From Micromonospora sp. FIMYZ51 (GTDB lineage: Bacteria; Actinomycetota; Actinomycetes; Mycobacteriales; Micromonosporaceae), in contig NZ_CP134706.1 of assembly GCF_038246755.1 (NCBI RefSeq), positions 2,976,001-3,040,000 of the forward strand: 64,000 bases of DNA, in the 5' to 3' direction. The position numbers and the translations under genes are program-made. Each line of letters opens with the position of its first letter. The stretch's first letter is position 1. Of the stretch, positions 1 to 64,000 are shown in pieces. The notes under the pieces are model-generated. The model searched no databases. It was not told the origin of the DNA and saw only the letters and a program-made list of their open reading frames with translations.

Positions 1-599
1 TGGACGATCCAGCGGTTGTGGAAGTAGTCGTCCTCGCGCAGCTGGGTGATGCCCCCGGCGGAGAAGCGGATGCCCACCAGGCCCGCCGCGTCGAGGGGCA
101 TGCCGATCCAGGCCGCGATGAGGAAGGTGGCTGTGCCTCCGTGGGTCACCACGACCTGATGTTCCACCCTCGACCGCAGGATGCGGTCCAGCGCCGCGTA
201 GGCGCGCACGGCCAGTTCCCATTTCGTCTCAGCACCAGGTACGCCCTCGTCATGGCGCATCCGTTCACCCACGGCGGGCGGCGGTACGAACCGTTCGTCC
301 AGCCACGCCTGCGGTCGTCCGCCTGCCTCGCCGTACGACTTCTCGCGCAGGTCGGCGTCGAGCAGCACGCCCACTCCGAGCCGCTTCCCGAGCACCTCGG
401 CCGTCCGGCGGGCGCGTAGCAGGTCGGACGAGAACAGCTCGACGGTGGCGGTAGCCGGAAATCGGCCGGCCAGCGCCTCCGCGATCTGCCCGGCGTGCGC
501 CGCGCCCCGGTCGGTGAGGTCGGCGTCGAACCATCCACCGACCAGCCCGTCGACGTGGTGCGTCGCCTCCGGATGCGTGACGACGTACAAGTTCCTCAC
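1..599 (-). CDS. Histidine phosphatase family protein, 3' end cut by the window edge
   Basis: The frame is open from a GTG at 599 to base 1, giving about 199 residues with the C-terminus missing. It starts MRNLYVVTHPEATHH. The histidine phosphatase (phosphoglycerate-mutase-like) superfamily transfers phosphate through a catalytic histidine, here His9 in the motif THPE. The usual motif is RHGE, so the Arg and Gly next to the histidine are replaced. The second conserved histidine is His153 in VVTHGG, and the SSDLLRARRTAE segment (about residues 57-69) matches the family's substrate-binding Arg region. The physiological substrate cannot be told; members act on sugar phosphates, nucleotides or proteins. 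It lies 103 bp downstream of the YcxB-like gene on the same strand and may be co-transcribed with it. The family call is secure; the altered first motif leaves activity less certain. Confidence 0.85.
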   Translation of the reverse strand, partial: MRNLYVVTHPEATHHVDGLVGGWFDADLTDRGAAHAGQIAEALAGRFPATATVELFSSDLLRARRTAEVLGKRLGVGVLLDADLREKSYGEAGGRPQAWLDERFVPPPAVGERMRHDEGVPGAETKWELAVRAYAALDRILRSRVEHQVVVTHGGTATFLIAAWIGMPLDAAGLVGIRFSAGGITQLREDDYFHNRWIV

Positions 600-702
600 T
601 CGGGTAGACCCTAGCGGCGACGGACGCCGGTAGGGTCTCCGGCCTGGCCGCCCCGGATTGGCGCGACGACACCCCGGACAGCTGTCCGGCGGCGGAGGCG
701 AA

Positions 703-1191
703 TCAGATCAGCCCACGCTTGGCCATGAAGGCCCGCAACGTCTCGCCGTCCTCGGCGGACATCAACCGACGTGGGATCACCGTGGCCGGCATTCGGCCGA
801 CGTACACGATCCAGAACTCGGGGGTGTCCTTCACCTGGGCGACCCCGTCCCAGGCGATGCCGCCGGACTCCGAGCCGCTTCGCATCATGATGTTCTCGTC
901 GGTGATCTCGTAGGCGCCTTCGACGGCGTAGCCGCTGGACCGGCGCCGGGCCCGCCACCGTACCCACGGCCCGTAGCACGCCGCCAGCAGGCCACCGAAG
1001 ATCATCGCCAACCACAGCGGCGAGAGTTGCTCGCCCCACGCGGACCCGCGCGAGAGGGTGAAGGCGATCGCCCCGACGGCCGCCATGGCCACCCCGATAT
1101 AGCCGTGCCGGCGTAGCCGGACACTGCTGAGCGCGGCGGCCACCCGGCCGGGGTAGGCGGGATCGGCGGGAACGTCAAAGCGGATGTGCAC
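703..1191 (-). CDS. YcxB-like membrane protein
   Basis: This 162-residue protein starts at a GTG. Residues about 30-48 and 58-75 form two hydrophobic membrane segments separated by a short polar loop. They are followed by a soluble C-terminal part containing YEITDENIMMRS and WDGVAQVKDTPEFW. That layout, a helical hairpin plus a C-terminal beta-rich domain ending in a short RAFMAKRG helix, fits the YcxB-like family, whose biochemical role is unknown. It is divergent from the GyrI-like gene across a 116 bp promoter region and is followed by the histidine phosphatase gene. No regulator or transporter partner is adjacent. The membrane topology is visible in the sequence; the family name is a recognition from the pattern and no function is claimed. 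Confidence 0.75.
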   Translation of the reverse strand: MHIRFDVPADPAYPGRVAAALSSVRLRRHGYIGVAMAAVGAIAFTLSRGSAWGEQLSPLWLAMIFGGLLAACYGPWVRWRARRRSSGYAVEGAYEITDENIMMRSGSESGGIAWDGVAQVKDTPEFWIVYVGRMPATVIPRRLMSAEDGETLRAFMAKRGLI

Positions 1192-1307
1192 GCCGAAACG
1201 ATAGTGCCCCCACCGGCGCCCGGCGCCGCCTGACGTCAGATCCTCGATCTACTATCTGCCCACCGAGTTGGAAAGGCAGTGGCTCGCCGGCCGAGCCCAG
1301 GTGCCCG

Positions 1308-1928
1308 ATGACCGACAAGACGGACTTCAAGAAAACCCTCGACGCCTACCAGGCACAACGGGATCGGTTCCGGGTCGTGGACGTGCCGGACCTGCAATAT
1401 CTCATGATCGACGGCCACGGTGACCCCAACTCCTCGCCCGCGTTCAGCCAGGCGATCACGGCGCTCTATCCGGTGGCGTACAAAATCAAGTTCGCCAGCA
1501 AGCGGGAGCTCGGCCGCGACTACGTGGTGCCGCCACTTGAAGGTCTGTGGTGGGCCGAGGACCTGACCGCCTTCACGGTGGCCCGGGACAAGTCGCGGTG
1601 GGACTGGACGCTGATGCTGATGGTCCCGGACTGGATCGACCCCGCCATGTTCGGCACCGCTGTCGAGCAGGCCGGGGCGAAGAACCCGCAAGCGCGCCTG
1701 GCGGACGTCCGCCTGGAGACCCTCGCCGAAGGGCGGTGTGTGCAGACGCTGCACGTCGGTTCCTTCGACGCCGAAGCAGCGGTGCTCGCGCAACTGCACC
1801 ACGAGTTCATCCCCGCCCATGGGTTCCGCATGATCGGCAAGCACCACGAGATCTATCTCAGCGACTTCCGCCGGGTCGCACCCGAGAAGCAGCGAACCAT
1901 TCTCCGGCAGCCGGTCACTACCGCCTAG
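1308..1928 (+). CDS. GyrI-like small-molecule binding domain protein
   Basis: This 206-residue soluble protein starts at ATG (MTDKTDFKKTLDAYQ). The whole length matches the GyrI-like/SOUL-type ligand-binding fold. It has an early LQYLMIDGHGDPN segment, KYP-like YPVAYKIKF, a central PPLEGLWWAED and W-rich core, and a C-terminal HGFRMIGKHHEIYLSDFRR. Members bind hydrophobic or cationic small molecules and occur alone or fused to AraC/MerR regulators; here no DNA-binding domain is attached. It stands alone, divergent from the YcxB-like gene and ending at a strong hairpin, so it is probably monocistronic. The 'KHHEIYLSD' ending is typical of stand-alone actinobacterial members. The ligand is not known. 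Confidence 0.85.
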   Translation: MTDKTDFKKTLDAYQAQRDRFRVVDVPDLQYLMIDGHGDPNSSPAFSQAITALYPVAYKIKFASKRELGRDYVVPPLEGLWWAEDLTAFTVARDKSRWDWTLMLMVPDWIDPAMFGTAVEQAGAKNPQARLADVRLETLAEGRCVQTLHVGSFDAEAAVLAQLHHEFIPAHGFRMIGKHHEIYLSDFRRVAPEKQRTILRQPVTTA

Positions 1929-1929
1929 C

Positions 1930-1968
1930 GACCGGGCGTGCGGGTGGCATCCCACCCGCACGCCGGTC
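1930..1968. terminator. Bidirectional hairpin terminator between convergent genes
   Basis: A long inverted repeat has arms 1930-1947 and 1952-1968, with a four-base loop (CATC) and one bulged G in the left arm. It gives about 17 base pairs, nearly all GC. It sits 2 bp after the stop of the GyrI-like gene and 28 bp from the stop of the convergent xylanase gene, so it can end both transcripts. There is no U-tract, which is usual for actinobacterial terminators. Confidence 0.8.
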
Positions 1969-1996
1969 ATGGGGTGCTGCGCGTGCCGTGTGCTGG

Positions 1997-3715
1997 TCAG
2001 GGGGTGAGCACCACCGTGGAGATGCTGCGTGCGCCGACGTTGACGCTTACCTGTCCACCGTTCACGCTCACCGGCTGGCTGGCCGCGTTGACGCTCTGCG
2101 AGGTGAGGTAATGCTCCGCCCTGGTGATGTTCTGCGGCACCTGGATCACGGCATTGTTCACCGCGCTGGTCGAGCGGTTCAGGATCACCAGCGTGGTCTT
2201 TCCGCCACCGGAGTAGGCGGTCACCTCCAGCGGCGCGGCCTTGGTGCTCTTGGCCAGGGCGACGCGCTGGTAGCCGGGGCGGACGTACTTGGCGTACTGC
2301 GAGAAGGCGTACCCGCGCTTGAGCGGGGCCCCCGCCGTGGTGCCGAAGGCCGCCTCGCCATCGCCGATGAAGGAGTAGTAACGCTTGCCGTACCACCAGA
2401 TGTAGGCGCTCCAGTTCGACTCCATCGACCTGTGCACGGTGCGCATGATGTCGTCGAGTGTCTCGTTCCAGACCGCCTGGTTACCCGGGTTGCCCCAGAT
2501 GTTGGAACCGTTGCCGTCGGCCTCGTGCAGGTTCCACTCGGTCATCCAGACCGGCTTGTTGTGCTGCTCCGCCAGGGGGTACGACCGTAGCCGGCCGGAG
2601 GCCTCGGTGCCGTACAGGTGGCCACCGATGTAGCCGATGTTGTTGCGGGCGGTCGCGTCGTTGAGGGTCGGATCGGTGTAGGTGTAGTTCAGGTTCACCG
2701 CCTCGGCAACCATCAGCCTGGTGTTCTGCACCCGGGCACCGTGGTCGCGGACGAAGTTGCGCAGCTCGGTGCCGCTCCAGTCCATCGAGTCGTAGTCCGG
2801 GTGCCAGTCCGGCTCGTTCTGCACCGAGGTGACGTCGATCGTCACACCCTGGTTGCGCATGTACTGGACGTAGCTGTTCAGATGGTTGGCGTAGTCGTCG
2901 TAGTAGTCGGTGCGCAACTTGCCGCCGTTGGTGCGGCTGTTGTTCGTCTTCCAGGCGGCCGGCGCGGTCCACGGCGAGGCGAGGATCTTCACTCCGGATC
3001 CGGCGGACTTCGCCGTGCGCAGGGCGTTCACCTGGGTCGACCATTCACCGGAGACCGGCGAGATGCCGGTACGCACGATCGACAGGCCCAACTGGTTGGC
3101 GCCCAGCCCGACAAGCGTCTGGGTCTCGGCGGTCGACCAGGTGCCGCCCCAGATCGGGGTGGCGGCCCCGAATCCGTCGATCGTCTGGTACCTGGTGGCG
3201 GTGTTGACCGTGATGTCCGCCGGACCGGTGGGCGGCGGATTGGTCGGCCCGGTCGTCGGGCCGGTGGTCGGCTCGGCCGTCGGTGCCGTGCCGCCGGTGC
3301 AGGTCACCCCGTTGAGGGCGAAACTGGTCGGCGCGGGGTTGCTGCCGCTCCAGGAACCGTTGAAGCCGAACGAGGTCGAGCCGTTGGTCGGGATGCTGCC
3401 GTTGTAGCTGACGTTGCGGGCGGTGACCGCGGCACCGTTCTGCGTCAGCGTGGTGTTCCACGCCTCGGCGACTCGTTGTCCGGCACTGTAGGACCAGGTA
3501 AGCGTCCAACTCGTGACTGGATCGCCGAGATTGGTGATGGTGACGTTGGCGCCGAAGCCGCCCTGCCACTGTGACGACACCGCGTAGTTCACGGAGCAGC
3601 CGGCCGCTGCCGCGCCGGCCGGTAGCGCCACAGCGACCGCAGCCGATGCCAGGAGCATGGCGCCGGCCGAGATCCGGGCGGCATTGACGCTGAGTCTTTT
3701 CTTGACACGTCTCAT
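1997..3715 (-). CDS. Secreted GH30 xylanase (glucuronoxylanase type) with N-terminal CBM2
   Basis: This is a 572-residue precursor. I chose the ATG at 3715 (MRRVKKRLSVNA) because it is followed directly by a Sec signal peptide (basic start, hydrophobic core, cleavage after ALPAGAAAA). The frame stays open further upstream, but the added residues are not signal-like and would overlap the operator. Residues about 39-140 are a CBM2 module with terminal cysteines (AAGCSV and VTCTGG) and surface Trp residues. A Thr/Pro linker (about 141-163) follows, then a GH30 domain. Its acid/base is the Glu in SVQNEPDW and its nucleophile the Glu in WMTEWNLHE. The enzyme should cut glucuronoxylan outside the cell. 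It is divergent from the GH62 gene and shares its operator region. GH30 family assignment is firm; the exact subfamily is an inference. Confidence 0.92.
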   Translation of the reverse strand: MRRVKKRLSVNAARISAGAMLLASAAVAVALPAGAAAAGCSVNYAVSSQWQGGFGANVTITNLGDPVTSWTLTWSYSAGQRVAEAWNTTLTQNGAAVTARNVSYNGSIPTNGSTSFGFNGSWSGSNPAPTSFALNGVTCTGGTAPTAEPTTGPTTGPTNPPPTGPADITVNTATRYQTIDGFGAATPIWGGTWSTAETQTLVGLGANQLGLSIVRTGISPVSGEWSTQVNALRTAKSAGSGVKILASPWTAPAAWKTNNSRTNGGKLRTDYYDDYANHLNSYVQYMRNQGVTIDVTSVQNEPDWHPDYDSMDWSGTELRNFVRDHGARVQNTRLMVAEAVNLNYTYTDPTLNDATARNNIGYIGGHLYGTEASGRLRSYPLAEQHNKPVWMTEWNLHEADGNGSNIWGNPGNQAVWNETLDDIMRTVHRSMESNWSAYIWWYGKRYYSFIGDGEAAFGTTAGAPLKRGYAFSQYAKYVRPGYQRVALAKSTKAAPLEVTAYSGGGKTTLVILNRSTSAVNNAVIQVPQNITRAEHYLTSQSVNAASQPVSVNGGQVSVNVGARSISTVVLTP

Positions 3716-3890
3716 CGCTGGTGTGCCCTTCGGTGGTGGTGTGGTTGACGAGTCGTGAGCGTTCACCTGGCAGCGGGTTTGTCGCGCGCGGCGTCGGTGT
3801 CGCGTGCGGTCTTCGCGACCGAGTAAGACCTGTTCCCCACCTCGGAGGCGATGCGGTGTAGCGACCAGGTTCAATCGATGGTTGAGGCTG

Positions 3891-3904
3891 TGGGAGCGCT
3901 CCCG
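3891..3904. promoter_or_regulatory. CebR-type (LacI family) operator
   Basis: TGGGAGCGCTCCCG matches 13 of 14 positions of the palindromic TGGGAGCGCTCCCA operator known for CebR-type cello-oligosaccharide-responsive LacI repressors of actinobacteria. It lies 176 bp upstream of the xylanase start and 85 bp upstream of the GH62 start, so one repressor could control both divergent genes. No lacI-type gene is in the window. Confidence 0.75.
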
Positions 3905-3923
3905 TAATATACACGAAGCATCT

Positions 3924-3935
3924 GTTAACGCTAAC
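3924..3935. promoter_or_regulatory. Second palindromic operator-like site in the xylanase/GH62 intergenic region
   Basis: GTTAACGCTAAC has arms GTTA/TAAC around a central ACGC, 10 of 12 positions symmetrical. It is AT-rich in a high-GC surrounding and lies 20 bp from the CebR-type site. The form is that of a LacI-family operator with a different half-site, which would give a second control input, for example from xylo- or arabino-oligosaccharides. The binding protein is unknown. Confidence 0.4.
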
Positions 3936-3988
3936 CTAACAACGACAAGCGTCAATGCTCGATCATCATTCCGCCAGGAGGATGCGTT

Positions 3989-5401
3989 ATGTCTAGATCT
4001 AGGCCAGCCAATGTCTTGCTGGCATCGGCCGGCGTCGCGCTGTTGGTGTCGACGGCGGCCGTCGTGGCGCTGCCGGCCAGTGCCGCGGCTGCCGGTTGCT
4101 CGGTGAACTATGCCGTGTCGTCGCAGTGGCAGGGCGGCTTCGGTGCCAACGTGTCGATCACGAACCTGGGTGATCCGCTTACCAGTTGGACGTTGACCTG
4201 GTCGTTCGGTGCCGGGCAGACCGTCACGCAGGCGTGGAACACGACGTTGACGCAGAGCGGTGCCGCGGTGACCGCCCGCAACGTCAGCTACAACGGCAGC
4301 ATCCCGACCAACGGCTCGACCTCGTTCGGCTTCAACGGTTCCTGGACGAGCAGCAACCCGGTACCGACGAGTTTCGCCCTCAACGGTGTGACGTGCACCG
4401 GGGGCGTGGCACCGACAAGCGGCCCGACCTCCGCGCCGCCGACCAGCACCCCGCCGACCTCGACGCCCCCGACGACGCCGCCGCCGTCGGGTAACTGCAA
4501 CCTGCCGTCGTCGTACCGGTGGTCCTCCACCGGCGCGTTGGCGCAGCCGCGGGCGGGTTGGGTGTCACTGAAGGACTTCACCCACGCCCCGTACAACGGT
4601 CAGCACCTGGTCTACGCCACCACCCACGACACCGGCACCAGCTGGGGCTCGATGAACTTCGGCCTGTTCTCCAACTGGAACCAGATGGGCTCGGCCAGCC
4701 AGAACGCCATGCCGTTCTCCGCCGTGGCACCCAGCCTGTTCTACTTCGCCCCCCGCAACATCTGGGTCCTGGCCTACCAGTGGGGCGGACCCGCCTTCTC
4801 CTACCGCACCTCCACCAACCCGACCAACGTCAACAGCTGGTCAGCAGCACAAACCCTGTTCACCGGCAGCATCTCCAACTCCGGCACCGGCCCGATCGAC
4901 CAGGCACTCATCGGCGACGACCAGAACATGTACCTCTTCTTCGCCGGCGACAACGGACGCATCTACCGCGCCAGCATGCCCATCGGCAACTTCCCCGGCA
5001 GCTTCGGCTCCAACTACACCACCATCATGACCGACACCACGAACAACCTGTTCGAAGGAGTCCAGGTCTACAAACTCCAAGGCCAAAACCGCTACCTCAT
5101 GATCGTCGAAGCCATCGGCTCCCAAGGCCGCTACTTCCGCTCCTTCACCGCCACCAGCCTCGGCGGCACCTGGACCCCCCAGGCCGCCACCGAAAGCAAC
5201 CCCTTCGCCGGCAAAGCCAACAGCGGCGCCACCTGGACCAACGACATCAGCCACGGCGAACTCATCCGCACCAACGCCGACCAAACCATGACCATCGACC
5301 CCTGCAACCTCCAACTGCTCTACCAAGGCCGCTCCCCCAACTCCGGCGGCGACTACGGCCTCCTGCCCTACCGCCCCGGACTACTCACCCTCCAACGCTG
5401 A
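3989..5401 (+). CDS. Secreted GH62 alpha-L-arabinofuranosidase with N-terminal CBM2
   Basis: This is a 470-residue precursor with ATG 7 bp after a perfect AGGAGG (3976-3981). A Sec signal peptide ends near ALPASAAAA (about residue 35). CBM2 spans about 36-137 between AAGCSV and VTCTGG and is almost identical to the CBM2 of the divergent xylanase. A Thr/Pro/Ser linker follows (about 138-165). The catalytic domain is GH62, a five-bladed propeller that releases arabinofuranosyl side groups from arabinoxylan. The general base Asp is in [12 protein letters not shown], the pKa-modulating Asp in IDQALIGDD and the general acid Glu in [10 protein letters not shown]. All three are present and the length is normal. 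It acts outside the cell, removing arabinose branches so that the neighbouring xylanase can cut the backbone. Confidence 0.93.
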
Positions 5402-5411
5402 ACCACTGACG

Positions 5412-5444
5412 CGGGCGGGCTCGGTCGCAGACCGAGCCCGCCCG
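5412..5444 (+). terminator. Hairpin terminator after the GH62 gene
   Basis: A perfect 14 bp stem (5412-5425 with 5431-5444) and five-base loop (CGCAG) lie 10 bp after the GH62 stop codon. The stem is almost entirely GC and no U-tract follows. It also lies downstream of the convergent DUF2332 gene and may serve both. Confidence 0.85.
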
Positions 5445-5536
5445 TGGCCATGCCGGCAGGGGATCGCCGGCCGGGAAGACGTACGCCGAGCCTTGCTGGC
5501 CCGGACTGCGGGTCGCGGGCCGGCCGAACGAGCCGG

Positions 5537-6649
5537 CTAGGAGTCGGCCAGCCACGCCATGATGCGGCCCCGCGACCAGCACCGGCCAATGGCCTCGGCA
5601 CGAGCGGAGGACCTGTCGAACCCCGCCAGGCCGACGATGCTGTGGCCCGACGCAGGGCGGTCACCAAGGGTCGGGATCGTCGGCGCGACTCCGACCCCTT
5701 CCACCGACACCCACGCCACCGGCCGCCCGGCCGCAGTCTCCTGGATGCCGTGCCGCAAGCGTCGGCGACGCTCGGGCGAGAGGCGCGACAGCGCCCACGT
5801 CGTCATGACGACCGGCAGGGCGGCTGCGGGCACCCGGGCGACGGCGTCGGGCAGCAGCTCCACCGGGTCACCTCGCAGCAGCAGGGGAGGGGCAGCTGCC
5901 GCCAGCGCCAACTCCGCTTCGAGCCGTGCCATCGGCTCCCGCTGGTCCGGCCCGAGACCGGCGCGCAACCAGCGGGCGTCATCCGCGTCCGTCACGTCGA
6001 TCGGGTCGGGGTCGACAACCAGCCGGGTGCGTACCTCGGGTATCGGACGGGACGGGACGGGCCGGTCGCCGAGCAGCGAACACGACCGCTGCACCGCCGA
6101 GGCCGGGTCGCCAAGCGATTGTCCGTTGCCGTACGTGATGCCTACGCGATCAACGTTGAGGTTGAGACCGGCCGCACGACCCACGTCGATCAGCCCGACC
6201 GCGTCCATGCCTACCCGTCGGGCCGCCTCGGCGATGGCCGGGTACAACACGGCGTACCGTCCGGTCTCGTCGGTAGGCGTCCGCCGCCGCGCGGCGATCG
6301 CCACCACCGAGTCGGTCATTCGCAACAGCGTCCCGATCGCGGCCTCAGCGGCAGCGTCGCCGTCCGCGGCGGAATCGGCTGCGGCAGAATAGGCCGCGGC
6401 AAGCGCCGAGGCACGTCCGGCGAGGGCGAGGTCGTGCAGCGCGGCGAGGATCATCGCAGGATGCCGCTTGCGCGCCGGTACCGTCTCGATGGCGCGCAGC
6501 GCCTCGTCGGACTCGCTGAGGGCGACGGCGACGCGCTTGTGCAGCGGAGACGTCTCGGCGGTGTCGACCTCACCAAACCGCCGGTACGCCTGCGCGAGGG
6601 ACCGCCCCCTACCTGCGGATACGGCGCTTACTGCTGTCGATCTACGCAT
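5537..6649 (-). CDS. DUF2332 family protein
   Basis: This is a soluble protein of about 370 residues of the actinobacterial DUF2332 family, of unknown function. Family features visible are an N-terminal LAQAYRRFGEVDTAETSPLH block, KRHPAMILAALHDLAL, the central LIDVGRAAGLNLNVDR motif with YGNGQSLGDP, and a C-terminal half with VVMTTWALSRLSPERR and WVSVEGVGV. I place the start at the ATG at 6649 (MRRSTAV). A TAGAAT -10-like hexamer ends 7 bp before it, which suggests a leaderless mRNA. The frame stays open to an ATG at 6691, but the added residues look non-conserved. It is divergent from the adenylation gene that starts the hybrid cluster and marks that cluster's left border. Confidence 0.85.
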   Translation of the reverse strand: MRRSTAVSAVSAGRGRSLAQAYRRFGEVDTAETSPLHKRVAVALSESDEALRAIETVPARKRHPAMILAALHDLALAGRASALAAAYSAAADSAADGDAAAEAAIGTLLRMTDSVVAIAARRRTPTDETGRYAVLYPAIAEAARRVGMDAVGLIDVGRAAGLNLNVDRVGITYGNGQSLGDPASAVQRSCSLLGDRPVPSRPIPEVRTRLVVDPDPIDVTDADDARWLRAGLGPDQREPMARLEAELALAAAAPPLLLRGDPVELLPDAVARVPAAALPVVMTTWALSRLSPERRRRLRHGIQETAAGRPVAWVSVEGVGVAPTIPTLGDRPASGHSIVGLAGFDRSSARAEAIGRCWSRGRIMAWLADS

Positions 6650-6724
6650 TCTGCACATTCTACTTCGCTGGTTTGGTGCGCTGATCGGCAAACGTACTGA
6701 TTGGACGAGCCGCCACCGCTCACC

Positions 6725-6762
6725 TTGACAGGAGCTCCTGACCCGACGGTAGGTTCATGGCG
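6725..6762 (+). promoter_or_regulatory. Promoter and palindromic operator of the hybrid biosynthetic cluster
   Basis: TTGACA (6725-6730) and TAGGTT (6750-6755) are placed like -35 and -10 elements with a 19 bp spacer. A perfect 12 bp palindrome, CAGGAGCTCCTG (6729-6740), overlaps the -35 end and spacer, where a bound repressor would block transcription. The -10 ends 1 bp before ATG 6757 and 7 bp before ATG 6763, so the transcript may be leaderless, beginning at 6763. The element similarity is visible; use in the cell is inferred. Confidence 0.5.
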
Positions 6763-8331
6763 ATGACCTGGATCACCCAGATGCTGGTGCGCAATGCCCA
6801 GCAGTATCCTCAGCGTCCCGCGCTGGTGGCTGGTGATGGCACCCTGACCTACCGCGAACTTGTCCGGCGCGTCGAAGCCACCGCGCACGAGCTGCGGCGA
6901 CGCGGAGTCCTCGACGGCGACATCGTCGCCATCGCACTCCGTCGTGGCACCCGGCAGGTCGTCACCGCCCTCGCGGCGATGTGGCTCCGGGCACCGTTCG
7001 CGATCGTCGACGTCGACGACCCGGCCGACCGGCGACGCGCCCAGATCCGGGCTTCCCGCGCGGCGTTGCTCGTCGTCGAGGCGGACGCGGAGGAGGCGGA
7101 CGTCGAGCAGGACGTACCGACGATGCGGCTGCCGGCCCTGGTCGAGAGCGCGACCGCCGGCCCCGAGCTGGGGTCGCATGCCGATACCGATGCCGCCGTC
7201 TACATCGTATTCACCTCGGGGACCACCGGTGCGCCCAAGGCGGTGGCCGTGCCCTACCGGGCGCTCGACAACTACACCCGGTTCCTCGGCTCGGTACTGG
7301 CCCGGGTCAGGCCGGCGGGTGCCGCGTTGTCGTGTGCCAGCGTGACCAGCTTTGCGACCGATCTCGGTCACACGACGATCTTTCCGGCGCTCGTCGCCGG
7401 CGATGCGGTACACCTGGTGGACAAGCCCACCATGATGGACCCGATCGGGTTCGGAAACTACCTGCGTACGCATTCGATCGACGTGCTCAAGTCGACACCG
7501 TCGCACATCTCGGTGCTCCTGGACGTCGCTGCGGGCGAGGTACTACCCCGCAAACTGATGATCTTCGGTGGCGAGCGACTCTCCTGGCATTTGGTCGACC
7601 AGGTGAAAAAGGTCGGCACCTGCGCGGTGCTCAACCACTATGGACCGTCGGAAACCACGATCGGGGTGTTGACCTATCCGGTCGATCCCTCCCGGACGGA
7701 CCACCGGTCGAGCGCGTACGTGCCGATCGGCAAGCCGATCGACGGAGTCTCGGTGGAGGTCGTGGACGAGCAACTCCGGGCGGTGCGGCCGGGCGAAACC
7801 GGAGAGCTGCTGGTCTGGGGGGAGTGCGTGGCACTGGGCTATCTGGGGTCACGCCACGCGACGAGCGCGCGGTTCGTGTCGCTCCCGCCGGAGCTTCGCC
7901 CACCCGGAGTTGGCGTACCAGCGCCGACCGCCTATCGGACCGGCGACACGGTACGCCGACTGCCCAGTGGCGACATCGAGTTCCTGGGGCGCACTGATCG
8001 CCAGATCAAGCTGCACGGGCAGCGGATCGAGCTCGGCGAGGTGGAGTCCGCGCTGCGCGGTCACCCGGATGTGCGTAATGCCGTCGTCGTCCACCACGAG
8101 GACACCGGACTCAGCGCGTACCTCGTCGTCGCGGATCCGATCAGCCCGCCGGACTCGAAATCGCTGCGGAATTTTCTTCGGAAAACGCTACCCGTGTCGG
8201 CGGTACCGCGCGTTTTCACCGTGCTGGAGAGTTTTCCGTTGACGCTCAGCGGAAAGCTGGACCTGAACAGGCTCGCGTTGGCGGGCGAAGTCACCGACTC
8301 CGCGATATCGGCGCGGCGTGTCGAGGGCTGA
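6757..8331 (+). CDS. Free-standing NRPS adenylation enzyme
   Basis: This 524-residue protein (522 if the leaderless start at ATG 6763 is used) is one complete adenylation domain without a carrier protein. Core motifs in order: A3 YIVFTSGTTGAPK, A5 NHYGPSETT, A7 YRTGD, A8 GRTDRQIKLHGQRIELGEVE and A10 LTLSGKLDL with the catalytic Lys. It should activate a substrate as acyl-AMP and load a carrier protein in trans. The obvious partner is the C-terminal PCP of the megasynthase three genes on, whose own adenylation region is degenerate. In the A4 region the usual FDAS is replaced by FATD (SFATDLGHTTIF), so the Asp that normally grips the alpha-amino group is Ala. The substrate may therefore not be a standard alpha-amino acid. 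First gene of the cluster; the ketosynthase gene follows after 41 bp. Confidence 0.9.
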   Translation: MAMTWITQMLVRNAQQYPQRPALVAGDGTLTYRELVRRVEATAHELRRRGVLDGDIVAIALRRGTRQVVTALAAMWLRAPFAIVDVDDPADRRRAQIRASRAALLVVEADAEEADVEQDVPTMRLPALVESATAGPELGSHADTDAAVYIVFTSGTTGAPKAVAVPYRALDNYTRFLGSVLARVRPAGAALSCASVTSFATDLGHTTIFPALVAGDAVHLVDKPTMMDPIGFGNYLRTHSIDVLKSTPSHISVLLDVAAGEVLPRKLMIFGGERLSWHLVDQVKKVGTCAVLNHYGPSETTIGVLTYPVDPSRTDHRSSAYVPIGKPIDGVSVEVVDEQLRAVRPGETGELLVWGECVALGYLGSRHATSARFVSLPPELRPPGVGVPAPTAYRTGDTVRRLPSGDIEFLGRTDRQIKLHGQRIELGEVESALRGHPDVRNAVVVHHEDTGLSAYLVVADPISPPDSKSLRNFLRKTLPVSAVPRVFTVLESFPLTLSGKLDLNRLALAGEVTDSAISARRVEG

Positions 8332-8372
8332 GGACCACGCCGGGGTCGGCTACCCGGTGACAGCTCGGGGTC

Positions 8373-9581
8373 ATGGTAGAGGGGAAAAGGTTGAACGTGC
8401 ACGTGGTCGGAGCCTCGCTGTTTCTTCCCGGAGGCGTACGCAGCCGGAAAGATCTCGGAGCGGCACTTTTCGACAACGAGGATCAGGCTGGGCGAGTCAG
8501 CGTATTTTCGGACGAGGAGCTGCGGACAGATTTCGCTCGGTTCCGGATCTCGCCCCGTCAGGCCCGCGTCATGGATCCACAGCAGCTGCTGATCCTCGAC
8601 TGTGCCGAACGTGCGTTGGCGGATGCCGGAATCTCGCCGAAGGACCTCGCCGGTAGTCAGACCGGCGTGTTCGTCGGGATGAGCGAATCCGATTTCGTCC
8701 ACACCCTCGACGTGGATCAGATCCCCGATTCCAACCGTTCATATCTTGGTATCGGCAACGCCCGTGGCGCGGCGGCGGGCCGGGTTTCCTACACGTTCGA
8801 CCTGCACGGTCCCAGCTGGCAGGTCGACACGACCTGCTCATCCGGGCTCGTCGCGCTCCGGCACGGCATCACGGCTCTGCTCAGTGATGATGCCGATCTT
8901 TCCCTGGTCATCGCGAGCCACCTGGTGCGGAGCGACTTCGGAAAGCTGATCCGTTCGGCCACGGGGGCGCTGTCGGCATCCGATTCCTGCCGGGCGTTCG
9001 AAGCGGAGGCCGATGGATTCACCCTGGGCGAAGGCGTCGTCGCCGTGGTTCTCGCGCCGGACCGTCCCGGTACGCATTCGCTCGGCCGGGTGCATTGCGC
9101 GGTCAACCACGACGGTCGCACGGCCGGCCTGACCGTCCCCAACCTTCATGCCCAGCGCGACGTCATCGGACGAGCGCTGCGGATGAGTGGGTTGCCCGGC
9201 AGCGACATCGGCTACGTCGAAGCGCATGGCACGGGAACTCCCCTCGGTGATCCCATCGAAGTTGCCGCCCTCGCCGCGGCCTATGGCACCGCCGACCGTG
9301 CCGATCCGCTACTCATCGGCTCCAACAAACCCCAGTTCGGGCATCTTGAGGCGGCCTCGGGTCTGCTGTCGCTGGTGGTCGCGCTCGAGGTTCTCGAACA
9401 GCAACGTCTGCCCGGTACGAAGAGCGGGGGCAAACCCAGCGAGCTGATTCCCTGGGCGGAGCACAACATCCGACCCACGCTCGGCGAGTTCGCCTCTCCG
9501 GACACCATTGCAAACGTCGGAGTCAGCGCTTTCGGCCTATCCGGAACAAATGCTCACGCGATCGTTTCCCGAGTCAGGTGA
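8373..9581 (+). CDS. Free-standing beta-ketoacyl synthase (ketosynthase)
   Basis: This 402-residue protein consists only of a type I PKS-like ketosynthase domain. The catalytic triad is complete: Cys in DTTCSSGLVAL, His in [13 protein letters not shown] and His in FGHLEAASG. It should make a C-C bond between an acyl-enzyme and a carrier-bound malonyl-type unit. No acyltransferase, carrier or linker domain is attached and none is found in cis anywhere in 6757-26937, so the extender must be loaded in trans. The ATG at 8373 has only a weak ribosome site. TTG 8391 or GTG 8400, just after GAGGGGAAAAGG, are possible true starts and would keep the whole domain. The length is short for a KS with flanking linker and consistent with a dissociated enzyme. 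Confidence 0.9.
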   Translation: MVEGKRLNVHVVGASLFLPGGVRSRKDLGAALFDNEDQAGRVSVFSDEELRTDFARFRISPRQARVMDPQQLLILDCAERALADAGISPKDLAGSQTGVFVGMSESDFVHTLDVDQIPDSNRSYLGIGNARGAAAGRVSYTFDLHGPSWQVDTTCSSGLVALRHGITALLSDDADLSLVIASHLVRSDFGKLIRSATGALSASDSCRAFEAEADGFTLGEGVVAVVLAPDRPGTHSLGRVHCAVNHDGRTAGLTVPNLHAQRDVIGRALRMSGLPGSDIGYVEAHGTGTPLGDPIEVAALAAAYGTADRADPLLIGSNKPQFGHLEAASGLLSLVVALEVLEQQRLPGTKSGGKPSELIPWAEHNIRPTLGEFASPDTIANVGVSAFGLSGTNAHAIVSRVR

Positions 9582-9905
9582 ACATGGCGCTGTGAGGTTT
9601 TTCTGGGCCTCGGGCGAGGTTGTCGTGGTGAAGGCAGCGGCATGATCCAGGCTGTATCAGTATCACCTGTGCATTATCGGACATGACTCTCTTCGGCAGT
9701 TCCTCGGCGACGTCTACGGGCTGCGCCAGAAGCGCGAGTGATGCTGCCGTCACCTGTTGCCGAGGCGTTCCGTGGGCCATGGTCAAGTGCTAACGTGAAG
9801 ACCATTCGCTGCGCGGGGGCGGCGGGTGACTTCACCATGTGTGAGCGGCCGAATTGTGCCTTCGGCCGCTCATGCTTCTGCGCGTAGGCGAATGGAGGGG
9901 TTCGA
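9582..9905. other. 324 bp gap between ketosynthase and megasynthase genes
   Basis: I see no convincing gene here. Short open frames on both strands lack a recognisable product or ribosome site. The segment carries the strong hairpin at 9842-9872 and GGAGGGG at 9894-9900, which serves the megasynthase TTG start at 9906. A gap this long is unusual in a cluster whose later genes overlap by 4 bp, so the megasynthase may have its own promoter here. Confidence 0.5.
9842..9872 (+). terminator. Perfect hairpin, terminator or attenuator, before the megasynthase gene
   Basis: A 12 bp perfect stem (TGAGCGGCCGAA at 9842-9853 with its complement at 9861-9872) has a seven-base loop. It ends 33 bp before the megasynthase start. 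It could end the upstream adenylation/ketosynthase transcript or act as an attenuator in a read-through mRNA. It has no U-tract. Confidence 0.6.
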
Positions 9906-12900
9906 TTGCGGGTCGAGGACGCGGTTGCCGGTCTGGTCGAGCGGTTGTTGGAGTTGGACCCGGGGTCGGTTGACCGTGCGGTGCCGTTGTTGGACCTGGG
10001 TGCTGATTCGTTGGTGTTGGTGGAGTTGTCGCGGGAGGTGAAGTCGCGGTTCGGGGTTGACCTTTCGGTCCAGCAGTTGCTGGAGACGGTGGTGACGGTT
10101 CGGGCGGTCGCGCGGTGGATCTCCGAGTTCGGGCCGGGGGGCGAGGCGGTGCAGCCGGTCCGGGTGGATGCGGCGACGCTGGTGCCGCCGCCCGCGTCGG
10201 CCGGCGGCAATGTCGAGGACGCGGTTGCCGGTCTGGTCGAGCGGTTGTTGGAGTTGGACCCGGGGTCGGTTGACCGTGCGGTGCCGTTGTTGGACCTGGG
10301 TGCTGATTCGTTGGTGTTGGTGGAGTTGTCGCGGGAGGTGAAGTCGCGGTTCGGGGTTGACCTTTCGGTCCAGCAGTTGCTGGAGACGGTGGTGACGGTT
10401 CGGGCGGTCGCGCGGTGGATCTCCGAGTTCGGGCCGGGGAGCGAGGCGGTGCAGCCGGCCCGGGTGGACACGACGCCGACCGCGCCGACCAGTGTCGGTA
10501 CCGCCGCGCCGCTGACGCCGGCATCGGCCGTGCCGGCACCGGCCGCGTCGGCGTCGGCCGCATCGGCATTGCCCGTACCGGCATCGGCCGCATCGGCAGC
10601 GACCGCGTCGGCAGCGACCGCATCGGCATTGCCCGTACCGGCATCGGCCGCATCGGCAGCGACCGCATCGGCGGCGGCCGTGCCGGCAGCGGCGATGGCG
10701 TCTGCGGTGACGGCCGCACCTGCGGCGCGGCCGGAGCATCAGCGAGACCCCGGCAAGGACTACGCGACGGCCACCGCCGCCTCGCGCGCCCTCAGCCGGC
10801 GGAGCCAGGAATACCTCTGCAACAACCGGAAGATCGCCCAGCGCGAGCACGAGGAGCGGGCGGCCTCCTATCCGATCTGGATCAGCCGATCGAGCGGTGC
10901 CCACGTGTGGGATGTCGACGGCCGCAAGCTCATCGACCTCACGATGGGATACGGCGCACACCTGCTCGGCCACAATCCGGCCCCGGTACGCGAAGCCGTC
11001 GAGCAGCAGATCGAGCGCGGACTGCACATCGGTGCCGAGGTCACGCAGACCGCGGAGGCGGCGCGGCTGCTCTGCGAACTGACGCAGCTGGACCGGGTGA
11101 ACTTCTGCGTCACCGGTACCGAGGCGGTCTTCACCGCGATCCGGCTGGCCCGCGCCTACACCGGACGCTCGCTCGTCGTCCTGCTTCAGGGGGCCTACCA
11201 CGGGCACTCCGACGCCACCCTCTTCAGCCCACGCCCCGGCAAGCGTCGGGAGCACCTGGCGACCCCGTCGTTTCCCGGCGTGTCCCCGAGCGCCGCCGAA
11301 GACGTCCGGGTCCTGCCCGTGAGTGAGCAGCACCTGACCGATTTCATGGCCGCGCACGGTCACGAGGTCGCCGCCGTGGTGATGGAGCCCCGGCTGAACC
11401 AGTCACCGGACATCGACCTCGGCGCCTTCGCCCGACTGGCGCGCAGCCTCACCGAGCAGGCCGGTGCCCTGCTCGTGTTCGACGAGGTCCTCACCGGGTT
11501 CCGGTTCCACGTCCGGGGCTTCCAAGGGATCTACGGCGTCCGCGCGGATCTCGCCACCTACGGCAAGACGCTCGCTGCGGGCCTGCCGCTGGCCGCGGTG
11601 GCGGGCCGTGCCGAGATCATGGACCTGATCGACGGTGGGCCCTGGACCGACGAGGTACGGGCCGACCCGGACCGGGTGTCGTTCACCGGCGGCACCTACG
11701 CCAAGCATCCACTGTCGATGGCGGCGGCGCGGGCGGTCCTTCAGCAACTCGCCAAGGACGGGGAGACCGTACTCGCCGAACTCAACGCGGCTGGTGACGA
11801 GCTGCGTGCGAAGATCGCGGAGGTCCTGGAGACCTCTGGCGTCGGCGTCCGGGTGCTGGGCACCGGTTCCTTCTTCCGGTTCGTGCCGGCCGGCTCGACG
11901 AGCTTCGCGTACGGCGGCAAGGCGTTCCACGAGTTCCGGCGGATGATGATCGCCGAGGGCGTGCTCGTCCCGGAGACCGGAAACTGCTTCCTGTCGCCCG
12001 CACACACGGCGGAGGTCCGGCAGGCGGTCGTCGAGGCGGTCGTCGGCGCGACCCAGCGGCTGGTCCACGGCGACGACGCGGACGCCCAGCGCGGGCAGCG
12101 GCGGTCGCCGTCGGTGAGTCTGGCCCTGTTCGGCTTCGCGGCCAACGACGAGCACGACATCTACTCCCGCCTGCTCGACCTGGTCGAGCTCGCCGAGGCC
12201 GAAGGTTTGGCGAACGTCTGGCTGCCGGAGCGGCACTTCGACGACTTCGCCGGGTTCTCGCCGAACCCGGCGGTGCTCGGCGCGATGGTCGCGATGCGCA
12301 CCTCCCGGATCGGGATCCGGGCCGGCAGCAGCGTGCTGCCGCTGCACTCGGCGGTCTCCGTGGCGGAGGACTGGGCGATGGTCGACGTTGCCTCCGGCGG
12401 GCGGGTCGCGCTCGGTGTGGCCAGCGGCTGGATGAAGCGCGACTTCGTGCTCTCCGACGCGCCGCACGCCGAACGCCGGGAACTCTTCCGCACGCGGATC
12501 GCCCAACTGGAACGTCTCTGGCGGGGCGAAGCCGTGGCGATCGACGGCAACTCGGGCGAACAGGCGGAGGTCCGGCTGCACCCGCGCCCCCGCAGCGAGC
12601 TTCGACTCTGGCAGGCCTGCGTGGGATCGCCCGACTCGTTCTACGAGGCGGGCCGCGCCGGGCGCGGCGTGCTCACCAACCTGATCCAGCAGGACCTGGC
12701 TCAGCTCACCGCCAACCTGGAACGCTACCGGCAGGGACGACGCGACGGTGGGCTGCCGTCGGACGGCGGAGACGTCACCGTCCTGCTGCACGCCGCGGTG
12801 TCCACCGATGCGGCGGCGGAGGAGCGGAACATGGCGGCGCTGGAGCGCTACATGTTCGCGACCTTCCGCAGCACACACGACAACCCTGAACTCGTCTCCG

Positions 12901-15242
12901 CGGAGACCTGGAAACCGCGGATGAAGGCCGCCGCCGATCGGCTGCGTGGCGGGTTGTCCCTTGTCGGCCCCGAGGAGGCGTGGTCGGAGCTGACCGCCGC
13001 GCTCACCCGGCTCGGCGTCACGGAGATCGCCTGTCTGGTCGACTTCCTGCCGCCCGGGCAGGCGTGGACCGACACGGTGCAGGCGCTCGGCCGGCTCACC
13101 GACCGGATGACGAACGCCCCCGCCCCCGTCGAAGCGCCGTCCTCGGCGGACCGCCCGGCCGAACAGGTCACGGCACCGGCCGCGAGCTTTCCCGTCTCGA
13201 TCAGCCGGGCCGCCCGCGAGATCTGGGCCGCCTGTCAGATCAGCGCCGAGACGCGCGAAGCGTACGTCATCGACCGCACCTTTCTCATCTCCCCGGAAAC
13301 CGATCTCGACCGGCTGGAGCGCGCCTATCTCGACACGATTGCGGCGCAGCCTGCTTACCGTCTTCGCATCGATCCGGATGGCGCTGGCGGGTGGGTGGAG
13401 CCGTTCGGCGCGGCACATCGACAGAGCTGGCAGCTGATCGACGGGGTCGCGGAGTCCGTGGCGGCATTCGCGGCGGCCGTCAAGGTGCGGTCGTCCGCCG
13501 AGCCGCTGGACCCGGTGGCCCGCTGCGGGGTACGGATGACCTGCCAGCGAGCGGAGCGCGGGGTCTTCGTCAACCTGCGCGCCTCGCACATCGTCCTGGA
13601 CGGGATGCGCTTCGCCGAGCTGCTCGACGCGGTGGCCGCGCGCTATGCGGACAAACCGGTCCAGGTGCAGTCGATCCCGCCGGTGGCGCAGTTCGATCAG
13701 GCCGCCAGGGATCGGGACCGCACGTACTGGAGCCGGTGGACGAACACCCTGCCGGACGAGGTCTTCGACGCCGGGTTCGACGCGCGTACCCTCGACCGTC
13801 GTGGCTACCGGGTGTCCGGCCGGCTCGCCTCCGGCCTGCGCGCGGGTCTCACGGCGTACGCGCGGGCTGAGCGGTCGACGTCCTTCGCCGAGGCCCTCCG
13901 CGCGGCAGCGGAGATCATCGACGACACGCTCGGCCGCCATCACCTGTACGCGTTCCCGGCGCAGCCGTCCGTGGTGGAGTACGGCAGCGGTGCCGTGCTG
14001 GTGCCCTTCTGGCTCGGACCGGTGGTCGGTGCGGGCCCGCGCCCCTCGGTGAAGGGCGCCATCATGTCGGGGGTCGAACACGCCTCGCTCACCTTCCGGC
14101 AGGTGTTCAACGACGTCACCCGACGGGTGCAGACGCCCACGGTGTCGGTGTCGTGGGACAACCTCGAATCGTTCGCGCTCAGCGGCCACCAGGTCGACGA
14201 GGTGTCGATGCCCACCGACGTGGTCCGGTTCCCGCTCGCGGTGACCTTCACCCAGCGGCCGGGCGGCGACGTCGAGTTGTCCCTCGACGCGGCACAGGGT
14301 TTCCTCCCCAAGGAGCAGGGCGAACTGTTGCTCGCGCGGTTGATCCACGGCCTCGCGGAGCGGTTCGTCCCAGCCGCCAGCCCGCAGACGGTCGAGGCCG
14401 GCGACGGGCCGGTCCACGCGAACGACGGCGCGCAGCGCGCGGACCGGGTTCCGGCGCAGTCGCTCGCCCGGCTCGTCCAGCACCTTTGCGCGGCACCGGG
14501 CGACGGTGGTGCCACGCAGGTGCGACTCGATGGCCGGGCCTGTCCGCTCGACCTCGTGGTGGCCAAGGCACGGGCCTCCGCGCGGATCCTCGCGGCGGAG
14601 GAGCCGGATTCGCTCGGTGCCGAGTCGGTGGTGATCGACGTCGACACCGCCTTCGACGCCACAGTCGCGCTGCTGGTGGCCGGGATGGTGGGTGTGGCGG
14701 GCCGGGTGCGCGAGGCGGACGCCTCGGGTGGGTTGGTCATCGCCGGATCGGGCCGGTCGGGCCGGGTATCCGGCGGCGACGTCACGGTCTTCGCCCTGAG
14801 TCGCTGGGCGGCCGTGGGCGCGGCGGAGAAGCTCGCGCTCACCCCGTGCTCGGCCGAGGAACTCGACGCGGCACTGTCCCATGTGCTCCGCGCGCTCCGC
14901 GCCGACCAGCGGGTCGAGGTCATGGCGGCACTTCGCGCCCTGGTCGACGAGTACGTGGGTGAGGTGGGCCCGGACCACGACGGTGACGGCCGCCGACCGG
15001 CGGACGCGGACCTGCACGGCTATGTCCCCGAACTGGTGCGGGGGGTCTGGAAACGAGTGCTCGACGGGTCGGCCCAGTTCGAGGACGACGACGACTTCTT
15101 CGATCTCGGTGGCGATTCGATCGACGCGATCCGCATCATGGCGATTTTGAACCAGGAGCTGCGGACCGAGCTCGAGGTGGCGTTGATCTTCGACAATCCG
15201 ACGGTGGGCCAGCTGAGCGACGCGATACGGGCGCGTATCTGA
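9906..15242 (+). CDS. Hybrid megasynthase: ACP-ACP-aminotransferase-luciferase-like monooxygenase-condensation-(degenerate A)-PCP
   Basis: This 1778-residue protein starts at TTG 9906, 5 bp after GGAGGGG. Residues about 1-90 and 101-190 are twin ACPs (phosphopantetheine Ser35 and Ser135 in LGADSLVLVE), identical at nearly every base. An Ala-rich linker (about 185-275) follows. Residues about 285-715 are a class III, GSA-type aminotransferase with PLP Lys554 in YGKTLAAG. Residues about 736-1070 are an FMN-dependent luciferase-like monooxygenase of the natural-product (MupA-like) type. Residues about 1095-1490 are a condensation domain with SHIVLDG; the second, catalytic His is kept. Residues about 1519-1630 look like a decayed adenylation domain. 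The C-terminus is a PCP with Ser about 1738 in LGGDSIDAI. The likely role is to aminate and oxidise a carrier-bound beta-keto chain and couple it to a unit on the PCP loaded by the separate adenylation enzyme. Confidence 0.92.
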   Translation: MRVEDAVAGLVERLLELDPGSVDRAVPLLDLGADSLVLVELSREVKSRFGVDLSVQQLLETVVTVRAVARWISEFGPGGEAVQPVRVDAATLVPPPASAGGNVEDAVAGLVERLLELDPGSVDRAVPLLDLGADSLVLVELSREVKSRFGVDLSVQQLLETVVTVRAVARWISEFGPGSEAVQPARVDTTPTAPTSVGTAAPLTPASAVPAPAASASAASALPVPASAASAATASAATASALPVPASAASAATASAAAVPAAAMASAVTAAPAARPEHQRDPGKDYATATAASRALSRRSQEYLCNNRKIAQREHEERAASYPIWISRSSGAHVWDVDGRKLIDLTMGYGAHLLGHNPAPVREAVEQQIERGLHIGAEVTQTAEAARLLCELTQLDRVNFCVTGTEAVFTAIRLARAYTGRSLVVLLQGAYHGHSDATLFSPRPGKRREHLATPSFPGVSPSAAEDVRVLPVSEQHLTDFMAAHGHEVAAVVMEPRLNQSPDIDLGAFARLARSLTEQAGALLVFDEVLTGFRFHVRGFQGIYGVRADLATYGKTLAAGLPLAAVAGRAEIMDLIDGGPWTDEVRADPDRVSFTGGTYAKHPLSMAAARAVLQQLAKDGETVLAELNAAGDELRAKIAEVLETSGVGVRVLGTGSFFRFVPAGSTSFAYGGKAFHEFRRMMIAEGVLVPETGNCFLSPAHTAEVRQAVVEAVVGATQRLVHGDDADAQRGQRRSPSVSLALFGFAANDEHDIYSRLLDLVELAEAEGLANVWLPERHFDDFAGFSPNPAVLGAMVAMRTSRIGIRAGSSVLPLHSAVSVAEDWAMVDVASGGRVALGVASGWMKRDFVLSDAPHAERRELFRTRIAQLERLWRGEAVAIDGNSGEQAEVRLHPRPRSELRLWQACVGSPDSFYEAGRAGRGVLTNLIQQDLAQLTANLERYRQGRRDGGLPSDGGDVTVLLHAAVSTDAAAEERNMAALERYMFATFRSTHDNPELVSAETWKPRMKAAADRLRGGLSLVGPEEAWSELTAALTRLGVTEIACLVDFLPPGQAWTDTVQALGRLTDRMTNAPAPVEAPSSADRPAEQVTAPAASFPVSISRAAREIWAACQISAETREAYVIDRTFLISPETDLDRLERAYLDTIAAQPAYRLRIDPDGAGGWVEPFGAAHRQSWQLIDGVAESVAAFAAAVKVRSSAEPLDPVARCGVRMTCQRAERGVFVNLRASHIVLDGMRFAELLDAVAARYADKPVQVQSIPPVAQFDQAARDRDRTYWSRWTNTLPDEVFDAGFDARTLDRRGYRVSGRLASGLRAGLTAYARAERSTSFAEALRAAAEIIDDTLGRHHLYAFPAQPSVVEYGSGAVLVPFWLGPVVGAGPRPSVKGAIMSGVEHASLTFRQVFNDVTRRVQTPTVSVSWDNLESFALSGHQVDEVSMPTDVVRFPLAVTFTQRPGGDVELSLDAAQGFLPKEQGELLLARLIHGLAERFVPAASPQTVEAGDGPVHANDGAQRADRVPAQSLARLVQHLCAAPGDGGATQVRLDGRACPLDLVVAKARASARILAAEEPDSLGAESVVIDVDTAFDATVALLVAGMVGVAGRVREADASGGLVIAGSGRSGRVSGGDVTVFALSRWAAVGAAEKLALTPCSAEELDAALSHVLRALRADQRVEVMAALRALVDEYVGEVGPDHDGDGRRPADADLHGYVPELVRGVWKRVLDGSAQFEDDDDFFDLGGDSIDAIRIMAILNQELRTELEVALIFDNPTVGQLSDAIRARI
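9912..10168 (+). repeat. ACP repeat, copy 1 (257 bp)
   Basis: This stretch is repeated exactly 300 bp later at 10212-10468 with only two visible base differences. It encodes the first of the twin ACPs. Its codons favour G and T at third positions (gttg, ggtg), unlike the C-rich codons of the rest of the gene, so both copies probably come from one recent duplication of an incoming ACP sequence. Confidence 0.95.
10212..10468 (+). repeat. ACP repeat, copy 2 (257 bp)
   Basis: This is the second copy of the ACP-encoding repeat at 9912-10168. The two differ at 10140/10440 (G/A) and 10159/10459 (T/C). The in-frame 300 bp period gives two carriers in series. Confidence 0.95.
10561..10680 (+). repeat. 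60 bp tandem repeat coding the Ala-rich linker
   Basis: Two consecutive 60 bp units (10561-10620, 10621-10680) differ at only a few positions, each coding about 20 residues of Ala/Ser/Pro such as ALPVPASAASAATASA. They form the flexible linker between the twin ACPs and the aminotransferase. Repeat number could vary between strains. Confidence 0.85.
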
Positions 15243-15277
15243 GACACGTCAGGTTGCATCGATCGAGGGGTGAAGAG

Positions 15278-16354
15278 ATGGTTCGGGAAGTCAGGACAAC
15301 TGTCGGTACGCTGCGCGAGTTCGCCGCCTGGGTGGAGCCGGACGCCCGGCTCGCCGCCGAGTACGGCTTCGCCGACGGGTTGATCCCCGACAGCGCACCG
15401 GCGATCGTGGACGCCAACCTCGCCGTGTCCACCACGACCGGGCGGGGACCGATCGTCAACGACACGCGGGCGGACTGGGCGCTGTTCTGTCAGGAGCGGC
15501 TCGGACTGGAATCCTCGCTCTGGCCGTCGTTCCGGCGGCATCCGCTCAACGAGGGCTTTCTCTGGCGGTCGATCGGCAGCGGAAAGCGGGTGCTCAGTGA
15601 CGCCGAGGCCGAGGCGTACGACCGCGACGGATACGTGGTCGTCGAGGACGTGCTGAGCAAGGCATTCCTCGCCGACGTGGTCGCCGACCTGGATCGCTTC
15701 GAAGCGGAGCGGGTGCAGGCCGCGAAGAACGCCGGCGGCAAGAACAACATCACCCAGGCCGGCAAGGTGTCGTTCAACGTACAGCTCGCGCGGCACTCGG
15801 CGCCGCTGCGCGAGCTGATCGCGCTGCCGCTGCTGCAACACATGATGTACGACCTGATCGGGCCGAACGTGCGTCTCTACTGGGACCAGTCGGTCTACAA
15901 GAGCCCGAACTCCTGCCTGGCCTTCCCGTGGCACCAGGACACCGGCTACACCTTCGTCGACAAGCCCGGCCAGATCGTCACGGCCTGGATCGCGCTCACC
16001 GACGCGGACGAGGAGTCGGGGTGCATGTGGGTGCTGCCTGGCGGCCACCGGGTGGGGCCGCTGGTGCACGAGAAGGGCGAGTTCGGCAACCGGGTCTTCG
16101 CCGACGACCCGGCCGGGATGATCCCGCTGCCGATGCGGGCCGGGTCCATAGTGGTCTTCGCGGGCCTGCTGCCGCACATGACCGGCGGCAACTTCCGGAA
16201 CTGGACCCGCAAGGCGCTCGTCGTCGAGTACGCCCCGGACGGCATGAACCGGATCGCGATCGACCCGTGGGGCGACAAGGTCGTCAGCCCGGCGAACAAT
16301 CCGCACACGCAGTTCGAGATCCTGCGCGACGGACGTCCGGTGGTTAGTCGATAA
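15278..16354 (+). CDS. Phytanoyl-CoA dioxygenase (PhyH) family, Fe(II)/2-oxoglutarate-dependent hydroxylase
   Basis: This is a 358-residue protein from ATG 15278 (MVREVRTTVG), with AGGGG and GAAGAG just upstream. An in-frame ATG at 15254 exists but has a poorer context. The PhyH-type double-stranded beta-helix carries the iron ligands His and Asp in WHQDTGY and the distal His in LLPHMTGGN. NWTRKALVVEYAP supplies the 2-oxoglutarate-binding Arg. The N-terminal 100 residues are an extra helical part seen in some members. These enzymes hydroxylate an unactivated carbon using oxygen and 2-oxoglutarate, with release of CO2 and succinate. Standing between the megasynthase and the AMP-ligase genes (35 bp and 2 bp gaps), it is likely a tailoring hydroxylase acting on a carrier-bound or released intermediate. 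The exact substrate is unknown. Confidence 0.9.
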   Translation: MVREVRTTVGTLREFAAWVEPDARLAAEYGFADGLIPDSAPAIVDANLAVSTTTGRGPIVNDTRADWALFCQERLGLESSLWPSFRRHPLNEGFLWRSIGSGKRVLSDAEAEAYDRDGYVVVEDVLSKAFLADVVADLDRFEAERVQAAKNAGGKNNITQAGKVSFNVQLARHSAPLRELIALPLLQHMMYDLIGPNVRLYWDQSVYKSPNSCLAFPWHQDTGYTFVDKPGQIVTAWIALTDADEESGCMWVLPGGHRVGPLVHEKGEFGNRVFADDPAGMIPLPMRAGSIVVFAGLLPHMTGGNFRNWTRKALVVEYAPDGMNRIAIDPWGDKVVSPANNPHTQFEILRDGRPVVSR

Positions 16355-16356
16355 AG

Positions 16357-19300
16357 ATGCAGAACCAGCACCGCGTCATCTCCGAGCTCTCGGGCCAGCC
16401 AATTTCCACGGTGCGCGGCGAGGGCACGCCGCAGAGCCTGTCGGGCGTGCTCGACACGGCCGCAGCCGGCACCACCACCGTTGCCACGATCGACTCCGAC
16501 GGCACGCAACGGGAGGAGACCTGGCGGTCCTTCCGGCAACGGGTCCACCGGATCGCCGACGAACTCCGTCGGACAGGTCTCGACCGTGGCGCCGTCGCGG
16601 TGGTGGCCGCGACCGAGCCGTCGGAGCTGATCGCGCTCTTCTGGAGCAGCGTGGTCGCGGGCATCGAGCCGTTGCTGGTGCCGGCCGAACTCCTCGACGA
16701 CCGCGCCGCGAACAGTGACTGGTTGACCGCCCTCGCCCAGAACGCCCCGGTACGCGCACTCGTCCACGCCCGAGGCGCCCGGGTCCGGGTGGTCTCCGCA
16801 GCGCCGACGTGCGGGGTCCAGCCGATCCCGCTCGACCTGGACCCGACGGGCCCGGGCGACGGCGCAGGTTTCCTCGTGGCCGCCGACGGCCCGCAATCGC
16901 GGATCCACCTGATGACCTCCGGCAGCACGGGCGCGCCCAAGGTGGTGACGCAACGACACCGGGGCATCGTCGACATGGCGCTCGGCGCCGTGGCCGTCAA
17001 CGACCTCGACGCCACGACCGTCGGCTTCAACTGGATGCCCCTCTCGCACGTCGGCGGCATCCTGATGGCCCACGTTCGGGACGCCGTGATCGCGGCCAAG
17101 CACCTCTCCGTGGCCACCGAACGGATCCTCAGCGATCCGCGCGAATGGTTCCGGCTCGTCACCGAGCACCGGGTCAGCGCGGTGTGGTCGCCAAACTTCG
17201 CCTACCGGATGCTTGCCAACGTGGCGGCGGACCTCCCCGCCGACGGGACCGTCGACCTGACGAGCATCCGGTTCTGTCTCAACGGCGGCGAGGCCGTCTC
17301 CGCCAAGGACTGCGCCCGCTTCGAGGAGACGCTGGGCCGCCTCGGCCTGCCCAAGGGCACCATCGCACCGGCCTGGGGAATGGCGGAGACCTGCTCCGGA
17401 GTGCTGTACGCCCCGCACTACGACCCGCTCGCCGACGGGTCGCCTACCGTCTCCGTCGGTTTCCCGCTGCCCGGCGTGCAGGTCCGGATCGTGGCGGCGG
17501 CCGACGTCGCCCAGGACGGGCTCGGCGTCGGGCACCTGGAGGTTCGTGGCTCGCCGGTGCTGGAGCGCTATCTGGTGGGCGGGGACCTGGCCAGCAGCGC
17601 CGACGGCTGGTTCCGCACCGGCGACCTCGCCCGCATCGACGACACCGGCGTACATTTCGTCGGCCGAGACGGCACCAGGATCGTCGCGAACGGCGTGACC
17701 TGGAACTCCGCCGACCTGGAGGCCGAAGTCGAGCAACTCGACGGCATCGTCGCGGGCACCTGCGTGGTCACCTCCTATCGCGCCCGCAGCGTCGAGCGCG
17801 ATCAGATCGCCGTGTTCTGCGCGGTCGACGGGGACGCCCCGACGGTGTGCGCCGAGGTCAAACGGCGCATCGAGACGATCATCGGGGTGCCGGTCGCGCA
17901 GGTGATCGACATCCCGCCCGGCGCCATCGAACGGACCAGCATCGGCAAGGTCCGCAAGGCAAAACTGGTGCAGCGGTTCATCCACCCCGACCCGCCCGGG
18001 CAGTGGGAGTTGCAGTGGGTCGCCGCACCGCAGCAGGCGACAGCTGGGGCCGGGACCCCGCGGCGGGCCGGCAAGCCGATCGTGCTGCGCGGGCCCGGAC
18101 TGCACCATTCCGCAGTGGCCGGCTATCCGCCGTCGTACCTGCACGAGGTGCTCGAACACTGGCGTCAGGCGGCCGAGCCCGACCGGTTGCGGGGGCAGGA
18201 CGTCGTCATCGTCGTCGAGGCCCGCGAGGCGGACGCCCGACGGATGCCTCGGTCACATCCGGTCGCGGCGTTTGTCCGCGCGATCGCGCACGGGGCGGGT
18301 GCGCGTTCGGTGCGCACGGTCTGGCTGCACCCCGTCGTGGCCGAGCACACGCTCGACGCCGTACTGGCCCAGGAGTTGACGCGCGAGGCCGAGACCCGCT
18401 CGGCCGTTGCGGACCTCTTCATCGGTCCGCGCGGCGACCGCTGGCAGCGCGTCCTGAGCCCGATCACGGTCGACGCCGACGTGCCACGCGTGGCGCACGT
18501 CGTGCTGCTGGGCGGCACGGGCCGCCTCGGCGAGGCGCTCGGCGCCGAACTGTCCGCCCGTGGCCTGCGCGTCACGCTTGTCGGACACCGGGCGCGGCCG
18601 GACGACACCCCGGCGGACGACAACACCCGGGTCTTCGTCGACCTCGGCTCCACCACGGCCGTGAGCGACCTGCTCGCGGACATCGGCTGGGCCCCCGCGG
18701 AACCGACCCTGGTCGTCCACCTGGCGGGACAGCCGAGGCCCGCACCCGAGGAGGCGCTCGTGCGTCTGCTCGCTCCGAAGACCGACGGGGTACGCACGGC
18801 GGTGGAACTGGCGCACGCCCTGGATGCCGGGCTGGCGGTCGTCTCCTCGGTCAACGCGCACGTCGGCGGCACGGGTGCCGAAACGTACTCGGCAGCGTGC
18901 GCCGCCGCCGAGGTGATCGCGGCACAGGCCACCCTGCTCCCGGTCACCGTCGTGTCGGTGCCATCGGTACGCGAGGCGCGGCAGGCCGACGAGGCGGAGG
19001 TGGCCATCGCGCAGGCCCTGGGGCTGGAGGAGGTCGGCGTCATGGACATCGCGGCGTGCCTACTGGCCCAGCCGGCCCGCGCCGTACTGCTCGGGCTGCG
19101 CGAGGACACCACCATCCTCCCGCGCCGCGACCACCTCGCCCCGTCGGTACCGCCTGCGGTCGCTGCCCCGCCGGCCGGGCACGCCGACGAGACCGGGTGG
19201 TCACCGACCACCACCGACCTCGCGCCCGTGCTGCGTCGGTTCCTGGGCGCGGCAGCCGTACGACCCGACGTGAGCTGGTTCGACATGGGGCTGACCTCGG

Positions 19301-19437
19301 TCGACCTGCCGAATTTCGCCCGCGCTGTCGCCGAGCACACCGGCCAGCGGATCGGCGTACTGGAGCTGATGCGCTTTCCGAACCTCGCGGCACTCGCCGA
19401 CCACGTTGACGACCGCCGGAAGGGAAGTGCCGGGTGA
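16357..19437 (+). CDS. AMP-ligase (fatty-acyl-AMP ligase type)-KR-like-ACP protein
   Basis: This 1026-residue protein starts at ATG 2 bp after the dioxygenase stop. Residues about 1-545 are an AMP-forming ligase of the FAAL/PKS starter type, with LMTSGSTGAPK, PAWGMAETCSG, WFRTGDLARI and a late SIGKVRK region. Residues about 710-890 are a ketoreductase-like SDR domain. Its nucleotide motif is LLGGTGRLGEAL and its catalytic Ser/Tyr are in VVSSVNAHVG and GAETYSAACA. The usual Asn four residues after Tyr is Cys, so reductase activity is uncertain. Residues about 945-1015 are an ACP with the pantetheine Ser in MGLTSVDL. It should activate a carboxylic acid, probably the starter, and hold it on its ACP. 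The stop overlaps the start of the KS-ACP gene by 4 bp. Confidence 0.88.
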   Translation: MQNQHRVISELSGQPISTVRGEGTPQSLSGVLDTAAAGTTTVATIDSDGTQREETWRSFRQRVHRIADELRRTGLDRGAVAVVAATEPSELIALFWSSVVAGIEPLLVPAELLDDRAANSDWLTALAQNAPVRALVHARGARVRVVSAAPTCGVQPIPLDLDPTGPGDGAGFLVAADGPQSRIHLMTSGSTGAPKVVTQRHRGIVDMALGAVAVNDLDATTVGFNWMPLSHVGGILMAHVRDAVIAAKHLSVATERILSDPREWFRLVTEHRVSAVWSPNFAYRMLANVAADLPADGTVDLTSIRFCLNGGEAVSAKDCARFEETLGRLGLPKGTIAPAWGMAETCSGVLYAPHYDPLADGSPTVSVGFPLPGVQVRIVAAADVAQDGLGVGHLEVRGSPVLERYLVGGDLASSADGWFRTGDLARIDDTGVHFVGRDGTRIVANGVTWNSADLEAEVEQLDGIVAGTCVVTSYRARSVERDQIAVFCAVDGDAPTVCAEVKRRIETIIGVPVAQVIDIPPGAIERTSIGKVRKAKLVQRFIHPDPPGQWELQWVAAPQQATAGAGTPRRAGKPIVLRGPGLHHSAVAGYPPSYLHEVLEHWRQAAEPDRLRGQDVVIVVEAREADARRMPRSHPVAAFVRAIAHGAGARSVRTVWLHPVVAEHTLDAVLAQELTREAETRSAVADLFIGPRGDRWQRVLSPITVDADVPRVAHVVLLGGTGRLGEALGAELSARGLRVTLVGHRARPDDTPADDNTRVFVDLGSTTAVSDLLADIGWAPAEPTLVVHLAGQPRPAPEEALVRLLAPKTDGVRTAVELAHALDAGLAVVSSVNAHVGGTGAETYSAACAAAEVIAAQATLLPVTVVSVPSVREARQADEAEVAIAQALGLEEVGVMDIAACLLAQPARAVLLGLREDTTILPRRDHLAPSVPPAVAAPPAGHADETGWSPTTTDLAPVLRRFLGAAAVRPDVSWFDMGLTSVDLPNFARAVAEHTGQRIGVLELMRFPNLAALADHVDDRRKGSAG

Positions 19438-21149
19438 GCGGCCGAATCGCGATCGTCGGGTACGACGCACGCCTACCGGCTGGAGCCGAGCGTACGGAGA
19501 TCGACTCGTTCCTGAGGTCGGCGACGAGCGCCGTGGTGGACGTCTCCCGGGCCGAGCTGCTCGCCGCCGGAGTCCCGGAATCCGAGTTCACCCGCGACGG
19601 CTATGTCACGCGCTCGGCGCGGGCCGCGTGGACGCCCGACACCGCACGTCACCTGGCCGGCCTCACCCCGCACGAGATCGCGATCACGGATCCGCAGCAC
19701 CTGCTCTTCCTCGACTGCTGCATCGGCGCGCTGCACGACGCGGGCCTGAGCCCGGAGAGCGTCCGGGGCCGTGAGATCGGTGTGGTCGGTGGCATCGGCA
19801 TGGGTCTGTACGCGGGCCAGGCGCTCGACTCGTACTTCACCACCCGGTTGCAGGGCAACCGCGCGTTGCAGGAGCAGGCCGCCTTCCCGGAGATCCTCGT
19901 CGGCAACAGCAGTGACCACTGCGTCGGCCGGGTCTCCTACCGGCTGGGGCTGGTCGGCCCGAGCGTCAACGTGCAGACCGCGTGTTCCACCGCGCTCGCG
20001 GCGGTGGAACACGCGGTGCTCCTGCTCCGCAGCGGACGAACCGACACCGTGCTCGCCGGTGCCGCCGCGCTGTACTTTCCCGAGCGTCGCGGATACCAGT
20101 GGCAGCGTGGCGGGATCCTCTCGCCGACCGGGGTGTGCCGGGCGTTCGACGCCTGCGCCGACGGCACCGTCGGCGGGAGCGGCGGGGGAGTGTTCGTGCT
20201 CCGGCGCTACGACGACGCCGTCGCCGACGGCAACACGATCCACGGCGTCATCGAGGGGATCTACTCCGCAAGCGATGGTGCGCAGCGGGCCAGTTACGCC
20301 GCGCCCGCCTTCGACGGGCAGGTGCGGGTGATCCGGCGGGCGATTGACGACGCGGGCATCGGGCCGGACGACATCGCGTACGTCGAAGGGCACGGCACCG
20401 GCACGACGGTGGGTGACCTGGTGGAGCTGGGCGCCCTCCACGAGGTGTTCGGCACCCGCCGGGCACCGCTGCCGGTGGGGTCGGTGAAGCCGGCGCTGGG
20501 GCACCTGGACACGGCCGCCGGTATCGCGTCCCTGGTGAACGTGCTCCTCGGCATCAAGCGCGGCTGGATGCCGCCGACGGTGAACTTCGCGGAACTCAAC
20601 GCCGACGCCCGGGAGTGGATCGCCCAACCGTCCGCGCATCCCGTCGCGTTCGAGTCGGCCAGCCCGAGGGTCGGCATCAGCGGATTCGGGGCCAGCGGCA
20701 CGAGCGTGCACCTGGTGATCTCCGGCGAGCGTGCGCCGCAGGGCGGGACCGGCGACGGCCGGGACAGCACCGGCCGGGCACCCTCCGCAGGCACTGTCGG
20801 CGCCGCAGCGCGGCCTGCCCACCCGCCGACCCCGGAGCCGGCGGCGGCCGGGTCCGGCGCTGGCGACACTGGTGGCCCGGGTAACGGGACGGCATCGCGG
20901 CCCGGACGCCAGGAGATCGCCAGCGGGCTGATCGAGGTGGTCCGGCAGCGCGGCGACTTCGCCGACCTCAGCGACGACCAGCTGATGATGGTCGGGCTGC
21001 TCGACTTCGGCATCGACTCGGTCGATCTGGTCGCCGTGGCCAGTGTCATCGACAGGCGGTGGGGAGTGAGCCTGGACCCGCTGGACCTGCTGATGGCGGA
21101 CTCCCTCGACTCGATCGTCGACGAGGTCGAGAGTGGGCTCGTCGAGTGA
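19434..21149 (+). CDS. Ketosynthase-ACP didomain protein
   Basis: This 571-residue protein's GTG start overlaps the previous TGA (GTGA), giving translational coupling to the AMP-ligase protein. Residues about 1-430 are a ketosynthase with Cys in QTACSTALAAVE, His in VEGHGTGTTVGD and His in LGHLDTAAG. A Gly/Pro/Ala linker (about 435-490) leads to a C-terminal ACP (about 495-571) with the pantetheine Ser near 527 in LDFGIDSVDL. There is no acyltransferase, so malonyl-type extenders must be delivered by a separate enzyme. It can take the acid held on the AMP-ligase ACP as substrate and add one two-carbon unit. This is the second KS of the cluster and quite different in sequence from the free-standing KS. 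The stop overlaps the ABC transporter start. Confidence 0.9.
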   Translation: MSGRIAIVGYDARLPAGAERTEIDSFLRSATSAVVDVSRAELLAAGVPESEFTRDGYVTRSARAAWTPDTARHLAGLTPHEIAITDPQHLLFLDCCIGALHDAGLSPESVRGREIGVVGGIGMGLYAGQALDSYFTTRLQGNRALQEQAAFPEILVGNSSDHCVGRVSYRLGLVGPSVNVQTACSTALAAVEHAVLLLRSGRTDTVLAGAAALYFPERRGYQWQRGGILSPTGVCRAFDACADGTVGGSGGGVFVLRRYDDAVADGNTIHGVIEGIYSASDGAQRASYAAPAFDGQVRVIRRAIDDAGIGPDDIAYVEGHGTGTTVGDLVELGALHEVFGTRRAPLPVGSVKPALGHLDTAAGIASLVNVLLGIKRGWMPPTVNFAELNADAREWIAQPSAHPVAFESASPRVGISGFGASGTSVHLVISGERAPQGGTGDGRDSTGRAPSAGTVGAAARPAHPPTPEPAAAGSGAGDTGGPGNGTASRPGRQEIASGLIEVVRQRGDFADLSDDQLMMVGLLDFGIDSVDLVAVASVIDRRWGVSLDPLDLLMADSLDSIVDEVESGLVE

Positions 21150-22918
21150 GTTCCGCTACGGCGTCGGCCACCGCGATCGGCCGACGGCTCCGGTGGAGCC
21201 TCTTCGCCCTGGGGTGGCGACTGCTCCCCGGGTTCACGGTCGGCATCATCCTGCTCCTGCTGGCGACAGCGACGGTGCCGGCCGCGTCGATCGTGGCGAT
21301 CGGTCTCGTCCTGGGCAACGCGGCCAGCGGATCGTCGGTCGTGCTGGCCGGCGCGGTGTTCGTGGTCCTCTTCTTCCTCGACCAGCTCGGCAACGTGGCG
21401 ATCGACGTGCTGGCCGACCGGTACGGGGGTCGCGTCCAGGAGAAGTCGGAGCGCGCCCTGATCCGGGCGCGCCTGGCCGAGCCCGGTGCCACCTCGCCCG
21501 CCCTGCGGGAGGCGCTGGACGCCATCGGCGCCGCACCGCCGCTGCGGCGGCTCGTCGTGTCGACGGTGCGGTACGTGCTGTTACGCGCGCAAGCGGTGAT
21601 ACCCGGTCTGGTGCTCGTGGCCATCGAGCCGCTCGCCGGCGTACCGGTCTTCGTCGCGTTCATCGTGCTCTCGGCGACAATGGAAAAGGACTACGCGGCC
21701 GAGCAGTCGGCGGCGTACTCGGCGGACCAGGACAGCGCCCGCGCCGTGTACCTCGCGGGGCTGGCGTTCCACCGGCGCACCGCCCGCGAGGTGATCCTCT
21801 TCCGCGCGGCCGACTGGGTGATCGGCAGGTTCCGTACGGCCGCGCACGCCGCCCGGCCGGCCACCCGGATCGGGCCGCCGTTGCTTGTGGCGTTGACCTT
21901 CGCGGTGGCCGCGCTGGCGTTCGCGCTGTTCGTGCTGCTGCGGGCCGCGCTGGCGCCGGGCCAGCTGGTGATGGCGGTGGCCGCCCTGGTGGCGCTGATG
22001 CTGATCTTCGGCGTCACCATGGACGTGGTCTACTCCGCGCTTGGGGTCACGGTGTTCGACCGGATTCGCCGCGCCATGACTGCCCCGGCAGGTCCGGTTG
22101 CCGCCGACTCCGGTGCGCCCCGCGCGGCACCGGGCAGCAGGATCCGTTTCGAACGGGTCACCTTCGGCTATCCCGGCGCCGCCGAGCCGGTCTTCACCGA
22201 GCTGAGTTTCGAGGTGGAACTCGGGCGCAGCCTGGCGATCGTCGGAGCGAACGGAGCCGGCAAGTCGACCCTGCTGAAACTGCTCGTCGGGCTGCTCACG
22301 CCGGACGCCGGGCGGATCCTCTGCGACGGCGTCGAGGTGTCCGCCGAGGCGCTGCGGGTCGGCTGGCGCGACTCGTTCGCCTTTCTCGGCCAGCAGTACG
22401 TCCGCTACCCGGCGGGCGCGTACGACAATGTGACGCTGGGCCGCGCGGACAGTGCCGGGATACGCGAACCGCGAGTGCGCGCCCTGCTCGACGACCTCGA
22501 CCCGGAGTTGTTCCAGCCGGACGCGCCACGCCTCACCGGGGCGATGGGCGAGGGAAGCGGTCTCTCCGGCGGACAGTGGCAACGCCTCGCGACGGCACGC
22601 GCGCTCGCGGGGATGGTGGACGACGACCGGCGGGTGCTGGTGCTGGACGAACCGACGGCTGCCCTCGACGCACAGGCCGAGGCGCGGTTCTTCGCCGAAC
22701 TCGGCGAACTCGCCGGCCCGGGCCGCACCACGGTGATGGTGTCGCACCGCTTCGCGGGCGTCCGCCGAGCGGCCGAGATCCTGGTACTGCACGACGGTGT
22801 GATCAGCGAACGCGGCACGCACGAGGCGCTGATGAACGACGACGGCAGGTACGCCCGGATGTTCCGCGCCCAGGCCGACCGCTACCGGACGCCGCGCGAG
22901 GGGAGCATGGCCAGGTGA
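21146..22918 (+). CDS. ABC exporter subunit 1 (fused membrane and ATPase domains)
   Basis: This 590-residue protein's GTG at 21146 overlaps the KS-ACP stop by 4 bp. The frame is open further upstream, but only inside the KS-ACP gene. The N-terminal half has hydrophobic helices (for example GFTVGIILLLLATATV and the later LVALTFAVAALAFALFVLL region) forming the transport channel. The C-terminal ATPase has Walker A GANGAGKST, Q-loop FLGQQY, signature LSGGQ, Walker B RVLVLDEPTAALD and switch His in MVSHRF, all intact. It is one half of a two-gene exporter, paired with the next gene by a 4 bp overlap. Tight coupling to the biosynthetic genes suggests product export and possibly self-resistance. 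Confidence 0.92.
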   Translation: MSSATASATAIGRRLRWSLFALGWRLLPGFTVGIILLLLATATVPAASIVAIGLVLGNAASGSSVVLAGAVFVVLFFLDQLGNVAIDVLADRYGGRVQEKSERALIRARLAEPGATSPALREALDAIGAAPPLRRLVVSTVRYVLLRAQAVIPGLVLVAIEPLAGVPVFVAFIVLSATMEKDYAAEQSAAYSADQDSARAVYLAGLAFHRRTAREVILFRAADWVIGRFRTAAHAARPATRIGPPLLVALTFAVAALAFALFVLLRAALAPGQLVMAVAALVALMLIFGVTMDVVYSALGVTVFDRIRRAMTAPAGPVAADSGAPRAAPGSRIRFERVTFGYPGAAEPVFTELSFEVELGRSLAIVGANGAGKSTLLKLLVGLLTPDAGRILCDGVEVSAEALRVGWRDSFAFLGQQYVRYPAGAYDNVTLGRADSAGIREPRVRALLDDLDPELFQPDAPRLTGAMGEGSGLSGGQWQRLATARALAGMVDDDRRVLVLDEPTAALDAQAEARFFAELGELAGPGRTTVMVSHRFAGVRRAAEILVLHDGVISERGTHEALMNDDGRYARMFRAQADRYRTPREGSMAR

Positions 22919-24705
22919 GCTTCTGGGCCGCTCTGCGCGAGCTGCTACGCCTCTCGTTCCGGGCGGATCGGCGTGCCGCCCGGGTCACCATCCTGGCCTT
23001 CACGGTGCGGCCCATCGCCACCGTCGCCGCGTCCCTGGCGATCGCGATCATGGTGGCACAGTGGATCGCCGGGCAATCCCGGTGGAGCGCGTTCTTCCTC
23101 GGCCTGGCCTGCGTGGCCCTGGTGGCGCAGGTGCTGCTCGGCCGCTGGTCGCTCGCCGTATCGGCGGTGCTGATCGACCGGACGAACCGGCTCATCGACG
23201 AGGACGTGCAGCGCACGCTCTACGACGCCCGGTCCATCGAACACTTCTCGGAGCGCTCGTTCGTCGACGATCTGCACATCGTGCGCGCTGAACAGGCCCG
23301 GCTCACCGAGGGCGCCGACGTGGTCGGTCTCATCCTCGGCACCACCGTGCGGTTGGCCCTCACCGTGGTCATCACGGTGCTGGCCACGCCGTGGCTCCTG
23401 CTCATGCCGCTCGCCGCCGTGGGCGCGTACCTCTGTGTCCGGCGGCGGGACGCCGCAGTCGGGGCGGCCCACCAGGCCGCTGCGGCGCAGGCCCGGGCCA
23501 GCGGTGAACTCGCCAGCATCGGCATGGACGAGAAACACACAGCTGAGCTGCTGCTCTCCCGGGGCAGGACGTTTCTCCTGGACGCGCACCGCGCCGCCGC
23601 CACCGCAGCGGAGGCGACCCGGACAGCCGGCCTGTGGCGCGGCGCCCGATGGACGATGCTCGGGGTCGTGCTGACGAGTGCGGCGCTCGCGGTAGGCGTG
23701 GCGGGACTTGTGCGTGCGCTCGAGGACGGTACCGCCGGCCTGGCCACCACCCTGGCCGCGCTGCTGCTGCTCTCGACCACCACGTCGCTGGTCGGCGCGC
23801 TGGCGCGCTACCTGGCCTCGTGCGCGGATTCGGTCCGCGTGGTCCGTGCCCTCGATCGGGTACGCGGGCGGCTGCGCCGCGACCCGACCGGGCCCCGCCC
23901 GACGGGCGAGATCTCCGCGATCGAGCTGCACGATGTCTCCTACCGCTACCCGGCCGCCGGGACGGCGGCGATCGAGGGGGTCTCCCTCCGGCTCGTCGCG
24001 GGCCGCAGCTACGCCCTGGTCGGCGCGAACGGCAGCGGAAAGACGACACTCGTGAACCTGTTGAGCGGACTCATCGCCCCCTCGGCCGGCCAGATTCGTT
24101 TCCGCAGCGTGGCCCTGGCCGACCAGGACCCGACGCGCGGGCAGTCGCCCGACAGCACGTACATCACCCAGGATTTCGCCGAGTTGGAGTTCGCACTCCG
24201 TGACGCGGTGCGGCTCGGCGACGACCGGTTCACCGACGCCGACGTCGAGCGTGCGGCGCACGACGCGGGGCTCGGACAACTCGTCCGGGACGGTGGCCTC
24301 GGGCTGCCGCTGGGCGGCACCATGCCGAACGGGCGTCGCCTCTCCGGCGGGCAGTGGCAGCGCGTGGCGCTCGCCAGGGGTTTCCTCCGCGCGGACGCCG
24401 GGCTGCTGCTCTTCGACGAGCCGACCGCGGCCATCGACCCGATCGCCGAGGAGCAGCTGCTGGACCGGCTGATGGCCCGGGCCCGCGCCGTCGCGCGGCA
24501 GCGGGCCGGGATCGTCGTCATCGTCACCCACCGGATGTCGCTGGCACCCGCCGCCGACGAGGTGATTATCCTGCACGAGGGTCGGGTGGCCGCGGTGGGC
24601 CCGCACGCACAGCTGCTCGACCTGCCGCGGTACGCCAAGCTGTACCACGCGCAGCGCGACGGCTACCTGGGCGTGGACCAGTCGGGGCCCACGCCGTCGA
24701 GGTGA
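22915..24705 (+). CDS. ABC exporter subunit 2 (fused membrane and ATPase domains)
   Basis: This 596-residue protein starts at GTG 22915, overlapping the preceding TGA. The same frame is open for about 590 codons upstream, but that part only shadows the first ABC gene. The membrane half includes PIATVAASLAIAIMV and LALTVVITVLATPWLLLMP. The ATPase has Walker A GANGSGKTT, Q-loop YITQDF, signature LSGGQ, Walker B LLLFDEPTAAID and switch His in IVTHRM. Both subunits carry complete ATP sites, so this is probably a heterodimer with two active sites, unlike exporters with one decayed site. It is the last gene of the plus-strand run. The gene meets the opposing condensation gene after 25 bp with no obvious hairpin. 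Confidence 0.92.
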   Translation: MSFWAALRELLRLSFRADRRAARVTILAFTVRPIATVAASLAIAIMVAQWIAGQSRWSAFFLGLACVALVAQVLLGRWSLAVSAVLIDRTNRLIDEDVQRTLYDARSIEHFSERSFVDDLHIVRAEQARLTEGADVVGLILGTTVRLALTVVITVLATPWLLLMPLAAVGAYLCVRRRDAAVGAAHQAAAAQARASGELASIGMDEKHTAELLLSRGRTFLLDAHRAAATAAEATRTAGLWRGARWTMLGVVLTSAALAVGVAGLVRALEDGTAGLATTLAALLLLSTTTSLVGALARYLASCADSVRVVRALDRVRGRLRRDPTGPRPTGEISAIELHDVSYRYPAAGTAAIEGVSLRLVAGRSYALVGANGSGKTTLVNLLSGLIAPSAGQIRFRSVALADQDPTRGQSPDSTYITQDFAELEFALRDAVRLGDDRFTDADVERAAHDAGLGQLVRDGGLGLPLGGTMPNGRRLSGGQWQRVALARGFLRADAGLLLFDEPTAAIDPIAEEQLLDRLMARARAVARQRAGIVVIVTHRMSLAPAADEVIILHEGRVAAVGPHAQLLDLPRYAKLYHAQRDGYLGVDQSGPTPSR

Positions 24706-24730
24706 GCGCCGTGGCTGGTCTCCTGCCGGC

Positions 24731-26077
24731 TCATCGGGCACCGGCGTCGGCGTCGCGGTGCTCGGTCGCACCGTTGTCGGTGAGTTCGCCGACGGCGTCC
24801 CGCCACAGGTTCAGCAGTCGGTCGAGGTCGCCTGCGGCGAAGGTGCCTGCCGCGCCGAGCAGGAACCCCTTCGTGTCGGGTCCCGACTCGGTGACGTGCA
24901 CCAGCAACTCGGCGGCGGCCTGCGGATACTCGAGTTCCACCGACTCCACGTCGACTCCGTCGAGCGCCCAGCCGAGATCGACGTCCTCGCGGGCGTACGC
25001 GAACGCGACCTGGTAGAGCGGATTGCGGCAGGGAGCCCCCGTGCGTCTCGCGGCGGCGTGCGAGACCAGGGACGCGATGGGGTAGTCCCGCCGCCAGAGC
25101 GAGTCACGCACGACCGACCGGCACTCCTCAAGGGTCCGCTCCAGTCCTGCCGAGCGGGGCGAACGCGAGCGGAGGAGGACGAGGTTCTGGAAGAAGCCGA
25201 CGGTGTCGAAGTCCGCCGGCCGCAGCCGGGTGTCCACGGCCGTGACGATGCCGATGTCGTCGGTCCCGGAGAACTGCTTCAGCGCCCAGATCAGGGCGGT
25301 GACGTGGATGATGAAGCGGGTGCAGCGCAACCGGCGGGCGGTGTCGGCCATCCGGCCGTGGATCTCGGCACCGAGCATGCGGGTGGCCACCACCGGCCGG
25401 AACGCCGCCGGATCGGCCTGCGGGTCGGGGCTGGTGAGAAACCTCGGCGGCAGCGGCGTGAGGAGATCGAGGATCTCCGGCGTCTCGTCGATGCTCGCAA
25501 ACGTGTTCCGCACGGCGGACGGATCGTAGGGCTGCGGCTCGGCCAGTTCCGCCGACCGCCCGGCGTAGAGCTGAGTCAGTTCCCGCTGGAGGATCGCCTT
25601 CGAACGCTCGTCGAGCGCGATGTGATCGATGATCAGGAGGAGGCTGTGCACGCCCGGCGCGTGCGGGATCAGGATCGCCTGGAGCATCGAGTGGCGATCC
25701 GGCGAGGTGAACCGCCCGACCGCCTCGTGCAGCGCGGTGTTCACGTGCTTGCGAATGTCCTGCTCGTCGGACATCCCGGTCTGCGCCGCGATCGTGAACA
25801 CCCCCGGACCCTCGTCCTGGTGGACGATCGCAAGCACCTCGCCGTCCTCGGAGAATGCGTAGTTGGTACGGAGGATGGTGTGCCGACGGGTGAGTTCGAC
25901 AAGCGCGTCGCGAAGCCGTTCGACGTCCAGCGGCCCGCGGATCAGCAGGTGCGTGCCGACGATCTGGGCGGGTACGCCGCCCGGCGCGTGCCGCATCATG
26001 ATCAATCGGCGCTGGGTCGACGAAGCCTGGTACACGGTCGCGCGCGACGGTACGCCCCGATCGAGCTGGTTCCCCAT
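24731..26077 (-). CDS. Free-standing condensation-domain protein
   Basis: This 448-residue protein starts at the ATG at 26077 (MGNQLDRG), preceded by AAGGGGCGGAAACAGG. The frame is open to 26176, but the extra residues are Arg-rich and unlike a protein start. It is a single NRPS condensation-type domain with N-terminal YQASSTQRRLIMM, then LTRRHTILRTNY, the active-site segment IIDHIALDERS, and C-terminal DTRLRPADFDTVGFFQN. The HHxxxDG motif is altered: the first His is Asp and the final Gly is Glu, while the catalytic second His and the Asp are kept. Free-standing C domains form amide or ester bonds, often releasing or joining chains in trans. With no TE in the cluster, this protein is a candidate for the release or final coupling step. 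Confidence 0.85.
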   Translation of the reverse strand: MGNQLDRGVPSRATVYQASSTQRRLIMMRHAPGGVPAQIVGTHLLIRGPLDVERLRDALVELTRRHTILRTNYAFSEDGEVLAIVHQDEGPGVFTIAAQTGMSDEQDIRKHVNTALHEAVGRFTSPDRHSMLQAILIPHAPGVHSLLLIIDHIALDERSKAILQRELTQLYAGRSAELAEPQPYDPSAVRNTFASIDETPEILDLLTPLPPRFLTSPDPQADPAAFRPVVATRMLGAEIHGRMADTARRLRCTRFIIHVTALIWALKQFSGTDDIGIVTAVDTRLRPADFDTVGFFQNLVLLRSRSPRSAGLERTLEECRSVVRDSLWRRDYPIASLVSHAAARRTGAPCRNPLYQVAFAYAREDVDLGWALDGVDVESVELEYPQAAAELLVHVTESGPDTKGFLLGAAGTFAAGDLDRLLNLWRDAVGELTDNGATEHRDADAGAR

Positions 26078-26241
26078 CCCTGTTTCCGCCCCTTCTGCCG
26101 CGCCCACACGGCTGTCCGCTCGGCGCGCCCGGCACAGTCGAATGTGTACCGATCGCGACCGCGAGCGTACCCGCAAGGGGCTGCGCAGTCAGCTGCCCGA
26201 GCCGCAGGCCAGCAGCGGGTGGACCGCACCCGGAGTTCGGC

Positions 26242-26937
26242 CTACACGAGCAGGCCACCGGTGGCGCGGATGTTCTGGCCGGTGACCCAGCCCGCGTCCG
26301 GGCCGACCAGCCAGGCCACGACCGCGGCGATGTCCTCGGGCCTGCCGAGCCGTTGCAGGGCGGTAAGCGCGGTGGTCTGGGCGAGCGCCTCAGGCGGGTT
26401 GGTCGACCGGAGCATGTCGGTGTCGACCGCTCCCGGCGAGACGGTGTTGACGGTGATGCCGCGCGGTCCGAGCTCGCGGGCGGCCACGGCGGTGGCCTGC
26501 TCCAGGGCGCCCTTGCTCAGGACGTAGAGCAGGTGCCCGGCCGCCGGTACGACCGTGTTGAGCGTCGACAGGTTGACGATCCGCCCACCCGGACCCATCC
26601 GCTCGGCGGCGGCGCGCATCGCCAGCAGCGGCACCTTCGTGTTCACCGTCAACACCCGGTCGAACTCCGCTGCGGTGAGCGTCTCCAGCGGGGTGCCCGG
26701 GTTGATCGCGGCGTTGTTGACCAGGATGTCGAGGCGGTCGCCGACGGCGGCGAACATCGCCTCGACACTGCCGATGTCCTGGTGGTCGGTGCGGATGCCG
26801 ACTGCACCGATCGCCGGTGGCTGCGTCCGGCAGGTGAAGTACACCTCGGCACCCGCTCGGACCAACCGTGCCACGATCGCCCGGCCGATACCGCGGGAGC
26901 CGCCAGTGACCAGGGCGATTTTTCCGTCGAGTGTCAT
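26242..26937 (-). CDS. Short-chain dehydrogenase/reductase (FabG-like)
   Basis: This 231-residue classical SDR has cofactor motif TGGSRGIGRAI (about residues 11-21), NNAA at ILVNNAAINPG, catalytic Ser in VNLSTLNTV and the Tyr/Lys pair in YVLSKGALEQA. The C-terminal GRPEDIAAVVAWLVG block is typical of FabG-like enzymes. It would reduce a keto group or oxidise an alcohol with NAD(P)H/NAD(P). It could act as the beta-ketoreductase for this dissociated pathway, whose only other KR domain looks impaired. It lies between the condensation gene (164 bp away) and the membrane protein gene (65 bp), on the same strand as both. Whether it belongs to the hybrid cluster or to general metabolism is unsettled. 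Confidence 0.88.
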   Translation of the reverse strand: MTLDGKIALVTGGSRGIGRAIVARLVRAGAEVYFTCRTQPPAIGAVGIRTDHQDIGSVEAMFAAVGDRLDILVNNAAINPGTPLETLTAAEFDRVLTVNTKVPLLAMRAAAERMGPGGRIVNLSTLNTVVPAAGHLLYVLSKGALEQATAVAARELGPRGITVNTVSPGAVDTDMLRSTNPPEALAQTTALTALQRLGRPEDIAAVVAWLVGPDAGWVTGQNIRATGGLLV

Positions 26938-27002
26938 GGCGGCAGGCTATGCGAACCTCGACGCCGAGGTCTTGAACGATTGCGCGGATGCGGGGCCTGC
27001 CG

Positions 27003-27584
27003 TCAGAGCCCGGCTGCGGCGTCGTACCGGCGACGTAGGTCGGCCATCTCCGATGCGCCCAACGCCTCCTGGGCCGCCAGGTCCGCGTACTTCTCCGGGA
27101 ACATCTGCCGCAGCCGGTCGATGAACATGACGTCTTCGGTCGCCTCGACCACCTGGATGCCCGGTGGCTCGGTGGACATGTCCACGATGACCGGACCGGC
27201 CAGCTTGACCGCCACGTCCCAGGGACGCTTCTGCTCGGCGACCCCGCAGAGGTGGAATCCGTAGACCGTCTGCACGTCGGCGAGTTCGGTGACCTCGGCC
27301 GGCTCGTAACCGTAGACGTGGACCCCGCAGATCACCGGTGGCTTCTCCTCCTCGGTGCCCACCTGCTGGATCCCGTGCCCGGCGTGGTTGTGCTGCCCCG
27401 GATCCGCCTGCTCGAGTGTGCTGCGCATCCGGCTGACGAGTTGCCCGTGCAGGTCCGTCGGCTTCGTCTGCGGTGTGGCCGGGTTGAACAGCGCGACCGC
27501 GCCGGCCGACACCGCCAGCAGGATCACCGCCACCCACACGAAACGGTTCCGGTACCACCCCGTGAAACTCTCCCGGGAAATCAT
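27003..27584 (-). CDS. Membrane-anchored protein of unknown function
   Basis: This 193-residue protein starts at an ATG with a good GAGGTGA upstream. I do not recognise the family. Residues about 13-33 (RFVWVAVILLAVSAGAVALF) form one membrane segment after a short basic start, so the rest probably lies outside the membrane. The outer part has a His-rich stretch (GQHNHAGHG, about residues 63-71) and two cysteines in VICGVHVYGY and YGFHLCGVA that could form a disulphide. It ends in a charged helix. The order upstream of the SDR and on the same strand may be chance. No ligand or partner can be named; the His cluster could bind metal. Confidence 0.7.
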   Translation of the reverse strand: MISRESFTGWYRNRFVWVAVILLAVSAGAVALFNPATPQTKPTDLHGQLVSRMRSTLEQADPGQHNHAGHGIQQVGTEEEKPPVICGVHVYGYEPAEVTELADVQTVYGFHLCGVAEQKRPWDVAVKLAGPVIVDMSTEPPGIQVVEATEDVMFIDRLRQMFPEKYADLAAQEALGASEMADLRRRYDAAAGL

Positions 27585-28164
27585 GATCGCTTCTCACCTC
27601 GTCGCCGGTTCTGGTGCACTGGCAGATCGCATCGGACGCCTCCGGCGTGCTGGCGTCGAACCTGTCGGCCGACGCGGGGCACACGTACCCGGAGGACACG
27701 GACGGCGGACACGCCTGCCCGTTGTGGTGAAGCTGGCCCGGCGATGCGGCGCGCGATCGTCTGCCAAAGCGACGCGCTGCCGGCGTTGCGCTGCTCCCGT
27801 GCTGGCCGTTCCCAGCGCGGTTGCCCCCGCGCTGCGGCGATAGGAGCCATTCCAGCACGCCGGGACCCGCTCCGGCAACATCGACGATCCTGAGCCTGGA
27901 TCGGCCACGCCGGAGCTCGGTCGCCGGGGGCTCTCGCGCCAGCCCTCCTCCTCGGCCTGCGACACTACTGGCGGGTCGGCCTACGCACCGGAGCGGTCAA
28001 GGGGCGAACCGTGCCGACGAGCCTGGTCGTCCGGGCCTCCTCGCCGACCACGACCTGATCCACCGGTATCCCGACCACCTCACCTGGTTCCACGATCGTC
28101 CGGCAGTCCCGCCGGGCGTGCCCGGCTCCACCGGGCACCGCATCCACGGATGTGAAGGAGCACC
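27585..28164. other. 580 bp without a supported gene
   Basis: I see no convincing gene. Open frames on both strands are Arg/Pro-rich and resemble random high-GC frames. The last 20 bp hold the GAAGGAG ribosome site for the GH53 gene. The promoters of the divergent membrane-protein gene and the GH53 gene must lie here, but I see no clear -35/-10 pair and no copy of the CebR-type operator found before the other glycosidases. Confidence 0.5.
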
Positions 28165-29268
28165 ATGAGACCGTCCCTCCGGGCCCTCGTGGCGGTGGCC
28201 GTCCTCGCGGCTCCGCTGGCCCTGACCGCCCCCGCACAGGCGGCCAACACCCTCACCATGCGCGGCGCCGACGTCTCCTCCCTGCAACGCAGCCTCGACC
28301 TCGGTGCCCGCTACTACAACGCCTCCGGCGCGCAGGCCGACCCCTACGACATCCTCGCCGGCAAGGGGGTCAACTATCTGCGGCTGCGCATCTGGAACAA
28401 CCCGGCCAGCGGCTACAACAACAAGGCCAAGGTGCTCCAGCAGGCCAGGGCGATCAAGGCCAAGGGCTTCAAGCTGCTCATCGACTTCCACTACTCGGAC
28501 ACCTGGGCCGACCCGGGTAAGCAGTACACCCCTGCGGCGTGGGTCAACCACTCGCTGAGCCAGTTGCAGGCCGACGTCTACCACTACACCTACGACGTGT
28601 GCACGGCGCTCAAGGCGCAGGGGACCACCCCGGACGCGGTGCAGATCGGCAACGAGATCAACGTGGGCATGCTGTGGCCGACCGGGCGGGTCGTCAACAA
28701 CAACTTCGCCCCGCTGGCGAGCCTGCTCAAGCAGGGCTACCAGGCCACCAAGGCGTGTCACAGCGGTACCCAGGTGTGGATTCACACGGCGAACGCGGAC
28801 AGCATGGCCAACGCCCGCTGGTTCTACGACGGGATCAGGTCACAGGGTGTGACCTGGGACGTGACCGCGCTTTCCTACTACTGCATGTGGCACGGCTCGC
28901 TGGCCAACCTCTACAACGTGATCGCCGACGTGCGGTCCCGCTACGGCAAGCCGGTGGTGATCGCCGAGACGGCGTACCAGTTCACCACGGCCGACGCCGA
29001 CCACGAGCGCAACTCGATCCCGGGCACCGTGCTCTGCGACAACATCCCGGCCACCTGGGCCGGTCAGGCGCAGCAGTTCAACTGGGTGCAGAACACCGCC
29101 CGCAACGCCGGTGCGGTCGGTGTCTTCTACTGGGAGCCGACCTGGTACGCGATCCGGGGCAACGGCTGGGATCCGGCGAACATCAACGGGACCGGAAACG
29201 GCTGGGACAACATGGCCGTCTTCGACTGGAGCGGGCGGGTCAACCCGCAGCTGTTCTGGAACCCGTGA
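28165..29268 (+). CDS. Secreted GH53 arabinogalactan endo-beta-1,4-galactanase
   Basis: This 367-residue precursor has a GAAGGAG ribosome site. A Sec signal peptide ends about residue 27 (LALTAPAQAA). The remainder is a single GH53 TIM-barrel, with RGADVSSLQ at the start, YLRLRIWNNP, DFHYSDTWADPGKQ, acid/base Glu in QIGNEINVG and nucleophile Glu in VIAETAYQ. Near the C-terminus GVFYWEPTWY completes the active-site wall. The mature enzyme should hydrolyse the beta-1,4-galactan backbone of type I arabinogalactan from pectin outside the cell. No carbohydrate-binding module is attached, unlike the two CBM2 enzymes near the left edge. It stands alone between two biosynthetic regions and ends at a strong hairpin. 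Confidence 0.94.
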   Translation: MRPSLRALVAVAVLAAPLALTAPAQAANTLTMRGADVSSLQRSLDLGARYYNASGAQADPYDILAGKGVNYLRLRIWNNPASGYNNKAKVLQQARAIKAKGFKLLIDFHYSDTWADPGKQYTPAAWVNHSLSQLQADVYHYTYDVCTALKAQGTTPDAVQIGNEINVGMLWPTGRVVNNNFAPLASLLKQGYQATKACHSGTQVWIHTANADSMANARWFYDGIRSQGVTWDVTALSYYCMWHGSLANLYNVIADVRSRYGKPVVIAETAYQFTTADADHERNSIPGTVLCDNIPATWAGQAQQFNWVQNTARNAGAVGVFYWEPTWYAIRGNGWDPANINGTGNGWDNMAVFDWSGRVNPQLFWNP

Positions 29269-29274
29269 CCGGCG

Positions 29275-29304
29275 GCCGGGCCCGCACGTCGCCACGGGCC
29301 CGGC
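29275..29304. terminator. Hairpin terminator between GH53 and thioesterase genes
   Basis: A perfect 10 bp GC stem (GCCGGGCCCG at 29275-29284 with its complement at 29295-29304) and ten-base loop lie 6 bp after the GH53 stop and 43 bp from the stop of the convergent thioesterase gene. It can serve both directions. Confidence 0.75.
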
Positions 29305-29347
29305 ACCTCGCGAACCAGCGAACCAGCGCGATCGGCGGTCGCCGTGG

Positions 29348-30139
29348 TCAGCCGAGCCCGGCCTCCCCGGCCGCGCCGGCGGGGATCGTCTGTAGCGTGC
29401 CGGCGAGGAGGTCGGCCACCCGCTGCCGATGCTTGTCGAGATAGAAGTGGCCGCCCTCGAAGATCTGTAGGTCGAACGCGGCGGCGGTGTGTGCGGACCA
29501 GCCGGCCACCGCGGGCACCGGCGCCTGCGGATCGTTGTCACCGGTGAGTGCGGTGATCGGGCACTCCACCGGCGGTTGCGGCGTCCACCGGTACGTGTCG
29601 ATGGCGCGGTAGTCGGCGTGCATGATCCGCAGCAGTTCGGCACGCAGTTCCTCGTCCTCGAGGAACATCGGGTGGGTGCCACCGGCCTCGCGCAACTCGG
29701 CCAGGATTCCTCCGTCGGTGCGCGGGGACTCGGGGCGGAACTGGGGTTGTGACGGCGCCCGCCGCCCGGAGACGAACAGCTGCTCCGGCAGCCGGAGCCC
29801 GGCGACCTGCCGCCGCTGGGTGACCTCGTGCGCGATCACCGCGCCCATGCTGTGGCCGAAGAAGGCGTACGGACCGGACAGCTGGGCGCGCAGGGCGGTG
29901 TCGATCTCGTCGGCGAGTTCGGGGATGGAGGTGCGGCTCGGCTCCTTGCGGCGGTCCTGCCGGCCCGGGTACTGGATCGCCAGGACATCGATATCCGGTG
30001 GTAGTGCTCGGGACAGCGGCAGGTAGTAGGTGGCGGCGCCGCCCGCGTGCGGGAAGCAGACGAGCCGCAGTCGACCTGTCGCCTGCGGGGTCAGCCGTTG
30101 GATCCACCGGTTGGTGGGCTCGGAGAGCACTATGGTCAC
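29348..30139 (-). CDS. Type II thioesterase
   Basis: This 263-residue alpha/beta hydrolase of the PKS/NRPS-associated thioesterase II family starts at GTG 30139. It has the N-terminal FPHAGGAATYY, nucleophile Ser in GHSMGAV, Asp in LTGDNDPQ and His in EGGHFYLD, a complete triad at normal spacing and length. These enzymes remove wrong or stalled acyl groups from carrier proteins, as TylO does for the tylosin PKS. It is the last gene of a minus-strand run, rmlA-DUF5988-thioesterase, with gaps of 61 and 16 bp, so it is expressed with sugar biosynthesis for the macrolide-type cluster. It could also serve the neighbouring hybrid pathway, which has no thioesterase of its own. Confidence 0.93.
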   Translation of the reverse strand: MTIVLSEPTNRWIQRLTPQATGRLRLVCFPHAGGAATYYLPLSRALPPDIDVLAIQYPGRQDRRKEPSRTSIPELADEIDTALRAQLSGPYAFFGHSMGAVIAHEVTQRRQVAGLRLPEQLFVSGRRAPSQPQFRPESPRTDGGILAELREAGGTHPMFLEDEELRAELLRIMHADYRAIDTYRWTPQPPVECPITALTGDNDPQAPVPAVAGWSAHTAAAFDLQIFEGGHFYLDKHRQRVADLLAGTLQTIPAGAAGEAGLG

Positions 30140-30155
30140 CGTCTTTCTCGTGTCG

Positions 30156-30431
30156 TTACTCGGCGATCCGGGTACGGCCGGCCCAGCGGTAGACGACCGG
30201 AACCGTGGCCGGGACGCTGATGTCCCGGTGGAAATGCTCGTACCCGCCGCGGAACATCACCTTGATCCGGTCGGTGGTGCCGGTGACCCGCCGTCGGCGC
30301 AGCGCGTCCGGCAGGTCGGCCGGACCGCCCTCGAGTACGACGTCGAACTCGTCCGGATCCGCCGTGGCGGTCCCGCCGCCGTCCGGGTTGGCGCTGTCCG
30401 TGGTCAGTGGTGGCTGCGCGAAGTCGTTCAT
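30156..30431 (-). CDS. Small DUF5988-like protein
   Basis: This 91-residue protein starts at ATG 30431, 7 bp after a perfect GAGGAGGT. The N-terminal 25 residues are polar and probably flexible. The rest holds FDVVLEGGPADLPDALRR, TDRIKVMFRGGYEHF and a C-terminal VPVVYRWAGRTRIAE. The 'EGGP..LP' opening and 'Y.WAGRT.IAE' ending fit the DUF5988 family of small actinobacterial proteins, which I know mainly from secondary-metabolite loci. Function is unknown. It sits between rmlA and the thioesterase and is clearly co-transcribed with them. The strong ribosome site suggests abundant synthesis, as for a binding or accessory protein rather than an enzyme. Confidence 0.75.
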   Translation of the reverse strand: MNDFAQPPLTTDSANPDGGGTATADPDEFDVVLEGGPADLPDALRRRRVTGTTDRIKVMFRGGYEHFHRDISVPATVPVVYRWAGRTRIAE

Positions 30432-30492
30432 GCGAGACCTCCTCGGGGCTCGATAAGCTCCGGCACCGGCACGCGAATGCGCCGGTGACGGC

Positions 30493-31398
30493 TCACTGCA
30501 GGTGCCACATCACCGGCTCCGGATAGGACGGCTCCGTCCAGTCCAGCAGCCGCAGCAGGTAATCGCCGTAGCCGCTCTTGCACAGCGGCTCTGCCAGCCG
30601 GCGCAGGTCGTCGTCGCCGATGAGGCCGGCGCGCCAGGCGGCCTCCTCCAGGCAGCCGATCTTCAAGCCCTGCCGCTCCTCGATGACCCGGACGTACTCG
30701 GCGGCTGCCACCATCGAGTTGAACGTGCCGGTGTCCAGCCAGGCGGTACCCCGGTCGAGCACCCGGACCTGTAGGCGACCCCGGCGTAGGTACTCCTCGC
30801 TGACCGCGGTGATCTCCAGCTCGCCCCGGGCCGAGGGCTGCAACGTGGTGGCGATCCGCACCACCTCGGCGTCGTAGAAGTAGAGCCCCGGCACGGCGTA
30901 CCGGGACTTCGGCTGGGCCGGTTTCTCCGCCAGGCTGATCGCCGTGCCGTTGGCGTCGAACTCGACCACGCCGAATTCCTCCGGGTTGGCCACCGGGTAG
31001 GCGAAGATGACCCCGCCTTCGACCTTGTTCTGCATTTGCAGCATCCGGCCGAGCCCGCCGCCGTGGAAGATGTTGTCGCCGAGGATCAGCGCCACCGGTC
31101 CACCGGCGAGGAACTCCTCGGCGATGACGAAGGCCTGGGCGATGCCCTCGGGTCGGGGCTGGACCCCGTACTCCAAGCGCAGTCCCCACTGGCTGCCGTC
31201 GCCGAGCAGCTGCCGGAACTGGTGCTGCTCCTCCGGTCGAGTGATGATCATGATCTCGCTGATGCCTGCCATGACCAGGGTGGACATCGGGTAGTAAATC
31301 ATCGGTTTGTCGAAGACTGGCATGAGCTGTTTGGAAATGGCCTTTGTGATGGGCCAGAGTCGGGATCCTGTCCCGCCGGCCAGAAGCACTCCCCGCAC
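30493..31398 (-). CDS. rmlA: Glucose-1-phosphate thymidylyltransferase
   Basis: This 301-residue protein starts at GTG 31398. It makes dTDP-glucose from glucose 1-phosphate and dTTP, the first step to all dTDP-deoxysugars. The N-terminal [17 protein letters not shown] holds the nucleotide-binding loop, with KPMIYYP and the catalytic metal Asp in [18 protein letters not shown] and GELEITAV follow, and [10 protein letters not shown] near the C-terminus is a family signature. The length is normal. It is divergent from rmlB across 134 bp that hold repeated CTGGGGT boxes. Together the two give dTDP-4-keto-6-deoxyglucose, the entry point to sugars such as desosamine or mycaminose; the later sugar genes are not in the window. 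No Shine-Dalgarno site is seen, so the mRNA may be leaderless. Confidence 0.95.
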
Positions 31399-31453
31399 GG
31401 CGGGCAGCGTATCGCCGGATCAGCCTGCCGCCTTCCCCTGCTTTTTCCGGCCG

Positions 31454-31490
31454 ACCCCAGTTCTCGGGGCCGGGTACCCCAGTCTTGGGT
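31454..31490. promoter_or_regulatory. Repeated boxes in the rmlA/rmlB divergent promoter
   Basis: ACCCCAG occurs at 31454-31460 and 31476-31482, 22 bp apart (two helix turns), each followed by a partly complementary GGGG or GGGT. On the minus strand the boxes read CTGGGGT, which resembles the TAGGGGT pair before the glycosyltransferase gene. They are possible sites for the LAL regulator encoded nearby. A CATAGT -10-like hexamer at 31519-31524 precedes the rmlB GTG by 8 bp. Confidence 0.4.
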
Positions 31491-31532
31491 CCGTCACCGG
31501 ATTGGCCGCTGGGCAGGCCATAGTCTGCGGCC

Positions 31533-32513
31533 GTGAGGATTCTGGTCACCGGAGGCGCGGGTTTCATCGGGTCCAACTTCGTCCGTCGGCTGCTGGCCGA
31601 CGGCTACCCCGGTCTGGCGGGCGCGGACGTCACCGTTCTGGACAAGCTGACCTACGCCGGAAACCTGGCGAACCTGGCGCCGGTCGCCGACTCGCCCCGG
31701 CTGCGGGTCGTGGTCGGCGACATCTGCGACGCGGACCTGGTCGGCGAGGTGCTGCCCGGTCACGACCTCGTCGTGCACTTCGCAGCCGAGTCGCACGTGG
31801 ACCGGTCGATCGAGGGCGCGGCGCCGTTCGTGACCACCAACCTGGTCGGCACGTCGGTGCTGCTGGAGGCCGCGACGGCTGCCGGGGGAGTCGACAGGTT
31901 CGTGCACGTCTCCACCGACGAGGTGTACGGCTCGATCGACTCCGGTTCCTGGACGGAGGACCGGCCGCTGGAGCCCAACTCGCCGTACTCGGCCGCGAAG
32001 GCGGGATCCGACCTGCTGGCTCGCGCCTATCACCGGACGCACGGGCTGCCGGTGGTGATCACTCGAGGTTCGAACACGTACGGCCCGTACCAGTTCCCGG
32101 AGAAGGTCGTCCCGCTGTTCGTCACCAATCTTCTCGATGGCCGTCGCGTACCGCTCTACGGCGATGGTGGCAACGTCCGCGACTGGCTGCATGTCGACGA
32201 CCACTGTGCCGGCGTGGCACTGGCCGCGGAGCGCGGCCGTCCCGGTGCGGTGTACCACGTGGGCGGCGGCACCGAGCTGACGAACAAGGAGCTGACCGCC
32301 CGGCTGCTCGATGCCTGCGGCGCCGGCTGGGAGATGGTGGAGTACGTGTCGGACCGCAAGGCGCACGACCGGCGGTACTCGCTCGACATCGGCCGGACGA
32401 CTACCGAACTCGGCTACGCGCCGGCTGTCGACTTCGCCGAAGGGCTGGCGGCCACCGTGGCGTGGTACCGCGAGAACCGGGCCTGGTGGGAACCGCTACG
32501 GCGGAGCGCCTGA
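31533..32513 (+). CDS. rmlB: dTDP-glucose 4,6-dehydratase
   Basis: This 326-residue protein starts at GTG 31533. It converts dTDP-glucose to dTDP-4-keto-6-deoxyglucose using a tightly bound NAD. It has NAD motif TGGAGFIGSNF (residues about 6-16), LDKLTYAGN, HFAAESHVDRS, catalytic STDEVYG and YSAAKAGSD (Tyr/Lys pair), then RGSNTYGPYQFPEK and GDGGNVRDWLHVDDHC. All key residues are present and the length is normal. It works directly after RmlA, which is divergent. A -10-like CATAGT ends 8 bp before the GTG and no ribosome site is seen, so translation from a leaderless mRNA is likely. The sugar made is probably attached by the macrolide glycosyltransferase encoded 5 kb downstream. Confidence 0.95.
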   Translation: MRILVTGGAGFIGSNFVRRLLADGYPGLAGADVTVLDKLTYAGNLANLAPVADSPRLRVVVGDICDADLVGEVLPGHDLVVHFAAESHVDRSIEGAAPFVTTNLVGTSVLLEAATAAGGVDRFVHVSTDEVYGSIDSGSWTEDRPLEPNSPYSAAKAGSDLLARAYHRTHGLPVVITRGSNTYGPYQFPEKVVPLFVTNLLDGRRVPLYGDGGNVRDWLHVDDHCAGVALAAERGRPGAVYHVGGGTELTNKELTARLLDACGAGWEMVEYVSDRKAHDRRYSLDIGRTTTELGYAPAVDFAEGLAATVAWYRENRAWWEPLRRSA

Positions 32514-33183
32514 CGTTCCCATGCCCGCCCCGGGTTTTCCCGAACCGGCCCGACTTGGCAGCCGGATAAGCGGCGGCGGCCGGGGCTCGGCGCGTCGCTG
32601 ATGCACGGCCTCTGCTGGGTGGCATGGCGGGGCCGGATACGGCTGCGCCTCGGGGGCATTTCCGGTGCCCGGATGTCCGGTCGCCTCGCCGGGACCGCCG
32701 CCGCCCAGTCGGAGACACGACACATTCGCGTAACACAACCCGGGGCTCTCAACATTCTCTCAGGTTTCGTTACCGCATACCGTTTGGTGCACGTACGTAT
32801 GTATAAAACAACATCTGTAACCGATGTAGCGATGCTCAGCGTATAAATCGCGCTCACGCTCCGGCTTAATGGCTTCGACTTTGTTAACGTTATGACCGAA
32901 TGTTCCAGTCCTTGGGCTTTGGTGGTCCGCGTCCTCAACGTCCGTCTTCAGGTTGAATAACGGTGCGGGTGGTGGCGCTTGGGTCCACGTTGCGCCGTCG
33001 CAAAGATCAATGGCATACTGCCCGAACAGACCGCAGGAACAGGACATCCAATCACTCGGAATAGCTTCAAAAATGGTCGGGACCCATTTTGAAAGTAGGC
33101 TGTTCGGTTCGGCGCTGCTGGTGCTCGGGCGATTGAATTCGTGTTCCACGTCGTTACTAAATTAAGCGGGGTGGTGTGTCGAA
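32514..33183. other. 670 bp AT-richer regulatory spacer before the LAL activator gene
   Basis: No gene is supported. From about 32710 on, the DNA is distinctly richer in A and T than anything else in the window (for example GTATAAAACAAC at 32801). It contains the palindrome at 33066-33093 and a GTACGTATG (32793-32801) that reappears before the MFS gene. It probably holds the promoter(s) and operators of the activator gene, possibly with a long untranslated leader. Confidence 0.6.
33066..33093. promoter_or_regulatory. AT-rich imperfect palindrome upstream of the activator gene
   Basis: TTCAAAAATGG (33066-33076) pairs with CCATTTTGAA (33084-33093) around a seven-base loop, with one bulged A. 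It lies 90 bp before the activator start. The position and symmetry fit an operator, less likely an RNA structure. The binding protein is unknown. Confidence 0.45.
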
Positions 33184-35991
33184 ATGACCCTCGTGGAGCG
33201 CCAAGAACAAATAGCGCTACTGCGGAGGCTTGCGGCCGAAAGCGCTTCCGGGCGCGGTCGTACGGCGCTGGTGACGGGTTCCGTGGCCAGCGGCAAGACA
33301 GAACTGCTGCGCACCGTGGTGGAACACGTCGTGCACGCGGGAGGGCGACATCTGGGCGCGACGGCGTCGGAGGCAGAACGGGACCTGCCGACCGGGGTCA
33401 TCGGCCAGCTCTTCCACCACGCAGATCTTCCGCTGGCCGAACTGCAACGGGTGGACGCCGCGCTCGCCGACGTGTCCAGAGCCTGGTCGGTGTACGGCGC
33501 CGACGTCGCTGCCATCCGGCAGGCGACGGCGGCCAAGGTGCGCGGGTTGGCGCTCATGCTGCTGCGGCTGGCCGAGACGGGCCCGCTGCTGATCACCATC
33601 GACGACACGCACCACGTCGACGAGGCCTCCTGGCAATGCGTGTCCTATCTGATCCGGAGGCTTGCCACGGCGCCAGTTTTCCTGGTGCTGGCCGGCGACA
33701 ACTCCACCGAACGGGCCTATCCGCCGCTACGTCGGGACCTGCTGGGTCAACCCGGTTATGCCTGGTTGCGGGTCGGCTGCCTCTCCTCGGCCGGGGTGAC
33801 GGAGCTGCTGACGCAGGAGTTCGGCGAGCAGGCCGCCGACGAGATCAGCGCGGACGTGCACCGGATCAGTGGCGGTAACCCGTTGCTGGTCAAGGCCCTG
33901 ATCCAGGATGCCCGGCAGGCGAATCCCGCCGGTCCGGTCCGGCTGGTGGTGCGGGACGGCTTCGCCCACGCCGTGATGGGCATACTGTTCCGCGCCGACG
34001 CCGTACTGCGCGACGTCGCCCGGGCCCTCGCGGTGCTGCCCGACGCCACCACCGTCGAGGAGGTCGGCCGGTTCCTCGAACTCGACGCCGCCGGTGTCCG
34101 GGAGGCCGTCAGCGCGTTGGAGCGCACCGGTCTGCTCGTCGACGGCCGCTACCCGGACCCGCGCTGCGCCGCCGCCGTCGTCAACTGCATGACCTCGGTG
34201 GAACGGATCACCCTGCACCGGGAGGCGGCCCGGTTCCTGCACCGCTGCGGAGCCCCCGCTACCCAGATCGCCCGGCACGTGCTCGCCGCCGGCTACACGG
34301 AGGGGGAGTGGGTGCTGCCCGTGCTGCGGCAGGCCGCCGAGCGGGCGGTGCCGGACGGTGATCTCGAATTCGCGCTCGCCTGCCTGCGCTGGGCGGAGCA
34401 GGTGAACGGTGATCCGGCCGACCTCGCCGCGGTCCGGCAACTGCTGGCCCGCCTGGAGTGGCGGCACGATCCCGCGGCGACCGCAGGGCGGCACCTGGAC
34501 GCGATGGTGGCCGATGTCGCCGAGGGCCGGCTGCCCGGCGGCGCCGCGTTGCTGCCGCTGGCACACCTGCTCTGGTTCGGGCGGGTCGACGAGGCGGCCG
34601 AACTGTTCGCCACCGTGCGGTCGCGGGCCGACCAGGACGACGCGACCCGGCAGGATCTGGAGTTCGCCCGCCTCTGGTACAACCTCTGCTACCCGGCCCA
34701 CGCTGCCCGGTTCGCCGGCCCGGACACCTCGGCGTCGGATCCGCATCGCCTGCTTACCACGCAGCAGTACACCCGGGCCATTCTGCTCAGCGTCGGCTCG
34801 CTCGGTGCCGGTGACGGCATCCTGCGCGAGGCCGAGCAGCTGTTGCAGCAGACGAGCCTCGCCGACATCACCGTCGGCCCGCTGACCGTAGCGCTGCTCA
34901 CGCTGGTCTTCGGCGACAAGTTGGAGACCGCGGCCCAGTGGTGTGATCCGCTGATCGACGAGGCGCAACGCCGGCAGGCGACCACCTGGCAGGCGTTGTT
35001 CACGGCGGTCCGCGGCGAGATCGCCGTGCGGCAGGGCGAACTGCCCCGGGCCGAGCAGTGCGTCCTCGAGGCGTTCAAGCTGATGGAGCCGTCCGCCTGG
35101 GGCATCTTCGTGGCACTGCCGCTGGGCACCATGCTGCGCGCCACCACCGCGGCCGGCAAGCTCGGGGAGGCGATCGACTATCTGCGGATGACCGTGCCGC
35201 CGATCGTCTTCGACACCCCGCTCGGCCTGCACTACCTCCAGGCACGCGGCCGATTCCACCTGGCCAACGGGTCGTACCGGGCGGCGTTGCGCGACTTCCG
35301 CACCTGCGGGGATCTGATGAGCCGCTGGGGTTTCGACGTGCCCGGCCTGGTGGCCTGGCGAGCCGAGGCGGCCAGCGCCTGCCTGCACCTGGGGGAGGAG
35401 CGGCAGGCCGGGCGACTCGCGCAGGAACAACTCGCCCGGCTGGGCCCGGGGGCGAGCCGCACTCGGGGGGTGGCGCTGCGGCTGCTGGCGGCGGCCAGCG
35501 ACGAGCGCAAGAAGCCCGCGCTGCTGAACGAGGCGGTCCGGGCGCTGAAGGAGTCGGGTGACCGGCTGGAGCTGGCGTACGCGCTTGCCGATCTCAGCCA
35601 GGCGCTCAACGCCGTTGGCGACTCCACCCGGGCCCGGATGGTGTTGCGCACCGCCGACCGCATCGCCAGCAGGTGTCATGCCTTCGATCCGACCGGGCCG
35701 GTGCACCCTACCCCGTTCGGCCCGGTCAGGCAGCCGGAGGAGGAGTGGTCCGTACCGGCCAACGCGGCCACCGCCGGGCTGAGCAGCGCCGAGCGTCGGG
35801 TGGTGGTGCTGGCGGCGGCCGGTCAGACGAATCGGGAGATCGCCCGTAAGCTGTTCGTCACGGTGAGTACGGTCGAGCAGCATCTGACCCGGGCCTACCG
35901 CAAGCTTGACGTGACCAAACGCAGCGACCTGTCTGCGGTGCTCCAGGCGGGGGTCGCGACGAAGGAATCGTCTGCGGCCTGCGAACGGTAG
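33184..35991 (+). CDS. LuxR-family LAL transcriptional activator
   Basis: This 935-residue protein starts at ATG 33184 (MTLVERQEQI). It belongs to the large ATP-binding LuxR (MalT/PikD-like) regulators that act as pathway-specific activators of macrolide clusters. The N-terminal ATPase has Walker A GSVASGKT (residues 32-39) and Walker B LLITIDDTHHVD. A long helical, TPR-like middle part follows. The C-terminal HTH is LSSAERRVVVLAAAGQTNREIARKLFVT and beyond (about 862-920), with the recognition helix around VSTVEQHLTRAY. A 670 bp AT-rich spacer precedes it and a strong hairpin follows, so it forms its own transcript. It is the only DNA-binding regulator in the window and probably activates the sugar, glycosyltransferase and PKS genes. 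The ribosome site is weak. Confidence 0.93.
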   Translation: MTLVERQEQIALLRRLAAESASGRGRTALVTGSVASGKTELLRTVVEHVVHAGGRHLGATASEAERDLPTGVIGQLFHHADLPLAELQRVDAALADVSRAWSVYGADVAAIRQATAAKVRGLALMLLRLAETGPLLITIDDTHHVDEASWQCVSYLIRRLATAPVFLVLAGDNSTERAYPPLRRDLLGQPGYAWLRVGCLSSAGVTELLTQEFGEQAADEISADVHRISGGNPLLVKALIQDARQANPAGPVRLVVRDGFAHAVMGILFRADAVLRDVARALAVLPDATTVEEVGRFLELDAAGVREAVSALERTGLLVDGRYPDPRCAAAVVNCMTSVERITLHREAARFLHRCGAPATQIARHVLAAGYTEGEWVLPVLRQAAERAVPDGDLEFALACLRWAEQVNGDPADLAAVRQLLARLEWRHDPAATAGRHLDAMVADVAEGRLPGGAALLPLAHLLWFGRVDEAAELFATVRSRADQDDATRQDLEFARLWYNLCYPAHAARFAGPDTSASDPHRLLTTQQYTRAILLSVGSLGAGDGILREAEQLLQQTSLADITVGPLTVALLTLVFGDKLETAAQWCDPLIDEAQRRQATTWQALFTAVRGEIAVRQGELPRAEQCVLEAFKLMEPSAWGIFVALPLGTMLRATTAAGKLGEAIDYLRMTVPPIVFDTPLGLHYLQARGRFHLANGSYRAALRDFRTCGDLMSRWGFDVPGLVAWRAEAASACLHLGEERQAGRLAQEQLARLGPGASRTRGVALRLLAAASDERKKPALLNEAVRALKESGDRLELAYALADLSQALNAVGDSTRARMVLRTADRIASRCHAFDPTGPVHPTPFGPVRQPEEEWSVPANAATAGLSSAERRVVVLAAAGQTNREIARKLFVTVSTVEQHLTRAYRKLDVTKRSDLSAVLQAGVATKESSAACER

Positions 35992-35996
35992 CCCGC

Positions 35997-36033
35997 CCCG
36001 GCGGTACGGGCGGCACCCGTCCGTACCGCCGGG
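35997..36033 (+). terminator. Hairpin terminator after the LAL activator
   Basis: A 13 bp perfect stem (CCCGGCGGTACGG at 35997-36009 with its complement at 36021-36033) and an 11-base loop start 5 bp after the activator stop. It isolates the activator transcript from the MFS gene. Confidence 0.85.
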
Positions 36034-36050
36034 CCGGCGCGTCAGTGGCT

Positions 36051-36088
36051 ATATGTACGTATGAGTAAGACGCTTGTATAGTTGCCGC
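36051..36088 (+). promoter_or_regulatory. Promoter of the MFS exporter gene, likely leaderless
   Basis: TATAGT (36077-36082) ends 6 bp before ATG 36089, where transcription should start at or next to the A of the ATG. No ribosome site is present. Upstream, CTATATGT (36049-36056) and TTGTATAG (36074-36081) form an imperfect inverted repeat spanning the promoter, as an operator for a TetR- or MarR-type repressor would. GTACGTATG (36055-36063) is shared with the activator upstream region. Confidence 0.55.
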
Positions 36089-37636
36089 ATGGCCGGACCG
36101 ACCAACCGGGCAGGTTCACGCGAGTGGTTCGGACTCGCCGTGCTGACGCTGCCCGTCTTGCTGATTTCCATCGATGTTTCTGTCTTGTTCATCGCCCTGC
36201 CGGCATTGACCGCGGATCTGAGCCCGACCAGCAGTCAGCTGCTCTGGATCCTGGATATCTACGCCTTCCTCCTTTCCGGCCTGCTGCTCACCATGGGCAC
36301 CCTCGGTGACCGGATCGGCCGCCGGAGACTGCTGATGTTCGGCGCCGTGGCGTTCGGTGGGGCGTCCGTGGTGGCCGCCTACGCCAGCACCGCCGAGATG
36401 CTGATCGCGGCACGGGCCTTGCAGGGAATCGGCGGCGCCACCCTGATGCCCTCCACCCTGTCGCTGATCCGGAACATGTTCCACGACGACAACCAGCGCC
36501 GATCCGCAATCGGGGTGTGGACGGCCAGCGTGTCCGCTGGCATGGTGCTCGGGCCGCTGGTCGGTGGCGCCCTGCTGGAGAACTTCTGGTGGGGGTCGGT
36601 CTTCATCATCAACGCACCGATCATGGTGCTGCTACTCGTCGTCGGCCTGCTGGTGCTGCCCGAGTTCAAGGCACCGCAAGCCGGCCGGTTCGACCTGCTC
36701 AGCTCACTGCTGTCGCTACTCACCGTGCTTCCGGTGATCTACGGCATCAAGACCATCGCGGAGGACGGCGGCGCGAGCGTGGTCGCCGTGGCCACCATCC
36801 TGGCCGGGCTTCTGTTCGGCCTCATCTTCGTCCAGCGGCAGCGCCGGCGGACCGATCCCATGATCGACGTACGGCTGTTCCGTAATCCCGCCTTCAGCAC
36901 CGCCCTGCTGACGAACCTGTCGGTCTTCGTGGCGATGGCCGGCATCACCCTGTTCACCACCCAGTACCTACAGATCGTGCTCGGCATGAGCCCGTTCCGG
37001 GCCGGTCTGTGGGCCCTTACCGGCGCGGCGGCCTCGGCCGTCGGTGCCACGCTCGGTCCGGTCGTGGTCCGCTGGGTGCGGCAGGTGTACGTGCTCGTCT
37101 TCGGCCTGGTCCTGGCCGGTATCGGTTTCGTCATCCTGCTGCAACTCGGCACCGATACCCTGGCCATCGTCATCGCCGGCAACGTGGTCGCCGCCGCGGG
37201 TATCGGTTTCGTGGTGACCATGGTGGTGGACATGGTCGTCGCCGCGGCACCGCCGGAGCGGGCCGGCGCTGCCTCGGCGTTGTCCGAGACCTGTACCGAG
37301 TTCGGTGGCGCCCTGGGCATCGCCGTGCTGGGCAGCATCGGCGGCGCGGTCTACCGCAACCAGTTCCTCGAGAACGCGCCGGCCGGCCTGCCACCCGAGC
37401 TGACTGCCGCCTCCGCGGAGACCCTCGCCGCCGCCAAGGGGATCGCCGCCACCGTGCCCGAGTACGCCGGGCAGCTGGTCGCGGTGGCGGACGCCGCCTT
37501 CGTGGAGAGTGCCCACGCCATGGCCCTCACCGCCGCCGGCCTGGTCGCCGTGATGGCCGTCGCCGCCCTGCTCGCCCTGCGTCGCGTTCGGGTGCCGGAC
37601 CCGACCGAGCGGGCCGAGGACGAGGTACACGTCTGA
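36089..37636 (+). CDS. MFS drug exporter, DHA2 (14-helix) type
   Basis: This 515-residue integral membrane protein starts at ATG 36089 (MAGPTNRAGSRE). An upstream in-frame codon at 36074 would sit inside the promoter. About 14 hydrophobic segments are visible, starting FGLAVLTLPVLLISIDVSVLF. Family motifs: motif A GTLGDRIGRRRLL after helix 2, motif C GMVLGPLVGGALLE in helix 5 (the antiporter motif), and a large loop near LPPELTAASAETLAAA. Such proteins export drugs by proton antiport. Standing between the activator and the macrolide glycosyltransferase/PKS genes, it is the probable exporter or self-resistance pump for the macrolide-type product. The -10 and an overlapping inverted repeat suggest repression that could be relieved by product. 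Confidence 0.93.
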   Translation: MAGPTNRAGSREWFGLAVLTLPVLLISIDVSVLFIALPALTADLSPTSSQLLWILDIYAFLLSGLLLTMGTLGDRIGRRRLLMFGAVAFGGASVVAAYASTAEMLIAARALQGIGGATLMPSTLSLIRNMFHDDNQRRSAIGVWTASVSAGMVLGPLVGGALLENFWWGSVFIINAPIMVLLLVVGLLVLPEFKAPQAGRFDLLSSLLSLLTVLPVIYGIKTIAEDGGASVVAVATILAGLLFGLIFVQRQRRRTDPMIDVRLFRNPAFSTALLTNLSVFVAMAGITLFTTQYLQIVLGMSPFRAGLWALTGAAASAVGATLGPVVVRWVRQVYVLVFGLVLAGIGFVILLQLGTDTLAIVIAGNVVAAAGIGFVVTMVVDMVVAAAPPERAGAASALSETCTEFGGALGIAVLGSIGGAVYRNQFLENAPAGLPPELTAASAETLAAAKGIAATVPEYAGQLVAVADAAFVESAHAMALTAAGLVAVMAVAALLALRRVRVPDPTERAEDEVHV

Positions 37637-37653
37637 CCGGTCCGGAAGACCGG
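37637..37653 (+). terminator. Short hairpin after the MFS gene
   Basis: CCGGTC (37637-37642) and GACCGG (37648-37653) form a 6 bp stem with loop CGGAA directly at the MFS stop codon. It is weak and may be only a partial terminator. Confidence 0.4.
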
Positions 37654-37725
37654 AGCACAACTGAACAGTGTTCCACGGCAAGCTCCCTGCCCACCTCGTG
37701 CGTTCCCCCGTACGCATGGGGTGGG

Positions 37726-37742
37726 TAGGGGTTCTTAGGGGT
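37726..37742 (+). promoter_or_regulatory. TAGGGGT direct repeat before the glycosyltransferase-PKS genes
   Basis: TAGGGGT occurs at 37726-37732 and 37736-37742, 10 bp apart and thus on the same face of the helix, 79 bp before the glycosyltransferase start. Similar CTGGGGT boxes lie in the rmlA/rmlB promoter. They are candidate LAL activator sites controlling the glycosyltransferase and probably the PKS genes that follow. Confidence 0.4.
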
Positions 37743-37820
37743 CCCGAGCGCAGGTTACGCCTGGCTAACGTCGCTGCCACACCTATCTCTGATGGCATCG
37801 CCATGTCCCTGGGAGACCCC

Positions 37821-39134
37821 ATGCGCGTCCTTCTCACCACGCTCGCTGCCAACACTCACCTCTACCTGATGGTTCCGCTGGCGCATGCACTGCGTGCCGC
37901 GGGCCACGAGGTGGTGGTCGCGAGCGGCCCCGAGCTCGTCCCGGACATCACCGGCGCGGGGCTGCCCGCAGCTGCGGTTGGTAAGCAGCTCGACATGGTC
38001 GAGGACGCCCGCCAGGCCGAGTACGGCGACACTGTGCACGGCTCGGAGTACGACATCACCGAGATCCGACCCGAGCGGCTCACCTGGGACTACGCCCGCA
38101 ACGTCCTGCGCGTGTGGTGCCAGGGCCCGGTGGCGGCGTACGACTACCTGGCCAACGACCCGATGGTCGACGACCTGCTCCGGTTCTCTCGCTGGTGGAA
38201 GCCGGACGTGATCGTCTGGGACGCCACCACGTACGCCGGGCCGATCGTCGCCCAGATCATCGGCGTGCCGCAGGTCCGGTTCCTGTTCGGACTGGACCAG
38301 ACGGCCCGCATCCACCGCATCTTCACCGAGGGGCTGCCCCAGCAGCCGGCTGCGGTGCGCGAAGACCCGCTGGCCGACCCGCTGGTCGAGATGCTCACCC
38401 GCAAGCTGGCCCGACACAACACCCCGTTCGCCCGCGAGCTGATGTTCGGGGAGTTCAGCATCGACCCGACGCCCGAGTGGATGCGCTTCCCCGTGGAGCA
38501 CGACTACCGGTCGATCAGCCCGGTGCTGTACAACGGCCCGTCGGTGATCCCGCAGTGGCTCACCGAGCCCGTCGAGCGTCGCCGGATCTGCATCACCCTG
38601 GGCCTGTCCCTGCGCGAGATCGACGACCACTGGGGTGAGGGCATCAACGTCTCCACCGTCCTGGAGGCCGTGGACGGTCTTGACATCGAAGTGGTCGCCA
38701 CCATCCCTGGGGACGTCCTGGAAGGTGTCGCGGTTCCGGAGAACGTCCGTGCCGTCGACTTCGTCCCGATGGACGCCCTGCTGCCGAGCTGCTCGGCGAT
38801 CGTGCACCACGGCGGTGGAGGTACCCGCCTCAACGCACTGATGCACGGTGTGCCGCAGCTGGTCATTCCCGGCTGGTCGTGGGACGAGGCGATCCAGGCG
38901 AGCAAGTACGCCGAGCGGGGCGCGGCCGTGGTCGTACCGCAGGAGGAACTGACCGCGCAGCGGCTGCGCGACGGACTGCTGCGGCTGCTGGACGAGCCGT
39001 CGTTCGCCGCCGCCGCTGCGGACCTTCAGAAGATCGCCCGCAGCGCGACCTCACCGGCCGACACGGTGGCCGCGCTGGAGGCGCTCGTCGCAGGGCACCG
39101 CGGCCAGACCGCAGGCGTCGCACCGCTCGGCTGA
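37821..39134 (+). CDS. Macrolide glycosyltransferase (DesVII/EryCIII type)
   Basis: This 437-residue GT-B enzyme starts at the ATG at 37821 (MRVLLTTLAANTHLYLM), 5 bp after GGGAG. The frame is open further upstream, but only this start has a ribosome site and the normal N-terminus. The N-terminal acceptor domain ends about residue 215. The C-terminal nucleotide-sugar domain has LGLSLREIDDHWGEGINVS, VDFVPMDALLPSC and the signature HHGGGGTRLNALMHGVPQLVIP region. Among family 1 enzymes it resembles the DesVII/EryCIII/TylM2 group, which transfer dTDP-aminosugars to macrolactones and normally need a P450-like helper (DesVIII/EryCII/TylM3). No helper is in the window. It should glycosylate the PKS product with a sugar derived through RmlA/RmlB. 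PKS gene 1 follows after 86 bp on the same strand. Confidence 0.92.
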   Translation: MRVLLTTLAANTHLYLMVPLAHALRAAGHEVVVASGPELVPDITGAGLPAAAVGKQLDMVEDARQAEYGDTVHGSEYDITEIRPERLTWDYARNVLRVWCQGPVAAYDYLANDPMVDDLLRFSRWWKPDVIVWDATTYAGPIVAQIIGVPQVRFLFGLDQTARIHRIFTEGLPQQPAAVREDPLADPLVEMLTRKLARHNTPFARELMFGEFSIDPTPEWMRFPVEHDYRSISPVLYNGPSVIPQWLTEPVERRRICITLGLSLREIDDHWGEGINVSTVLEAVDGLDIEVVATIPGDVLEGVAVPENVRAVDFVPMDALLPSCSAIVHHGGGGTRLNALMHGVPQLVIPGWSWDEAIQASKYAERGAAVVVPQEELTAQRLRDGLLRLLDEPSFAAAAADLQKIARSATSPADTVAALEALVAGHRGQTAGVAPLG

Positions 39135-39220
39135 GCGGTCGCTCCACCCGTCACCGGCACCGCCGGTTCCGCATCCACCGTCTCGCTGGTCATGACCTCG
39201 GCAGCACTGAAAGGTAACTT

Positions 39221-54808
<15,588 letters not shown>

Positions 54809-54860
54809 CCAGCCCGTATCCCCGGCCGCCCACCCGAACCACCGACCTGACGAGGCGAAG

Positions 54861-57800
54861 ATGTCGAACGAAGAACAGCTCCTGGGCTACCTCAAGCGCG
54901 TGTCCGCCGACCTGCACCAGACCCGGCAGCGGGTGCGCGAGCTGGAGGAGGGCGACACCGAACCGATCGCCGTCGTGGCGATGGGCTGCCGCTACCCCGG
55001 CGGCGTACGCACCCCGGAGCAGCTCTGGGAGGTACTGACCGAGGGGCGCGACGTCATCTCCGGATTCCCCGACAACCGTGGTTGGGACCTGGGTAGCCTC
55101 TTCGACGACGACCCCGACCGGGCGGGCACCAGCACCGCCCGTACCGGCGGATTCCTCGACGACATCTCCGGTTTCGACCCCGGCTTCTTCGGCATCGCCC
55201 CCCGGGAGGCCCGGGCGATGGATCCGCAGCAGCGGATCCTGCTGGAGATCGTCTGGGAGGCGCTGGAACGGTCCGGGATCGCTCCCGACTCGCTGCGCGG
55301 TGCACCGGTCGGGGTGTTCATCGGCAGCAACAGTCAGGACTACGGCGAGATCGCCGCCCGCGTACCGGAAGAGGCCGAAACCTACCTCAGCACCGGCAAC
55401 GTCGCCGCCGTGATCTCGGGACGGATCGCCTACACGCTCGGCCTGGAGGGCCCGGCGGTCACTGTGGACACCGCCTGCTCCTCGTCGCTCGTCGCACTGC
55501 ACCTGGCGTACCAGGCGCTGCGCCGTAACGAGTGCGCCATGGCCATCACCGGCGGCGTCAGCCTGATGTCCACCCCCGGTGCGTTCCTCGCGCTCAGCCG
55601 GCAGCGAGGGCTGGCCGCCGACGGCCGCTGCAAGGCGTTCTCCGACAACGCCGACGGCATCGGCTTCGCCGAGGGCGCCGGCGTGATCGTGCTGGAACGA
55701 CTCTCCGAGGCCCGCCGCCGCGGCCACACCGTCCTGGCGGTGATCCGGGGCAGCGCGACCAACCAGGACGGCGCCTCCAACGGCCTCACCGCACCCAGCG
55801 GCCCGGCCCAGCAGCGCGTCATCTGGCAGGCCCTCGCCGACGCCCGGCTCTCCAGCCGGGACGTGGACGCCGTCGAGGCGCACGGCACCGGAACCACGCT
55901 GGGTGACCCGATCGAGGCGCAGGCCCTGCTCGCCACCTACGGGCGCGACCGTGATCCGGAGCAGCCGCTCTGGCTCGGCTCCGGCAAGTCCAACCTGGGA
56001 CACGCCCAGGCAGCGGCCGGCATCGGCGGCGTGATCAAGGTCGTGCTGGCGCTGCAACACGGCGCGCTGCCGAAGACCCTGCACGTCACCGAGCCCACCA
56101 CCGAGGTGGACTGGTCGTCCGGCGGCGTCCGGCTGCTCACCGAGCAGCGGCCCTGGCCGCGCTCGGATCGACCGGCGCGCGCGGGGGTGTCCTCGTTCGG
56201 CATCAGCGGGACGAATGCGCATGTGATTTTGGAGCAGGCTCCCGATCCCGAGGCTGTTGCGGTTGTTGAGCGTCCGGCGGCGTTGGCGTGGGTGTTGTCG
56301 GGGAAGTCGTCGGCGGCGGTGCGGGAGCAGGCGGTTCGGTTGTCGCGGGTGTCTGGTGTGGATGCGTTGGATGTGGCGTTTACGTTGGTGCGGGGTCGTG
56401 CGGTGTTGGAGTCGCGTGTGGTGGTGGTGGGTCGTGATGAGGTGGAGTTGGTGGCGGGTTTGGGTGCGGTGGTGGATGGTGTGATGCCGGTGGGTGTTGC
56501 TGGTGGGGTGGGTAAGCGGGTGTTGGTGTTTCCGGGTCAGGGGCGCAGTGGGTGGGTATGGGTGTGGAGTTGTTGGGCACGTCGGAGGTGTTTGCGCGGC
56601 GGTTTGCGGAGTGTGTGGAAGCGTTGGAGTTGTTTGTGGATTGGGATGTGCGGGGGGCGTTGTCGGATGAGGTGTTGTTGGGGCGGGTGGATGTGGTGCA
56701 GCCGTTGTCGTGGGCGGTGATGGTGTCGTTGGCGGCGGTGTGGGAGTCGTTGGGTGTGGTGGGGGATGCGGTGGTGGGGCATTCGCAGGGGGAGATTGCG
56801 GCGGCGGTGGTGTCGGGGGCCTTGTCGGTGGCCGATGGTGCGCGGGTGGTGGTGTTGCGCAGTGTTGCGGTGGGTGAGGTGTTGTCGGGTGGGGGTGCGA
56901 TGGCGTCGGTGGGGTTGCCGGTGGATGTGGTGCGGGGGCGGTTGGTGGAGGTGTGTCGGTGGCGGCGGTGAATGGGCCGGCGCCGACGGTGGTTTCTGGT
57001 GAGGTGGATGCGGTGGTGGGGTTGTTGGCGGTGTTGGAGGGTGAGGGTGTGCGGGTGCGTCGGATTGCGGTGGATTATGCGTCGCATTCTGCGCAGGTGG
57101 AGGTGTTGCGGGGGCGTTTGGCGCGGGATTTGGCGGGGTTGTCGCCGGGGACGCCTTCGGTGCCGTTGTGGTCGACGGTGTCGGGCGCGTGGTTGGGTGA
57201 GGACGAGGTCTTGGACGCCGATTACTGGTTCCGCAACCTACGTCAGGAGGTGTTGTTCGCTGACGCGGTGCGGGGTTTGGTGGCGGATGGGTTCGGGGTG
57301 TTCGTGGAGTGCAGTCCGCATCCGGTGTTGGCGATGGCGGTGCAGGATGCGGCTGATTCCGCTGTGGTCACGGGTACGTTGCGTCGTGACGAGGGTGGTT
57401 GGGACCGAGTGTTGCGGTCCGCAGCGGAGTTGTGGACCCGTGGGGTGCCGATCGACTGGCCGGTGGCCGGTGGTCGGGTCGTGGACCTGCCCACCTACCC
57501 GTTCCAACGCGACCGCTACTGGCTCGACGTGCCGCAGTCCGCTGGCGACCTGAGCGCGACCGGGCTGGCACCCGCCGACCACCCGCTGCTCGGTGCCGCC
57601 GTGACCGTCGCCGGCAGCGGCACCACCGTGCTCACCGGCCGGCTGTCCCGGCGTACCCACCCCTGGCTGGCCGACCACACCATCGACGGCACCGTCGTGC
57701 TGCCCGGTTCGGCCTTCGTCGACCTGGCCGTCCGCGCCGGTGACCACGTCGGCTGCGACACCGTTCGTGACCTTGAGGTGCACCAGGCCCTCACCCTGCC

Positions 57801-60800
57801 CGCAGACGACGCGGTGCTCGTCCAGGTCGTCGTGGGCGCCGCTGACGACACCGGCACCCGGTCCCTCGGCGTGTACGCCCGCCCGACGGCCGGGACGCCC
57901 GACACCCCCTGGACCCGGCACGCCACCGCAGTGCTGCTGCCCGGCGGGACCCCGCCCGCGTTCGACCTCACCGCCTGGCCGCCACCCGGCGCCCAGGCCG
58001 TCGACGTCGACACCGTGCACGCCGGGCTCGCCGCGCGCGGGCTGGAACTCGGTCCCGCCTTCACCAATCTGCACGCCGCCTGGCGGCACGGCGACACCGT
58101 GCTGGCCGAGGTCGAACTGCCGGAGGAACTGCACGCCGAGGCTGCCGGGCACCGCCTGCATCCTGCCCTGCTGGAGTCCGCCACCCAGGCCGCACTGCCC
58201 GACGGAGCCGGACCGGTCGCCCCCGGTGCCTGGGCCGAGGTGCAGCTCGTCGCCACCGGCGCCACCGCGCTGCGGGTACGCATCACCCCGGACGGCCCCG
58301 GCACCGTGACCGTTGAGGCTGCCGACCCCACCGGCGCACCCGTCGCGCTCCTGCGCGGCCTGGAATCCCGGCCGATCGTCGTGACCGCCGCCGACACCCA
58401 ACGCGACGCACTGTTCCGCATCGACTGGCCCGCGCTGCCCACGACCGCCTCCGCACCCACCGGCCGGTACGCCGTCGTCGGTGACGACGACCTGGCCAAC
58501 GCGCTGAGCACGACCGGCAGCGAGGTCACCACCCACACCGATCTGGCGGCGCTGATCACCGCCCTGGACGGCAACGGGCCGGTGCCGGACGCGGTGTTCG
58601 CCGCGTTCACCGGCGGCAACGACGTGGCCGCCGACACCCGCCAACTGCTCACCACAGTGCTGGCGGCAGTGCAGACCTGGCTGACCGACGACCGCCTGGC
58701 CGGCACCACCCTGACCGTGGTCACCCGGGGCGCCGTCGCGGCCCGAGCCGGCGACGACATCGCCGACCTGGCCGCCGCTCCGCTGTGGGGCCTGGTGCGC
58801 TCGGCGCAGACCGAGAATCCGGACCGCTTCCACCTGCTCGACCTGGACCCGGCCGACCCCTCGATCCCGGCTGCGGCGGTGCTGGCCGCGATCGAGGCCG
58901 CCGAACCGCAGCTCGCGGTCCGCGCCGGCCGCGTGCTGGCCGCCCGGCTCGCCCGGGTGCTGGACGACCGGCCCGTACCGACGTCGGGACCCACCCTGGA
59001 CGCCGGCACGGTGCTGGTCAGCGGCGGCACCGGCGTGCTCGGCGCGCTCGTCGCCCAGCACCTGGTCACCGCGTACGGGGTACGCAGCCTGGTCCTGCTC
59101 AGCCGTAGCGGAAACGACGACGGCCGGCTGGCCGGCCTGGACGCACAGGTCCGGGTGGTCCGGTGCGACGTGGCCGACCGGGACGCGCTCGCCGAGGTGA
59201 TCGACAGCATCGACGACCTGACCGCCGTGGTGCACACCGCAGGTGTCCTGGACGACGGCGTCATCGGATCGCTCACCGCCGACCGCCTCGACACCGTCCT
59301 GCGGCCCAAGGTCGACGGCACGTGGCACCTGCACGAGCTGACCGCCGGCCACGACCTGTCGGCGTTCGTGCTCTTCTCCTCGGCCGCCGGGGTGTTCGGC
59401 GACGCCGGCCAGGGCAACTACGCCGCCGCAAACGTCTTCGTCGACGCGCTGGCCGCCCACCGGCGCGCCGTGGGCCTGCCCGCAGTCTCCCTGGCCTGGG
59501 GTTTCTGGGCACAACGCACCGGTCTCACCGGGCATCTCGCCGACGTCGACGTCGCCCGGATGGCCCGGGAGGGAGTCGTCGCGCTCACCGACACCGACGG
59601 CCTCGCCCTCTTCGACACCGCCCTGCGGGTGGACGAGCCAGCCGTCGTGCCGGTCCGACTGGACCTGCCCGCCCTGCGCGCCCAGGACACCGCGCCACCG
59701 GCGATGCTGCGCGGGCTTGTCCGCGTACCGCTGCGCCGGGCCGCTGCCCGTCGCGCGGCCGGGGCTACCGACGGCCTGGCCGGGCGCCTGCTGGCCGCGC
59801 CCGTCGCGGACCGCGACGAGATCGTCCTCGACGTGGTACGCGCACAGGCCGCCGCAGTGCTCGGCTACCCGTCGGCCGACCGGGTCGACGCCGGCCGCGC
59901 GTTCAAGGACCTCGGTTTCGACTCGCTCACCGCGGTGGAACTGCGCAACCGGATCGCCACGGCGACCGGCCTGCGGCTGCCCGCGACCCTGATCTTCGAC
60001 TACCCGTCCGCCACGGTGCTCGCCGCCCACCTGCGCCGGGAACTGCTCGGCGACGCCACCGAGATCGAGGCACCGGAGGTGACCTCGGTCGCCGACCATG
60101 AGCCGATCGCCGTGGTCGGCATGGCCTGCCGGCTGCCCGGCGGTGTGGCCTCGCCCGAGGACCTGTGGCGCCTGGTCATCGACGGCGTGGACGCGATCGA
60201 CGGCTTTCCGACCGACCGTGGCTGGGATGCGATTCTCGAAACCGAGCGAGGCACCCCGTACGCCCGGGTCGGCGGCTTCATCGACGGGGTGGCCGGGTTC
60301 GACGCGGACTTCTTCGGCATCTCGCCGCGTGAGGCGCTGGCCACCGACCCGCAGCAGCGGCTGCTGCTGGAGGCGTCCTGGGAGGCGCTGGAACGCAGCG
60401 GTCTGGACCCGCGCGGTCTGGCCGGCACCGGCACCGGCGTGTTCGTCGGCGCGGCGGCAAACAACTACGGCGCCGGGCAGTCCGCCTACCAGGACGGCGT
60501 CGAGGGCTACATGATCACTGGCGGGTCCACGTCGGTCATCAGCGGCCGGGTGTCGTACCTGCTGGGCCTGGAGGGTCCGGCGGTGACCGTGGACACCGCC
60601 TGCTCGTCGTCGCTTGTGGCACTGCACCTGGCCGTGCAGTCGCTGCGTCGTGGCGAGTGCACGCTCGCGTTGGCCGGCGGCGTGCACGTGATGGCCACCC
60701 CGGAGGCGTTCGCCGACTTCGCCCGGCAGGGCGGCCTGGCCGCGGACGGACGGTGCAAGGCGTTCTCCGACGACGCCGACGGTATCGGCTGGGCCGAGGG

Positions 60801-63800
60801 TTCAGGCGTCGTTGTGCTGGAACGGCTCTCCGACGCGGTGGCGAACGGCCGTCGGGTCCTCGCCGTGATCCAGGGCAGCGCGGTCAACTCCGACGGTGCC
60901 TCCAACGGGCTGAGCGCCCCCAACGGCCCCTCTCAGCAGCGAGTGATCCGGCGGGCGTTGGCCGACGCCGGCCTGTCGACGGTCGACGTGGACGCCGTCG
61001 AGGCGCACGGCACCGGCACCACGCTCGGCGACCCGATCGAGGCCCAGTCGCTGCTGGCCACGTACGGCCAGCGCGACGGTGAACCGCTCTGGCTCGGCTC
61101 GGTGAAGTCGAACCTCGGGCACACCCAGAACGCCTCCGGCATCGTCGGAGTGATCAAGATGGTGCAGGCGCTGCGGCTCGGCGTCCTGCCGCAGACCCTG
61201 CACGCCAGCAACCCGTCCAGCCACGTGGACTGGACGGCTGGCAACGTGCGGCTACTCACCGAGTCGCGTTCCTGGCCGCAGACCGGTCGTCCGCGTCGGG
61301 CTGCGGTGTCGTCGTTCGGGATCAGTGGCACCAACGCGCACGTGATCTTGGAGCAGGGGCCGTCGGTCGAGGTCGTGTCGGAGCGTGCGGTTCGGCCGCC
61401 GGTGGTGCCGTGGCCGCTGTCGGCCCGCAGCGCCGAGGCGCTTACCGGAATGGCCGCCCGCCTCGCGGCCTGGCCGGAGCAGGATGTGGCCGATGCCGCG
61501 TACGCCCTGGCCGGCCGGCCGGTCTTCGAGCACCGGGCGGTGGTGGTCGGCACCGACCACGCCGAGCTGGTGGCGGAACTGACGGCGGTGGCGAGCGCCG
61601 GTGCCGCCGTCGGTGGCCGTCTCGCGGTGTTGTTCACGGGTCAGGGTGCGCAGCGGTTGGGGATGGGTCGGGAGTTGTATGGCGCGTTCCCGGTGTTCGC
61701 TGATGCGCTGGATGCGGTGTGTGAGTTGTTGCCGGGTACGCGTGAGGTGATGTGGGGCGCTGATGCCGAGGTGTTGTCTCGGACGGTGCATGCGCAGGCG
61801 GCGTTGTTTGCGGTTGAGGTGGCGTTGTTTCGGTTGGTGGAGTCGTGGGGTGTGCGGCCGGATTTTGTGGCTGGTCATTCGATTGGTGAGGTGGCGGCGG
61901 CGCATGTGGCGGGGGTGTTGTCTCTGGCGGATGCGTGCGTTCTGGTGGGGGCGCGGGGTCGGTTGATGCAGGAGTTGCCGGTTGGTGGGGTGATGGTGTC
62001 GGTGCGGGCGGCGGAGGCGGATGTGGTGCCGTTGTTGCGTGCGGGTGTGGATGTTGCGGCGGTGAATGGTCCGGCGGCGGTGGTGCTTGCTGGTGATGAG
62101 GATGCGGTGGCTGAGGTGGTGGCTGGGTTGGGGGTGAAGGCGAAGCGTCTTGAGGTGTCGCATGCGTTTCATTCGTTCCGGATGGAGCCGATGTTGGCGG
62201 AGTTCCGGGCGGTGTTGGAGACGCTCACCTTCCGTGCCGCGCTGGTGCCGGTGGTGTCGAACGTGACCGGTGAGGTGGCGCAGCCGGACAGCGCTGACTA
62301 TTGGGTGCGGCATGTGCGGGAGACGGTGCGGTTCGCCGACGGGGTGGCGACGCTGGCCGGTGCGGGTGTGACCCGGTTCCTGGAGTTGGGTCCGGATGGT
62401 GTGTTGACGGCGATGGCGCAGGACAGCGCCCCGGATGCGCTGCTCGTCGCGGCTCTGCGTAAGGATCGGGGGGAGAGTCTGTCCCTGCTGGCCGCCGTCG
62501 GCCGGCTGTGGAGCGCCGGCGTCGACGTGGACTGGGCGGCGATCACCCGCCCGTGGAGCGGGCAGCCGGTGGAACTGCCCACCTACCCGTTCCAGCGCCG
62601 CCATTTCTGGCTGGACGCGGTCCCGTCGACGGACGTCACCCGGGCCGGACTCGCCGCCGCGGACCACCCGCTGCTCGGCGCCACGGTCCAGCTGGCCGGT
62701 TCGGCCGGCGTACTGCTCACCGGGCGGCTCTCCGTGTCGTCGCAGCCGTGGTTGGCCGACCACCGGGTCGGCGACTCGATCGTCTTCCCGGCCACCGGCT
62801 TCCTCGAACTGGCGCTGCGCGCCGCCGACGAGGCCGGCGCGGCCGGCATCGACGAGCTGACCATCGAGGAACCCCTGGTGCTGCCCGAGCACGGTGCCCT
62901 CGACGTACAGATCGCGGTCACCGAGGACGGGACGCTCAGCGTCCACTCCCGGACCGGCGACGCCCCCTGGACCCGGCACGCATCGGGCGCGGTACGCGAC
63001 AGCGGCCCAACGGCCCGCTTCGACCTCACCGAGTGGCCACCGTCCGGCGCCACCCCGGTGCCGATCGGCGACCTGTACGCCGAGCTGGCCACCCACGGCC
63101 TCAGCCGAGGCCCCGCCTTCCAGGGGCTGCACGCGGTGTGGCGACACGACAATGCCCTGCTCGCCGAGGCCCGGCTGCCCGAGCCGATCGCCGCCGACGC
63201 CACCGCGTACGGGCTGCATCCCGCCCTGCTGGACACGGCCCTGCACGCCATCGGGTTGGACGTGGCCGAGGACGAGCGCGGCGAACTCCCGTTCGCCTGG
63301 ACCGGAGTGTCCCTCGCCGCGGTGGGTGCGACCACGCTGCGGGTCCGCATCGTGCAGACCGCCGACGACACCGTCACCGTGGCGGCCGCCGACGGCACGG
63401 GCGCACCGGTGCTCGCTATCGACGGGCTCCGACTCCGCCCGATCCAGCCGGCCGGACCGGTCGGCCGTGGCCGTACCGACGGGCTGCACCGGGTCCGCTG
63501 GGTGCCGGTCGATGCCGCGCCCACCCCCGCCCGCCTGCGCACCATCGCCGACGTGGCGGACCTGAGCGCCGCCGACCCGCAAGACGACGTCCTGGTTCTG
63601 CCGGTCACCGGTGGTGAACCCCGCGACCTCGTCCAGCACGTCCTTGCCGTGCTACAGGCGTGGCTCGCCGACGACCGGTTCACCGACACCCGACTGGCCG
63701 TCGCCACCCACGGCGCGGTGGCGGCCGGCGACCAAACCGTCACCGACCTGGCCGGTGCCGCCGTCTGGGGCCTGGTGCGTTCCGCCCAGGCGGAGAACCC

Positions 63801-64000
63801 GGACCGCATCCTGCTGGTCGACGCCGCCCCGGCCGACCGGGACGACACCGTACGCATCGCCTTGGCCACCGGTGAACCGGAGCTCGCCGCCACCGGTGGG
63901 ACCGTACGGGCGTCCCGTCTGGCCGCTGTCCCGGCCCCGACCGGCTCCGCCTTCGACACCGCCGGCACCGTCCTGATCACCGGCGCGTCCGGCACCCTCG
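54861..64000 (+). CDS. Modular type I PKS, at least two modules, cut by the window edge (AT4 frameshifted as sequenced)
   Basis: The ATG at 54861 follows GAGGCGAAG; the gene starts 52 bp after PKS gene 1. An N-terminal docking coiled coil ([18 protein letters not shown]) matches the C-terminal docking part of gene 1. Module 4: KS (54960-56240, TACSSS), methylmalonyl AT (copy C), DH (57570-58390), B-type KR (59010-59600, LDD), ACP (GFDS near 59920). Module 5: KS (60090-61360), malonyl AT (HAFH), DH (62640-63450), and a KR that begins at the right edge. Two one-base losses, at 56540-56543 and 56950-56951, move the frame twice. The open segments are 54861 to about 56543, then to about 56951, then on to 64000 in a third frame. 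In DH4 the catalytic Asp motif reads LLESATQ (Glu for Asp), so its dehydration is doubtful. No stop is reached before the edge. Confidence 0.85.
56271..57529 (+). repeat. Methylmalonyl-AT repeat, copy C (module 4)
   Basis: This is the third copy of the AT repeat. It is two bases short of the intact consensus and one base longer than copy A, and shares with copy A a longer 3' identity that reaches the end of the AT ([11 protein letters not shown]) and its first linker bases. It carries one coding change near 56983 (Ser to Pro in NGPASTVV). Confidence 0.9.
56540..56951 (+). other. Frameshifted patch in AT4 (two G-run losses)
   Basis: The G run at 56540-56543 has four Gs against five in copies A and B, in the GQGAQW segment. 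The run at 56950-56951 has two Gs against three. The sum is -2, so the frame is not restored relative to the gene start. As sequenced, translation from 54861 stops at 56720. Confidence 0.9.
61615..62539 (+). repeat. Malonyl-AT repeat, copy 2 (module 5)
   Basis: This is the second copy of the malonyl-AT repeat at 46856-47780, 14,759 bp downstream in direct orientation. It is in frame with module 5. Confidence 0.9.

Follow-up and report, generated by a model that had tools for sequence, protein, structure and literature searches.

Several described assembly lines share parts of the logic considered here. In the Athmu-type pathways of cyanobacteria (floridanemamide, pahayokolide-like and portoamide-like), as set out in the accessible sections of a 2026 preprint (PMC13252402), alpha-keto-acid A-KR loading on an A-KR-ACP protein is followed by KS extension, by an aminotransferase and a monooxygenase that give the 3-amino-2-hydroxy unit of the Athmu residues (AM-OX logic), and then by a C domain. 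The PuwE pathway is described, in the available excerpt of the paper, as making 3-amino-2-hydroxy acyl chains, and the same excerpt gives the PuwE and iturin-family MycA lines a fatty acyl-AMP ligase start, ATs, and cis A domains (PMC4219810). Cereulide-type StsA and CesA have an A-KR-T order, with a hydrophobic residue in place of D235 and a Met in place of a conserved Pro (PMC11253843 and PMC4455996, both accessible in part), and StsA is an alpha-ketoisocaproate A-KR-T module. For a Streptomyces cluster, FabD supply to AT-less KS/ACP proteins is proposed in the accessible part of one report (PMC13336041).

The locus that we compare with these systems lies in a 64,000-nucleotide stretch of the Micromonospora sp. 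FIMYZ51 genome (the window). Its cluster proper consists of nine genes at window 6757-26077: a lone A, a lone KS, an ACP-ACP-aminotransferase-luciferase-like oxygenase-C-PCP megasynthase, a PhyH oxygenase, an A-KR-ACP protein, a KS-ACP protein, two ABC exporters, and a lone C at the right end. The enzyme kinds are known, whereas for the split layout, which lacks an extender-loading enzyme of its own, and for the predicted product no description was found in the literature searched. We read the cluster as a self-contained, dispersed PKS/NRPS line that would join a 3-amino-2-hydroxyacyl chain to an Asp-like amino acid, a reading to which we give about an even chance of being correct.

All genes from the lone A to the second ABC exporter are on the + strand, and the lone C and an SDR (26242-26937; significant profile match) are on the - strand. 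A preliminary description of this DNA had listed ten genes, the SDR among them, and had found no match that it could name. Its inventory of genes and domains holds, as all ten are long open frames with significant profile matches, and literature searches likewise found no characterised cluster with the nine-gene set. Nine of the ten also keep their order in other genomes: G031 and G317 carry the same genes in the same order with 65-88% protein identity, and because this order recurs in two other genomes at such identity, the gene set is beyond chance. The SDR fared differently, being beside the lone C in one of the three genomes with both flanks readable, and in G317 a 33%-identical SDR lies about 9 kb further on, away from the lone C. 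Since the SDR is not kept in place, we draw the right boundary of the cluster proper at the lone C, and the SDR is probably outside it. A scan of genome contigs with the megasynthase alignment gave 559 relatives, and among the best 80 of 559 there were at least two loci of the same family (L001 and L002, with G341, probably the same species as L001, counted together with it). Loci L003 (in M. attenuatum), L004, L007, L008, and others with KS or A matches were distant relatives, and the remaining matches among these 80 mostly covered the aminotransferase part only. A megablast of 6757-26937 against a plasmid collection returned a single record with a 43-base match only.

The earlier statement that the region has no AT domain was borne out. 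A PF00698 search of the whole 7,046,848-base genome gave 58 matches; genome positions 2966294 to 3016883 contain not one of them, which leaves window 1-40882 without an AT match, and no discrete AT was found inside the cluster in G000 (this genome), G031, or G317. The KS domains are present without a cis AT, and their loading from outside is predicted; elsewhere in the genome, a FabD-type gene at positions 5494378-5495370 adjoins FabH- and FabF-like frames (roles read by eye). The nearest ATs are those of modular PKS genes that flank the cluster at a distance of about 15 kb on either side. Such neighbours raise the question of whether the cluster belongs to a standard line. In G031 and G317, however, the 60-80 kb read with the orthologous clusters contain no AT, and standard-line membership is not indicated. 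That the set recurs in two genomes without an AT in that range shows that the cluster is no broken-off piece of the flanking lines.

A different relationship with these neighbours would be starter supply, in which the cluster's beta-amino acyl starter is passed to the adjoining type I PKS, as in beta-amino-acid-started macrolactams. A thioesterase, NDP-sugar-type genes, a LuxR-family regulator, an EryCIII-like glycosyltransferase, and a type I PKS lie 3-13 kb downstream, with another PKS about 15 kb upstream; moreover, the downstream type I PKS runs from window 39221 onward, and the first PKS gene read starts with a docking domain instead of a loading module. However, in G031 and G317 the nine genes stand AT-free over the 60-80 kb read, the cluster has its own exporters, its line ends in a PCP and a C rather than in a transfer step, and in this genome glycosidase genes separate it from the PKS on either side. 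We consider starter supply quite unlikely and retain the reading of a self-contained line.

The largest protein of this line is a 1778-aa megasynthase (9906..15242, +; Pfam, TIGR04020, and PDB relatives MycA and PuwE) with the order ACP-ACP-AMT-LLM-C-(~200-aa conserved spacer)-PCP, for which 13 non-self relatives cover 97-100% of the searched region. Its two N-terminal ACPs (9912..10487, +, as 9912-10187 and 10212-10487) were recognised by DNA repeat comparison as a 300-nt tandem repeat, 96% identical over 276 nt. Of 14 proteins compared, eight contain two or three ACPs that match the motif, and within each of these eight the copies are 0.91-0.99 identical (the six left out have fewer than two motif-matched ACPs, partly through start-codon calls); the ACPs of the seven others are 0.51-0.85 identical to those of this one, a pattern indicating that tandem copies are homogenised within each protein. 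They are followed by a class III (GSA-type) aminotransferase domain (10866..11987, +; Pfam Aminotran_3 3.8e-50; MycA AMT 2e-78) and a MupA/Atu3671-type FMN luciferase-like monooxygenase (12144..13022, +; TIGR04020 2.5e-84, 283 bits against a cut-off of 244; PuwE 1.5e-57). Mycosubtilin synthase MycA and PuwE are the nearest solved structures of the aminotransferase and the oxygenase, respectively, and PuwE has the same AMT-Ox-C order in the available part of its source (PMC4219810; PDB 6ket, 6kfu, 6kfm); adjacent aminotransferase and flavin monooxygenase domains also precede the C domain in the Athmu-type pathway. The aminotransferase is predicted to convert a beta-keto to a beta-amino group and the oxygenase to hydroxylate the alpha position. 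The C domain (13221..14370, +, end estimated; Pfam Condensation 4e-4, below the gathering score) has lost the first His of HHxxxDG and reads SHxxxDG, with the catalytic His kept and H1228, D1232, and G1233 invariant in 14/14. Between it and the C-terminal peptidyl carrier domain (15033..15227, +; Pfam PP-binding), sequence conservation marks a spacer of about 200 aa (14418..15020, +) at the usual place of an A domain; it has no A-domain match in Pfam, and bridging relatives were negative too. An A-domain remnant is a possible but unsupported identity for the spacer, as hhalign aligned 61 columns to an A profile with a probability of 2%. The NRPS part is thus a single C-PCP without a long cis NRPS.

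The A-KR-ACP loading protein (16357..19437, +) is of the StsA/McyG kind according to profile matches, PDB relatives, and motifs. It had been called an AMP-ligase-KR-ACP; the domains stand, and the ligase is nearest McyG/StsA among solved structures (McyG 5e-61, the best single match; StsA 3e-51; FadD23 only 8e-21), unlike the fatty acyl-AMP ligase start of the PuwE/MycA lines in the excerpt of PMC4219810. Its best NCBIfam scores, none of which reaches the cut-off, are nevertheless to long-chain acyl-CoA/acyl-ACP ligases (3e-53, 8e-47); a fatty acyl-AMP ligase subfamily, also under its cut-off, comes next (5e-40), and amino acid adenylation scores lower (5e-27). A FAAL reading of the ligase was set aside on the PDB matches, with the NCBIfam ranking pointing the opposite way. 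Val232 stands at the D235 position and Met342 at that of StsA Met415, and McyG, described as an activator of Phe/hydrophobic substrates, has both residues too (Val227 and Met). The KR keeps GGTGRLG, Ser, and Tyr, and its catalytic Asn is replaced by Cys (Y-x-x-x-C) in 4/4 readable sequences (G000, G031, G317, and L002; the L001 row was read out of frame and is left out of the motif counts for this protein, the L001 match itself being intact). Compared with StsA and CesA as presented in the accessible parts of PMC11253843 and PMC4455996, the protein here thus shares the A-KR-T order and both pocket substitutions, but it has this Asn to Cys change and would feed KS extension, not ester-forming NRPS modules.

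These features leave room for the same line with a starter other than an alpha-keto acid, in which the loading A behaves like McyG or a fatty acyl ligase and accepts a hydrophobic, aryl, or fatty acid, the KR acts in trans on a beta-keto intermediate or is silent, and the product is a plain 3-amino-2-hydroxyacyl compound (bestatin/microginin-like) without the extra alpha-hydroxy group. The top rank of McyG among PDB matches, a loading pocket resembling McyG at least as much as StsA (by eye), the NCBIfam order, and the Cys in the KR all favour such a starter, while the A-KR-ACP order matches StsA and CesA, which are alpha-keto-acid modules, and the M. attenuatum locus retains A-KR-ACP with the usual catalytic Asn in its KR. 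We regard a non-keto starter as a real possibility, though a doubtful one, and continue with the alpha-keto acid.

Chain extension would be shared by two KS proteins. The stand-alone KS (8373..9581, +; Pfam 4e-49) has the Cys-His-His residues, its motifs being found in 4/4 sequences, and in a KS tree of 23 chosen rows its closest grouping is with those of two AT-less AMT-LLM proteins (99/96). We propose that the lone KS is the KS of the AMT-LLM module. Counting against our overall reading, the tree puts the AT-keeping AMT-LLM modules P0018, P0019, and P0024 away from the lone KS, in the half with KS-ACP, and the branch of the lone KS is long. The KS-ACP extension protein (19434..21149, +; Pfam) also lacks an AT, with KS motifs and the ACP serine in 5/5.

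The stand-alone NRPS adenylation domain (6757..8331, +; Pfam AMP-binding 4.4e-62) bounds the syntenic block on the left in G031 and G317. Its 10-residue code was read as DLTKMFHIGK, which we take to be Asp-like, and it matches the code of the M. attenuatum cis A domain, DLSKLFHVGK, at 6 of the 9 first positions, with an overall identity of about 31%. Agreement among 80 other A domains (80 of the 88 A domains found in the collected proteins) was 6 in 2, 5 in 1, 4 in 1, and at most 3 in 76. The lone A is proposed to charge the megasynthase PCP in trans, probably with aspartate. The M. attenuatum locus (L003), known from sequence alone, shares this near-identical code together with an AT-less KS-ACP-AMT-LLM-C-A-PCP protein beside a PhyH and an A-KR-ACP. 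It differs in that its KS and A are built into that protein in cis, there is just a single KS, and one ORF has no Pfam match; the 22.8 kb read there also contain nothing related to the exporters or the lone C. It is also adjoined by two neighbouring proteasome-subunit genes, presumably the usual prcB-prcA pair. In Streptantibioticus, the lone-C orthologue is fused to an A domain with a visibly different pocket (by eye), and no close lone-A orthologue was found in that genome (41 matches, identity at most 39%), so members of the wider family do not all use the same amino acid.

A further reading is decay, in which the cluster would be what is left, without function, of an ordinary PKS/NRPS after loss of its AT and A domains. 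The absent AT, the C-PCP module without an A, the altered catalytic residues in C and KR, and the M. attenuatum KS-to-ACP interval, which by eye is linker sequence without an AT, would all fit decay. Against it, the frames are long and intact, catalytic motifs are kept in the readable copies, gene order is the same in three genomes, and the lone A is code-matched. We judge decay highly improbable and keep to a functional dispersed line.

The remaining genes would tailor, release, and export the product. The Fe(II)/2-oxoglutarate PhyH-family oxygenase (15278..16354, +, with a possible TTG start at 15254; Pfam PhyH 1.1e-30) keeps HxD...H and Arg in 6/6 sequences. Two ABC exporter half-transporters, assigned from Pfam and synteny, follow at about 21146..22918 (+; ABC_tran 7.5e-23) and 22915..24705 (+; ABC_tran 4.2e-21). 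The stand-alone condensation domain (24731..26077, -, frame open up to 26176; Pfam Condensation 8.5e-23) has a DHxxxDE core in 3/3 and is proposed to serve product release or the last condensation. Hydroxy-Asp and alpha-hydroxy-carboxylates are usual siderophore ligands, and an Asp-like A code is present here with a 2-oxoglutarate oxygenase; the product might then be a metallophore, chelating metal through a PhyH-hydroxylated Asp-like residue and the alpha-hydroxy group. Uptake, reductase, and metal-regulator genes, however, account for 0 of the 9 conserved genes, and we consider a metallophore very unlikely.

Our best reading is a dispersed actinobacterial version of the cyanobacterial Athmu/puwainaphycin 3-amino-2-hydroxy-acyl logic, with substrates, step order, and product predicted from sequence. 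First, A-KR-ACP would activate a carboxylic acid, most likely an alpha-keto acid, which the KR would reduce to an alpha-hydroxyacyl-ACP. KS-ACP would add one malonyl unit, and the lone KS a second one on the tandem ACPs of the megasynthase, with malonyl loading of the ACPs by housekeeping FabD, a supply that we infer because no AT is encoded. On the tandem ACPs, the aminotransferase would replace the beta-keto group by a beta-amine, C2 would be hydroxylated by the luciferase-like oxygenase, and a 3-amino-2-hydroxyacyl chain would result. The lone A would place an Asp-like amino acid on the C-terminal PCP, the internal C would form the amide, and PhyH would hydroxylate a carrier-bound or free intermediate at some position. 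Finally, the lone C (DHxxxDE) probably either frees the product or couples it to a last partner, and export would be by the two half-transporters. The preliminary description had expected a small aminated, hydroxylated acyl-amino acid built largely in trans, and as a prediction this gains support from the likeness of the aminotransferase to MycA and of the oxygenase to PuwE, from the match of the lone A code with the M. attenuatum cis A, and from the grouping of the lone KS in the tree. Set against the Athmu-type pathways as far as the accessible sections of the preprint describe them (PMC13252402), the locus has no AT, carries its domains on separate proteins with the NRPS-module A in trans, takes one NRPS step compared with about eleven, adds a PhyH, has no TE in its nine genes, and has no isopropylmalate gene in the annotation of window 1-39134.

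The predicted product also resembles known inhibitors. Bestatin, amastatin, and microginin are aminopeptidase inhibitors with a 3-amino-2-hydroxyacyl N-terminus on an amino acid, a feature that the product would share; the likeness is a chemical analogy only, and literature searches found no bestatin or amastatin cluster. A tentative and rather unlikely extension of our reading is that these loci are the first-seen actinobacterial family of AT-less, FabD-fed, fully dispersed lines producing free polyhydroxylated 3-amino-2-hydroxyacyl-Asp pseudo-dipeptides, i.e., bestatin/amastatin-like metallo-aminopeptidase inhibitors with an acidic P1', in which each lineage would have its amino acid determined by an exchangeable A domain, be it lone, in cis, or joined to the releasing C. 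If our reading of the cluster is right, its ~19 kb would be a compact pathway, suited to expression, for making 3-amino-2-hydroxy acids, which serve as a drug-relevant protease-inhibitor warhead. The loci would further form a natural series, from KS and A fused (M. attenuatum) and A and C fused (Streptantibioticus) to all split (this genome, G031, and G317), showing an assembly line dismantled into trans-acting pieces that are still kept together across genera.

Every domain that the preliminary description had named was recovered by an ORF list and profile scans. A lone A domain (6757-8331), a lone KS (8373-9581), the 1778-residue megasynthase (9906-15242; ACP-ACP, class III aminotransferase or AMT, luciferase-like monooxygenase or LLM, C and PCP), a PhyH oxygenase (ending at 16354), an A-KR-ACP loading protein (16357-19437), a KS-ACP (19434-21149) and, directly after it, two ABC half-transporters (ending at 24705) lie on the forward strand of the window; a lone C domain (24731-26077) and an SDR (26242-26937) lie on the reverse strand. 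In the copies checked, both KSs retained Cys-His-His, both A domains (lone A and that of A-KR-ACP) the A10 lysine, and KS-ACP and A-KR-ACP their carrier serines, while the PhyH HxD...H motif and Arg were retained in all six sequences checked. The KR of A-KR-ACP kept the nucleotide motif, Ser and Tyr, with Asn replaced by Cys in all four readable group members. The megasynthase C domain carries SHxxxDG, which keeps the second His of HHxxxDG and is invariant in 14 of 14 aligned proteins; the lone C core reads DHxxxDE in 3/3 sequences checked.

The ACP pair of the megasynthase is a 300-nt tandem repeat (96% identity over 276 nt). Across eight proteins including this one, with two or three motif-matched ACPs each, copies within one protein were 91-99% alike, above the 51-85% between the seven other proteins and the window megasynthase, which indicates repeated homogenisation of the copies. 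Some 200 residues of conserved spacer separate C and PCP; an origin of this spacer as an A-domain remnant was unsupported by hhalign (probability 2%) and by other tests.

The absence of an AT from the region, as first described, was borne out at genome scale: the single 7,046,848-base contig of the genome, on which the window spans 2976001-3040000, has 58 PF00698 matches, none of them between genome positions 2966294 and 3016883 and thus none in the cluster. The nearest ATs sit in modular PKS genes; the upstream match ends 9.7 kb short of the window, about 16 kb from the cluster, and the downstream match starts at 40883, about 15 kb past the cluster. An AT just outside the region would have pointed to a standard line; the PKS ATs lie ~15-16 kb away, and PF00698 had no match around the orthologous clusters of two other genomes, G031 (80 kb read) and G317 (60 kb read), with 51 and 43 matches, respectively, elsewhere in them. 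A FabD-type frame at genome 5494378-5495370, adjoining FabH- and FabF-like frames (read by eye), means that a malonyl transferase is available in trans, which may serve the cluster; FabD use of such kind was proposed for a Streptomyces cluster (PMC13336041).

Glycoside hydrolase genes (GH30-like and GH62, each with CBM2, and GH53) stand on both sides of the cluster, at 2000-5401 and 28165-29268. From 29351 to 64000 the window holds a second, separate biosynthetic region, with genes for a thioesterase, a nucleotidyltransferase, an NDP-sugar-type dehydratase, a LuxR-family regulator, an MFS protein, an EryCIII-like glycosyltransferase and a type I PKS; a further PKS, upstream, ends about 10 kb ahead of the window. 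AT domains of the type I PKS within the window are split (41099-41260, with an in-frame stop at 41236 just after an out-of-frame stretch, and 56600-57200, with stops around 56720-57200), as are several other genomic PF00698 matches, mid-profile; this looks like either genuine decay or errors in the sequence of repetitive, GC-rich DNA. Four reverse-strand matches to Rfam ASpks, a family antisense to mycobacterial pks, fall in the PKS region (40274-40348, 51116-51184, 55914-55988 and 61039-61107) and probably reflect coding-sequence similarity.

The limits of the cluster were drawn from gene order. In all three genomes with both flanks readable, lone A, lone KS, megasynthase, PhyH, A-KR-ACP, KS-ACP and the two ABC genes follow one another unbroken, and the nine proteins are 72-88% (G031) and 65-81% (G317) identical to those of the window. 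The lone C comes directly after the ABC genes in two of the three and 18.5 kb further, with other genes between, in G031. The SDR, counted in the gene set by the preliminary description, neighbours the lone C in one of the three genomes; the SDR of G317 is 33% identical and about 9 kb away. The same order is seen at two loci truncated by contig ends, Actinokineospora pegani from megasynthase to C and Streptantibioticus silvisoli from megasynthase to the second ABC gene, the latter differing by a thioesterase between KS-ACP and the first ABC gene. From this kept order, and from the AT-less surroundings in G031 and G317, we infer that the nine genes form an independent unit.

Among the matches listed (best 120 of 155), at least 13 non-self relatives align over 97-100% of the searched megasynthase region; eight, from Micromonospora, Saccharomonospora, Saccharothrix and Actinokineospora, are 75-83% identical, and five, four of them named as Streptomyces or Streptantibioticus, are 46-48% identical, after which the score drops from 1105 to 503 bits. 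The megasynthase is rare among whole genomes at the thresholds used: a close form occurs in 2 of 160 genus genomes (the present one and G031), with 16 more passing E 1e-60 as distant relatives only; matches occur in 3 of 397 evenly sampled genomes of the order (E 1e-120), and in 1 of 394 genomes of the Streptantibioticus family (E 1e-75), namely the Streptantibioticus genome itself.

Several relatives bear on how the lone domains would work as parts of one line. At a Mycobacterium attenuatum locus (L003), PhyH, an ORF with no match in Pfam, and A-KR-ACP, in this order, come after a single 2764-residue KS-ACP-AMT-LLM-C-A-PCP protein without AT. Its cis A code (DLSKLFHVGK) shares six of the first nine positions with that of the lone A (DLTKMFHIGK in the window and G031, DLTKMFHVGK in G317), the domains being about 31% identical. 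Among 80 other A domains, drawn from AMT-containing relatives and hence not a random sample, six matches were seen in two (P0070 and P0071, DLTKLLHVGK), five in one, four in one and three or fewer in 76. The lone A code is Asp-like. The unmatched ORF (L003 17220-18494) lies at a spot where a release or ligase step could be expected; the locus itself is downstream of two proteasome-subunit genes.

In the KS tree, the lone KS sits on a long branch and groups (99/96) with KSs from two AMT-LLM proteins that lack an AT, one of M. attenuatum and one of a Streptomyces, and the KS of KS-ACP falls in the other half, with most KSs of AT-retaining AMT modules. By this grouping the lone KS is tied to AMT-LLM modules of the AT-less type rather than to all AMT modules. 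The Streptantibioticus orthologue of the lone C is part of a 962-residue protein in which an A domain precedes it, a fusion that links A and lone C. The pocket of that fused A differs when inspected by eye, and no close lone-A orthologue was found among 41 matches in this genome (39% identity or less), where the region before the megasynthase lies beyond the contig end; together these suggest that the amino acid varies from lineage to lineage.

Other Streptomyces AMT-LLM-C proteins (P0016, whose cluster has 167 member sequences, P0017, P0021 and that of locus L004) have Pfam lists without an A domain, and at L004 an AT-less KS-ACP-AMT-LLM-C adjoins a KS-AT-KR-ACP. Elsewhere in the present genome, at 4615551-4616609 (reverse strand), the oxygenase part matches again, at 40% identity, within a 2148-aa open frame.

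The nearest solved structures were mycosubtilin synthase MycA for the AMT (2e-78) and PuwE for the LLM (1.5e-57), which also scores above the NCBIfam MupA/Atu3671 family cut-off; PMC4219810 attributes the 3-amino-2-hydroxy pattern in puwainaphycin synthesis to this pair of AMT and oxygenase. For the loading A domain, McyG (5e-61) and StsA (3e-51) precede the fatty acyl-AMP ligase FadD23 (8e-21), contrary to NCBIfam, where long-chain acyl ligases rank first, all below cut-off. Val232 aligns to StsA Ile306 (the D235 site) and Met342 to StsA Met415, and a review links both sites to alpha-keto acids; because McyG has the same residue types at both, an alpha-keto acid is only a likely substrate.

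The single parts and their logic are already known. The same logic of alpha-keto-acid loading, KS extension and then AM-OX is described for the Athmu residue in a 2026 preprint (PMC13252402). In the open-access papers searched, no described cluster was found to combine AT absence, dispersed genes, a trans A, a lone C, PhyH and a single NRPS step in actinobacteria, nor was there a characterised cluster with the same gene set. The predicted product class is a bestatin-like 3-amino-2-hydroxyacyl-Asp.
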